Source: Gyrodactylus bullatarudis
Taxonomy: Eukaryota > Platyhelminthes > Monogenea > Gyrodactylidea > Gyrodactylidae
Length of the DNA stretch: 64,000 bases
Direction of reading: 5' to 3'
Assembly: GCA_012064415.1 (NCBI GenBank)
Contig: SSNU01000043.1
Location: 30,937 to 94,936, forward strand
The notes below the pieces were generated by a model. The model was not told the DNA's origin and made no database searches. It saw only the letters and a program-made list of their open reading frames with translations. Position numbers and translations under genes: made by a program. Shown one piece after another: positions 1 through 64,000 of this stretch (positions within the stretch are counted from its first letter, which is position 1; every line of letters starts with the position of its first letter).

Positions 1-499
1 GGGTGTATCCAGGTGGAGTATTCCTCATCATACGAGAAAGCTCTTTTTCCTCAGGGGGTGGAACATCGAAATTGGGATTCCCTGGGAGTTGAGATGAGTG
101 AATTTCGTTTAATTCCTTTATCTCGTCCATGCTCATTTCAAGCTTGGCCGACTGATCGCCTGATTTTGATGATTTACTGTCTTGCTTTCCATTGAAAATG
201 TCATTTCGGCCAAAGGGTTCACCAAAAATGCTCTCCATTCTTGGTCCCATATTGAAGGGATTGAGAAACATTGGATCCAGGCGAACGTTAAAGCATAGAC
301 TTGATAAATCCCTATAGATGGACATGATATGATTTATATTTTTGGCTGAATGCCTAAATGGAGGCGGCAACGGGAAGTGGTATCTTTGTTTTCCAAATGT
401 GTTCTTCATTTGCCATGGATTTTTCGGTAGGGGATATGAATTCCGTGTACTCGCCAACAAGACCAATCCCAAAAGGTAAATAAGAAGTCTGAAGAGCAT
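1..499 (-). CDS. Secreted protein, 5' part (runs off the window start)
   Basis: An open frame of 166 codons starts with ATG at 499 (minus strand) and continues without a stop to base 1, so only the N-terminal part is here. Residues 1-18 form a clear signal peptide: a hydrophobic leucine-rich core followed by a small residue. The mature part begins with proline- and aromatic-rich sequence, then a long stretch rich in Asn, Met, Phe, Ser and Lys, and a Pro/Glu-rich stretch near the window edge. No conserved domain is recognisable. A TATA tract lies 42 bp upstream of the ATG, as in the other secreted genes of this window, and no intron is seen. It is probably an extracellular or structural protein; function unknown. 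Confidence 0.6.
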   Translation of the reverse strand, partial: MLFRLLIYLLGLVLLASTRNSYPLPKNPWQMKNTFGKQRYHFPLPPPFRHSAKNINHIMSIYRDLSSLCFNVRLDPMFLNPFNMGPRMESIFGEPFGRNDIFNGKQDSKSSKSGDQSAKLEMSMDEIKELNEIHSSQLPGNPNFDVPPPEEKELSRMMRNTPPGYT

Positions 500-540
500 T
501 TTTATCAAGAAAATAATGCCTCTTTAAGCATTTATTTCCG

Positions 541-550
541 TATATATATA
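541..550 (-). promoter_or_regulatory. TATA box of the secreted-protein gene at 499
   Basis: An uninterrupted TATATATATA tract lies 42 bp upstream of the start codon at 499, a normal distance for a core promoter with a short leader. The call rests on position and sequence only. Confidence 0.4.
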
Positions 551-1290
551 TGTTTATCTTGAAAGATTGGACGATTAATAGGCTGTGCGCTTTCAAGTCG
601 AACTTTGATTAAACGTTATTTTCTTTTTTCTATATCATAAAAATCGGATTCCCTCTAACTTGTATTGAAATTGGTTTCCCAAGCGTAATCAAAGTGCATC
701 ATCAAACAAAATAATGTAGGAAATCATTCAAAGGCCGATTGAAGCTATCTTTCTACAATAAAACCCAAATAGTTTATTAAAAGTAAAGACAATGTAGATG
801 ATTATGTAAAAATGTTGAATGAGCATGTTATTGTCTAAGTTATTTCATTTGAACACGGAGTTTTTGTTAAGTCTATAGAGTATATATTTGCATTTCCCTT
901 CTTTTTGTAATAGCTAATTACTAAGATCTTTCCCATCCAAATTCATGCCTAATCAGACATCATGTTCTGGTTGAGCCTAGATGTTTTCCTTTCGTATGTA
1001 TGCCTGTCACCTCTGGTGATATATTCGAAACTTTGAGGACTTATAACTTTTCACAGGAATTACCTACAAAAATGAAAGTTACATATTCTTGATCAGCTCG
1101 ACAAGACAAATGAACTGGTATAAACTTTATACTAGTAATAATTTTCTTATTCAATTTTACTTTGGAAAACCGAATTTTGAGCACTTATTCAGTAAAAGTT
1201 TGTATAAGAATCGAGATTTCAGAACTAAAACATATTTCATCATCTTTTTTGATCATTTAACTCTCATTTAAGCCTAATTTTGTTGGTGTA
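551..1290. other. Intergenic, nothing recognised
   Basis: AT-rich sequence between the secreted-protein gene and the first Penelope element. The only open frames are short, have no convincing start and resemble no family. No RNA gene or repeat was recognised by eye. Confidence 0.5.
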
Positions 1291-3470
1291 CGTGAAAAAA
1301 TTAGAGAGTTATACGTTCTAGAAAAAAGTTACTCAAAAAATAATTTAATGGCCGCTGGTGGCCGTAAAAAAATTTTGAGAAAAAAACGAATGGCACCACG
1401 AGAATCAGCGTGAAAAACTGAACAAGATATGCAAATTTCAGTTGATTCGATTTCCTTAAGTTGATTTTTGTTGCACTGTGTTATGTACGGAAATTGACAA
1501 ATTCCCAAAGTTTTTATGGAACAAGGTCCCACAAACATTCTCTCTTAACAAATATGAATACGTTAAAGTCTCAGCTCAGGCAACATTAGAATCGACCAGA
1601 CAAAGAATTGAATTTCTTGAAAGAAAATTGGACGGAGCAAGAATGAAACTCATTTGTGATGAACAGTTAGACATACACATCAGCAGATTTATTAAAGTTC
1701 AGGGAGGGAAAGAAAGTGAAAGGAAACTTCAAAATTTACTCAAACAGATTGAAAGGGAAGAAAACAATCTCGAAAAGGGCGTCTTTAACTATATTGGGTT
1801 AGAATACAGAAAGAAGTAATATCGTTTGGCCCAAATTTCTGCATTCCAAAAAACATCTAAGGTCACTGATGATAAGACAGCATTCGAAAAGCTGGCTTGG
1901 GATTTAACACAAACTAATAAACTAAAAGAAGGGGCAGATCCTGAAGAGATTAAGATATCTCTACTGAGCATGTACAAAGATTATAGCAAAAAGAAGAGGG
2001 TTAGAAAGAATCTAAGAAGAGAACATATCGAAGCACTTAGGGAAATAACAAACAATAGTGAAATTCTAATTGCGAGACCAGATAAAGGAAAAGGTATAGT
2101 TATTATGAAAAAACAAGACTACGTTAGAGCAGGGAACAACTTTCTCGCAGATGAAAATAAATTCGAGAAAATTGAGGGAACTAGGAAAGACTACAAAATT
2201 GGGGAAGAAGAAAAAACAATAGAGAAATTAGGAAAAAAGTTGAACAGCAAAGAGTTGATAGATAAAAACACGATGGGATCAATCATAAGGAAAAACACGT
2301 GTATGTCTAGGTTGTACTTCTTGCCAAAAACTCACAAAATTGACTCAGATAACCTCCCTGATATTCTACCAATGAGACCAATTCTAGACATGTCTGCATC
2401 CCCACAACACAATTTAGCAAGGTGGCTGTTAGAGATTATAAAACCAATTCATGAACACTACTGCAAATACGTTATCAAAGATGTATTTGAATTCGTTGAG
2501 AAGGTTAAAGACGTAAACATTGGAGAGAGAGCAATGGTTTCCTTAGATATACAGCATCACTTTTCCCAAATATACCGATTGAAGAAACACTCAGTATTAT
2601 TTGCTCGTATGTTGACAACAATAGAAATACCTTCAAATTGAATGGGAATGAAATAACCGAAATGTTAAAAGTGTGTTGCACCAACATTCCTTTCTCATTC
2701 CAAAATGAAGTATACACTCAGAAAGATGGTATAGCTATGGGGTCCCCACTAAGTCCAATATTAGCAGACATTTTCCTTGGTTACCTAGAAAAAGAACGAA
2801 TGGACCAGATCATCAACAGATATACAGAAATGTATATAAGATATGTAGATGATACTTTTATCATAATGAAACCGAATGCATCTATTTCAGAATTTCACAG
2901 AGAGATGAATTCAATTCACCCAAATATCAAATATACAAAAGAAGACGAAATAGACAATGCATTAAGTTTCTTAGATGTAAAGCTGACTAGAAAACCTGAT
3001 GGTACTCTCCGGAGAAATATATACAAAAAGAATTCAGATACGGGAAAGATATAATGGCATACAATTGAAGGTTGTATTCAAAACAACAAGTTTGATCAAA
3101 TTTCAACTTAAAGATAGGCTAGAACCAAATCTCACTTCCTGCTTCGAAGCTACCTGTGGTGCTAAATACATTGGACGGACCAAAAGAAGACTTGCGATTA
3201 GAATACACGAGCATCTCAATAAGAATAGTTCTTCAATCAAAAAACATTTGGATAGATGTGGTTGTGAGGCAAATGAAGAAAATTTCAAAATTTTATTTAA
3301 ATGCCCAAACGACAATCTAACAGAACTTAAAATAAGAGAAAAGTTCTTCATAATGGGAGAGGACCCTAACCTATGTATCCAAAAGAACCATCTTCATGAC
3401 TTGCAGTTACCTTGGCCCAATTGATTTTTAATTTTTCTTCTCTATACTTAAACAAATCAAGAATGGAGAA
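1291..3470 (+). mobile_element. Penelope-like retroelement, decayed (RT + GIY-YIG)
   Basis: Pieces of one Penelope-type polyprotein lie in order on the plus strand. The N-terminal region (from about 1478) is broken by an in-frame TAA at 1817-1819. The reverse transcriptase fingers and palm follow, with the catalytic YVDD at about 2841-2852, preceded by the AMGSPLSPILAD motif. A frameshift near 2555-2560 separates the two RT parts. After the palm, the thumb and linker are missing, and the frame jumps near 3045 to a GIY-YIG endonuclease segment (about 3140-3424) with the KYIG and R-x-x-EH signature. It is therefore a dead copy with one nonsense codon, at least two frameshifts and an internal deletion. 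Outer limits are approximate. Confidence 0.85.
1478..3424 (+). pseudogene. Penelope polyprotein remnant
   Basis: Coding remnant of the element above. Frame order is 1478-1819, 1826-about 2560 (same frame after a stop), about 2560-3045 (shifted), then about 3050-3424 (shifted again). The RT part keeps the palm motif with two catalytic aspartates, and the C-terminal part keeps a recognisable GIY-YIG fold with a conserved Arg and Glu-His. Roughly 200 residues expected between RT and endonuclease in this family are absent. It cannot encode an active protein. Confidence 0.8.
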
Positions 3471-6400
3471 GTTTTTTGGTTTTTCATCAATTGGAAGTTT
3501 TGTAAATGGATTTTACTATTTTTCATTAAATATTTATTCATTAAAAAACTTTGTAAATATAATTTAATCAAACCAGGATTAGAGATTGATAAGACCTGGC
3601 GAAATATATATTTCTCTTATAAAATTCTTTTTATAAATTAACCAATATCTCCATGGGTCATTCGGACGTATATGTAAGTATACGTGAATATTTAACTAAT
3701 AAAAAATTCTCTAGTTACTGCATAGTAAAGATATTATAAGTTTTAAATTTTTCTTTCGGATTAATTTTTTTTGTAAAATTACGTTATTTTTTGCGTTTTC
3801 TACGCGAAGTTTATTTTTGACTGCTAGAAATAAATGAGTTTCACTCTTTAAAAACAATTTTTTTCTCATCTCATTCTTTGGAAAATCCTCCATATTTTCT
3901 TGTTATGGTAACCTTTAACCCCTTCGAACCCGTTAAAATGCAGCGATCGCCAAAAACTGTTGATTTAGAGGTCGTATACGACCACTGAGATCGTAGGGGT
4001 TAATAAATATTGCCAACAAGAGCTTCAAACAATTAAATTAGCGTCTGGTATCCAAGACAAAATTTGTGTAAAATATTGAGATAAATATCTGACTTTTGTT
4101 TGGACAAGGGTTAACAAGTAATTAGCTATTTCTCATTTTTCTTGTGATGAATTTCAAGGGAATGTTTGAGCCTGAATATTGGTTTGCGTAGAGTACCTCT
4201 TAAACTGATTCAAATGTTGCATGATTTAAATATTTCGACCGAGAAGTTGAAATTTTATTTATCCCTTTTCATGATGGATGAAAGTTAAAATTAATTTATA
4301 AAGTAGTCTTTCTATTTTGAAGTATAATTGGTATAAATTAATTAATTAATGATTACCTTGCAGTCTAAAATTTATTGCATTTATTCCTTGATTCCTGTAT
4401 TTTAATTTATTAGGGTTCTTCGATGCCTCTATCAAAGAAATCGCTCAAAACATGAAAACTCAACCCTTCTTTAGGTCCATAAATTGGTCCTACAAGTGGT
4501 TCTAGACTAATCTCTATTCTCCTAACTATAACTGATGAAAAAGGAATTTGACTCTGACTCCTTTTCATATTTACCTGCTGACAAACACCAAAAAAGTTAT
4601 TTTCTTTGGAAGAAGATCATCTTGCTCAATCTCTTCTGGTGTCCCCCAAGACTCAAATATTGGACCATTCATAATATTCCTCGCCGTGATGGCTTCTAAT
4701 CCTACAATTAAGTTAACCAGTGGAACAATACACTTTCTTGAGCGATAATTTGAAATAAAAGTTCGCTAACGAGTAGTCAGTGATGACGTCAAATTATTAC
4801 ATTAATACCATTTGAAAGAGGCATGATTGCTATCATTAAAATAACAATTACTAAATAAATCAATCAAGATTGGTCAAAACAAAATAGGTCATACCTTTTA
4901 AGAACTCACTCTCCAACCATCAGATTACCACTATAAAAACTGTGTAGTTAATCAAGGATCTCGACCTCACATCTGGATAATTTGTAACTCTTTAGAGAAA
5001 TTCTCGAAAAACCTCATTTAAGATCCAACTCTTAGAATTAAACTCTTTAAATTTCTCGATCTCCAACATCCTGACTATGGATCGTGTATTCTTTGGTAAA
5101 GTCCAATATACTCACTCAAATGGTTCCCTTTCCACTGACTTGAATTCAGTAGTTCAAATTTGGGCCAGAGCTCAATAGACAATTGAGAGTAAAATCTCTA
5201 ATTTTCCCATGCTACTTTATTTCTTTCCGCTGACGTTAAATTGTTTCAATCAATCTCAAATTTTCAAATACATTTGGTTTTGTTAAAATACAGCTTTTCA
5301 AACTTTCTTACATTAACTGAAACTACAATTAGTTTTTTAGAGTTAGTCTGATCCGGGTTTTTAGTTCAAGTTTAATTTTCCTTTTTAAAAAACTATTTAA
5401 AGATAGAATATTAAGAATTTAATCAGGGTTATTCATCATTGATAAAAATGTAAATTTCCCAACTGATTCAGAAAAATTCACCTGATTGTAAATTGAATAT
5501 TTTTTATCGAGAAAATTATTTATTTATTTGATTAAGAATTTGCATAATAATAAATAATCTATCTAATAATAGATAAGGCTTTTAGAAAATCTAATTTCTA
5601 TAGTAAATATATTTCCCCTGCAATTTGAGATGCTCTCTGGGGAAAAGAATCACATGAAACTATTGTACAATGGACAATGTTTGAATTTTAATGAATTTTT
5701 AATGTGCAATGCATTTGCTAGAAAAACTTGAAGTTGGGGTACAACTTTCAGATTTTCCCATTTCAAAATAATTATCCTAAATCTATGCCACAAGGAAATA
5801 TCAACGGCCTCTTACCAAATACAGTAGAAAAAGCAGACGAATGACAAATGTACATTCTAAATGAACCATTACTATTTTGTCTGCAATGCATTCTTTATTC
5901 TCTTTTATTCCATCAAATGTAAAGCTAATCACAACAGGTGCAGTCATTGTTTATTTTTCATATACTCTACCTCCTTTGATTAATACAGAATAATATACAG
6001 AATCACTGCCGATGTCCATTATAATTAACTTGGTGATTAACTAAGTGAATGAAAATATATTTTTAATTCAAGGATTAAAAAAAGATAACTTTGATTGACT
6101 TGCATTAGAATAGAAGTGGAGTTTTTCATGAAAACTTTGATCACGATTCAAAGTTTACATTCATCAGTATATTATAGAAATAATCCCAAAAATAGAAAAA
6201 ATTCTACACAAGCCTGGTGCAAGGAGAATAGAATTTATAGAACTCTCGTGATTTTTGCATGAAAAAATTATCTTACTTTTCCATCTTACGATTCGATTCG
6301 GCATTATGTTGTGTATGAGAAACGTTGACCTGATTAATTTGTTTTCATTATTTGAAATGTTGAATCTAAATTTAAGTAACAAGCTTTATTTGGTGAAAAC

Positions 6401-6966
6401 ATTTCAGCATGCTGTTAGAAACTTGATCGACTTGATAGAGGGAAATGTTTATCAAGTCACCTGGTTGATACGTTTGGAAGAAATCCAACTTTAGATTGAT
6501 GTGAAATATCTTTTCATATGTGTAAAGGTTGCCAGAGGTGCTAAACCTTACGTTGCATTTGAAATTACATTATTTTTCTTGAGTGTATCTCTCTGATAAT
6601 AGGAGATCAAGTGATTTATCCTTAGAATAGGGAATAAAGAAACATCTTTCTCCCTTTTTGAACAAGTGTTAACACAAACAGAAATGTTGATCAAATGAAT
6701 TTTTACTAATGATGAATAAATAATGCTCGTTTTTATTGAGATCTTACAAAAAATTGCAAATAGACAATTGTAGGAAATACTTTTTAGGGTAAATATCTTT
6801 TTATTGCTAATATGAAGGCTTTCTGTAAGCTTTTGTATAAAAAATGGTTTTATGACGATGCCGACTTTTGTTGTTAGAATTTGGCGCTCTGATGATAATG
6901 ATAAGAATGAGTTTATTGTATGTTCTATCCAGGAGACAAATGGATCTCTCTTGTAAAGGTGTAACT
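3471..6966. other. Gene-poor region
   Basis: About 3.5 kb of AT-rich sequence with only short frames that look like chance. Apart from the small MITE-like repeat at 3915-4003, nothing was recognised. No convincing exon with splice sites could be assembled on either strand. Confidence 0.5.
3915..4003. repeat. Short MITE-like repeat with TTAA ends (piggyBac type)
   Basis: An 89-bp unit starts TTAACCCCTTCGA and ends TCGTAGGGGTTAA, giving imperfect terminal inverted repeats of about 13 bp, each including the tetranucleotide TTAA. TTAA is the target of piggyBac transposons. The interior is more GC-rich than its surroundings. It is likely a tiny non-autonomous relic; a chance palindrome is possible. 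Confidence 0.4.
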
Positions 6967-7827
6967 TTACTTGATTAATTTGTACTTTTTCCCATTAATA
7001 ATTATCAAATCCTCTCCAATGTTATTGACAATTACATCAGACTTGGGCCTAGAACTTATTCCGGTTGATGTAGTTGTTTTAGACCAAGGACTCGATTTCA
7101 CATTATAAACTGTTAGAGGAGTATTCAGATTGTAGGTGAATCGTTTGTTTACTACAGGCTCTGGATTCTTAATTACAGGCTTGCTGCTGATCCCCTTGGA
7201 GGAATACAACGCTGGCCTTTGGCTTATATCATTTATTATATTTTTATCCTCAGATATACTCAGTCGGTGTACAGGACCTTGCGGTCGATATTGTCCCTTG
7301 TAGGGGGGCCTAGGGATAAATTGACTAGGACTTGGCACTGGCACATAGGATTTGATACTGCTCGGCGCCGGTGGTGTCGATCTCTGATACCCCTTGTATG
7401 TTGGAGGAATGTAAACTCCTTTTTTGTTTATCATTGGTTGAGGATTCTTTAGAGGAACTTCTGGTTTCGAGTAACGATCAAACGATTTTTGCATTATTCC
7501 TTGTATATTTTTTGACAATTCATCATTATCAAAATGCCATGTACTTGGATTGGGATTGGAGAATGTCGAGCTAATATCATTGACGAATTTGTTCAGCTCA
7601 ACATTATGGCTATTCGATTTAATATTTTTAACCTCAACCACTGGTCTAGTATACTGATAGGACTGCTTTGGATAGTAGACATATCTTCTATGCAAAACTT
7701 TAATTGGCCCCGAGGAAGATTGATTTCCCTGGGGGAGGAAATTTTGTAAACTCGGTCCAGATATTTGAGTATATGAAGTTGAACAGATGTACACAATCAA
7801 AAGGCTGAAAATAAATAGCTTTTTCAT
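6967..7827 (-). CDS. Secreted proline-rich protein
   Basis: A single-exon gene of about 286 residues. I chose the start at 7827 rather than the upstream in-frame ATG at 7893 because it gives a standard signal peptide (MKK followed by a hydrophobic core, small residues near position 20) and because a TATA tract covers the upstream region. The mature protein is rich in Pro, Tyr, Lys and Ser with loose short repeats of the type K-N-P-(E/Q)-P and Y-K-G-x-Y, and it ends in a basic tail that includes GKKYKLIK. No enzymatic domain is visible. Composition suggests a structural extracellular protein, perhaps cuticular or of the body covering. Function is inferred only from composition. Confidence 0.65.
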   Translation of the reverse strand: MKKLFIFSLLIVYICSTSYTQISGPSLQNFLPQGNQSSSGPIKVLHRRYVYYPKQSYQYTRPVVEVKNIKSNSHNVELNKFVNDISSTFSNPNPSTWHFDNDELSKNIQGIMQKSFDRYSKPEVPLKNPQPMINKKGVYIPPTYKGYQRSTPPAPSSIKSYVPVPSPSQFIPRPPYKGQYRPQGPVHRLSISEDKNIINDISQRPALYSSKGISSKPVIKNPEPVVNKRFTYNLNTPLTVYNVKSSPWSKTTTSTGISSRPKSDVIVNNIGEDLIIINGKKYKLIK

Positions 7828-7877
7828 TTTTTTCTTCAAATAACAAAATAATATGGAAATTTTCCCCAAAACCCAAC

Positions 7878-7890
7878 TATATATTATATA
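7878..7890 (-). promoter_or_regulatory. TATA box of the secreted gene at 7827
   Basis: A TATATATTATATA-like tract lies 51-63 bp upstream of the chosen start codon. It supports the downstream ATG as the true start, because the upstream ATG at 7893 would fall just upstream of the TATA tract. Confidence 0.4.
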
Positions 7891-8714
7891 CATGGTAAGA
7901 CTAGGAGATTCCTATTGGCTGTTCATATTTTCATGCATAGATTAAGAATTAAATGTGATTTTCACTCTATAATTTGATCCCTTTCTACAATCTCTAATAT
8001 TATTCCGTAGTATGAAACGATAGGATATGTATTAGATTAAAAAACTACATCATTTAACAAATGCAAAGGAATTTTAACTTTGCCAAACAAGTTTTTGTAA
8101 ACAATTTAAATTACCAATTGATGTTCTTTTAATTCTTATTACTCCGATCATAAAAAAGAGAATGTTCTTTTAAAAACTGATAAAAAATTGCCTAAAATTA
8201 GTATAATATTAGTTTCAATATCAATATGGAGAATTTGATTATTTCTGATCTAACTATTGGATTCGTTTATCATAGAGAAAAAACATAACCCCATAAAAAT
8301 GTCCTAGACAAAATTTCGCAAGTTTTCATGTTTCCTACAAACAATAGCTTTTTAATATTTTGAAAAAAATATCGAAGAAGAGACAGTTTAAAAAACAAAT
8401 TCTCATATGGCTGTCTAAAAAGGAATGATTTTTGAATATTCTATAAAGTCAATGGCTGGCTTCCAAAATTGATGATAGAATTAACCATATTAAATAAATA
8501 CAGAATAAATAGTACAGAACAAATGGTATACTCAATCAATTTGAGTACTGAAACTTATTCAAAATTGTAAAATTCCAATCAAGTATGGGAAATACTTGGT
8601 TGAAAATTGAGAAAAAGATTTATGATAAATTTGATTTTAAAGAATGAATAAAATTCATGTTGCATGAAAAATCGTTACCGCATAGCCTTAGTTGGTGAGA
8701 AGTGGAGGAAAAAT
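7891..8714. other. Intergenic, nothing recognised
   Basis: AT-rich sequence between the secreted gene and the Mutator-like element. No gene-like frame, repeat or RNA gene was recognised. Confidence 0.45.
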
Positions 8715-9165
8715 TGAGTCAATTACATTTTTGACTATAGTTATTTCATATTTTACACTTTTGACTACACTTTTTTTTCTTTATTACATTTTTGACTATA
8801 GTTATTTCATATTTTACACTTTTGACTACACTTTTTTTTCTTTATTATGTTTTTGACTTTCTCTCATAGTTACATTTTTAACTACACTTTTTACAGATTT
8901 GACTACAATTTGAAAAAATATTTTACTTTTGATTACACTTTCTTCCATATTTTACACGTTTGACTATAGCCAAATTCTAATTAGAATATTGAGATTTTTT
9001 TCCAAATATAGTTAATTTGACTATAGTTAATTTTGTTTTTATATTTTTAACTACATTTTTTTTCATTATTACATTTTTGACTATACAAATCCTAGGATCT
9101 CACAAAGGTTATTTCAAGGTTAATTATAATTCATGCCGTTAATTTAATGGGGAATATAATTTTGT
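8715..9165 (+). repeat. Left terminal inverted repeat of the Mutator-like element
   Basis: Pairs with 9995-11168 read on the other strand. It contains a 61-bp tandem duplication (units starting at 8722 and 8783) that the right arm seems to have only once. A short segment around 9055-9110 is absent from the right arm. The arm consists mostly of variants of TTTTTGACTA. Confidence 0.7.
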
Positions 9166-9285
9166 TAATCTTTATGTTATAATTCATTACAATCAAAGAA
9201 TAATTATAAAGGGTTATTTTGACCATAGTTACAAGTTAGAAATAATAAAACTGTTGACAATTATAATAAGTTTATTCGATAGTAT

Positions 9286-9693
9286 TCATTTCACATCTTC
9301 ATATTTTGATTTTAATCGTTTCAGCCTCGGTCGCCCTCGTTTTCGAGTTGCCACCAGGCTTAGAATTTCACAATCCTTAAGAGAATCCAAATCTGGTAGA
9401 AATATTTTCGATGAATAAATTTTTTTTAGAGTGTCAGTCTTATATATTCTTTCAATGTGATTAATCCAATTTATTTGTGAATAAATGGCTACAACGAAAA
9501 AATGTTTGCAAGGCGAACCAATAAATTTTGCCTTGTTGCATGAGCATATCATTTCGCACAAATTAAACACTTTGAAAACTTCAGATGATGGTGTATTCAT
9601 TACTAAGTATTCACCTTCATTTGTTGATTTTTTTACAACAAGTTTTCGAGCCTCTTTGATAATAATGATCAACTTCTCTTCAGAATTCTTCAA
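9286..9693 (-). pseudogene. Mutator-like transposase C-terminus (SWIM zinc finger)
   Basis: About 135 residues are open but without a credible ATG (the frame opens upstream on a non-ATG codon). The segment contains C-x-C followed by C-x-H (ICSCNKAKFIGSPCKHFF), a SWIM zinc finger as in MULE transposases, then a basic KRGRPR AT-hook-like tail. The DDE catalytic domain that should precede it is missing, so this is a remnant of the transposase. It lies between the two inverted arms. Confidence 0.65.
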
Positions 9694-10079
9694 AGATGAA
9701 TAAATCTCTGTCTGTCGATTTGAACGGGTGAAGCTTCCTCAATTCACGCAAGGAATTATTAAACGATTATTTATATATATGTATATTGGATGTAAGTTGA
9801 TCATAACGACAAGCTGGAAAAAATTGTGATTTGCCCAATGTTTCGCTGGTATAACTCATGATTTAGAGTTTTTTCTCTGTCTGAAATAATTATCAAGTTC
9901 TTTTCAAGTTGAAGAGACGTGTTAAGATTCCCGACAGAAATGGATATTATACATTGGATAATTGAAAAAAACGAATAATTATAACACGGTGATTAACCAA
10001 ACATATATTCCCCATTAAATTAACGGCATAAATTATAATTAACCTTATTAAGTGTAGTTAAAAATGTAAAAACAAAATT

Positions 10080-10900
10080 TAGAAAGAAAGTTTGACAGAC
10101 AAGGTTAATAAACGTAATAGGTAGATTTTTTGATATCTTTTGGGAATAATGATCATTGGCTAAAATACTTCGTGATTTTGTTGATTTTTATTATTGTGTC
10201 CGAGTTTCGGTTTCTTTTTCTTGTTTCCTCTGGTTGACTGCTAGTTTCAACGACTGCTCTATTTCCGTTTCTCTTATTTGGCCAGTTTAGACCTAACGTC
10301 TTGACAAGTTTCTTTTGCTTGCATAAGATTGGGTTCTCTCTTTTGATAAAGAAAGCTTCAGCAGTTTTTAATGTGTTGACATTCCTCCCATTTTGTCTAT
10401 AGAGAATATAAAAGTTTGCTGGGGAGGCTTTTTTGTCACATATCTTGAGATGATCCCTCACTGCTGTGTTTCCAGTATAGAGATGTTCATCTATTCTATC
10501 CTCGAGTCTCCTCGTAGTGTGACCAATGTACTCTGCTTTACACTGGAATTTGTACACAACATAAGAAGACTTATTATAATCCAAAAGGTCCTTAGATTCA
10601 TTCGTAAACATTTTATTAGTCTTGAAAATATATCTGATTTTCTTTCTTGGAAATGTTGTTTGGAATAACTCGTTTACTTTTTGTTTCAATATTGTTCCAT
10701 GGTTATCTCCTTTGAAAGGTACTATCAAATAGACAGGTTGAACATAAGGAATAATGGTGAAATAAGTAGAACAATTCACAGAAAAAAGACTTTCACTGGT
10801 AAACTTATGAATTACAATTTTCGGCATCCTTTTTTACTTTCTAAATATGCTCTCACCGTTTGCTCAATTGACAGATGATATTAAAAATCATTTCAACACA
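10080..10900 (-). mobile_element. 5'-truncated Penelope-like insertion
   Basis: The insertion is read on the minus strand and carries only the C-terminal part of a Penelope polyprotein (GIY-YIG endonuclease) plus a 3' tail. It sits inside the right inverted arm of the Mutator-like element. A 12-bp direct repeat, aaaaacaaaatt, is present at 10068-10079 and 10901-10912, and the arm sequence continues correctly on both sides, so this is a target-site duplication. A 5' truncation is typical of target-primed reverse transcription. Confidence 0.75.
10153..10827 (-). pseudogene. Penelope GIY-YIG endonuclease fragment
   Basis: About 224 residues. The sequence contains YKFQCKAEYIGHTTRRL followed by DRIDEHL, which matches the Penelope GIY-YIG domain (a spaced Tyr, the conserved Arg, and Glu-His). 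A basic, low-complexity C-terminal tail follows. Homology continues upstream (10828-10880) in another frame, so there is a frameshift near the truncation point. No reverse transcriptase is present. Confidence 0.7.
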
Positions 10901-11660
10901 AAAAACAAAATTAACTATAGTCAAATTGACTATATTTGGAAAAAAATCTCAATATTCTAATTAGAATTTGACTATAGTCAAACGTGTAAAATATGGAAGA
11001 AAGTGTAATCAAAAGTAAAATATTTTTTCAAATTGTAGTCAAAACTGTAAAAAGTGTAGTTAAAAATGTAACTATGAGAGAAAGTGAAGTGAAAAATATA
11101 ATTTAAAAAAAAGTGTAGTCAAAAGTGTAAAAAATGAAATAACTATAGTCAAAAATGTAATTGACTCATCTTGTAATTATTACTCATTAGTAGAGATGTA
11201 ACAAATTTTTCAACCTATTTTAAAAACCAACTCAAATGATAATACTATGAGTTCTTAACATTATTTCATATAAGATCAAATATTAAAATGCTTGTCCGTG
11301 ATAATATTCAAGTTTAAAGATCAGACTTTTTTAAAAATGCCGCTAGATTTTCAATGAATTCTTACCACGTTTTCACTAAAATTTGAATATCTTTTTTGCT
11401 GATAAAGCTTCAAGTGGTTTTTCACTGAAAATAGCAATAGAATCATGTTAGGATCATTTCTGTTAAATTTTGCTATTCCTCTATGCATACAAGAGAATTT
11501 AGGGAAAATGGGCAATGCACAACTATGCATGGGATTGCGAACGAATTTTCAGTTAATTTAGATCTCACACATCATTGTTATCAAAACTATATGTGGAAAT
11601 TTCTCGGAAAACTTCATCATTTCATGAGATTTTATCGAAAACGTTTCATGCTACTCACAA

Positions 11661-12580
11661 TGCTTCATGGGAAGTCCTATTGGCCCACTCCTTGCAGATA
11701 TGTTTCTGGCATCCCTTGAACAAGGCCCTATGCAGCAATTGATCGAAAGTTCACGTCTATATGTTAGATACCTTGATGACACTTTTCTGGTGATGGACAG
11801 CGACAAAGACGGTAATGAGATTTGTCAAAACTTGAACACAATCCACCAAAATGTCAAGTTCACGAATGAGATGGAAGAACAAGGCAAACTCAATTTTCTT
11901 GATCTTGAAATTACGCGGAACGGTACAATCGCAATAACAAAGATATACAGGAAGACGAGCGTTCCAACACAGTTCTTACCATTTCATAGTTTTTCGCCAA
12001 AAGAAACCAAAAAGAGTGTCGTAAGCAATGCCTTCCTCAATATTGATAGACTGGTGTCAACTGAATACGTTAAGGAAGAAAGAACCAAACTGAAAGACCT
12101 CCTCAAACAAGATGGCTATCCGGAGTGTTTTATTGAAAAACATTCCCATCCCAAAGATAAAACCAGAGAAGAAGATGACGATAAGCCAATACATCTAGTT
12201 CTTCCTTTCAAAGGAGATGTTAGTAGATCTATTGTGAACAACAAGTTAACCAATATCACCAAACGAACATTCCCTGGGAGAAAACTGAAACTAATCTCAA
12301 AGACGTCCAAGCTCATCAATGGTAGAAACAAAGACCAAATTCCAAAGCTGAAAAGAAAAGGAGTAATCTATCAATTTGTTTGTGCGTGTGGATCTTCATA
12401 TGTTGGTCAAACAACCAGAACACTTGGTGAAAGAGTGAGAGAACACTTAAGGCCGAAGTACAACAGTGCAGTCCAACATCATATCCAAGCAACAGGACAC
12501 AGCGCAGATGCTTCTAATTTTAAGATCCTCTATCAAGTTAATCCAAGTGAATCCAGTAAAGTGAGACAAACCAACCTTGG
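11661..12580 (+). mobile_element. Penelope-like fragment flanked by a 16-bp duplication
   Basis: A 920-bp insertion starts inside the reverse transcriptase, at the MGSPIGPLLAD motif, and ends just after the GIY-YIG domain, before any stop codon of its own. The 16-bp sequence ttcatgctactcacaa occurs perfectly at 11645-11660 and 12581-12596, exactly at the two ends. The copy is therefore truncated at both ends yet has a target duplication. It differs in sequence from the other two Penelope pieces in this window. Confidence 0.8.
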
Positions 12581-12620
12581 TTCATGCTACTCACAAACAC
12601 ACTCAACAAAAAACATTTGA
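11667..12620 (+). pseudogene. Penelope RT palm + GIY-YIG, truncated
   Basis: An uninterrupted frame of 317 codons. It has the RT palm with the YLDD catalytic motif near residue 35, the thumb and linker, then a GIY-YIG endonuclease with GSSYVGQTTRTL and RVREHL. The fingers and N-terminus are absent, and the last about 13 residues come from host flanking sequence after 12580. The intact frame suggests a young insertion, but it lacks most of the RT, so it is not functional. Confidence 0.75.
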
Positions 12621-12891
12621 ATACACTAAGACTAGTAATCCCAATTTAAGGATAAAGGAATAAAGTAGCTTCACAAAAAAATTGAAATTTTCGTAATACG
12701 AAATTCTTATATTGATAAATTATCAATGATAATCAATATTATTGAATCAAATTTGAAATATTTTCACTTTTGTTTTTTGAAGTTTAAGCCTTAAAGTTTA
12801 AAACCAATAGTTGATTAAATTAAGTTAATTCTCAAAAAACTGAGTTTTTGTCAAAAAAAGTTTTCAATAAACTCAATCTTTCTATGTTCTA

Positions 12892-14613
12892 ATGGTAGAA
12901 ACTGTTAGTCCAAGCCGCATAACTAGGTTAATTGAAACTCATTTCTCCGATCAATATCAAAGTAAATTATATTATTCATGATCAGATGTGAAAATCAAAA
13001 TTGGTAAAGATCATCAAGCTTTCATTCCTCATTGTCGCCGTAGTGAATTTTTTGTACCAGAACCGGACAGAGACTATGCTGTCTGTCTTTGGAATCCTAA
13101 GAATTTCGTAGATAATCAACAATTCAAAGACTTTTTGTCAATCGCTAAAGACTACAAGTACCATGAAGATCAAGCGTTGACTTTCTTACAATATTGTAAA
13201 ATGGATTTAGACTTGGCAATAAAAGATGTTCCGAATTATCGTCCTATCCAGACTGAATGGTCTCATTCTGAAATATTACAATTTTTCGATTTACTAGATT
13301 CAACAGAAAAAAATTTTGATGTTATTTATAAATACTTTTCTACCAAGAAGTCAATGAAGGATTTAGTTCTTTTTTACTATCTGAACAAATACAAGCCCCG
13401 TGTTCTCTCCTCAACATTCTTAAATCACAAAAAGCATACTCAACTAGTAAAATACGGTTTATTGGAATTGAATAATGATAAAGAAATTCAAAATTCCATT
13501 CATGCTAATTATCATTTGGAATTTCAGAATTATTTTCTCACTAAACGATACAAAATGTCAACGCAGTGTGATGAAATAGACTCATCCTTGATTGAATATT
13601 TAATCAGAAAAGACGATAGAAATCTTAAGGAAGGTTTATTCTATTTAACAAGTAATATATTGGACTTATCTATTAAAAATATTCGAAGTTTGTTCGAATA
13701 TTTTATTGAATCTGAATGTATAACTTCGTTAAATGAGTCATCAAAAAATCCAAATGATTTAATAACTCTTGGTGCTGTGAAATCTCAAAGAAACTATCGT
13801 AAATACAAAAGAAATTTAAGGAATTGGTTAAACCGCCGGTGTGTAAATTTCTACAGAAAATCCCTAATCAAAGATGGTCCAATAAATTCCTCAATTACTT
13901 CATCAGAATCGAGCTATCTAAATTACATATTACTCCTAGATGAAATAGAAACAAGTTTGTTTATTTCATATGATTTTTAGATTACGACAGCAGAAAGTCA
14001 AAATTGCTCAGACAGCCTCCCTTTTTCTACGATTTGAATGAGTTGGAAATAGGTTTCACTGACAACCTTGACAAATCTGTGTCTCAAAGTCATTCGAGTC
14101 ATCCCAGTTCTCAGGAGGAAATTTACAGAGTTGTTAGTTCTAAGATATATTCATTTTTTCTTCAAAATAACTAAAAATTATGCCATTTAGCAAAGTGAAT
14201 CTGCCAATCTGATTAAATCTATGAAAAGTTTTCCTCCCGATATGGCGAATAACAACAAGTTTACAGATTTCAAGACCTGGTCAGTTGTGGACCAAAGACT
14301 TTTGCTCGAAGGAATTCTACACTACGGGATGAATCATCAGAAACTCTCGGAGAAATTGGTCTTCAAGTCTCCTCAATGTATAGCTCTATATATAAAGATG
14401 AATTGGTCTTCTCTAAACATACCAATGCTTTTGGCTTCTCGCAATGAAGGAGATGAGAATGAATGCTCAGTTTCCCTATCTGTTCCCAGCGATAATAGAA
14501 TGGATTTTGATGATAACTCCACCTCAATATCGACTACTGATGATAATTTTAATGACTGTTCAATTAATTATAAAATACCTTTCAATCCCCCAGTGACTTT
14601 GGCAAGGTTATAA
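12892..14613 (+). CDS. RCOR: REST corepressor (CoREST) homologue
   Basis: Four exons: 12892-12961, 12986-13954, 13981-14132 and 14191-14613, giving 537 residues. Introns are 24, 26 and 58 nt. An ELM2 domain (from about residue 25, with CLWNPKNF and a later ALTFLQYCKMDLDLAIKDV-type segment) leads directly into a first SANT domain (EWSHSEILQFFDLLD to VLFYYLNK). A diverged middle follows, then a second SANT domain (WSVVDQRLLLEGILHYG). This order and the linker after ELM2 match CoREST, the scaffold that joins histone demethylase LSD1 and HDAC1/2 to chromatin. The protein is strongly diverged and has a short C-terminus. A MIER/MTA-type protein is less likely because of the two SANT domains. Confidence 0.8.
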
Positions 14614-14813
14614 ATTAAATCCATATCATTATAATGAGTCTCATACATATAGAATAATAAATTATTTTTTAATCAATCATCAAAAAATTTATTCTTCTAT
14701 TAAAGGGTTCTGTTATGTTATACACAAATTGAAATTATTTGTATTATAATGATAATAAAATGAATTAAGAATCATTATCCATCATGCATTGATTTGTGTG
14801 GGTCAATTTCAAT
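14614..14813. other. Convergent 3' region
   Basis: AT-rich spacer between the ends of CoREST (plus) and the next secreted gene (minus), with AATAAA-type sites on both strands. Nothing else recognised. Confidence 0.4.
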
Positions 14814-15149
14814 TCAATATCCCTTCCTAGGAGGTGGAGGTGGACCTTTCATGGGTGGGGGAGGAGGTGGGGGTCCCTTCACAATGGTGAACGGAGGCAC
14901 TTGTCTCACATAAGTTGGCAACGGCATGGGTTGAGGCTCATCCACTTGAATAAATGTTTTTCGATTTGGATTAAAGATGACATATTTTGGATGATAGGCG
15001 AGTGGATGGTTTGGACTGACATCATACTTTGGATAAACTGATGGTGTTGGCTTCGGTTCAATGTAGACATAACCCTTTGAAGAAGATTCCACGAGTTGAG
15101 CTATAACACATACAGTCAGCAATACAATAAAATTAGTAGTATTAAGCAT
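14814..15149 (-). CDS. Secreted proline-rich protein ending in KGY
   Basis: A single exon of 111 residues. Residues 1 to about 23 are a signal peptide. The mature part is rich in Pro, Tyr and Lys, with Y-x-x-P motifs, and the C-terminus holds proline runs in two G-P(n) blocks before the final RKGY. The next gene upstream also ends in GKGY and has the same promoter motif, so the two probably belong to one structural set. No domain is known to me; a role in an extracellular coat or cuticle is inferred from composition. Confidence 0.65.
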   Translation of the reverse strand: MLNTTNFIVLLTVCVIAQLVESSSKGYVYIEPKPTPSVYPKYDVSPNHPLAYHPKYVIFNPNRKTFIQVDEPQPMPLPTYVRQVPPFTIVKGPPPPPPPMKGPPPPPRKGY

Positions 15150-15192
15150 TTTTTTCAGATTTTACACACATTCCTGGTAAACATTTCTTTCC

Positions 15193-15200
15193 CTTAAATA
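15193..15200 (-). promoter_or_regulatory. TATA-like box with GAGACTAT context
   Basis: On the minus strand the sequence reads GAGACTATTTAAGG, 44-51 bp upstream of the start at 15149. The same GAGACTAT context occurs upstream of the neighbouring secreted gene. Confidence 0.4.
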
Positions 15201-15597
15201 GTCTCTGCATCTGCGTAATTAATTCTAGATCATTATTAGAACAAGATCAGGTTTGTGAGGATGTACTGTAGTTTTCAAATTAGTATTCTTGTCTCATTTC
15301 CAGACCGTCTTTTTTCACTTGCAAGACATACTTTTCATTTCCCCTTTCAGAAAGCTATTCCAAGGCTTAAACTTTCTTAGAAGCCAAGCGGCGAATCTTT
15401 TTTCTTGTTCGTATAATTATGTAGAACTTTATCAGGAATCTTGGACAAATTAATTTTTAGGATATTTGGAGAAAGAAACATCTTCTTAAAAGCAATTTAT
15501 TGTACATTTTCGAGAAATATAACAATTGCATTTCATTAACTAATAATAATAATAATATAGTAGTTTTTAATTTTTTGAAATTGGCAGGCAAAATTTC
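15201..15597. other. Spacer between the two tandem secreted genes
   Basis: About 400 bp upstream of the 15149 gene and downstream of the 16092 gene. It contains a TAA/AATAAT simple run near 15541-15556. No gene was recognised. Confidence 0.4.
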
Positions 15598-16092
15598 TTA
15601 ATATCCCTTTCCATAAACACGTACTGATTTGTAAACAACAGGTGCAGCTTTTACGTAAACTGGAGCAGCTTTAACAGAAACTGGTGCTGCTTTAACAGAT
15701 ACTGGCGCAGCTTTCATTGAGACTGTAGTGGTTCTTACGGGAGCAGCCTTTACGTATGTAGGAGCTGCCTTCATCGACACTGTAGTGGTTCGTACAGGAG
15801 CAGCCTTTACGTATGTAGGAGCTGCCTTCATCGACACTGTAGTGGTTCGTACAGGAGCAGCCTTGACGTATGTAGGGGCTGCCTTTGATGAAGAAGCGGT
15901 CGTAGTTACAGGAGCGGCCTTAACATAGACCGGGGCAGCCTTTACGATTGGACTATAAACTGGTCCTTTAACTGCATAGTGGACGGGATAGTGATAGTAG
16001 TAGGGGTAATGATAAACAGGATGTTTGTAAATAATGCTTCCGTAACAAATGCCAACTGAGAGCACAACTGAAAGCAACAAGAATTTGATCAT
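15598..16092 (-). CDS. Secreted KAAP-repeat structural protein
   Basis: A single exon of 164 residues. The start is the ATG at 16092; the frame extends slightly upstream but without another ATG. A signal peptide (about 19 residues) is followed by a Tyr/His/Pro segment (YHYPYYYHYP), then an array built on K-A-A-P-(T/V)-(Y/S)-V. Three consecutive units of 19 residues (KAAPTYVKAAPVRTTTVSM) are almost identical, with shorter KAAPV-type units on either side, and the protein ends GKGY. Alanine/proline/valine repeats of this type occur in arthropod cuticle-like and other extracellular structural proteins. Its function is inferred from composition. Confidence 0.75.
   Translation of the reverse strand: MIKFLLLSVVLSVGICYGSIIYKHPVYHYPYYYHYPVHYAVKGPVYSPIVKAAPVYVKAAPVTTTASSSKAAPTYVKAAPVRTTTVSMKAAPTYVKAAPVRTTTVSMKAAPTYVKAAPVRTTTVSMKAAPVSVKAAPVSVKAAPVYVKAAPVVYKSVRVYGKGY
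15721..15891 (-). repeat. 57-bp coding tandem repeat (3 units)
   Basis: Three near-identical 57-bp units encode the 19-residue KAAP repeat. Few synonymous differences separate them, so the array is young or kept uniform by conversion. Unit borders are approximate. Confidence 0.6.
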
Positions 16093-16130
16093 TTTCTTCA
16101 ATAAACTGTACTGGGAAAATCCAAAGCTCT

Positions 16131-16140
16131 CTTATTTATA
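16131..16140 (-). promoter_or_regulatory. TATA box with GAGACTAT context
   Basis: On the minus strand the sequence reads GAGACTATAAATAAG, 39-48 bp upstream of the ATG at 16092. It shares GAGACTAT with the promoter of the neighbouring secreted gene. Confidence 0.5.
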
Positions 16141-16443
16141 GTCTCTAATAAATCCCATGAATTTTTGGTAAACCTGCGCAAAAACATAGGAATTTTCTAG
16201 TCACGTTATATTTCGGAAACATTTTTTCGCATTGCATAAAAATTTGTTAAGTCTTCAAAACTCTTTTAATTAATTCATTCCCTCTAACTTTTCCACTGAA
16301 ATTTGTAAATAATTACTTTTTTATCCGAAAAAAATTATTCGTCTATTTGTAAGCTTAGCTTTTTAATTAGCTCTGTTGTATCAAGTTGTAAAAATTAAAA
16401 TTTACAACTATTCATTAAGAGTTTTTGAGAAATCTCATAGAGC

Positions 16444-19400
16444 ATGAATGATGAAAATGACCAAATATTTGCTGAAAAAGAATCTCGACTCAAAGCTCTA
16501 ACGTATGCTGTTCATTTAAAGTTTTCCGATCGAAAGCGTCGCAAGGAATGCATAAGCACAATAAATCAATTTGAGTAAGTTTTTTTAAAGAACCTTCCAC
16601 AGTCCTACAGTCAAGTTTTTATATGATGAGAAGAAGGATCTTCTCCAGGAATGTCAATTGTACAACACTCGATATGCAAAAATTCTTGATAATGTGAAAC
16701 AGCAAAAGCTACGCAACTTTATAAGGAATAGAGATTGGATAAATCTTGAAATTTCCATCGAGAAGAATAAACACAAAATAATTGACGAAAAGATTCAAGA
16801 ATGTGAGAAAAACATTGAAAAAATGAACCTGGAAAATAAAGATAAGAAGGGATTCCTATCAGCGTCAATTGATAAAAAACTTGGAGACATAAAAAAGGTT
16901 GTGGATACACATCACGAGTCTCTGAATGTAATCCATTCGCATAATACGAGTAGGAAAAATGACTTTCTACACAACGTTTTTGGGCAATTAATGAGATTTT
17001 TTCTTGATAGAAATGCGCCAGACAATTGACAACCTTTTGAGACAAAGGAATAGTTTTGATCAAGTTTACAAGAAAATACTGGCCTTTAGTACACAAATGA
17101 AGACTGAAATAAACAACTTTATGGAATTGTCCAGTCAGATGCATATAATGCGCGAAGAAGACTCATCTAGGAATCTTTACCTGCAGGAGCAAAACGAAAA
17201 GGAAATTTATCTCCATGAGAATGAAACCAAGGAACTAATGCTCGATATTGACTACAAGAATAACTTTTTGAAATTTATCGATAAAAAAATTACCAATCGC
17301 CAAAGTGACCCCTCTAGCATAACTTCTCTTGTGAGTCCTAGGATGTATATATTTTTCTTACATGATAATATCAAAAGTAATATGCTATGTTATTCTAATC
17401 TTTTTGAATTAATTATAATTAGGAGAAGAGCCTAAAGTTTACTATATGAAGGAATACAATGTAGAATAGAATGCTGTTGTTTGAATGATTCGATTCTCTC
17501 TAATAGAGGTAGATGAAAATTGTCTTATGAGAAAAAATCGACGCGGCTCTTTAGGTTTACAATAGATCGTAGTCCAATAGAATCTCTGAGTAATGATTGG
17601 CTTCAAAAATTATTGCTGGCTTTTGGTACGGACGAAGGCCGGCTGAAGCATTCTGAAGATGACCTAAAGCAATTTACCTAAGGTCAGGATCTTCCTCATT
17701 CATCAATGACAAGGGGATATTTTCAGGGTCGGCCACAAAAGAATTTGTTGTTAGAGATTCTTTTGCAATGTTCCTGATTCGATGGATTCGGAATCTTCTG
17801 ATGTGGCGCATTATGTTGAAAAATACTCTAGGAGCTTCAACAACACTTGTCTTATGTTTTGCTTCAAACCACGACGGAACATAAACTTTCATCACGAATT
17901 GCGCTAAAGCATAGAGCTTAACCTCAGGAGGATTTTTTGATACATAAAGGCGCAAAATTCTGCTGGCTGCAATGGTCCAACGTGCCATGTACATAGTTCC
18001 AATAGAAATCTTCTTGATGTATTCAATTAACATTTGATTTCCTTCAGGACCTATTAATAAATAATTATGAAAATCATCTTAATTAGCAAAAGATCGGAGC
18101 CAACGAATAGAGATTTAACTCTTATGAGCCCAGAATAAAAGCGTATTTCTATAAAAACAGTTCTAATAAAAAGTTTCAAATAATAATAACAAAAATAGTA
18201 ATAATCTCTTGCAAATTAATAGTATAACAAATTTTTCAATTAACTAAAGACTCACCTCGGTTAATCAGTTGGGCTATTCTGTATAAATACTGTTGTTCAT
18301 GTCCCAGTTTCAGAATAGATGCCTCAGCTAAAGGATATAACTCTGTTTCGATCCTGATAAATTCAACTACAGGATATTCTTTTGTTACTGCATTAAGTTG
18401 TACGCCTATCGGACCTCCAAAATTATATGGACCTTGAACTCGTCCATCATATTCGTTCACAACTTTTCGGAACACATTTTCAACTAAATGTAGAAGACAG
18501 ACAATACGTTGTATGTTTCTATTCAATACTGTTTCTAGTACTGTTATACAGCCAGTACCCGTTCCCAAGTTAGCAGCAGCACTATCACATGTAATCGCTT
18601 TCAATATATCAACGGATTCAGTTTGATTGAGAACATCCAAAATCACATTGGCAAAAGTCATTCCCGTCTGATTCGGAACTTCTTTTGATGCTACCAAACG
18701 ATTACCTGGCAAATCACTTAGCACCAAGATATTGGTCTTTTCTGACTTATCTTGGAATTTTTTCATAAGCTTCACTGTTGCATCAATTTGTAGATTTCGA
18801 ATTCTTTTAGGTGCGCCAGTTTCGAAGGCTTCTTTAGCCAGTTTGTCTTCATTTTTCAGTTTATATTCACTGAGGTAAACATGACCACTTACATTATTCA
18901 TTTCTGAATTGGCTATGTTCACGAGACCTGTTGCAGCGGCTATCGATATTCCGTGTCGCTTACAGAACATGTAAGTTTCCGGCATACGGAATTTATTATA
19001 ATTCCTATGTGGGCTACCTTCAGGGGATTCTTCATCAAATGGAGGGTCGTTATTCTCATTTTGAATAGTAACATCACTATTTTGGGTATTGTTGGTGATG
19101 TTGAGCGTATTCGGTCTTGAAGCATTCATCAGATCTGTGTCTGGGGACTCCTCAATTTCAGGAAAGGCCTCTTGAATTCTTTGTCTATCATTTTCAGCCT
19201 GGGCAATAGAGGCTTTATAATCATCAATAGTCATACGTCTGTCTGATGATTGGTCTTTCAAGAATTCCTTGGTCAGATGATGAAAAAACTTTTTCTGATT
19301 ACAAGGCGAGCGTGAAGTTGACAAGCAAGAACATCTTGCCACTGGAAAAAGCTGATTCTCTCTAATAACAAAGTTAGTAATTTTGAGGCTTGTAATAATT

Positions 19401-22349
19401 ATTGTAAGCCCGGAAAGGATTGGATTCAAGACCAAAATTCGAGCAATATATGAAACTAGAAATAGCATAGGCTTTTAATAAGGATTAATTCCAAAAATTA
19501 TTATCATGCTTGGTGATGTCGAAAATCTGAAAGAGTCGAAACTTGAAGGATTCAGAATAAATAAAAAACGTGGAAGACCATGCACAAACTGTAAAAAATT
19601 AAGAACTGAAAGAAGTAATTTAGTGTTAAATAAAATTATTTCTAGTTAGTTTTAGAATGAATTTTCTTATGAATTTCTTGGGGTTATTTTTGAAGGTTTT
19701 TTGTTTTGGTGTCGGTACAAAGAAATATTATTCTTAAAAGCTTTCTTGTCCAATAAGCCGATCAAATGAAGAGACCCCATTGTAACTTGAAAACACATTT
19801 ACTGGTTTAACAATTCTTTGATTCAATTATATCAGAGAAAATATATCGTAAAATATAACAAGTTGAAGCTTGTTTTGTCGATAAATGTTCAACTGACTTA
19901 TAAGAGCTTGACTGTATCTTTAAAATCACTTTTGAGCCACCAATAAACTTTATAGTTTATCTTCTAGACCCAATAATTTCAGCTTTCAAAGGAAATTTAG
20001 ATCGTAGATCAATCAGTTATGATTAGAGAATCAAAAATATGACCTAAAAAACTCATTTATAGGCGCCTATAAAAAGGCACTTATTTTTTTGAGTCATATT
20101 ATATGACTTTTAAAATTTTTCCTGCTACTTATGAGTAAATATTAATGAATATAAGATATAAATGTTTATTTCATTCAGTTAAATATAAAAAAATATTCTC
20201 CCTTTCCTTTTATCCTAAATATTTTTAAATGGAAACAAGTGGATTTTCGTACACATAAAATCTATATTACCTAATAATCTAGTGATAGTCTAGTTCATTT
20301 CAACTTAACTCAACAGTGTTAAGTCGACAGCTACGAATTTCATTCAGAATTATTCCAAATAAAAAATCTCTAGATTATAAATTTCGATAAGAAATCAAAT
20401 AGATTTATAGAGGGGCTGTTGAATCTCTGTAGTGATTTTACTATTTTGTATGCTAATTCAATCTCACTGAGATACAGTTTTAAAACACATTACTTTACAA
20501 AGATCTCAAGTATGGAATTCATGATTTCTCAAACATACATACATAATTGGTTTTATTTCAACTGTTTTGCAGAAACAAATTCAGAGGAGAATGAAACTCA
20601 AAGAGTTGCAACAGAAACAAACTCAAAATTTCAAGGACTCTTTTGATAAAATCTTGGATATTAATAACGTTACAGAGGTTGAAGAATTGATCAAGAAATT
20701 TGAACAGGATGTTGACAGGTATTATGCATACTTGAAATATAATGATTTTCTCTTGAATAAAATCGATGAATTCAATTCGAAAATTCACTTTGTAAGTTTT
20801 TCGAATATTTCCTTCTTCAGGGATTGAAGTTTTAATGTACTGAGTATATTATTTTCAATAACAACAATATTTTAGGAATTATTATTACAAAAAGTAGAAG
20901 CTTCTAGATGAAGTTTTCAAAAAGTAGAAGATAGATCATCAATATTTACATCCCTTATTTGCATAAAAATTCTCATAAGCAATAGTTTTTTTCAAAAATT
21001 CTCAGATGCTTTACATAAAAATGATGCTTTAATATCCAAGGCTTCTACGAACCATTTTCAATAATTTTAACATATTTGAATTAAAAGAATTGAGGTAAAT
21101 TAAATTTCTAAGATACTTGCGAAATTTTTGAAATCTTTTCGATTCATCAATCTTAATTTTTTTCATGATTTTATTCTTAAAGTACGCTTATATGAGAGAA
21201 AGAATAATCGTCAGAGTCAAGAAAATTGATGAATTCTGACATCTCGAAAATGACATTGATGCGATTAAATCGCAGCGATTTTAAGTAAACATTATAATGT
21301 TTAAACCATTACTTATTAGTAGTCGCATATATATGGTAGAATATTTTACCAACTGAGATGTTCCAAAATATAAAGACTCGAAATGGTTTCTGCGACAACT
21401 GTTGGTGTAAATTTTCTATTTTTTCAAACCTTTCTCTAGTGAAGATGTTAATTTAATATACATTTTTAATTTTTTATCAAAAAATAAGATGACTACTCTT
21501 GAGTAACCTTTAAAATTTCTTCAAGAATTCATTTACAAGGAATTGATTCAGTTGATACTAGTTGATCTTCATGGACGACTCAAGCAAATAAAATAACTAC
21601 CAGGAAAAAAATTTATTCTCGTACCGATTATTTCAGTTTTCAAAATTTGTAAAATCATTCTTTTGGATTTGAATACATTTTAGATGGGAAAATCGCTCAA
21701 TATATTCACAACGCCCCTAGGACTTTTTCATGACCCAAAAGTTTCATATATCACTAGAATCACCCTCAAAAGTTCTACGATACAAAGTTAGGCAAAGACT
21801 TTCTAAAACTATACCTAATAGGCAAATAATATAACAGTAATGAGATTAATATATGTGATTCATGAGTTAAATATGAGTAGATTTTATTTCAAGCTCATTA
21901 AATTCACGAAAATACAGTTTTTAAATATTTTGATATAGCTTTCCGAAACCAAGAAGAGAATAGATGATGAAAAAATTTTAAAGAATCAGACCCTGTCAAA
22001 GAATGAAATTGACAAGGTTAACTCGAAAATGAAATTGCTCACGTTGGAGGAGGATTCGAATAAGAGAAGAGAGATTGTTCTAAGACATTTGGAAAGCTTT
22101 TATGATAAATTAATGGAGTACTACAATGTATCAATGACAGATGAGTAAGATTATATGATTACCTTTTTCAGGGAATTGAGAACATTATCATCGTTGGAGC
22201 AACAATCGAATAGAAATATTCACAAGATCATATTTATTACAGCCAAACTGGAAGAGAACATTACCACGAAAATATTATTGTATAAGTACATAATTGCACT
22301 GGGAAAACCAAAAAACGTTCAAATTAGCAGAGTTAATGTTGTAAATTAG
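16444..22349 (+). CDS. Outer dynein arm docking complex coiled-coil protein (CCDC63/CCDC114 family)
   Basis: Six exons: 16444-16574, 16603-16949, 17011-17330, 20573-20791, 21939-22144 and 22172-22349, giving 466 residues in one frame. Introns are 28, 61, 3242, 1147 and 27 nt. The protein is almost entirely coiled coil. The stretch MRQTIDNLLRQRNSFDQVYK and a later segment, SFDKILDINNVTEVEELIKKF, correspond to conserved parts of CCDC114/CCDC63 (ODAD1/ODAD3-like). In that family they help dock outer dynein arms on axonemal microtubules. Presence of this gene implies motile cilia or flagella. The largest intron carries a transposon-type gene on the other strand. Which of the two paralogue classes it belongs to is unsure. 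Confidence 0.75.
17674..19234 (-). CDS. Transposon-type protein inside an intron
   Basis: Two exons on the minus strand, 19234-18256 and 18050-17674, join in frame across a 205-nt intron to give about 451 residues. The start at 19234 is a choice; the frame continues upstream to 19468 with an unlikely hydrophobic sequence. Features are a DSAAANLGTGTG segment, CLLHLVEN, a GPYNFGGPIG block, and then ARWTIAASRILRLYV near the C-terminal third. I recall this layout (D-x-x-x-N-x-G, CLLH-x-N-E, GP-x-x-F-x-GPIG, RW-x-x-x-x-RILRLYV) from repetitive proteins of many arthropod and cnidarian genomes, but I cannot name the superfamily. The gene lies in the 3.2-kb intron of the ciliary docking protein, antisense to it. 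Confidence 0.55.
19506..19649 (+). CDS. Small basic frame with KKRGRP motif (doubtful)
   Basis: A 47-codon frame with a basic KKRGRP AT-hook-like motif followed by C-x-x-C. It lies just upstream of the transposon-type gene, inside the large intron, and points away from it. It may be a piece of the same mobile element or chance. The AT-hook resembles the one at the end of the Mutator-like fragment at 9.3 kb. Confidence 0.2.
   Translation: MLGDVENLKESKLEGFRINKKRGRPCTNCKKLRTERSNLVLNKIISS
19650..20572. other. Rest of the large intron
   Basis: AT-rich intron sequence of the docking-protein gene. A perfect 16-bp palindrome, ttataggcgcctataa, lies near 20057-20072. No gene was recognised. Confidence 0.4.
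20792..21938. other. Second large intron of the docking-protein gene
   Basis: A 1147-nt intron joining two phase-0 exons. A nearby internal AG (20819-20820) would lead to an immediate stop, so the distal acceptor at 21937-21938 was used. Nothing else was recognised inside. Confidence 0.5.
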
Positions 22350-22364
22350 GAATAATAATTTATT

Positions 22365-22622
22365 CTAATCAATCATTCCATCAAGAAATTCTAAATCATT
22401 ATTAAATTTAATAGTAGAGTCTAATATGTTCTTGGATATTGTTTTTTTATTGTTTTCTTTGGCAGTACTATAGATATGGTGCGACAGTTCTTTTAAAAAC
22501 ATTTCAGTAGCCTTATTGACCATGATGACAGCCTCATTGGAAACAAGTGTGACTTTTGGAGTATTCTTCATGATAAATTTGATCTTGGAATTTGGCAAGG
22601 TTACGTTGACACTTTCAGTCAT
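22365..22622 (-). CDS. CHRAC1: Histone-fold protein, CHRAC1-like
   Basis: A single exon of 85 residues, about the length of one histone fold plus short tails. The sequence LPNSKIKFIMKNTPKVTLVS with later VNKATEMFLKEL matches the NF-YC/CHRAC-15 type of H2A-like fold (L-P-x-x-R/K-I-x-x-I-M-K). In this family, CHRAC1 pairs with POLE3 in the chromatin accessibility complex, and the related POLE4 pairs with the same partner in DNA polymerase epsilon. The short acidic C-terminus fits CHRAC1 best, but POLE4 is not excluded. The gene is convergent with the docking-protein gene, with only 15 bp between the stop codons. Confidence 0.7.
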   Translation of the reverse strand: MTESVNVTLPNSKIKFIMKNTPKVTLVSNEAVIMVNKATEMFLKELSHHIYSTAKENNKKTISKNILDSTIKFNNDLEFLDGMID

Positions 22623-22781
22623 GTCTTTTAATGTAGCAATTCCAGCTTGAATAAATGAAATGATGACTTTTAATAAAAATTTTCAAAACTGCTTTCAAAT
22701 CTAAATCATTTTATGATTTTATTAAAAACATTTGAAACATAAAATAAATTATAACTGTTTATACTGTACTAATTTTCAATA

Positions 22782-23503
22782 ATGTCAAATAAAACTTCAA
22801 GCAGTAAATCCAAGAGAGTGAGAGATTCTCGAGAAAAGAATGAAAGAAAATCAGCTTTGAATGATGATCATGATAAGAAATCTAGTCATAGACGCCGTCA
22901 TAAAAAATCGCATAGTAGAGACAGAGCTAGAGACTCCACTAGAGAGGATAGATTAAAATTGAAAGAAATTGACAAGAAAATTAAAGAAGCAGCCAAAAAA
23001 GAAGAGAGAGAAAAACGCAATAGAGAAAAGTATGTTTTTAAAAAGTTTGGTCTATTCTTACCTTCTTGTGGAAAATCATTCTTGGATTCATTAAATGAAT
23101 TTCATTTTACTTATTAGAGAGAAAAAATCACGCCAGAAAAAGGCTGATGATGAAATATCAAAGCAGCTATTAAAAAGAGTTGATGAAGCCTTCGAAGCAG
23201 CTCTGGTTGAAAAGAGTACAGAACTTAATGAAGAACTTGAAAGAAGATACGAAGCAGAAATTCAACGACAAGTCGAGTTGAGAATTGAAGAGCTTGAAAG
23301 AGATCATCAGCGAAAAATGGAGGAAAAACAGCGTCTACAGGAAGAGGAGAAACGTAAACAAGATGAACTTGACCGTATTTTATCAGAAAATAATAAAAAA
23401 TTAATGGAATCCAGAAAGAAAGAAGTAAATATTCTATATCTAAATTTTTTAGCAAGAAATATATTTCAAAGCAACTGGTCCAGCAAACAAAGTTACTTTA
23501 TAG
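22782..23503 (+). CDS. ARGLU1: Arginine and glutamate-rich protein 1 homologue
   Basis: Exons 22782-23029, 23118-23424 and 23453-23503 (introns 88 and 28 nt) give about 201 residues. The N-terminal part is rich in Arg, Ser and Lys (RRRHKKSHSRDRARD). The C-terminal part is a long, charged coiled coil with EEEKRKQDELDRILSENN, which matches the Glu-rich half of ARGLU1, and the last exon fits its short hydrophobic tail. ARGLU1 acts in the nucleus in transcription with Mediator and in splicing. The third exon was placed because it restores the family's C-terminus. Its stop is only 5 bp from the stop of the next gene, on the other strand. Confidence 0.8.
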
Positions 23504-23508
23504 ATGCG

Positions 23509-23736
23509 CTATACGATTTCCTCAAAAGTCTTGTCATAGCGCTGAAGTGATTTTTCATCGATATTTTGAATATAATATTTGTCAAATATATTTGTTATGC
23601 ACTTTTCAAATTCATCACTACTTTTTATTTTGTTCCTTATCATGTATTCTCTGAATAGGCTATTATTTTGTGTATTTCGAGAGATTTTTCTAAAGGATTC
23701 TCCTATATACTTGACAAGCCTTTTTTGATCATCCAT
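23509..23736 (-). CDS. Small hypothetical protein (75 aa)
   Basis: An ATG-started single-exon frame of 75 residues, mainly charged and predicted helical, with no signal peptide or membrane segment. I do not recognise the family. In favour of a real gene: it fills the gap exactly between ARGLU1 (convergent, 5 bp) and SRP72 (divergent), and its start is followed upstream by a normal promoter-sized gap. Against it: small size and no homologue known to me. Confidence 0.45.
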   Translation of the reverse strand: MDDQKRLVKYIGESFRKISRNTQNNSLFREYMIRNKIKSSDEFEKCITNIFDKYYIQNIDEKSLQRYDKTFEEIV

Positions 23737-23944
23737 TATAAATCACTTTGTTCTTTTCTAATAGAAACCTCTATTTGAATTCCCTGAGAACAATATGTTA
23801 ACAAGTTAAGTTGGATTATACGATTATATTACAATCTCGAAAAATGTCAAGTTGAATTTGAAATTAAAAGGTGCTGTAATGATTAAAACATGCTTTGAAT
23901 GCAGAGAAACTTTTTGTTATAATGGATTTTCAGTTTTGATAAAA

Positions 23945-26211
23945 ATGACGACAAATCCTTTGCACACAGAAATAAGAAAGCATGCGAGTCAGAACAATCA
24001 TCAAAAGGTGCTTAGTTATTGTGATAGAGGTATATAGAAATATCTTAATTTTTCAGCCCTAAATAAGGATTCTGATGACTATTTTGCGTTCTATTGCAAA
24101 CTAGTTTCATTGACAAAATTGGAGAGATTTGATGAAATCCTAAGCATTGTGAAAAAATCTCCCAAGTTAAACAAGTATTCTTTTATAAAATTATTTAAGT
24201 GACATTTACTTTGTAAAAGCTTATGCCGAATATCGCCTCAACAAACTTCAAAATGCTCTCGCCACTCTATCCAAGGCTGACCAAAATGATTTACGAGTTA
24301 GAGAGTGCTATGCTCAAATTGTAAGTTTTTAACTCATAATTTCTTTAAAGAAATTCAAACAAGAGGAATTTGACGAGGCTTTGACCAATCTTATAATTGT
24401 TGCTAAAAATTCTACTGATGATCTTTCCGATGAGCGTACTGCCAATATTTTGGCATGTTACAATTTTACAAAAGAAAATGTACATCTGGAGGAATCATAT
24501 AAGCTCTCAGAATGTGCTTTCAACATGGCAACTCTAGAACTGAATAAAGGAAATTATGAAAAAGCTCTCGAGTTGCTTGAGTCGGCTGAAGAATTATCGA
24601 GAGAGGCTCTTAAAAATGACGAGTGCAGTGAAGAGGAGATATTAGAAGAGATTGCGCCTATCCTTGTACAAAGAGCTTTTATATGGCAAAAAGTCTATCC
24701 TGAAAGAGATGCTCTCGCACTGAAACTTCTTCACGATGTTAGCAAAAGCTGTTCCGACAATCCTTCGTTACAGGCTGTTGTTTCTAATAATATTGTTTGT
24801 TTGAATAAAGATCAAAATATTTTTGAAAGCCGTCGTAGGATGAAAAGCATGGATACAGTCACAACCTCGGCATTGCAACACAAGTTGTTGCAATCCCAAA
24901 TTTTGCTGATGGGTTTTAATCAGGCCTTATTCTATTGGAAAACTCAACAAATCGAATTGGTCAAAAGTAAAATGAAAACTCTTTCGAAAAACCTTTCAAG
25001 TTCTAGTTGTTCTGGATCTAAAAGCATTTTTCGCATAAAAATATTGACATGTCTCCTTTCAATCTGTGTTTTAGTTCGAGATAGACAAGTCAATGAAGCT
25101 TTTAAAGAGACAGAAAATTTGATTGAATTGTTGCAAAATAACCTAGATGAAACTGATACAAAAACCCGACTTTTTGCATTCCTGTTAGCTATTCAATTGA
25201 AAATGTTACCAGTTAATCAAGTTCATAGGATCATCGATTCACATGCTACACCAATCAACATGAACATTCAAAATATCTTGGCAGAAATTTCTCGTTTCAT
25301 CGAAAAATATCTCTCGCCAGATCATTTTGATTCATTTATACCTATTGTACTCAGTCTTTGGTTTACTAGTCTATCAGGAGAGTTCTTCTCCCAAAAATCC
25401 TCCGACGATAAGAATAAGCAAAAGCAAAAAATCCTAAAAGTTCTCAACCAATTCATGGAAAAATACTCCCAGGACTCCCGATCTAAAGATATTCTGATTT
25501 ATTGTGCAGATTTCATGTCACGAATCGGATTGTTCCAAGAGGCTGCCAATCTCTATGAAAAGATACTCAACGATGGTTCAGATGCAAAACTTTTAGATGA
25601 AAACTATCACAACAGCATAATGGCTAAGCTCATTAGCTCACTTGCTAGGTTCGATAGCAAAAGAGCTGAGGAGCATAGCGCTACACTTAAATTCGATGAT
25701 TTATTAACTGATCAAGAAATTGATCACTTGGAAACAACCTTCTTATTTGGGGCTAAATATGTCAAGAGTCTTGAAAGGCACAAAAATAAGTACGAATATT
25801 TTCAATCTCCCATTTTAATTAATTTATCGTTTTAATTTCAGGGATCTTTCTTCTAAATCTCCTCTGGATTCTGAAAACAAAAAGACTCATAAGAAGAAAC
25901 GCAAAACGAAACTTCCTAAAAGTTACATTCCTGGAACAGTTCCCGATCCTGAAAGATGGTTGCCTAAACGTGAGAGAACCGGTTATCGACAAAAGAAGAG
26001 AAACATTGGAAAAAATCCCTTAAGAGGACCTCAAGGCCAAACTGCTGGATCAGCCGAATGGTTAGTTGAATATATAGGTTTTTAAATATCGTTTCTAACA
26101 TTTTAATCAATTAGGGACGTCAAAGCTATGAAGAGTAAAGTTGTCGAAAAGGCTCCAGAACCTGTTAAAAGTTCAAAGGGAGGTCAGAACAAGCATAAAA
26201 AGAGAAAATAA
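23945..26211 (+). CDS. SRP72: Signal recognition particle subunit SRP72
   Basis: Six exons: 23945-24029, 24057-24174, 24200-24320, 24351-25789, 25842-26060 and 26115-26211, giving 692 residues. Introns are 27, 25, 30, 52 and 54 nt. The N-terminal and middle parts are tetratricopeptide-type helical repeats, with FVKAYAEYRLNKLQNAL and a later NNIVCLNKDQNIF segment that match SRP72. The C-terminal part has a basic Lys/Arg-rich stretch with VPDPERWLPKRER, the conserved RNA-binding signature of SRP72. The protein binds SRP68 and 7SL RNA in the particle that targets ribosomes to the ER. An upstream in-frame ATG exists (23879) but would add a Cys-rich extension foreign to the family. Confidence 0.9.
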
Positions 26212-26494
26212 ACTAAAATTTGCTGTCAAACTTTTACGAATAAACTTTTGTTGATATTTTGAATACTAAATATTTATTAGATAGTTTACACATAATAATT
26301 ATGAGTTGAAGTTTCATATGATAAATATAAGATATGATATATGATACATGGAGAAAAATTTATGTAAGAAAAAGATTATATCATAAAGGCGAATTGAAGT
26401 TTTGCGGTCAATCTGATCAAAGTAGTGGGAAAAATAAAAAATTCAGAGCCAGTGTGTGTATGAATGAATGCATGGAAAATTGTTAATTCATAAT

Positions 26495-28065
26495 TTAAAA
26501 TTCATCTTTAATGGAATAACGGTTTTCGTTTGGAGCGAGTTTCTTGAAAACTGATTCAGGAGGTCTAGTAGTCGATGAAGAAGAGTCCTCGCTGCCATAA
26601 TGATATTCACGATGGAGTTTTCCACTGTGCAAGTCCTTAACAAATTGATCTAGTAGGGAGGGATCTCTGGAAATATTTTTTTAAATTTCATTATAAATTG
26701 AATTGATCGATTAACATACTCAAATATTCCTGCTATCGGTTTGTTGTATGTGTACATGTGTTGAAAAGAATCAATTACTAGAAGTGGGAGATCACTCATA
26801 CTTTTACCCAGATGAGTTAATGGGTGAAGAAATGTTTGTCCGTCGGCAGTTAAAAATGTAACAGAATCTAACAGAATTGAGTAAAAATTGTGATAAATTA
26901 CCAATATGAGAAAGTTTATCCTTCACAAAGGACCGAAACTTTTGTCTAATGGGTAAGTCGAGAGAATTATAAAAGAATACTAGAAGAGGCTTTCCTTCTT
27001 CGGTTATCTCTTCAGCGTTTAAAAAGGTGAGCTCTCTGACAAAGGGAGTGGCCAAATGCTTGACCCAATCAACAATAATTTTGGAGTCAACTCCATTCAT
27101 TGATTTTTCACTTTTTAAAATCTAAAAATGCTTTGAAATTATTGGAAACTTACGTCATCTTCCTTGTAATAAATTTTTTCTTCGATATTATCGGGACTAA
27201 AATTTTTAGAATAATTAAATTGATTTACCCAAGAGCAACATAAAACTTAGAAGTTCCACCACATATACGAGAGACCTTGTCAAAAACTTGCAAGGAGTTT
27301 TTATCATTTTTTCTTAGGACTGCAATAAAAGAAACTTCGTCGCCGGCAGTGTGAATATCCTATAAATTATTATTCTAATTAGTCATGCTGTATTGACGAA
27401 AATTTAGAGCAGGTGTCTGTTAATATATTTTCTGTACTAGAAGAAAAGTTGAGTGAAAGCTAAAATGTTGGATTGATTTTTATACAATTATAAAATTGAA
27501 ATAAAACTAATTAGTAGAACCACCAATTAGATAATGAGTTATGTTGTTGTTAACTTCAACATGTAATTAAAAAAACTCACGTTTATTCCAGAAGGTACAT
27601 ATGGAATCACAGAATATTGAGAACTTTGAATATCACGAATATATTTAGAAAGAGCTTCCAATGTTCTCTCTCCTCGATATTCAGGTTTTCTCTCAGTTCC
27701 ATAGACAAAAAGTTTCAAAGTTGGAAATTTATTAACCCCATATTTTTGACTGAGAGCAACTTGAGAGACAGAATCGACTTTGGTTATTGCAACTTTCTTA
27801 TTTTTTGTATCTTCGCCAAAAGATTCACCAACTGACTCATAAATAGGAGCAAGGGCTCGACAAAAATGACACCAATCAGCATAAAAGTTGACCATAACAA
27901 TGGGATATTCAGCTATATTTCCAATTAAGTATAAGAATACTAACCTAAAATTTGATCAAAATTTTTATCTGAGAGTTGTATCACATTGGCACATGATAAG
28001 GAAAGTCCCAAAAAGAAAAGAAACCTACAATGACGCGAAAACTCTTACAGTTCATGTATTCTCAT
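26495..28065 (-). CDS. ERP44: ER protein ERp44 (thioredoxin-family chaperone)
   Basis: Exons run on the minus strand from 28065: 28065-28049, 28024-27945, 27912-27581, 27359-27229, 27196-27154, from 27121, then two further exons to the stop at 26495. Several introns are 24-32 nt. The first exon is only 17 nt and completes a signal peptide (MRIHELFLFFLGLSLSCA). A thioredoxin domain follows with NFYADWCHFC; later thioredoxin-like domains keep ERp44 features (VREL.F and IDSFQHMY), and the tail has KLAPNENRYSIKDEF at the very end. ERp44 retrieves incompletely assembled secretory proteins from the early Golgi. Two oddities: the active site is C-x-x-C, not the usual CRFS, and the retrieval signal is KDEF. 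Confidence 0.88.
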
Positions 28066-28092
28066 TTCCAATTATACGTATATTATAAACAA

Positions 28093-29327
28093 ATGTCAAA
28101 AATTATTAATAAAAGTAAATTTTTTTCAGCGTTTCAAGATGATGAATTTTTCAAGTTGAAACTTTCAACTTTTAATAGTTAACAACAATTTGTTAAAAGC
28201 TGATTCTCAGGCACGACATCAAATTCTTGATAGATTTTAATGATAAATTCACAAAAATGCAACTAGTCAATGAAGGCTCATACTGTTCGATTTTTAAATT
28301 AGTAAAATCCAATGATATAATTGCCGTGAAAGTAATTAAAAAGACAGAATATTCGCCACTTATATTAAAAGAAAAATGCTTACTTAGTGAACTCTCTTGC
28401 AAAAATATAGTAAATTTGAAATTATGCAACTTGGGGGATTTTGATAATGCTAACTATTTCTGTATGGAGTATATTGATGGTGGAAATCTTGCTGATGGTA
28501 CCTTATTATTTTTTATTTTCAAGTTATCCACAGTAGCGATAACATCTATACAAAGAATGAGGCATTAAACTGGATTTTACAAATATCTAATGCTTTACTA
28601 TATTTGGCTGAAGCTTTAGAACCTCCTGTTGCTCATCTAGACATAAAACCTGAAAATTTTCTCATAAAATCTGATCTCAAGTGTTTGAAACTCTGTGATT
28701 TTAATACATGTCATTATGGTGACATTCAAGTTTTTTTGATGGGAACTGTGCCATATAGAGATCCCCAAATTATCATGTACACAAATAAAGAGTACAAGTC
28801 GGAGAGTTTACTTCATTTGGATATTTATTCTTTCGCAGTTGTGATAATTGAATTGACCACTAGGAAATGCCCTTTGAAAGATATCTTTTCTGAAATCATG
28901 TTGATTACAGAACATTTAGTAGCTCCAGATATTCTCAAATCCATGGTCGAATCAAATATAACAGAAAGAATTACTATTAAAAATCTATGTCAACAATTCC
29001 AACAGTATATTCCATCCTCAAACAATGAATCGGGGTTAAGAGATATAATAGAATTCCCAGACAAGAAAAAATCAGTGAGTGTCATTGCACGACTCTTCAT
29101 AGATTCCATTCATAGAAACCATTTTGTAGATTTTAACTCCTATTGAAGTTCTCGAATCAAAATGGAAAAGTCAAGAGACTCGTGCTACTTATCTAGAGTA
29201 TAAAGAAACCAACAATCGGCTAAAAATAAAATTGAAAAAGCAATTGAAACAAATCTCATCCAAGATGGATATTGACCAACAGAATTTATTGCTTTTTCTA
29301 TATTCGATCAATAAAAATAATTTCTAA
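28093..29327 (+). CDS. TAK1-like protein kinase with altered motifs
   Basis: Exons 28093-28154, 28211-28497, 28524-29074 and 29130-29327 (introns 56, 26 and 55 nt) give 365 residues. The kinase domain runs from about residue 20 to 280: a diverged glycine loop (NEGSYCSIFK), the VAIK lysine (IIAVKVI), the catalytic loop HLDIKPEN, and DFN in place of DFG. The sequence around the catalytic loop and activation segment (LCDFNTCH, GTVPYRDPQI) is closest in my reading to TAK1/MAP3K7. The C-terminus is coiled coil, as in TAK1, where it binds TAB2/3. The catalytic Lys, Asp and Asn are present, so activity is possible. The HRD Arg and DFG Gly are replaced. The TAK1 assignment is tentative. Confidence 0.65.
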
Positions 29328-29419
29328 TTTCTTAGATTTTAAAAATTTTCTGTGTCACATTTATTATTCATTGACATTTAATAAATAGATTAAATTAATT
29401 TTTTTCTCAAGGACTCACA

Positions 29420-29704
29420 ATGAAAAAAGCTAGACAAAAAAAGAACTTTAAAAACCTTAAGCAAATTTTAAATTTTCCCAAGGACAGTCCAGAAAACATT
29501 TATAATACAATTGAAGCCCCTCCATCTCTAAAGCCGAGATCGAAAGTGTCTGATTTATCGGGAATTCCATGTTCTTACATAAATCCATATAATGATTTAC
29601 GATATTTAGATGCCAATGAATTCCAGTCATCTAATTATCTTCCAAAGGATATGATATCAAGTATTCTTGGTTACAGAAACACTTTTATCAAGAATATTTT
29701 CTGA
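29420..29704 (+). CDS. INO80C: INO80 complex subunit C
   Basis: A single exon of 94 residues. KNLKQILNFPKDSPENIYN followed by IEAPPSLKPRSKVSDLSG and a YL1-C-type motif match INO80C (Ies6 in yeast). INO80C pairs with actin-related protein ARP5 in the INO80 nucleosome remodeller. The protein is shorter than mammalian INO80C because it lacks the long variable N-terminus. It follows the kinase gene in the same direction after about 90 bp. Confidence 0.88.
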   Translation: MKKARQKKNFKNLKQILNFPKDSPENIYNTIEAPPSLKPRSKVSDLSGIPCSYINPYNDLRYLDANEFQSSNYLPKDMISSILGYRNTFIKNIF

Positions 29705-29986
29705 TGAAATTCTTCAACTTAAATATAATTAATTTCTTTGAAATTCATATTAGATTTTTATTTGAAATAATTATAGCATATTGTGATTATCTGGTACAAA
29801 TGAATCATTTGAAATGATGCTGATGTAAACTTTACATAGTCAAGTTGTGCTATAGCCTTCAGTCTGAATTTTAGCACTCGAGGGTATTTTGAAACAAGTA
29901 ACAAATTTTTGAAATTTTTATGACAGTCTTATTTTACTAAATAAAAATCAGAATTTTAGATTACACGTTGTAGATTACGTCGTAAC
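29705..29986. other. Intergenic, nothing recognised
   Basis: About 280 bp between INO80C and the next gene. It includes the 3' region of INO80C and the upstream region of the coiled-coil gene. No other signal was recognised. Confidence 0.4.
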
Positions 29987-30385
29987 ATGTTATCGAATCT
30001 GGAAGGAATCTTCAAATCTTTAACTGATCATGAAACATACAAGAAAAGACAAGAAAATAATAAGAAAAAATGTAACTAAAGTAATAATTTTTCAGTGAGA
30101 TTGAGGAAAAAAAGTCTAGAAAACTCAATAATCCTGGTGACAAAATCAGTGAAAGAGACAATTTCTGAAATATCAAAACAAAAAGCTATAACCGTTAATC
30201 TTGAAAAAGAGAGAGAATTGGTCCAACAGAGAGTTTTTTCAATTGAGAATTACAGAAATTCTCAAAGAGAACTGAAAGAGCAAAAAAAATCGGAACTCAA
30301 AAATATTTTAAAAGAACAACACGACATGAGAGAAATAATAGCTTGGATTCCAGAAACTGACCATTCTGATTTGTTTAGTTCGTGA
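29987..30385 (+). CDS. Small coiled-coil protein, unknown
   Basis: Exons 29987-30071 and 30096-30385, joined across a 24-nt intron, give 124 residues. The sequence is almost all charged coiled coil (NLEKERELVQQRVF and similar), ending in a short IAWIPETDHSDLF tail. There is no signal peptide or membrane segment. I cannot assign a family; size and structure would suit a subunit of a small coiled-coil complex, but nothing specific supports that. Confidence 0.6.
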
Positions 30386-30448
30386 ATAAATTTGAAATAT
30401 TTATAGATTTTCTCATCTTGAGATGAAAATTTGTTGAATTAATTCTTG

Positions 30449-31090
30449 ATGAGTGTCGCATCTTCTACTAAAAAGAAAACTATTGTTGTATCAACGTTTG
30501 AGCCTCATTTTAGTGATGAAGATGATGATATAATAAAAGATATCCAAAATACAGGAATTCCTGATTACGAGTCTGATGTTTCTTCCAATTCATCTGACGA
30601 TGAAGAATTGGATTCGCTTAAAAACATTGCATCCAAAGTCGACACTCACTCAGTTTACAATCTTCTTAGAGATCAAGACTTTAGGAATTATGTTGAATCT
30701 AGAAGGCGGAAGCGCAAAAACTTTAAAAAGATGAATAGAGGACCAACTTGTGCAGTTTACGCAAGATTTAATGAGCTGAGAAGAGACCAACCAATCACTT
30801 TTAGTCAAATACTGAGATCAATAGTATCTCCTAAAAATGTAAGTTTACACCCTAATCTGTATTATTAAGGAATATGATTGTCGTCTGGGATTCATCGAAA
30901 GTAAACGACTTATTAACAGTTTGGTAAGATTTTTTTCATAATTTAATAGGATAAAGTGACACGAATCAAATGCTCTAATAAAGATTGCCTCAAGAGTGCT
31001 GCTAAAGATCATCGATGGGACTATAACTATTGTTCGGTTAATTGTTTAGTAAAGCATTGTAAAGAAACTTTCAAAAACAGTGTTAACTGA
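30449..31090 (+). CDS. Acidic protein with C-terminal zinc-binding motif
   Basis: Exons 30449-30838, 30870-30923 and 30950-31090 (introns 31 and 26 nt) give 194 residues. The N-terminal third is Ser/Asp/Glu-rich (HFSDEDDD, SNSSDDEEL). A basic middle (ESRRRKRKNFKK) follows. The C-terminus has C-x4-C, then YC-x3-C-x3-HC (IKCSNKDCLKSA, YCSVNCLVKHC). This last motif resembles the small C-terminal zinc-binding segment I recall from TOX4/LCP1-type nuclear proteins, but no HMG box is present. It is probably nuclear; its function is unknown. Confidence 0.6.
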
Positions 31091-31299
31091 TCTTTTCCCT
31101 TTAATAACCTCTAACTCAACAAAGGACTGGTAGGCCTCGCGTTGACATTCCAATCACGTCTAACAATGAATCATATTTAATTATGACATAATTTCAATAT
31201 GACACTTGATGAGAACTGCCTTCCCGCTTATGTATTTTCAAATAAAACTTTGTACATACTATATTTTGTTTTTATTTATCCATTTTGAGTAAATTTAAA

Positions 31300-34200
31300 A
31301 TGACAATTGTAGATCCAGGAATTTTTGCTTCTGGTTCTGGTTGTCGTGTTGTTAGAGGTCCAGATTGGAAGTGGGATGCTCAAGTAAATGATTAATTTTA
31401 TATTAGGATGGAGGAGAAGGTCATGTTGGAACTGTCCGTAAATTCGAAGCAAAAGGTGAATGTGTTGTTGTTTGGGATTCCGGTATAGTGGCTAACTACA
31501 GATGCGGAGATTTAGGTTTTGACTTGAGAGTTCTTGACAATTCTGCCACAGGAGAAAAGCATCCTGATATAATTTGTGAAAGTTGCAATGAAGTAAAAAG
31601 TATACGTAATAATACATTTTAGTCACCTATTTTCGGTATCCGATGGAAATGTTCCCAATGTTTGAATGTTGAGCTTTGTTCGAATTGTTATCATAATGAC
31701 AAGCACAATGTATCTCATAGTTTTCTTCGTATAACTATGCACCAAAAAACCCGAGTAGAGGTTGGTAAGAGATTCAAGGCTTTGAAATGGGAATCTCATG
31801 GATTATTTCCCAAAGCTCGCGTACTGAGAGGCTTTGATTGGTCATGGGGAGATCAAGATCATCTTTACAACTACTCGAATTCTTCGCATCAATCTACTAC
31901 GACGAATATTTTCAATGCAATGATCTCGAATCTAGGCAAACCAGAAGCAATTCCGAATAATGTAAGCTTATGCAGTTTGTTAAGCAAAATATTAAAAATA
32001 TAAAGAAATTTATCTGTTTAGAACAACTCAAATAATACTAATGGAAAACCATGTCATGGAAGAATTATTGACAAAAGAGACTGGTATCCATGGTCTCCAA
32101 GGTCTGCTGTTTCTGTAGCTTGGGATTCAGGAGCTTACAACGTGTACAGAATTGGTTACATGGGAATGGTGGACTTGAAATCAATAAAACCAGCCAAAGG
32201 TGGGACTTTTTATGTGGATCATCTGCCAATTTTAGCAGATTTAAGAGAATTTGACTTGCCTAATTCAATGCCGAACATTGAATCCATTGGACAACAAGAA
32301 AATCAAAACATTTTCTCAATTGTTCCGATTGAAGTTGAACAAATGAATACTGTTCATCGAAATCGTGCACGATCTAGGCCAAATCTTAACAGAGCCAATG
32401 AAGAAAATGATTTGGCTCCAAGTCTCTTAAATACATTAACCAATAGAGAAGGTGAGTTTAAATATTAGAATTAAAGTTGAATCTCATTATGTATGTAAAA
32501 CTAGAAAATTTAAGAAATTTAACTATTTGCTGATAAAGCAAGAAATCGTTTTTCCAAGTTAATAAGTTTTTAAAATTTCTTGAAGGTAACTTTGTGGCTC
32601 TACGCTCTGCTAAATCAAATGAATTACCCAGTGAAATAACCGAGAATAGCAGGGATGAAGGAATTAACTTGAGGGTTGAAGATGTTGTCAACATTGTTGT
32701 GTCTAAAGACTCATCAGATTCAAACTCTAAAAATGACGTTAGTTCCTTTTTCAAACAAAAGTATATTCTTTTTTAGCAAAATCTCTATCATTTCAGTTCT
32801 CGAATATGCCAGCAATTGTTGAAGCTATTGACACCAATTCAGGAAATATTAGACTTGTTTTCCCTCAAACTGGACAACGAATGAATTTAAATTATCGCTC
32901 GATCAATCGTGGAAACATTTCCAACCAGAAAAGTATCAAAAAGAAGAACAAATATAACAAATGTTCCTCGAGTGTGCCCTTGAATAATCCAAAAAACTTT
33001 CAACTTGTTGCATCAACAAGTCAAGAACCACCTGGTCCTGGACCCTCAACTAGTTACGGAGAACGAATGAAGAAGGAGGAGCAAAACCAAATTATTCTCT
33101 TCCAGAATGAGAATCAAGAAATTTTCCAAATTCGAAATCGACCTAGAAGTAAGAGTACCCCTGCGAAAATCTAGACATTTACGATTAAAACTTTCAATTC
33201 ATCTAGTATCGAATCCGATTGCCTCTAGTAATAATAACACTGAAATTGACCAAATTCCCAAGGAAATTTTCCGTCACAATAACCGAGAAAATGTTAATGA
33301 AGAATTCGTCAGAGCAGCTGCAGAGGGTAACATTAAGAAGTTGAACTGGTTAATCAAAAATAGAGATGTTGATGTGAGTTAAATTCGATGTATTCGAATC
33401 TTTATTTTAAGAGTCTCGGATCAAAATTCACCTATTCACTCTGATTACAAGAAATTTTCAATCTTACTCTGAATGAATTTCATTTCTCAGGTAAATGGGT
33501 CATATGCTGGATCTACAGCGCTGCAAGTAGCTTGCCAAGCTGGTCACACAACTGCAATAACATTCCTCCTGAGTCATCCTCTGGTCAGTTGGAAGCCAAG
33601 AGATCCTGATGGAAATCAGGCAATTCATGCTGCTGCACATGGTGGCAGTCCTGAGGCTGTAATGGCATTGTTCTCCTTTAAAAAGTCAACCTTTATCCAG
33701 AGCCAAGATTCCTCACAGGCCGAAGAAGATGTAGTGAGAAACCTAGTTTTCTCCCTCGCCCTATGATCATAATTGATTTTTCTTTATAGAACGTAGATGT
33801 CAACAGTAGGAATAATCTTAGGCAAACTCCTCTTCATCTGGCTGTTGGCAGGGGTAACAAGAAAGTTGTTGATTGTCTTCTTGACCAATGTAAAGCTTTG
33901 CACAATTTACAAGTAAGCAATGACGACATTTACTGGCAGCATCTCAGGCATGTAAACTATTTATTGCATATTGTATTTATCTTGTGCCATCCCTTCTGTT
34001 GTACTGTATTATGTAGATTTTATGCATTTTGTGAGTTGTCCATTTGATTTTATTTATTCCCTCTTGGCTTGAGTAAAATGAGACTTATGAATTATTTTTC
34101 AATCAGGACTGTGATGGAGATACTCCCCTTCACGATGCAATAGCATCTCATGCTGATATTGACCTTATAAGGAAACTATTGAGTACTTATCAATCATCTG

Positions 34201-36553
34201 ATTACTCAATCACAAATAACAACGGTCATAACATCTTACACCATGCAGCTATTAAAGGAGACCTAAAGTGAGTTGAAGGATTCTTTATTCTCCATATTTT
34301 CTATTTAAATTAAATAAATGCAGAATAATGAAGGTTATCTTGAAGACAATTCAAAGTCAAATGCCCTGGCTGATAGATGAAGCTCGGCCAGATGGTCTTA
34401 CAGCCTTGCATTTATCTGTGTTTCTTTCTAAAGAAATAATGATAGATTTATTGTTGTCATATAATGCGAATCCGTCTGTATCCACCATTTTGACTCTGAT
34501 GACTCAATGCGATGGACTCCCCATCGGAATCGGTCCAATCTCTCAAAATTCAAACATACTCCAAGATGTAAATGTGGACCACAGTCCTGCAAAACTATTC
34601 CAAGTGAGCTACCAAGTATATATTTATCTGATATTGCATTCAATAAATGCATTCGATTTCTCTGACTGATTGAAATATCAGATTTATTTGTGTATTCAAA
34701 TAGTAGTACGAGTTTTGATATACTAATTAATTCTAGACAATTTCTCGTGGACAAAAAATGATTGCATCTGCAATAAGAATTAGTCCACTTCATGTGGCCG
34801 CTTCCTGCTCAAATTCAGCTTCATTAGTTTGCCTCTTGATTTGCAAGGGAGCCAAAGCATCTCAGAGAGATAGCAAGAACCGATTTCCTCTCTATTTCGT
34901 TCTCGATCGTATTATCCATCAATGCAAAGAGTTAGTGAAATTTTTGCGTTTGGCATTTGATAAATCTTTTCATGGAGAAAACTTTTTTTAAGGAATCAAT
35001 ACAAAGAACAGGATAATGCAGAAAATTATCGAAAATCAACATCTAAGGTACGTTAAACTTTTTCTCAGAATTCCGGAAGAATATCTTGATGGTTTCTTAT
35101 TATTTTTTAAAAGAAAAAAATCAATGTCCTTGAGGCCAATCTTGTGCCGTTCCTGGTTTCAGTCTCTAGAATTCTCATACAATTGGCCGAGACTTTTACC
35201 AAGATTCTTGTTGATGAAGATTCTGCTGTGGAGAGTACTAGTATTCCCACAGCCCTATATCAAAGAATTCAATCCACGGTTAAGGCATCCCTTGAGGCTG
35301 GTGTAAGTCAAATTGTACTCATGGCAGCCTGTCTATCAGCTGCTCTTGGAAAGGAATGTGCCCTAGAACCTGATGAATATGAGAGTCAGAAAATTTTCAA
35401 GGAATCTAAAGAACTTATTGAACAGTTTTGTTCTGACAACATTCTGAGAATATCCCTCCATCACTGCTTCGAAGGTGCCCTGAATCTGACCAAGGAGAAA
35501 AATCAAGTGGACTCTATGAAAAATGACTCTGATGACAAGGATGATAGTGGTAATTAAATTTCTACCTTCAATTTATATTTTTACTGGATTGTTGTTCTTT
35601 TTGTAGAAAAGATTCATCATGATCTTGTTGATTTAATGGTTTGTGAGGATAACCATTCAAATCTTATAATACCGGGAGAGATAAGTTCCTTGCCCGAAGA
35701 TTTGCGTGAGTGTCTCATTTGTTCAGAGAAGGATCGGAAAAATATCCTCTTACCGTGTGGTCATTTAATTGCCTGTCAGGATTGCATTTCGATAATCAAA
35801 AAGTGTGTGATTTGTCGGTCTGTAAAAGAATCGCATACTGAAATACCTGCTTGCCGAGAGTGCACTAAAAATCAGGCTGTTATCTTTGTTTATCCCTGTA
35901 AGCATATGATGTATTGTCAGGAATGTCTTTTGTTGAAATACGAAAGAATCAAGTCGAAAATTTCCCATAACCAATCGAGGAAAATAGACATTGTCGAAGT
36001 GCTCATTGAAAACGGAGAAATTTTCGATCAGAGTAAATGCCCTGATTGCGGTCAGGAGATTGATGACGTATGGACCATGGAAATGGCTGCATCAAATAAA
36101 CCTCTTGATCGTCTTCACGAAGAACACGAAGAAGAACGTAGGTTACCTTTAGTATACAATGAGTATAAAGATTGCTTTTCTGATGATTATCTCCTATATA
36201 TTGCAGCTGAAGAGCCAAAAGTGAAATGTGATATTACAATTTCGAATTTATCTAAATCAATGAGTTCTATACAGATAAATCCAAAAAATTCGGAGACTCC
36301 TGGAGTTGATCGAGAGTTGAAACGACTCCAACACGAGCTTCAGACAATTAGAGAACAGGTGAGCATTTTTTTAGTGATTTTCATTTAAAAAATCATGATA
36401 ACTCTTTCCCAGACTCGTTGTCCAATCTGTTTGGATCGCTCAAGGAATTTAGTGTTCATGTGTGGACATTCTACATGTCAATGGTGTGGTGACCAAGTGT
36501 CTCAATGTCCAATATGCAGACGACCTGTTAAAGACCGAATTGTTCTCTACTAA
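31300..36553 (+). CDS. MIB1: E3 ubiquitin ligase Mind bomb
   Basis: A multi-exon gene starting at ATG 31300 and ending at TAA 36553. The first exon ends at 31383 and is followed by a 23-nt intron (31384-31406), the shortest I can verify in this window; the next intron is 29 nt (31594-31622). Domains in order: first MIB/HERC2 domain ([18 protein letters not shown]), ZZ zinc finger (CESCNE to [10 protein letters not shown]), second MIB/HERC2 domain, one recognisable REP-like segment, ankyrin repeats (about 33.3-35.0 kb), two RING fingers (about 35.7-36.1 kb) and a third, C-terminal RING ending DRIVLY. The last RING is very close to Mind bomb, which ubiquitinates Delta/Serrate in the signal-sending cell for Notch activation. 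It appears to have one REP repeat where vertebrates have two. Confidence 0.92.
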
Positions 36554-36891
36554 AAACTTGCGTGAATACTTGTATTTACCGAAAACTATTGTTTCGAAAT
36601 TAAGCATTACTATATTTTTCCTACTTTTGACTATCCAACGGAAACACCTCATCATAGGTCAAGGTTTAATTTCATTTTCTCCTCGATGATCCCTTCAAAT
36701 CACAAATAACAATGGGCGAGATTGCTAATGTAACTTTCATATAAAATACTGTTTTTAATTATTTTCAAGTCTCTTCATGTTAATATTATTCAATGTTATA
36801 TACCAAATGAATTTGTACATATTATCCTTCCTTACAAAATAAACAAGTACTCTCAAGTTTTTTTAATCACAAAGAATGATGAGGGTAACTC

Positions 36892-37319
36892 TCAATATCT
36901 GGCCATGGCTCTAAAATGGGATTCAATTTGAGTTCTTCGCACAACTTTGAGCTCATCATGTGTCTGAAATGCATGTCTGAAAATGAGACTTGGATTCAAT
37001 AAGAAAGAAACATGAATAACATGAACACCAAAGTACAAGTCTGAAGAAAAAAAATGTAGATGGCTTGTCACTCAAATATTCCCTCATTGTAATTTTGAAC
37101 AAAGTAGTTCTTCAGGGAGCTGTTCGGCATAGACTTTCTTCTACGTGGTTTGCTCGCTGCCCGACTAGGTTGTCTTCTGGCTTGTATTTGGTTACCTTTA
37201 GGATTATAAAAAGAAAAAGAGGGTATATTATTATAAGAGTTTAAATAATTATAAAAATAGTGATTATTATAATAATCAGAATCATTATAATTCACGGTGA
37301 TTATATTATCAGAGTCCAT
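36892..37319 (-). CDS. Possible small basic protein (overlaps foldback repeat)
   Basis: Two exons on the minus strand, 37319-37072 and 36976-36892, join in frame across a 95-nt intron to give 110 residues. The N-terminal part is low-complexity Asn/Tyr/Asp; the middle is basic (ARRQPSRAASKPRRRKSMPN); the C-terminus is helical. No family is recognised. Most of exon 1 is part of a perfect inverted repeat, and a diverged relative of the KSMPN region occurs at 58.2 kb. The frame may therefore be a repeat-derived accident rather than a gene. Confidence 0.35.
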
Positions 37320-37480
37320 ATAACTCTTATAATGATTCTGATTATTATAATAATCACTATTTTTATAATTATTTAAACTCTTATAATAATATACCCTCTT
37401 TTTCTTTTTATAATCCTAAAGGTAACCAAATACAAGCCAGAAGACAACCTAGTCGGGCAGCGAGCAAACCACGTAGAAGA
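37137..37480. repeat. Perfect 154-bp inverted repeat (foldback)
   Basis: Arms 37137-37290 and 37327-37480 are identical in inverse orientation by my reading, separated by a 36-bp spacer. A 13-bp direct repeat, attccctcattgt, occurs at 37078-37090 and 37482-37494, the latter immediately after the right arm. The left arm overlaps the coding frame above. Identity of both arms means a recent event or ongoing conversion. Confidence 0.85.
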
Positions 37481-37660
37481 CATTCCCTCATTGTTCTCTA
37501 TACTTCCTATAGAATCTAACTTGAATTGATTAAAATACATTTCGGTGTTAAATAATAATAATAAGATATAATTCTTTATTTTTCTTTAGTAGAATTTGAA
37601 TAACATAAAGTTTACATTTCATCATTGAGTTCCATGAATATTTGTTTGAAGTACCTCCAA

Positions 37661-40600
37661 TTATTCTGTCATCTCTTTCTCCTTCGTTCCTAAAAGAATT
37701 AAAAATTAGTCAAAATCAGTCAACTCACCCTTTTCCTCCTCGTCTTTATCCTCATTCTTTACTCCATCATCGTTGTCTGCGAATCGAAGAAAATTATCGT
37801 TATAATTAAACAGTACATTTTGCATAGATACTAAGTTATTCAATTACAATAATTTCTACATTTGATAGAAGATTTAAAATTCATGGTCTATTGGATCCTA
37901 TGATTTAGTATAAAATTGAATATATTCGCCTTCTATGGTTAGGATAAGGTTCCGTCTATTCAATGGATAGCTTTCATGTGGTATGATTAAATCAAGATAG
38001 AAAATTGGGAACTGGCCCTTTTATTCGATTCCTTTCACATCTTGAAATCGCCAAAAATTTTGAACTCCTTAAGTTTAAAAAAATGGAAAAATCACGCGAA
38101 ATTTTTTTCCTTGAAAGTTTGCATTTTGAATCTTTAGAAATTTCGAGACCTTGGAAAATTATCGCTTGAGAAAGTGGAGTGTTTCAATAGAACATTTAAG
38201 GGTTGTTACCCCACATTATCAAAACTTTGATTGACAATGTGCAACAAAAATGGGAACATTTCACTATGGAATTAAATGAAATTACCATTTTGTAGATTCT
38301 TATCAATTTCGTTGTTGCTCTTTGTCAACGGTACCGGATCAATGGAGACAGGTTCCAGTTTACTCTTTTCCCCCTGGTCTGTGCCGGTGAGAAAGTCCAG
38401 ATCAATGAGATCATCGAAAGCACTCTTGGGATCCTTGGATTTTTTCTTTTTTTCCTTCTTTTCCTTTTTCTTGTCCTTTTTCTTTTTCTTCTCCTCCTCT
38501 TCAGTGTCTTCTTGAGCCTCTTCCTCGTCCTCTTCCTCCTGTACGACGGTTTTCTTTTTTCGCTTGGTATCCTCCACTTCCTCTTTGGCCTGTTTGGCCT
38601 TTTTCTTCTTCGTCTTCTTTTCCTCGTCCTCTTCGTTTTCCTCTTCAGAGTGTTTTATTTCCTCCTCAGAGTTCTCTTGGTCCTCGTCCTCATCACTTGA
38701 ATGCTTCTTCTTGCTTTTGCTCTTCTTTTTACTCTTACCCTCTTTATCGCCAGACTTGTGCTTCCCTTTCCCCTCAGTCTCAGAATTTTTATGCTTCTTC
38801 TTGGTTTTCCTACTGCTCTCCTCATCATCTTCATCTTGCCCACCTTCTATTATTTCATATTTGACAGGGATAGATTCTTCCGGTTCCTTGTCATTGTGAT
38901 GACTTTTTTTCTTTTTCCCTTCCTTCTTTGATGGAGATTTTTCCTCCTGTAAATCTTCAGATGAGAAAGTATAATCAAAACTTGAGAAATTCTTATTTAA
39001 AATCTTAAAAGTTACTTTGAACGAATGAGTCTCCAAAGACTTTATCTCTAGCACTCTTTTTTTTGGGAGATGGGTCAGCTGAACTCGAAGAAGAAGAAGA
39101 AGGAGCATCTTGTTGCAGTTTCCTGCAAAAGGGGGAATAATGGATTGAAATTGTATTTTAGCAGTCATGTTAATTAAAGCAAACAAACTTTTTCCCTATA
39201 TACGGACTAGGTTGGATTACATTAACTTTGGGCTTGTTCAAATTCTCCAGGGTTGTTGCAATAATTTCCTTCTGAATGTCACTTGGGAGCCCAGATTCTA
39301 AGAAGTAAATCTAGTTAGAATTTTTATCTTTAACAAATCAACAATTGAAATTAACCTCCGTCTTCCTCTTCAGATGATTCATCTATGCTCTCTTTTTTTG
39401 GTGTTTTTTTCAGAGACTTTTCCTCTTTTTTGGACTTGGGTTTTTCCTTGGCTGGTTTCTCTTTTTCTACAATATCTTCGTCTTCATCTTCTTCCTCGTT
39501 TTGACTGAAATTATAAATTTTTAGAATTTTGCTTTAGATTTTTTTCAATCATGATCCTACTTTGCATTTTTCTTTCCGAGAAGTTTCAAGTGTTGCTTCA
39601 TGGCTTTTATCACACGTTCAGGTACAGGTACTAATCCCAAGCAGTCTTTGTCACCAATACCAAGTTTCTAAATTGGAAAAATTGTTTAGTTTTTAGCGAA
39701 ATTGAGAAGGTTAAACAAACTTCAGCTATTGTCAAGAACTGTGTTACCTTGTCCATAAGGCCAGTGAAACGAATGTAAAGGTCAAGAGCAACTTTGCCAT
39801 TTTTCCTCTTCAAGGAAAAAAATTTTTCAATCAAATTTATCATTCCCTCGTTGTATGACGCGAAAAGTCGGATAAGATCCTTATAAAGTAAAACAAAGGC
39901 AGCAGTTATTATTGGATTATCGAGATCTTTTTCTGTCGCATCAAATTCCAATAATGTCAAGATTTGTTTTTCTAGCACCGGAAGAGCTTTCAATAACTGA
40001 AAAAAATAATCAATGAAACCTATTGATCGAATAAAGGTTTAATTTTTATAAGGAAACCAGAATTAGGGCAAAACAATGAGATTTTACGACAAATTTTACC
40101 TTGTCAGTGGGCATAAGACGTAAGACACCATCTTCTCGACTTTCAAAATATAATTAATTTATTAGTTGGATTGTGAAAAATTGTAAAATATCAATTACAG
40201 AATGAACAATTCTCACCTTCTCTTCACCTTACAAAAATCAAAAGCCATCGCACGATATGAGAGCGTCTTTTCTTCAAGGTAAGCCGAATACTTTCTGATA
40301 TATAGTGACATTTCGTAAGCTAAAAACGATTTGAGATTGAGAATAAAATTTCAACTTAAGGAAACGTACATCTAGCGGTTGTTTTATCGTTGAAATTCGA
40401 TTGGTTAATTGGACAATTATTGCTTGCTAAGTATTGTGAAAATTTCTAAAAATCTTTTTAAAATGATAATTTACCTCATTTCCAAAATTCATAAGGTTGT
40501 GAATTGTAATTAGTGTTTTGAAAGCTACGGCCCATTGTTTTTCCTCTAGTCTTTCAATGAAGAGACTTGCAAGTAAAGGAATAGAAACATTTGGCTCATG

Positions 40601-40831
40601 ACTACACTGAATTAAATCTATTCAACGAATTAAAATTTTTAGTTTACAATCTAAATGTTTTTTCTTTGGAGCAATATGTTCAACTGTGGTAGCTTTAGCC
40701 ACTGTTTTACCCAATGCACTTCCAGCAATTCCATATTTTGCTTGAGTGACTCTGTCCATTAAACTCTGACCGGTCCCATTTCCAGCAAGTTGCTTAATCA
40801 TTTTACCGGCAGCTTTTGTCGAAAAGGTCAT
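37661..40831 (-). CDS. Clathrin assembly protein AP180/CALM
   Basis: A multi-exon gene on the minus strand from ATG 40831 to TAA 37661. The ANTH domain comes first: [20 protein letters not shown], then [15 protein letters not shown] (the inositide-binding lysine cluster), and later [19 protein letters not shown]. The first intron is about 30 nt. After the ANTH domain the protein has an unusually long Lys/Glu-rich low-complexity region (about 38.4-39.5 kb) and then [10 protein letters not shown], which contains a classical clathrin-box LIDLD. AP180/CALM binds PI(4,5)P2 and clathrin in endocytosis and at synapses. The start lies 139 bp from the start of MED13 on the other strand. An N-terminal extension of about 23 residues precedes the usual start. 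Confidence 0.88.
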
Positions 40832-40970
40832 TTTTAAAAGCACACAATTTAATGAATAATAGGATGAAACAAAAGAAATTCCCCTATTTAATTCTCCAAG
40901 TGTGTTTCAATTGGTTGTTAAATTGAATTTTTTCTGTAACAAAATCTCTAAAAATCCTTAATTCTCCTTG
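40832..40970. promoter_or_regulatory. Shared divergent promoter region AP180 / MED13
   Basis: Only 139 bp separate the two start codons, so both 5' untranslated regions and both core promoters must lie here or overlap. No TATA box is evident. The assignment follows from gene arrangement alone. Confidence 0.5.
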
Positions 40971-43900
40971 ATGAATCCAAATTCACCATCTCTTGAACGC
41001 TCATGTACGAATATATTTGCTTTAGTAAGATTTTTATTTATATTCTAGACTGATTTTAATGGTATACAATACAAAGTATTCACATACAAGACAGAAAATT
41101 CTTACTCGTCAATCACAGATGATCCTTTACTAAAATCTTATTTGGCCTGTCAAGACTCTATGGAGTCGATGATCTTATGTGCTTGGGTCAGAAAGCAAAA
41201 AAAGAATACGTATGACTATCAGAAGCCTCATATCTTTAAGCGGTTCTCTAAAGCTCTATATGTATTTTGGTATGGCTCTCCCAATATGCCAGATGAATCC
41301 ATTAGAATAGATCCCCGTCTCACATGTAGTGAATCTGGAAATTCACAACAACTCTCCTATGAAATTCGTAGCATGTTATTTAAAGCCTTACACAATTTAA
41401 TTGAAAAATATTTCCTAGCTAGAGGATTTCTCAGAGTCTACAAATGGTTCATTCAACCAAGCCGATATGATACTGAAAATCACAAGTAGGTATTATTAAC
41501 ATGAATATTTTTAGCTGTCATTTGGGATTTCGATTTTCATTCTTCTTACACGGTGAGAGCACAATTTGTTCGGTTGTTGACTTTAAAAGTCTACCTACAT
41601 TGTTTGTTTTATCACAAAAACACTTGGATTATTGCAAATTTAACAAAATGCGTCTCCCTGTAGTACTCTGTCCATATGGACTGGCTGGGGAACTGGTTGG
41701 TCCATCTGTTAAGGAAGTCTCTACTGAAGAAGCAGAGGAAGAAATAAAAAATTGGTCCAAATTTTATAAGATGAAAAACCTCTTTCAAGTAACTTAAAAT
41801 TAAATTTTATTCATAGAATAATTCTGAGGATTTAAACCAGAGTCTTAATACTTCAATGACCCCCAACAAGATGAAAGGAACACTGAACACCTCCCAAAAT
41901 AATATCGACTCTAGTAAAGGCTTTTCCAACTTTGTCGATGTTCTAGTTGGAGGCTATAGAATGAGATATCCGTCTAGTTTTGTACTCATTTGCAGTGATG
42001 ATATAGACGTCTCTCTATTCGACTCTGTCAATACTAATCATTCACCGAAAAAACGAAAAGATTTTGAGATGAAAAAATCTTCTGAGGAGTTCAAAATTTT
42101 CCCCAAGGAAATAATCAAAAATCATGTTGCTCTTCAGCGTATCAAGAATTTTGGGTTATGCAAGGAAAATCAAACCTCTTTTAAAAAGGTGAACCGTTTC
42201 ACCATTATCGACGGCCCTTATGTCTATTCCCTATTTAGGAAGAATTATTTTTTATCAAAATTTCAAGTAGCTCCTCAGGAAAATAGACGATGCTACCTTT
42301 CTGATCTTTATGCTAAACGTTCATTGCTGTCCTCATCGATTTACGACTCTGAAGATAAGAAATGGATATTTTCCTCTCCCTCGTGCCAGACTAACTGCAC
42401 ATGCAGTGAGGAACCTCTTTCTTGTCCTTTTATAACCATGAAAAAGTCTAACAAAAGAACTTCCTACTACCACAATCGGATGGGTATGAACAAACTCTCT
42501 GGAGATGACCTGGCAATGCTCTTTTCCAAAATCGACAAGAGTACCGGTTTTGCATACGCTCATCAAATTTCCAAAGACTATCACCATGAAAGTAGTTCTC
42601 AAATCCCTCACGAAATAACTACCTCGGTTGTCCACAGTGGAAGTAGGTTGAGGAATTTTCCAATTTTTAAAACTTCTCATTCGATTCATTTACACATTAC
42701 TTGCAGAAGATCCAGTGATGCCTACCCTCAGTCCCCAGCAACCAACTCATCTTAAAGATAAATTGGCCAATATCTCTCGTTCACCATCCATTCAACCTCC
42801 TAGTCCGAAGAAGATTAAAGTCTCAAAAGAAATTAAAAAGGAATCTGATTGCGAAGAAAACACTGGACTAGTTCGGGTTTGTAAATTAAATTTTTCTACT
42901 ATGCTTGTATAATCTACTTGTTTCAATTGAAATTTAGAACAAGTTACTCGGTGTTACTAGAAGATTAGAAGAAAACAAGACAGTCACTGGCCTAGTTGTC
43001 AATAATTTCAAGATTAAAGAGGTCTCTACTACGCCGGTATTGGCTCAGAGAGATGATATATACACAAAACCTGTCTGGCTCCTTGATGAATATGAATCGT
43101 ACAAGAATAAAAAAATCTTTGATACACAGCGTAAGATAAACATTTTTTACCAAAACTGTGTCAACAATATTACTATATCTTGTCTTGCCTTTAGAAAAGA
43201 ACACCCTCTGGAATTTACAACCTTCTGTCCTTGACTACTACGAGTTACAAGAGTACAATGAAAACATTTACGATGAGAAGCCAGTTATTAAGTATGTAAT
43301 AAACTTTGGTAATATTTGTATTATCATGATCTAATATTGCATTGACTTAGATCTGAACCGATTGAACCAAGTCAAGAATCAAAGAATATTGTGAGATCTT
43401 AATTTCCCAAATTCTGGGTTACATTAGTTCTTTAATATCATTTTTAGAATGACCAGAACAGAGATTACAAGCCCACCATAGATGTCGAAGATGCGAAATT
43501 GGGCAGATTCTTCGATGAACCCATGGAATATGTTAGTTATTTTTTTGAGTAATTCATCATTTCTCATATTCAATTTTTCTTAGGATTGGAAGTTTATGGA
43601 ACCTCACATCATCTTCAAGGGCATTAAGGGCCGAATGGGCTCATCAAATTATGAACTTCTCTCGGAAACTCACACCAAAGTTCTCAGCTCCTTCATCTAT
43701 GACCATCGTTTAATTACAAACGATCGCTACTCACTAATACCTAGTTTCAACAAACCAAACATTTTTCTCAAAAATTCTCAAGGAAAAAAGAATTCTGACA
43801 TTCAAAATGATGTTATAATCCCAAGTGAGTAATGTTTTATTACTGAATTTCGTTTTTCAGCTCGAAATTCAAAAATTGGCATTTTTTGCGCGAAATTAAT

Positions 43901-46900
43901 ATTTGAAAAATTATTTTTTTCCAGATTTTTTTCTTTCAAACGGTAAAAGTAGGTATCATTATCTGGATTAGAAAAAATCTTTAATATATTCGAATTCTTA
44001 ATGAAGAAATTGAGATTTCTGTAAAAGTCATAGATTTCCCACTTCATATCAATTAGATTTAGCCTAAGCTTTGAGCCATTAAAATAGGTTAATTTTTAAA
44101 ATATATTTTCCATGCGAGCAGACTTAATTGACTTCAGTCCCGACATTTTTCAAGCGCCTGAAATTACTTGGTTAAATTAATTAATGTTAAACTTTTGATA
44201 GAAAAGGAAAACACTCAAAAGAAAGAGTCTGACGTGGAGAATGATTTTATAGTTATTTCGCGAGGTAACGAATTCTCCAATCATTTCTCCTCTGAATATG
44301 TCCAGAAAATCATTCAAAAGATTGAATTGCAATCACTTGAGAATGCAAAGTTGATTAAAAATATTGAAACAATCATATCAGAAGTTTGCCCCAATTTCCT
44401 TGACAATGATTCAATTAATGCAATCCTACCTGCCAATGGTCTCCTGTTTAATATCTTCCTACAGGATAGCCATATTGATTTATTTCCTGACCACAACTTT
44501 GACTCGTGCAACATTTGTGAGTGTACCGGGTCTGTGTGGAGTAATCGAGAGATTGGCATCTACCTCCCTGAACCAAATAAAGAAATTCTCAATAATTGGA
44601 TTATGCTGGCCCAAAAAACCCAAGATAGTCAGCACAATGATAATCTTGGTTAGTTAAGAATATAATTTCATTTAGTCTGTCTTTATCGTAAAATTTCTCT
44701 CTCCAGACCCTGTTGATAGGGCCTTGGGTGTTTGTAAATGTGGCTTTAGCACCAGTATGAATCGAAAGGCAGTATCTTCGGCCAATCTATTCTTTGAAGA
44801 TGAAATCGAAGTTATGAGCACTAATTTGATCGATGCAGTTCGTTCAGATCCTGAAATTTTGCCCCTTATTAATGCTTCAGCAATTAATCGACTTATCGTC
44901 TCCCAACCAAAAAATCTTCAGGAAAATTCGGAAGACAATCTCAAATGGTTACATTCCACAATTCATCCTTATATAAATATACCGTTGTATATCAACTACG
45001 GTAAGTAGGATATTAACTGATTTTACCATGATTTTAACGAATTATTGTTTTCTATAGCGGAAAACACTATCAAAGATTTGGATGATGCCTTGATCAGCTG
45101 TCAAGCACATTTTGCCAAAATTGACTTTCTAAAAACAATTTTCCATCACATAAGGAACTCGTCTTTCCTGGATTCATATCCTTATGGAAATATATTTTCT
45201 GATTTCATTGTCTCAAATTGGACTTTTTCCAAGTACGGCTTTACAAAAGTTGTCAAGGAAAACATTCTCGAGTTCAAAGGTAAACAAATATTCAAGATTT
45301 AGAATTATTCTAGAAATAAATGACTGAATTTCTCCCATAGAAACATCTGCCTTGTTTATTGCTGCCTTGAAACAAAGCGGGCCAGCATACTTTGACGATG
45401 ACATAAAAATGAACAATGTGAAAAGCCCCAGTCTGTCCAATCGGCCAAAGGACACCATAATGTGTGATGATATAAGCTTAAAGAATGGAATATTCGTTCA
45501 TCCAGGCTTCGTCATGAAGCGTTTCTCTAAGCCAATCTCAAGCTTTTCAGATCAAATTTTACTCCTTGAAGTTTGTCGATAGATATTATTTCATTTTAAT
45601 CAAAATTCATTTAAATATTTTAATTATAGACCTTGAAACCAATATTACAGGAAGCCATTTCCTCAACCAGACAGCTCGAGGCTAGCTACACTGTTGACGG
45701 ACCTCTGACATGGAAAGAATTTCATCAACTAGCTGGAAGGGGCAATGAAGAATCCTCCAAGCCCCAACCGATACCTCAGTTCAGAGTTGAAGTAAAATCT
45801 AGTTTCTCTGGCGGTACGGCTAATCCATTGTCAATGAAAAACTTTCAAACTGCTCTTGTCTCACCGTTCGCTCTGAGCTCTTGGGTTTGTAGGATAACAA
45901 AATCTAGGTTTTTCAACAAAAATTCATTTTTTAATTTTCCAGTCAAATTTAAATCTTTGTCCAGTTTCAAAGAAGAAAAGAATTTCATATCTGGTCCTGT
46001 ATCCAGTTGAGACTGAAGATGGGGCTAATGCTGTTTCCTTGCCAAAGAAAGCTGATTTTATCGGTCCAGACATAAAATCATCACAAGAATATGTCATGAA
46101 AAGAGTTTCCCGATTCTTTTATGGCCTCAAGACTGCCTATGAATCGTGTAAGCTGGGCAACCATCAACCGCTACCCAACTCCAGTGTCAATAAAGGCTGC
46201 ATTCCCGTTTCCTGTTTGACGAATCAAAGAAGTAATCATGATTAAAGTTTTTGCCTCATATCAAATATTATAATTGTAATATCTATTAATTAACAGCCAA
46301 CATGTTCATGTCATCGTTGCCAGAGAACAACATTAGTATGAATAGTGCTCTCAGAGAACTTGAGGGAAATATGGACTTGAACTCTTTTACTCAATTTGTT
46401 CGTGTATTTCTTTCTAACGCTACAATGCAATGTATTGATAGCCTAGTAGCAGCTGGTATTTTGTCTGAAAGTGATGTTCTCAAACAAAATAAATCTGATT
46501 TACAGGGTATGTTACCTATTAACATGAGGGTTTTTTAATGAATTTACAAAATCTTTGTTAATTTAAAGGTTTCCCTACTTCATTCAAAAGTTCATCTAAT
46601 TCACCCGCTAATGGCATCGGATCATTATCAACGTCAGTCGATCTATCTACTTGGGGAACAGATAAAGATGTCTACCTGATGGTTTATTTAGTTGAACCAT
46701 TCACCATGGTAAGAATCCTAAATAGTTTTATTTAAAAAGTACACAATTTAAAAATAATTTTAGATGTTTGATTGCACTCCCAAGTTTATGAAGATTATGA
46801 TAAGCCATCTGATAAATGGCTTCATGAATACAATCACTTCCTATTTGTCTGCTACGTGGATGTATCGAATCAACTTTCAAGTAGTCTCACTAGGTTCAAT

Positions 46901-49106
46901 TCTTGAGCCCTCATCTATTGTCCATTTGAAAGATCGTTTTCAATCTCTAGCCATATCAATCTATAATCAAATAGATCGTTTCATTCGTCCCAGTTTAGTC
47001 AACTCTAATCGAACTCTTACTGGATTTGGACCAGCTATCGAGAAAGAAAACTTGTCTTCGCAAAGAGAAGTCTGTTTCATCCTAAGCCTATTTATCATGT
47101 AATTTAATTATTATGTCTCTTTCAGCCGCATCATATTCGGAGAATTTTCGCTCCAGCTTATCAACTCCACCAAAATTTGTATCATTCAGGTCAACTGGAC
47201 AATATTATCACAGGTTTTCAGCCTAAACTGCTCTTTATCTCGTATTGTCTTAGCTCTGATCAAAAGTTCCTTTTGGTTACTTGTGTTGATTTTACAGGCA
47301 GTCTTCTGAAAGAAACAGTCATAGATATTTCTTTGCCATCTGCATTTTCTAAATTCTTCTACAACTCTTATCAACAATCAGCAAAGAGTATAATTGATTT
47401 TTCTCTAAGAAAATGGGCTCTGTCAAGAATATGGGATTTTATCATCAGTGTCATTGGAGCCACTTCATCTCCTTGGCGTCTTATTATCGGTCGTCTCGGT
47501 CGCATGGGCCATGGAGAATTGAAAGGCTGGAATGATCTTCTATCCAAAAGAAACCTTCAAAAATTCAACGAAAACTTTCGCAAAATCTGTTCCCTATGTT
47601 CCGTTGTAGGAAACTATTCGGATAATATTAATAATTCGGTTGAAAATGAAAGATTCAGTTTTTTCCAGCCCTATCCTTCCAACAACGAAAAGTCTAAACA
47701 AATGAATAGCTGTACTCATGAATTGCCAATGATTGTGTCTAGCTGTCTTGTTTCCCTAGAAGCTGGAAGCAACTTTAAAGTAATTCAAAAAAATTAATTT
47801 TTATTAAAAATCTTTTAAACCTAAATATTTCCTAAAGATATATTCCAACCGATCCGGTCTTTTATTGAATGGTCATACAAAGCGAGGTTTTAAATCTTCT
47901 TCAAATCTCAGCCAGGGAGTGAGTTATCGAGTTCATGAGATCATCTTCTATTCAATTTGATAAACTTTCGATTTTCAGTTCGGTCCTAGTATGACTGCTT
48001 GTCCAATTGGAGCATCAACGGGTTCTTATTTTTCAGGAAATTACAATTCGAATACAGCTTCATCCCAAAATTCTTCTGCAAATTCAGTGGGTCTCTCGTT
48101 GCCAACTCCATTGAATTTGCAATCTTTATCCTCAAATTTACCATTAGGAGAAGGCCAGACATCAATTGCCAGTACAACTCATATCCTTGTATTTCCCACC
48201 AGTACTAGTGCTGCAGCTCAAACATTGAATGAAGACATAGCTAACCTTGACATGGATATTGGCGATATAGATGACTTTAGCATAATTAATGATTCATTCA
48301 ACTCGACAGTGAATCCCCAGCCCAATAATATGGGATTAAGGAATGATCCCTCTATGAAAGTTTCCAATCAATTGTCGAATAAAGGCTTCAAAACTCCATA
48401 TCAGGATCAGTTTCTATATGAAAAAAGCAATAAAGGATTCAGTAATGCTGATTCCGCAATAGGATTTACATATGGCAAGGGTATTCTCACCAAAGACGAG
48501 TTACAAAACCTCTCAAGTCGTTGTCTCAGTGATGAGACTTTGGCTCGAATAATTGATAAATTCGATATGATAACATCGAAAACAGAAAACCCAGAAATTT
48601 TACTCAGTGAATTTCTCAATCAAATAAGTGTACGTATATTTGGAGGTAAATGGTCGATTCTTGAAGGAGTAGAGGAGCCTAAGTCGTCTGAGAGTAACTT
48701 ATTGCAGCAACCAATAGCCATGGGGTACTATGTCAGTAATGCTAGTTCTGCACAACTACCAGACTGGTTCTGGGGTGAATCTCAAGCATCAATTTCCAAT
48801 GACTTCACCTGTCCTACTTGCCTAAAGAGTTCTCTTCATCTGAAAATTACACTAGCTGTGATTCCAGATGAGCATACGGCTTCAAATGAAGGAAATCTTT
48901 TTGGAAAGGAAACCAAGGAATTGAAAAATCAAGTTCACCCTCTTGATTCCAGTTCAACTTGTGATGTTTTGAGGTTTATTCTAGAAAGCTACAATACGCT
49001 CTCTTGGTTAACCTATGATCCGATAATAAACGACAGAGCTTCATGCCTTCCCATTCACATCTTCCATTTGGCACGAATTTATAAAGTTATTGATGACTTT
49101 CCATAA
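40971..49106 (+). CDS. MED13: Mediator complex subunit 13
   Basis: A long multi-exon gene. Exon 1 (40971-41024) is followed by a 24-nt intron, and later introns are mostly 30-80 nt. The N-terminal domain matches MED13 (ALYVFWYG, LLFKALHNLIEKYF, then FFLHGES and VVLCPYGLAGEL). The middle is diverged and Ser-rich. Conserved parts reappear: DSCNICEC and GIYLPEP, then CKCGFS, GPLTWKEFHQLAGRG and LSPFALS-type segments, followed by the PIWI-like domain (TGFGPA, LLFISYCLS, WRLIIGRLGRMGHGELKGW). The C-terminus keeps THILVFPTS, PDWFWGE and SWLTYDP. MED13 anchors the CDK8 kinase module to Mediator. It is shorter than the human protein, mainly in the linkers. Confidence 0.93.
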
Positions 49107-49399
49107 AACTCTTATTTATTTATAATTTAAAATATTAAATAAATTTTTATATTCTTCAAAACTTCTAGACTAGAAGTTCTAGTTGTTAAATGTTGTTGAT
49201 GTTCTATTGCTAAGTTCGAGTTAAGACTCTTAAGAGGTTAATTTAATAAATATTTCAACATATAATCTGTAACAGACTAAGGCTTAATCACTAAGCTTTA
49301 AATTTCATTGAAATTATTTGAAATCGAATCCGTACTTTTGAACTCAGATTAACACTGAGAATTTCTTCTCAAAAGTGTTTAAGTAACAAAATAATTTAA
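49107..49399. other. Intergenic, nothing recognised
   Basis: About 290 bp of AT-rich sequence between MED13 and the mS40 gene, with polyadenylation-like AATAAA sites just after MED13. Confidence 0.4.
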
Positions 49400-50194
49400 A
49401 TGTTTAACCAAAACTGTTTAAAGCTCTTAAAGTTTCCCAGTTTGGTATCCATAAGATCATTATCAAGATTTCCTGTTAAAGAAGCGGAGTTCCGTATATT
49501 TACAAAGGGTCAAACCTATAAACCAGTTGATTTAGAAACTTCTATAGCATACGTAAACTCAGAAGCATTCAAGAAATCTTATTTAGATAAACCTGTATGG
49601 CATTACTATCGTCGTAATCACAAAGGCCACTTTCCTCCTAAATACACGAAGAAATCATGTGTCGTAGGTGGTGTACTTTCAACTGCCAATCCTTGTCCTA
49701 TATGCCGTGATGATCATTTGGTATTGGACTATCGAAATCTGAATCTTCTTAGACATTTCATCAACTCAAATTCTGGAGAAATTTTTCCTGAATCCAAAAC
49801 TGGTATCTGCCAACGACAACAAAAACGCTTGAAAATTGAATATGGCAAAGCAGTAGATATGGGGATGTTGAAAATAAAGTTACCGTTTGTGCTTTATGAC
49901 TATTCGGATTACCTATCTAAAGATGAACTTGAAAACCTCGAGGGTTGGAAAATCTTTAAAAGTTTAAAAGTTGATCATGATGCCGAAAAAAATATCAAGG
50001 AAGATAATCTTGCAGTTGATTTACTCAATCTCTTATTGGAGAATACAACAATCAGTCATGCGAAAAGATTCAATGTTGAATCTGACTATGTTAACGTTGA
50101 AAGACCAAGAATTCCTAGCCGCTATCAAATCGAAGAGAACTACAAGAAATTACTTTTAGCTCGTAAAAGAGCCAAATCTGTCATTTCAATATAA
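49400..50194 (+). CDS. MRPS18B: Mitochondrial ribosomal protein mS40 (MRPS18B)
   Basis: A single exon of 264 residues. The N-terminus is a mitochondrial presequence type (basic, Ser/Leu-rich: RSLSRFPVK). The core has VWHYYRRNHKGHFPPKYTRK-like sequence with KKSC, then NPCPICRDDHLVLDYRN and a TGICQRQQKRL segment, which match MRPS18B (mS40), including the paired cysteines of the S18-type fold. It belongs to the small subunit of the mitoribosome. The C-terminal about 80 residues are less conserved. Another mitoribosomal gene follows about 80 bp downstream in the same direction. Confidence 0.9.
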   Translation: MFNQNCLKLLKFPSLVSIRSLSRFPVKEAEFRIFTKGQTYKPVDLETSIAYVNSEAFKKSYLDKPVWHYYRRNHKGHFPPKYTKKSCVVGGVLSTANPCPICRDDHLVLDYRNLNLLRHFINSNSGEIFPESKTGICQRQQKRLKIEYGKAVDMGMLKIKLPFVLYDYSDYLSKDELENLEGWKIFKSLKVDHDAEKNIKEDNLAVDLLNLLLENTTISHAKRFNVESDYVNVERPRIPSRYQIEENYKKLLLARKRAKSVISI

Positions 50195-50277
50195 AACTTT
50201 AAATTCGAATTTTTTAATCTGTTTTGTACTTTTGACACATAAATATTATGTCTTGGACAGAAACTAATTTAAATTCT

Positions 50278-50811
50278 ATGTTTTAGATTTTCTCGATTGC
50301 TCAGACACTGACAAGGAGAATTTCAACCTCTTCTATTCTCTCTTTCGTTGCGCCACAAACAAGGCTGAGAGTTGTCGATAATAGTCAATACAGTCACATT
50401 CTTAATCCTTATATCACCAAAAAGAAAAGTCATACTGATCTTACAGATTTTCTTAATGAGGGGACTTCAGCTTCCCTGAGAAAGAAAGCTCTCTGTATAA
50501 GAGTCTACAATAAGCAAAATAGAGGCAAAATTGGTACGTTCCCTATAAAAATAATTTCTTTTTCCTCTCTTCGTCTAGGGGATAAGGTTATAGTAGCTGT
50601 AGATGGTGAAAAGAAGCGAGGTTATATTGTTTGCACACGACAACCATCCAAAAATATGTGGCCCAGATTCAACTCAAATGATATAGTCCTCATTGATGAT
50701 GAAGGCAATCCTCTCGGGGATAAAGTTCTCGTTCCAATTCCAGCGAAGCTGAGATCTTTGAAAAATCCTGAAATTGAAAAAATTGTAGCAAACGCCACCC
50801 AATTTGTTTGA
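50278..50811 (+). CDS. MRPL14: Mitochondrial ribosomal protein uL14m (MRPL14), start region irregular
   Basis: The core matches uL14m: TRLRVVDNSQ near the N-terminus, then GDKVIVAVDGEKKRGYIV, RFNSNDIVLIDDEGNPLG and PIPAKLRSL. An intron at 50534-50578 (45 nt) splits the GKIG/GDKV region and is itself free of stops in frame. No clean start exists: the only in-frame ATG, at 50278, is followed two codons later by an amber codon (TAG, 50284-50286), after which a presequence-like stretch (FSIAQTLTRRISTSS) runs on. The gene may use a non-ATG start, have a spliced or trans-spliced leader I cannot see, or carry a sequencing error or a mutation. The rest of the frame is intact, so a pseudogene is not favoured. 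Confidence 0.75.
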
Positions 50812-51583
50812 AATAAAACGTTTTAATCCAATTAATCTTTTATCTACTTCAAAGTAGTAACAGTAAATTTAATTTAAAAAGTTCAAGTATCTCTAATGAT
50901 CAAATTAAGTTTCTATGCTTTGTCAATCGAAATCTTTTCGTGAGGCAAAATGATACCGAAAAATTTAGGCGAAGTTTTTCAGAAATTAATGGCCATCCTT
51001 TTAAGCATTTGTGTGTTGTGGCTGTTAGTTAGGAATTTCTTCTGAAAATTTTCTGTAAGACTTGCACGAGCCGAAAAGAATCAAAGGCTGAAAAAAGTGT
51101 AATTTAATTTCAAATGAAAATTCCTTTTAAATATTTTTCTTTTCGCGTCATTTATGGACAAGTATCTTCTTTGGGGTCATTTTTAATATTAACCCATTAA
51201 AAATGAGCAAATGAAAGGCTGGATTTAAAAACAATAATCCTCGATAAAGGAAGAAAACAGTAAAAAGCTTGTTTATCCAATTGGCTCTCACAGATATATT
51301 GGTGGAATTCGAACTATTTGATCGTTTTCACCAATCAATAAAGTGACATCTCTTAGAAGAATATTCTTCATGACCTCTAAGTCGCTATTGATTTTTGAAT
51401 TATTTCAATAAAAAGGTTCTTAACCAATACTTTATCAGTTACCGAAGAATAAGAAGCAAACATTTAATAGAATAAAATGACCTGAACTTATCACAACTGT
51501 GGTTGACCTAAATTGAATTTGATAAAACTTTGAAACTCTCTACGAATTAGCCCTTCAACTTTAACAACTCTGGACCAGAAGAA
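50812..51583. other. Intergenic region upstream of laminin
   Basis: About 770 bp with no gene-like frame. It must hold the promoter of the laminin gene, but I see no distinct core element. Confidence 0.45.
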
Positions 51584-54500
51584 ATGAAAATATTAAATCT
51601 CCTTTTGGTTCTATTATTCTCACAGATTAATGTTATCAGATCACAGAACAGTCCTGGATATAATAATTATGCTGGTACATCAACAGAGGATGATTTCTTT
51701 CTTCAAAAGAGTGATAATGGAAGATGCATTGACAGTATGGGATCACCACAGGCCTGTTATGCTCCTTTCATGATGTTGTCAGCTGGCAGGGATGTTAATG
51801 CCACAAATACATGTGGTTACTCTCATACAACAGAGAAGTACTGCTATGTACTACCGAATGAATCTCCAAATTTCCAATGTGATAGATGCAATCTCAGAGA
51901 TTTCTATCCAAATTCAATCACTGATAAGAATCCTAATACTTGGTGGCAAAGTCAAACTCTCTACCAGAATAAGACAATCCATTTTAAGGAATCAGTCAAC
52001 CTTACTATAGATCTTGGTGCTAGAATGCATCTGGCCTATTTAATGTTGCAGTTTAAGAATCAGCTACCTCGTGCAATGGTCATTCATAAGCGATTGAATG
52101 AAACTGATGAATGGCAACCATGGGCGTATTATTCCAACGATTGCCATAATAACTTTCAAATGAGTCCCGATAATCACTATGAGGATATACGTCCTTTCAA
52201 CAAACTAACTTGCTCTGAATCAGCCCACTTTAAGCAAGACAATCAAATTCTCTTCCTTGTGACAAAGTACAGAATAGACCCGGAAGAATTTTATTTAAAT
52301 GAAGAATTCAAAGTGAGCCATCACCTCGATAGTTATCCTAGTAAATTACATGAAGTAGCCTTATCTTATTAGTAATAAGTTATTACTTGTATCGAATGTG
52401 ACATTCTGAGATTTCGGATAACTATAATACTAGAGGAATATTTTGAAGTATGGAATCGTATGATTTTATTCTTTATTTGTCGTTCATAGGATTGGGCGTC
52501 GGCAAAAGAAGTCAAAATTGAACTAAAGAAGATGTATACAATGGGCGATGAGAAGAACGCTGAAGATGACACCTTGCACATGTACTACTTCTCAGTAGCT
52601 CAGTTATCCATTGGTGGTCGATGTGATTGTAATGGCCATGGCAGTAAGTGTAGGGATAGTACTGGTAGTGGAAAAGCTCACATGGTTTGCGAATGTGAAC
52701 ACAATACTGAAGGGGATAATTGTGAGAGATGCAAGGCTGGATATCAGGACGTACCGTGGAAATCAGCTGATCGTAACAGTCCTTTTGAGTGTAAACGTGA
52801 GTAAAATATTTTCAATCAATAGTTTTAAATTTATCTCTTAATCAACACCAACGTTAGAATGTCAGTGCAATGGAAATGCTGATATTTGTCGATTTGATGA
52901 AGAACTTTTCAAGGAAACCGGTTCTGGAGGTGTCTGTGTTGATTGTAAATATAATACTGAGGTACGATTCTGATGGAAAAGCCATGCTAAAACTATCATG
53001 TCTGAATTATTATTTTAGGGCATTCATTGTGAAAAATGTCTACCGGGACACTTCCCTGATCCAGATCACCCTGGAAGGTGTATCAAGTGTGAATGTAACC
53101 AACTTGGCACTGTGGACCAATTCGGGGAAGTAACATGCAACGATAACGATGGTCAATGTCCTTGTAAGCCTGGAGTAGCTGGCCGAAAGTGTGATAGATG
53201 TGCTTTGGGTTATTTTTCAATGACATCAGCCGGCTGCAAGTGAGGACTGAAGTTCTTTTAGATTGATCTCTCAAAAAAAACTAAATATTTTTTATCTACA
53301 GATCATGTGATTGCTCAGTCGAGGGAACTATCGGCAACAATAAAGCTTGTAACTCTATAACTGGAGAGTGTCAGTGCAAAAAGTTTGTTACTGGAGAAAA
53401 ATGTGACCAGTGAGTAAAGCCTGCATTTCAGAAGGGAATTTTCTTTAATGATAAAATTTATTTATCAGATGTAAACTCGGTAGCTTTGGTTTGATCAAGA
53501 ATGATCCCCTAGGATGTAAGCCGTGTAACTGCTCTGACTTAGCTTCAACTTGTCAGATAAACCAAGAAAAGATTAATCAGTACGCAGGTACAGAACTCAT
53601 CGATCTAAACGAATTAGCTGAGCCTGATCGATACATCACAAACTGTCCTGCAGGTAAACACAAATGTAAAATCTGTAAGGACGAACAGGGAGATCCAATA
53701 TTTCCCTGTTATCCAAATGAAAAAGGAATTTATGAGTGTCTCTGTGTTGATGACGTCAAGACATGTCCCTATTGTGATAAGGGACTATTTGAGGTTCAAG
53801 AAGATTTCAGGTCTGAAATCTGCAAATGTCCTGAAAAGTATACTGGAGATAATTGTGAAAAGTGCATAGAAGGTTCAAGGAGGGATCCTCCTGGAGGTCC
53901 ACCAAACTCTATCTGTGTCCCATGTACATGCAATGGTCATGCAGACACTTGTGATCCAACAACAGGTTTGTTCCTTATGATTAATTTGATTTTCAACAGA
54001 ATTTTAATTGGATTCTTTTCAAGGTCAGTGTGAGTGTAAGGATAATACTGGAGGGTTATTCTGTGACCGCTGTGAAGATGGATACTATTCAAATTCCCTG
54101 ATTCATGGTTCACAATTGAATTGTAAGCCTTGCCCTTGTCCAGAAGGAACTAAATGCCAACAAATGTCTACAGAAGTTGTCTGTCTTGATTGTCCAAACA
54201 ATAGGAGTGGTATATTAAAAACTTTTTGGCAATTTATTTAATTTTTATTCATTTAAAATTAGGCAAACGATGTGAAAAATGTTCACCAAACTATTTTGGA
54301 GATCCTCTGAACGGCATAGAATGTAAGCCTTGTAATTGCAACGGTAACACAAACCTAGACGAGGAAGGCAATTGTGATGAGTGAGGGAAAATAAATTTTA
54401 CTTAATTACAATCTTAAGTTTTGCTATTAAATTGAGCTTATTAAACTCATGTTAATGTTGATTATCTAAAAAAGGAAATTTTATATCATTATTTAAATTC

Positions 54501-57500
54501 CAAAAATCATTTTAGTAAAACGGGAAAATGTTTGAATTGTCAATTTGGTACTGCCGGAGATTATTGCGAAAAATGTAGACCTGGTTACAAGCAAAACTTT
54601 AAGAAAGTCTCTCCAGAAGACCCAGATTCCATATCTATCGTTGACGAAACAGGTTTATCCTTATTTGTCAAGAAAATCAGAGGCTGTAGTCCTTGTAATT
54701 GTGATTCAGTTGGATCTTTGAGAGATTCTAAGAATGATTTTTCATGTGTTGAAAAGACAGGAAAATGTGCTTGTAAGCCTGGTGTTGAAGGTCTTCGCTG
54801 TGATCGATGTAAAATAGGCTATTATGGCTTCAATTCTGGTAACGTAGGTTGATATCTTCTGATTTTATAATTCAAATTTGAGATTATTTTCAAAAATTCT
54901 TTCTAGGGTTGTAAGCCTTGTGAGTGTAATATCAAGGGATCTCAGACAGAGCAATGCGATGCAAACACTGGTCAATGCCCATGTTTACCGAATGTTGTTG
55001 GCTTACGATGTGAAAGTTGTGCCAAGGGATACTGGAAAATGACCCCATTCACGGGATGTGAGGAATGCAAGTGTAACTACTTTGGATCGATGAACCAGAA
55101 TTGTGATCCAATCACTGGTAAATGTGAATGCAGGCCTTTTGCTAACGGACTCAAATGTGACAAGTGTAAAGTGAGTAAATTGAATACTGAAATAGTGGAT
55201 TACTGGATTTTTTCTGTAGGAAAACCATTATAATCTACAACAAGGTTGCATTCCTTGCGATACATGCTATAATCTTATTCAAGATGGTGTGAATGGAATT
55301 CGCAAGGATCTTGATGACTTTATGGCTTCCAATAGCACTATGCAGGGCAACGACGAGCAAGCTCTCGAAGCGATCAAATCCAATCTGACAGAAATCAAGG
55401 CTGAAATTACAAGTCAATTTAAAGATATTGTCAAGCAAATCGGACGTAAATTATAATTTAATTAAACCTTAAATGGTTGAAGAATGAACTTATCCTTATT
55501 TTTTACTTTACAGAGACCACAACAATAACTGATGAAAATCAGTTCAGAAAGCTTGTTGATTCCATCGACATGGTGACGCAAGAACTTGAATCAAAGCTAA
55601 AAAAATCCCAAGCTTATAGAGTGAGTTTCAACTTGTATTGAATTAAAATAAAAATTACTGAAAAATTTAGCCCGTGTGTGACTATACCAACTTTGGAAAG
55701 CAGTTAGCTGATTTTGTGGAAGCTAAAGAAAATCTAAAGAAGACACTCGACAATGTAAATGTTAGACTAGACAGTCTCCCGGTAACAGAAATTGAAGACT
55801 TTTCAACACCTGCAGTTAATCTTTTCCAAAAGGCCAGAAAGTAAGACACTCCCCCTTGCAATGAATCTCGTTGAAATCTAATATTTTTATGCCCTTAGTA
55901 CGATCCTGAATCAAGACAAAGCAAAAAGACTAGAGATTGAGGTTACCGATAGACTTGATGCAATGCAGAGAGAAGCGCTTCGTTTAAATGGTGTCCTGAA
56001 GGACACTGATAAAATAATAGACCAGAGATCTGAAACGTTAGTTCTGATCAATTTTAATGATTCTGAAAATTTCTAGGTTGAACAATATGATGCGGTTGAG
56101 TCAGTCAGAGGAAAAGTTTTCCTCCCTACAGAAAAAGGTTGAGGATTTGTCTACACGCGAATCAAAGCTAATGAATGACCTCAAAGAAGTTGAAAAGAAT
56201 CAGGATAAATTAGAGAAAATCGACTCGATTGGAACTCAGCTGAAAGAGGTCAGAGATATGGTAGGTTGAAGGAACATAAATTATATATAAGTTTAAACAC
56301 ACTTTTCATTGGATCCTTAATTTGAATCAAACTTAAAAGTTACAATTGGCTTGAAACTGTTGCGAGATAACAAATGAACAGCTATCAATTCGATGAAAAG
56401 AGTATTTATTCCTTAAACCTATAAGCCAAAATGCAATTTTTCGATTTAATATTATCGTCTTTTTCCTGCTATTCGATACAAAATGCCACTGCATAACCAG
56501 CACATTTCTACTTGATAATATTACAGGCGAACTTTTTCATTCTCATTGGTAGATTCATCCTTGTTTGAAATTTGTTTTTTTTCGAGACGTAGGCCTCTTT
56601 GATTGACTACCCTCAGAGTTGAATCAAAACCAATTAAAAATCAAATTAATCAATTCTATTATTTTCAGTTTACAAACCTTCAAACCATCAACAATAGTAC
56701 AAGAGAGAGTTATGAAACAATTTCGATAAAATTAGAAAAAATCAAGGCACTTATTCAAGGAAATGAATTGAAGAATAAGCAAGATATTGATTATGTCAAG
56801 AGTCAATTTGATCGTCTAAAACGAATCTATGATAACGTCATTCAAAACACTCAAAATGCCAAGGAACAAACCTTGTCCGCCTCTGAGAATAAGGAAAAAT
56901 TAGAGAGTTTGTTCTTGTCTAAATCTTTCTGAGTGTGGAATAAAAACATGAAATATTTCTAGATTTCTCGAATCACATTGAGCAATCCAAAGCTGAACAA
57001 ATGGATAAAATGGTTAACTTTGAAAACTATCAAAGTCAATTAAGTCACTTGACCAGTGATAGCGAAAATCAGCTCGAAAAGGCCAAGTTAATGTATGAGA
57101 CCGCTGAAAAGACACTTAAATACTTTGATAGTGTCAACAGTACAGTTCTCGGTGTTAAAGAAAAATTATCAAAAGTAACTGATTCATTTGCAGAGTTCAA
57201 AACAGAATTAGACAAGGAAACTGAAACAATCGAAAAAATGGCAGATGAACCCTCAGACTCTTTGATTGAATTCAACAAAATAAAAGCCGATGAGAGTAAT
57301 ATCAAGACAATTGCAGAAAAGAATAACAAGATCCAAGAATATCTTGAAGAGAAAGAAGCCCTGAAGACGAATACAAACAATCTCATAACCTCTTTACGTA
57401 AGCTTGATTTAATTTTATTCATCGATTTATCTTTATGAGTGGATTCAGAAATAGGAATTTGACACTGAACATTGAAGAATAGGCCTCGAAATAAGGCGCA

Positions 57501-57850
57501 CTTTCATCAACCCGGTATCATCTTTCCATCGATTATAATTATAAATTTTTTCATTTTATTTATACTGCTATTTTGTAAAATTAGATAACCAGGGACAACC
57601 AGATCAATTTTACAAAATGTCAAAGAAATTTAAGGAACTCGAGCTGGAAAAAGAAGAGCTGATCAAGAATGTGGTTAAAAAGAGGGAAGCACTCCAATCG
57701 ATTCTGGAGCAAAACCAATTTCTCAGCAAGGAATTGGAGGAATTTCAAGAACACGAAAAACACTTGAAACTAATTCTTGAGGAGATGATTCAACTTAAAT
57801 CTTCCACTAGTTCCATTTACCAGTCGAAAATGCCTGAGACAAATAAATAG
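51584..57850 (+). CDS. LAMC1: Laminin gamma subunit
   Basis: A multi-exon gene from ATG 51584 (signal peptide, about 20 residues) to TAG 57850. First exon 51584-52312, intron 177 nt. An N-terminal LN domain (NTCG, then TWWQSQT, LTIDLG, YYSNDC) ends with IGGRCDCNGHG, which is gamma-type. Cys-rich LE repeats follow; where vertebrate gamma1 has the L4 globular domain there is only a shorter Cys-rich insert (about 53.55-53.85 kb). More LE repeats run to about 55.2 kb, then a coiled coil of about 580 residues for assembly with alpha and beta chains. The end reads SKMPETNK. Laminin gamma forms the basement-membrane trimer. I favoured gamma over beta on the LN end, on the L4 position between split LE cysteines, and on the short C-terminal tail. 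Confidence 0.88.
55236..55363 (+). repeat. Laminin exon segment duplicated downstream
   Basis: This 128-bp part of the laminin gene, at the LE to coiled-coil junction, is repeated at 58540-58667 in the same orientation with only about two mismatches. This is the coding, original copy. Confidence 0.85.
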
Positions 57851-58209
57851 TTTTAAGAATCAATTTTTTCTCATACCCCCCTATTGAAACTAACTACGTA
57901 ACAAGAGGGGTTATGCAAAAAGTCATTAGAAATTTTTAAATTGTTTTTTATTCATTCTGTCAATAAAGTTAATTGTAAAATTGTATATTTATATCTAACA
58001 AGGCATTATTTTCACCAATGCAATAATTAATAAGGTGTATATTTGAGTGATAAACGTTATATTTCGCTGGGTCTCTTCAGACTCTACCCCGGTAACATTT
58101 AAATACTATTATTACATGGTTTCTATTGGTCCATTTCGTGATTGTATTTCAGCCCTCACTGAGGAGGTTTTTTCTTCATGCAATAGTTTAGGCTGCATTA
58201 TAAAAATTT

Positions 58210-58420
58210 ATTGTTTTACATTGAAGAATCTTCAGCGACCTGTTCGGCATAGATTTTTGTTCGCTTTCCGCCTGACTGTGTTAGTACTGGCATACTAAGG
58301 AGGTAGTATTTCTAAGAACATTTACAAAATTATAATACATTGCCAATTGAAATACAAGCCTAAGGAAAACAGTATAGCCACTGGCAGAAAGCGAAAAACG
58401 CTATAGACAATTTTAGACAA
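58210..58420. repeat. Diverged relative of the 37-kb foldback repeat
   Basis: The segment ctgttcggcatagat (58239-58255) recalls ctgttcggcatagac at 37119-37134, and gaaatacaagcc near 58350 recalls the right arm at 37427. The two halves of this region are themselves imperfect inverted copies. The similarity is partial, and limits are uncertain. Confidence 0.4.
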
Positions 58421-58539
58421 CTTTAATTCAAACATAGTTAATATGAAGATGGGAATTTATGATCAATTTTTTTCATCTAGAAATCGAATTCAAAAAGATT
58501 TTTTTGGGATCATGATCGATTTTTATGAAAACTAACAAC

Positions 58540-58667
58540 TACAACCAGGTTGCATTCCTTGCGATACATGCTATAATCTCATTCAAGATGGTGTGAATGG
58601 AATTCGCAAGGATCTTGATGACTTTATGGCTTCCAATAGCACTATGCAGGGCAACGACGAGCAAGCT
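58540..58667 (+). pseudogene. Intergenic copy of a laminin gamma segment
   Basis: A 128-bp near-identical copy (about two differences) of 55236-55363, including the end of an LE repeat and the first coiled-coil residues. It starts inside an exon, just past the original splice site, and ends abruptly mid-exon. It is not connected to any other laminin sequence, so it is a partial, non-functional duplicate. Confidence 0.85.
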
Positions 58668-58759
58668 GAAGTTGCCATATTATACTAATCTCGAATTATT
58701 TATTTAATAGTTTTATAATGACATCAATAATAACAAATGCAATGCAGATTATGCATTTA

Positions 58760-61665
58760 TTAATCAACTGTAGTTGTTTTAAAATTGGTCCGATTCATGG
58801 CCTCTTGCTGCTTTATTCTCCTTTGCCATTTCATTACGATAATCTCGAATCCAAGCACAAAGAATGCTACAGTTATAAATACAATGTAAAGAATGAATGG
58901 TCCCCCACAGCTGTCAATGTCCAGAGTTTCAACATTGGTCTGAGTTTCAGAACAAATCTTTCCACTTTGCCACCATTTATTCAAGAGCCGATTAATCATT
59001 CCATTCTCTTTCATTTTTAGTACGCTTAAAGTGTATTTTTTAAAAAGAGCTACTCACTAATAGTTGAACGACTCAATGTACTCTGTGTTCTTGCTCAGGG
59101 GAAAAGCCATTGGTAGAATATTAATGAGATCCGGTAGGAGTCTCACAGTATCACAATTCTTCACACTCAAATATTTCAGTTGGCTCCTGTCTCCAATCAT
59201 AGCGTATTGACGAGTCTCCTGGATCAACCGCAAGCCTTGCATATTGGAGATAATCTCTGGCTTATCGTTAATTTTCAAATTTATTTTATAAGCAATAGAA
59301 TTCTGGTCAGCTAACTAAAAGGCTTTCAGTTGGTTTCAATTTACCTTAAAGTATGTCATAGTTGATGTTCCAGCCTTGATAACCGGCTTGAGAATGTTTG
59401 TGTTGGCCAGATCTGACAATGAATTCACTGTAGGCTCATAAATCTTTCTGGTTAAGAAAGATGTCATATCTGCCTGGTATGAAGAAACCATGACTACACA
59501 CATTATCCACCAGAAACACAAGACAATTCTTGTTGAGTGGGCATTCGGATAGAATTCCGTTCCTAAATAAATGATAATTTTTTTTTCAATTCTTTTACCT
59601 TGTTGTAAAATGGAGGCTGTGACACTCCAAATATTCTCTCTAATTCTGATTTCATCTGATGTAGCACCCTGTATCTGCATATTCCATGCACTTAAGGGAC
59701 TTAAATATGAGATTAGCCACATTATAACTCCAGTAATTAGTAGAATCACGATGAGAACTAGCCACACAGACCAGTGGAAGGGATTCAGCATACGGAACAT
59801 TTTATTAGCCTCGACTGGCTTTGGTATAAGGACACTTGTCCCATCATTTGTGAAAGATGACATGAAATCTACATACTTCATGCGTAATGGAGTTACTGAA
59901 ATTGGTCCAATCCCGAAATCTGCTCGCTTGACATGTTAGAAACAAACTTACACCTCTGACAATTTCTCCAATTATTCCTGTCCAGCTTCCATTGACAAGA
60001 GCCCCAACTTGCTCGTCCTTTGGCATGTAGAATAATGGTCTTACATTATAGTGAGATTGATAAAATTTACCTGAAATTCATTCTCTTTGCAAACTCCATT
60101 ACCAAGTCATAGGTAAAACCATAGACGTTAACAACTGTTCCATTTGAAGTTAGACTGCCGAACAAAAAAGGAGGGTTCTTTTAAACAAGATGAAATCATT
60201 ACTTACTGGTATACATGCGATACGAAGAGTTTTTCCATGAAATGTATGAAATTGATTTGGATAAAATCCAGACATTAGAGGATTGTTTGCCAAGGTGAAG
60301 CCATTAGTGTCAAGTTTCACAGTTGAGTTACTGAGAAAGGTTCCAGTGCGCACCCATTGAAGTTTTCGACTGGTGAAATTTGTTTCCAACGCATAAATAT
60401 TCTTACGTGCGTCAATGTTGAACTCTTCAAAATTCTAAAAACTCATTCTAAAAGATATTTAACTACCCTTGAGATCTTTTTCAAAATTTTCTGCCAAATC
60501 TCATTCTGATTATTCGCAGAGCAATTTCGAGATTCTAATAAAATACTTGAATCAACTGCCTCTTCTTGCGCCAATTCAACTATGGAGAGGACACTCATCA
60601 GCGGTATATAAGACAAATTTATCATTCTCAGCTTGTAAGAGAAATAATAATAAAATTTACACGTACAGGATAACTTTCAGTCTTGCATTTGAAAGCCTTT
60701 GAGAAGAAATTTTTCAACATAAAATCATTCCGGTTACCAAATAAGGAGCACTCATCCTCGTCGAGAGTATTATAGACAGAAGTTATGGCAATATTTGGTT
60801 GTAAATACCGATAATTCACCGTCTCATTATAATTAGCCATTAAAGATGAGAAAAGATTCTTGATTGTCATGGGACTGATGTCACCAAATCTTAAAAATAA
60901 CCAATATTTTGTCTGGTCAAATCCGTTCATGTTCAGAACCATTTGGAGAAAATCATTCTTGCTCCATAAATCTGCAACGACAATGAAGCTTTTGTTCTCA
61001 TCCAGCACTGATTGTAATTGTTTTGGATTTTTCTCCAAAAAGTTTATGTCAAACTTTGTCAATGGGATGTTTTTGAAGCTTTCCATAGACCAAGGCATCT
61101 CCAGTATTTGTGAGCTCTCAAAGACACTATCACCGAGAATGATCGCTTCACTTTGGCCTTGCATCTTTAGGAAAGCTTGAAGGTCATAGCTTATTCTATT
61201 GGATTCTTTCTTTAAATGGAAAGTGTACGAATTCAAAAATTCTCTCGAACAAAACGCATTGGGAAGATGAAAATTAATTACATTTTTCGATGCCAATTCC
61301 TCGTCTAGTATTATCAAGTTTGAACAGGACAAGTATGAGATGACCATGTGGACTCCTTCATTCAGAACATCACAAACAGCTATGAATAGAGATTATGCCA
61401 AAACCTTACTCGAACCCATCTTAAATTGATAAAGCTTCATTTCAACCACGGGGATATCAGCTAGTAATTTTGAGTCCAAATATCCATAAAGAGAGGCTTT
61501 TATATTACTGCAAATGTCCTGAGTGAATTTCAACAAGTCTGGCTGAGACATTCTCATGGTTGAATCGTAGAATAATCCCAATTTCAATACACTCGAACAA
61601 TGTATTGTTTGGAATATGAATAAAAATGGGATAACTTGTATTGCACAGAAGCTAACCGATTTCAT
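58760..61665 (-). CDS. Ionotropic glutamate-type receptor
   Basis: A multi-exon gene on the minus strand from ATG 61665 (signal peptide MKSVSFCAIQVIPFLFIF) to 58760. An N-terminal domain of about 400 residues (60.5-61.6 kb) is followed by ligand-binding half S1 (GSWTGIIGEIVR, ADFGIGPISVTPLRMKYVDF, keeping the Thr and Arg that bind the amino-acid alpha groups). TM1 (WLVLIVILLITGVIMWLI) and the pore loop (SVTASILQQG, with Gln at the Q/R site) come next, then TM3 with SYQADMTSFLT in place of SYTANLAAF. S2 and TM4 (LYIVFITVAFFVLGFEIIV) complete it. It should be a ligand-gated cation channel. The altered TM3 motif fits protostome ionotropic receptors or a diverged kainate-type receptor. One intron near 59.93 kb is 31 nt. 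Confidence 0.8.
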
Positions 61666-62518
61666 AATTTTGTTTAAACTATTCTATTAAAAATTACATA
61701 GTTTAGAAAATATATAGCCAGATAGTACAAACTGATCTCCATCCACAGTTGCTATTGGATGTTGATTTGATTAAATTCCGTTGCAGTGTTTTAATTATAT
61801 TGAGATTTATATCTGATGGAACACAGCAAGATACACTAATTTAAGCCTCCTGTTTAATTTAGTATTAGTAGCCAATGTGTGTTTAGGTTACATAGTCATG
61901 CTCACAATAAATTATTGAATTCTTCCAAATAATAATCCAAATTATTCCTCAGAGATAACTTTGGATAATTTTTTGATATCTTTCTCTACAGTTATTTCAT
62001 TCTAGATTACCAAATACGACGAACCTGAGGGATATATTCTAAATAACAAAATAACTGTAGATAAAAATTTCAAGTATAGGTGCTGCACCACATTAGATTT
62101 ATGTTTTTGAATGAAATAAGAAAATGCCACAATTAAAAATCTATCTATACTCATCACTGAGTCATCAGTAGATAGGGTCTATTCTCTAATTTGGAAAACC
62201 TGTAATTACATGTGTGGCATTTACCAAACTAATGAGTATGCCCGAAATGAAGATCTTTATTTGGGAAGTAACTCCTAAAAAATCAGAAAAAATATCGAGT
62301 TGTAGATTGATCTCATTGATATATATTTAATCTGATTTTTATGTGTTAGAAAATAGAGATTTGTCAATGAAAATATTTTACAGAAGGATGATTTTCGAAA
62401 AAAATTTTACGCTTTTGATACTTCAAGGGCTACTGAATCCTAATTGAGGTAGATTTCTTTACTACAAGGTGCTTAAAAAGGCATAAAATTGAGTTGAAGT
62501 TGAGGATTTTCGAAATAA
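61666..62518. other. Intergenic, nothing recognised
   Basis: AT-rich sequence between the receptor start and the EF-hand gene. A TATA-like stretch, gctatatattttc, on the minus strand near 61700-61716 could serve the receptor gene. No other signal was recognised. Confidence 0.4.
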
Positions 62519-63306
62519 ATGGGTAAATTTTCAACTTTAAATACAGTTCAGAACCAAGAAAAGGTAAGGGAAACTTTCCTTCTACTCTTTAGTTAAGAAA
62601 TGATTCCTGAACAAGATGATGTCATTTCTGTCTCGTTCATGTTTTTCTCTATTGAAAGGCGAAGTCGGGTTTTCAGTTTTTACCGAATAACTCGAAAACT
62701 CTCATGTAGAATTTTTTAAGAAGCACATATCTGAAATCAGTAAAAAATTCTCTACAAAAATGGAAAATATCATTGAGTAGAATTTTTCCATGTAAGACAG
62801 TATGTAATTAATTGTGGAGAGGTAAAACTCAATTGATTTTGTTATGCTTCCGATTTTTATTTGAAAATATTGCATCAAAATCGATACGATCAGTTACATC
62901 ATTTAAAAAACGATCAGCGATTAGAAAAAAAGAAAGTGACCAATAATTTTATTTCTTCTCATTTAAATAATGATGTAAAACAAAATTTGATCATTTTCAT
63001 CATGAAAAGAAATAATGAAAAGACGCTTTCGATAAAAATAGGTAAAATTATAAATTTTTATCCCCTTCACATTTGTCTATAGATGGAAATCTATCAAAGG
63101 ATAAGGTTCGAGAAATCTTTGGACATATTGACAAGGATGGTAACGGCAAACTTGATCGAAAAGAAGTTGTCTGCTTCTTGAAGAACTACAAGAAGAGAGA
63201 ATTTGATGACAAAACAATAAACGATTTCTTTCTAAAGTACGATAAGAATGAAAATAAATTTATTGATATGGAGGAGCTAGTCGAATTTTTCTCAAAAAAT
63301 AAATAA
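62519..63306 (+). CDS. Small EF-hand calcium-binding protein
   Basis: Exons 62519-62563, 62894-63041 and 63083-63306 (introns 330 and 41 nt) give 138 residues. The last exon is secure: two canonical 12-residue calcium loops, DKDGNGKLDRKE and DKNENKFIDMEE, with all coordinating positions filled. The first two exons are inferred from splice sites and phase. If right, the protein starts MGKFSTL, a possible N-myristoylation signal as in neuronal calcium sensors. The middle exon shows no clear EF loop. The exact family (calmodulin-like, sensor-like) is open. Confidence 0.6.
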
Positions 63307-63924
63307 ATCTGTTATTTTCGAATCGAATTTTCGATATTTAAAGAAAGATTTTCCTGAGGAATTGGAAATATGGGAACAACAGAAATGAATGAAATTTAAT
63401 GAGAAAGCATCACAGCAACCATGTTAAAATCTAATCCCTACCTGTTAATTTCCATTCATGAAAATAAAAATATTTTTTCCTTATTTTATAATGTCAATCG
63501 AGGGCACCTCAAAATATTCAATTTATGATGCTACTATTAAGTATATGTGATGATTCATATGATTATTTTCTAACTAATTCAAAGAATTTAAAGTTCCATC
63601 AAAAATAATCGCATTCGTATAGGTAATCATTTAGTAAAGTTTTTTTGATACCCATAATCTAAGCAAGTGTTAAACACATTGTGTTATAAAATTATTAATT
63701 AAATAATTCTTTGATAACATAACCCTCCTAAATTAAAAGTAAAATTAATAATGTTACATAGAATTAACTTTTGACGTGTTAAATTATCTGATTTGAATAT
63801 GTCAAAAGATTAATTTAAAACACTTTTTTATGTTATAATTATTTTGTTATTATGGACCGATAATTATTGAACAGTTGTTTGATTTTTGATTCTGAAATAC
63901 ATGCTTGTATGTCCTGTTTGAATT
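63307..63924. other. Intergenic, nothing recognised
   Basis: About 620 bp of AT-rich sequence between the EF-hand gene and the start of the next gene. No repeat or RNA gene was recognised. Confidence 0.4.
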
Positions 63925-64000
63925 ATGTCTGATGTTGAATTCTTTGACTGTATTGAAACTCCTGTAGCCAAGCCTGAGCTAGTAGCCCCGATACAAAACA
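63925..64000 (+). CDS. Start of a further gene (25 codons, partial)
   Basis: An ATG at 63925 opens a frame (MSDVEFFDCIETPVAKPE) that continues past the end of the window. The acidic, Pro-containing N-terminus is typical of a cytosolic protein, but too little is visible to name it. The frame has balanced codon use, unlike the AT-rich flank. Confidence 0.4.
   Translation, partial: MSDVEFFDCIETPVAKPELVAPIQN

Follow-up and report, generated by a model that had tools for sequence, protein, structure and literature searches.

In the liver fluke Opisthorchis felineus, microintron lengths peak at 37 and 90 bp, and the microintrons adjoin one another and lie near the 5′ end, according to the cited passages of PMC6530080, which also state that a published annotation under-counted microintrons through too high a threshold. 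For tapeworms, the passages of PMC5036155 used here give intron peaks at ~36 and ~73 bp, and two intron-length peaks are stated for Gyrodactylus salaris as well. The same source describes planarian short introns as unimodal ('peak-1 only'), which disagrees with the short-intron peak of 57 bp that the relevant section of PMC4978528 reports for Schmidtea. Dicyemid introns measure 26.2 ± 1.9 nt (n = 16), and those of Paramecium 20–35 bp with an average of 24.8 bp, as stated, the latter by citation, in the corresponding part of PMC2222250.

Here, we analysed a 64,000-nt stretch of DNA (the window). COX1 shares 89% identity with a Gyrodactylus cluster and carries 12 in-frame TGA codons, which identifies the host as a gyrodactylid flatworm, with an assembly size of 77.3 Mb; the best 8 named matches in a search with Mind bomb were flukes and tapeworms. 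An arthropod origin, initially suggested by a receptor and by small proteins rich in repeats, was rejected on these two results. In total, 99 introns were placed by reading frame, 82 of them in 11 genes of the window and 17 in six chaperonin (CCT) genes, which are located on six contigs, none of them the window contig. The evidence is at the level of DNA sequence and comprises frames, decoys and alignments to relatives. The CCT subunits are presumably those that their labels indicate, CCT6 having been checked by alignment; the locus labelled CCT4 resembles CCT3.

The lengths form two short classes, with 29 introns of 23–34 nt (tiny introns; median 29, mean 28.5), only one of 35–48 nt, 55 of 49–70 nt and 14 longer; the median of the second short class is 58. 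The window holds 22 tiny introns in 10 of the 11 genes examined, and the CCT genes hold seven in five of six (28, 29, 29, 30, 31, 32 and 33 nt, together with eight introns of 54–69 nt and two of 109 and 118 nt), so that 15 of 17 genes contain at least one. Larger introns share genes with tiny ones. A reading of the window made from sequence alone had proposed animal introns of 23–32 nt in at least ten genes, with large introns in the same genes; the segments do look like spliceosomal introns of an animal. The tiny introns resemble the microintrons of flukes, tapeworms and G. salaris, as far as the cited passages describe them, in being very short and in belonging to two short peaks, between which only that one of the 99 introns falls. 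In contrast, the printed first peak of 36–37 nt is absent here, and lengths of 23–34 nt are found instead. The 57 bp peak of Schmidtea resembles our second class, and the cited section of PMC4978528 does not mention a class near 30 nt.

All eight introns for which the sequence-only reading had given coordinates are present with GT..AG borders and the lengths claimed, and excising each brings two open frames together (Table 1). Its introns of 25 and 27 nt in SRP72, which also has one of 30 nt, and of 28 nt in ARGLU1 were recovered as well. The spliced SRP72 protein gave an SRP_TPR_like match over 19–143, slightly below the cut-off of that family, while a Pfam search with the zinc protein returned no match. 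The pair of 28 and 27 nt attributed to a docking protein most likely corresponds to the last two entries of Table 1, which agree in length but were placed by frame alone in coiled-coil genes; both are outside the count of 99.

Table 1. Tiny introns in the window, with position, strand and supporting evidence.
Intron	Position	Strand	Evidence
24 nt, CoREST-like gene (ELM2)	12962..12985	+	frame; ELM2 match begins right past junction
26 nt, CoREST-like gene	13955..13980	+	frame
28 nt, ARGLU1, the later of two introns placed in this gene	23425..23452	+	frame
27 nt, SRP72	24030..24056	+	frame; spliced protein matches SRP72
25 nt, SRP72	24175..24199	+	frame
30 nt, SRP72	24321..24350	+	frame
34 nt, ERp44	26868..26901	-	frame; ERp44 alignment
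32 nt, ERp44	27122..27153	-	frame
32 nt, ERp44	27197..27228	-	frame
32 nt, ERp44	27913..27944	-	frame; gapless alignment to ERp44
24 nt, ERp44, signal-peptide region	28025..28048	-	frame only
26 nt, protein kinase	28498..28523	+	frame; Pkinase match spans junction
24 nt, small coiled-coil gene	30072..30095	+	frame only
31 nt, zinc protein	30839..30869	+	frame only
26 nt, zinc protein	30924..30949	+	frame only
23 nt, Mind bomb, shortest of 99	31384..31406	+	frame; gapless vs MIB1 4xi6
30 nt, Mind bomb	31593..31622	+	frame; gapless vs MIB1 4xi6
29 nt, PICALM/AP180-like gene (ANTH)	40446..40474	-	frame; ANTH match
30 nt, PICALM/AP180-like gene (ANTH)	40618..40647	-	frame; ANTH match
24 nt, MED13	41025..41048	+	frame; gapless vs MED13 8t9d
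29 nt, MED13	41486..41514	+	frame; 2-residue alignment gap adjoins (8t9d)
28 nt, MED13	41789..41816	+	frame
28 nt, coiled-coil gene, probably the docking protein	16575..16602	+	frame only
27 nt, coiled-coil gene	22145..22171	+	frame only

Junction anchors were picked by eye, partly guided by known sequences of relatives. Seven junctions had no GT-AG solution at their first anchors; six of these were re-anchored by hand and the first laminin junction was dropped. Among the CCT pairs, one without an option was re-anchored, one was narrowed and two were dropped, as the frame runs on uninterrupted. A GT-AG solution then exists at all 99 frame-defined junctions and is unique at 69, while for the other 30 the top-scoring option was kept, the 69 unique solutions having served to train the score. 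Since only GT-AG solutions were listed, these borders hold by construction, and the real test is the comparison with decoys. At the 30 junctions with anchors no more than 50 nt apart, one of which was mis-anchored (in the PICALM-like gene, where the intron measures 50 nt rather than 46 nt), GT-AG provided a solution in 30 of 30 cases, compared with 1–5 for each of six decoy pairs that use its letters or the complementary ones. A/T-rich border pairs solve more of these junctions, up to 25 of 30 for TA-TT, as expected because the DNA is AT-rich.

Every one of the 29 tiny introns either has a length that is not a multiple of three or contains an in-frame stop, and all 10 with a length divisible by three hold a stop; the exception among the 99 is a 69-nt Mind bomb intron with neither frame shift nor stop. 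Relatives with solved structures align without gaps over the CCT6 introns of 31 and 30 nt, and the spliced genes are otherwise full length (MED13 2223 aa, Mind bomb 1341 aa). Over 305 kb, GT-AG did not outnumber the decoys among frame-bridging pairs (2156 versus 2212–3126), which makes this count uninformative, and a scan of donor–acceptor distances, also over 305 kb, gave no clear excess at 23–31 nt. A first self-trained gene finder was discarded, being over-fitted and jumping coding triplets (15, 18 and 21 nt); after retraining, 58–62 of the 82 window introns were recovered, depending on the setting. At loci outside the window and the CCT genes, the ab initio finder placed 14 introns of 23–34 nt versus 2–9 for seven decoy pairs, which is weak support.

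The share of tiny introns declines with distance from the start, which in CCT genes other than CCT8 was measured from the locus start, from 18 of 20 in the first 300 nt to 5 of 10, 4 of 11 and 2 of 19 in the following intervals, and to 0 of 39 beyond 2 kb. Their mean relative rank is 0.243 versus 0.500 when permuted, a value reached in 0 of 20000 permutations, and the two classes switch 15 times along genes versus 26.6 expected, with 0 of 20000 permutations showing as few. In 12 of the 13 genes holding both classes, the first placed intron is tiny, ARGLU1 being the exception. Placement near the gene start and next to one another, as described for fluke microintrons in the cited passages, is therefore common to both. 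Peak-1 introns of tapeworms, in contrast, are reported toward the 3′ end in the passages cited, whereas the tiny introns here are found at gene fronts.

Taken over the 99 introns, the donor is GTNAGT-like and positions −3 to −10 are T-rich, with the acceptors of tiny introns being similar to those of longer ones. The donors differ, however: A at +3 occurs in 26 of 29 tiny versus 32 of 70 longer introns (p = 4e-5), and G at +5 in 14 of 29 versus 63 of 70 (p = 2e-5). Within 1300 nt of the start, the same differences were observed, both for +3A (26/29 versus 7/19, p = 2.5e-4) and for +5G (14/29 versus 18/19, p = 1.3e-3), while longer introns near and far from the start showed no donor difference. 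Donor type thus tracks intron size rather than position. In the ab initio set, +5G again differs (5/14 tiny versus 36/49 longer, p = 0.013), and +3A does not (12/14 versus 31/49, p = 0.19). Fluke microintrons are reported, in the cited passages, to have sites nearer to the consensus than other introns, whereas the tiny introns here are less so at +5 and more so at +3. The same passages report that the pyrimidine tract is often lost; the interior of the tiny introns here is T-rich (54% T versus 44% in longer introns). The earlier suggestion that such lengths leave little room for a branch point or pyrimidine tract thus holds in part, as no enriched word stood out in a branch-point search by 5-mers in introns, but the interior is T-rich. 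The yTnAy motif, in a loose form, occurs in 22 of the 29 tiny introns and in 64 of the 70 longer ones, but it is too permissive to count as evidence.

Genes for U1 and U2 RNA were found, and the pairing core is standard in at least one copy of U1 and two of U2. One U1 copy carries ACUUACCUGG, and the 5′ end of the second U1 copy differs from that of the first. Of the factors suggested for inspection from the sequence alone, U2AF65 has an intact gene in a single open frame, and the SF1 match covers positions 36–111 of 114. An altered spliceosome as the cause is unsupported by U1, U2, U5 and U2AF65 as seen.

Combined, these data make it very probable that the tiny introns are U2-type (GT-AG) gyrodactylid introns, extreme forms of flatworm microintrons, the genes examined having two short sizes, 23–34 nt near the start and ~58 nt in general. 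They would be removed from RNA by splicing and most likely be recognised by intron definition, and closeness to the transcript front may assist this recognition. Such positional help could allow a weaker donor, with +5G in only half of the introns, to be tolerated provided that +3 is A. A stronger version, which we regard as doubtful, is that they represent a separate splicing class, in which U1 and U2 particles have no room next to each other and recognition depends on proximity to the capped 5′ end. This class would have its own donor, GTAA, in which +5G is optional, whereas farther introns would have to be at least ~49 nt long and use GTNAG. Alternatively, tiny and ~58-nt introns could be one class, the short ones being a lower tail produced by deletion bias. 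Strong size pressure is plausible in a compact genome of this size, given also that the short introns of planarians peak at 57 bp, as cited above. However, the interval of 35–48 nt is nearly empty between groups of 29 and 55, and these groups differ in donor composition and gene position, which makes a single class unlikely.

Lengths below the usual animal minimum, as well as short introns removed without the spliceosome, which are described in the cited part of PMC5435141, could suggest that the segments are kept in mRNA, bypassed in translation or excised by other means. If any of the 29 were retained, though, the frame would be shifted or a stop gained, and GT-AG at all close-anchored junctions, acceptors like those of longer introns and the presence of U1 and U2 genes also argue against it, so that we consider this very improbable. 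Even less credible is that the segments were inserted in sequencing or assembly, or that they mark pseudogenes: removal at GT-AG fits all 30 close-anchored junctions, against 1–5 for like decoys, the genes have full length apart from these segments, and five of the six CCT genes on other contigs carry tiny introns too. U2-type introns of extreme microintron size are thus the reading we retain.

The dicyemids, offered earlier as the animal parallel, do have such sizes, but that list was incomplete, as flatworm microintrons have been published. Dicyemids are a different animal group from this flatworm, and, on the values quoted at the outset, the similar size is uniform there, while here it is one of two short classes and lies near gene starts. 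Paramecium, on the figures quoted, shares the size range with the tiny introns but is a ciliate. To our knowledge, nearly all Paramecium introns are of that size. Flatworm microintrons as a class, two short peaks and 5′ clustering in the fluke are already known from the passages cited. The shorter size, the near-strict order within genes and the weaker +5 donor seem to be new, and the values of G. salaris may overlap with ours.

An annotation that sets the minimum intron length at 30–40 nt or higher would disrupt the first exons of many genes in this genome, given that 15 of the 17 genes examined carry a tiny intron. If RNA confirms these introns, one genome would contain short introns of two sharply separated sizes, split by distance from the start and by donor, and would offer a direct test of the smallest intron that an animal spliceosome handles and of the help that the 5′ end provides.

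The 99 introns placed in this analysis fall into separate length classes, with 29 of 23–34 nt (hereafter tiny introns; median 29, mean 28.5, sd 3.1), 1 of 35–48 nt, 55 of 49–69 nt (median 58) and 14 of 77–408 nt. The sole intron in the 35–48 nt gap is a 40-nt laminin intron. Placement was performed by fixing the peptide on either side of each gap and listing every frame-keeping GT..AG removal, for 82 junctions in 11 genes of the window and a further 17 from six genes of the chaperonin CCT (L039–L044) on six other contigs. The CCT genes gave tiny introns of 28, 29, 29, 30, 31, 32 and 33 nt and longer ones of 54, 56, 58, 59, 60, 63, 68, 69, 109 and 118 nt. Altogether, 15 of the 17 genes carry a tiny intron, the laminin gene and one CCT gene having none.

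A GT-AG solution exists for all 99 junctions, and 69 of them admit just one such solution. For the 30 junctions with anchors no more than 50 nt apart (one of them mis-anchored), GT-AG solves all 30, compared with 5 for TG-GA, 4 each for GT-GA, TG-AG and GA-TG, 2 for AG-GT and 1 for CT-AC; the median over all 256 border pairs is 4, while A/T-rich pairs solve more, up to 25 for TA-TT. Retention of any tiny intron leads to a frameshift or stop (29/29), and each one whose length is a multiple of three contains a stop (10/10). The sequence-only reading had assigned coordinates to eight tiny introns; all eight lie where it put them, with GT and AG at their ends, and their removal joins the frame. 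Protein alignments are gapless at the 23- and 30-nt Mind bomb introns (MIB1, 4xi6), the 24-nt MED13 intron (8t9d) and the 31- and 30-nt introns of CCT zeta (4b2t). Spliced ERp44 residues 18–376 align with ERp44 5xwm; the alignment runs unbroken across the 32-nt intron of the thioredoxin domain and is less clean at some other introns. The spliced window proteins matched the Pfam families ELM2, SRP72, ARGLU, ANTH and Pkinase. For the zinc protein, no Pfam match was obtained; the support for its introns, as for those of the small coiled-coil gene, is the reading frame.

Within coding regions, tiny introns occupy the gene fronts and longer ones follow. The intron order is 24, 29 and 28 nt and then eighteen of at least 52 nt in MED13; 23 and 30 nt and then fourteen of at least 54 nt in Mind bomb; and 27, 25, 30, 52 and 54 nt in SRP72. 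With distance from the start, the tiny share declines from 18/20 (below 300 nt) through 5/10 (300–600 nt), 4/11 (600–1000 nt) and 2/19 (1000–2000 nt) to 0/39 beyond 2000 nt, the farthest tiny intron lying at 1164 nt. Neither the observed rank of tiny introns nor the low count of class switches was reached in 20000 within-gene permutations (0/20000 each). ARGLU1 is the one exception to the tiny-first order among the 13 genes holding both classes, and in ERp44 a 221-nt intron sits among the tiny ones.

The donor sites also differ: 26/29 tiny and 32/70 longer introns carry A at +3, while 14/29 and 63/70, respectively, carry G at +5. When only introns up to 1300 nt from the start are compared, the corresponding values are 26/29 versus 7/19 (p 2.5e-4) and 14/29 versus 18/19 (p 1.3e-3), these and the following p-values serving as guides only because introns within one gene are not independent draws. 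Since this contrast persists near the start, and longer introns near and far from it show no donor difference (p 0.43, 0.66), the signature follows size. An ab initio set from outside the window and the CCT genes yielded 14 tiny GT-AG introns compared with 2–9 for decoy border pairs, and reproduced the +5G difference (5/14 versus 36/49, p 0.013); the +3A difference in this set was not significant (12/14 versus 31/49, p 0.19). Combined, the length gap, the donor difference and the rule of position suggest two ways of intron recognition rather than a single size range. Recognition of the tiny introns may be helped by their closeness to the transcript's 5′ end; in other systems, the cap is known to assist the splicing of first introns. 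The fifth tiny intron of ERp44, more than 1 kb in, is at odds with a strict cap rule.

The splicing machinery was sought in the assembly (77,324,412 bases, 471 contigs). The two U1 copies differ at their 5′ ends, one beginning AAACUUACCUGG and the other AAACUUACUUGG, and both have A at position 2, where the consensus has U. T is preferred at intron position +7 (about 60% in both classes), with which this A could pair. Three U2 loci score over the cut-off, GUAGUA being seen in two, and U5 and U12 were found. The uninterrupted frame of U2AF65 contrasts with the intron-rich window genes examined. SF1 gave a partial match, and in a branch-point word search none stood out. The best U6 match reads ACAGAAA versus ACAGAGA in the Rfam consensus, a near-invariant box; AGAAAAGATTAG is common to this and the second match. 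A genome pattern search that left the variant base free and tolerated as many as 3 mismatches gave a single location. The 5′ portion of the best match is no more stably folded than shuffled sequence (z 1.09), so this match may be a truncated pseudogene, the true U6 being absent from the assembly; alternatively, it may be a real variant of the box.

Coordinates of splicing-machinery loci and other window features (L, fetched locus; G000:C, contig of the whole assembly)
Feature	Location	Strand	Observation
U1, two loci	L037:1501-1653 and 2067-2218 (G000:C9)		Over Rfam cut-off
U6, best match	L045:1501-1603 (G000:C154:241223-241325)		
U6, second match	L046:1501-1601		Divergent
U2AF65 gene	L009 (G000:C344:30782-32164)		Single 502-codon open frame; matches family model positions 22-510 of 510
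Penelope-like ORFs	Window 1460-3424 and 10153-12620		Resemble Penelope-type elements (putative reverse transcriptase with GIY-YIG end)
ORF	Window 11628-12620		RVT_1 and GIY-YIG matches, both under Pfam cut-off
Small repeat protein	Window 15598-16131	-	Built of KAAPVYVKAAPV-like repeats
Inverted repeat	Window 37132-37485		Arms 159 nt, 99% complementary, spacing 36 nt
Ionotropic glutamate receptor-like ligand-gated ion channel	Window 59336-59935	-	Lig_chan match, 76.8 bits; at first hinted at an arthropod

COX1, on a 14.9-kb contig, contains 12 in-frame TGA codons and, translated with the flatworm code, shares 89% identity with the representative sequence of a Gyrodactylus cluster of 68 members, followed by Macrogyrodactylus (84%) and two other gyrodactylids (83%). 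For Mind bomb, the best eight named relatives are flukes and tapeworms. These matches place the source among the gyrodactylid monogeneans, with Gyrodactylus the most likely genus. According to the accessible parts of the published sources, fluke microintrons show length peaks at 37 and 90 bp, are clustered and biased towards the 5′ end, and have splice sites nearer consensus with the pyrimidine tract often lost (PMC6530080). Tapeworm introns peak at ~36 and ~73, peak-1 introns favouring the 3′ end; G. salaris is also said to have two peaks, for which the available text gives no values (PMC5036155). The planarian peak is 57 bp (PMC4978528), and in dicyemids the mean intron length is 26.2 nt (n=16; PMC2222250). 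Mean introns of 353–773 in annotated Gyrodactylus genomes are uninformative on short classes (PMC12677651). No Gyrodactylus peak value was found in the accessible portions of the open-licence literature; the G. salaris genome paper may print one. Most likely, the tiny introns are flatworm microintrons handled by the major spliceosome in the ordinary way, being shorter in this lineage and restricted to gene fronts.
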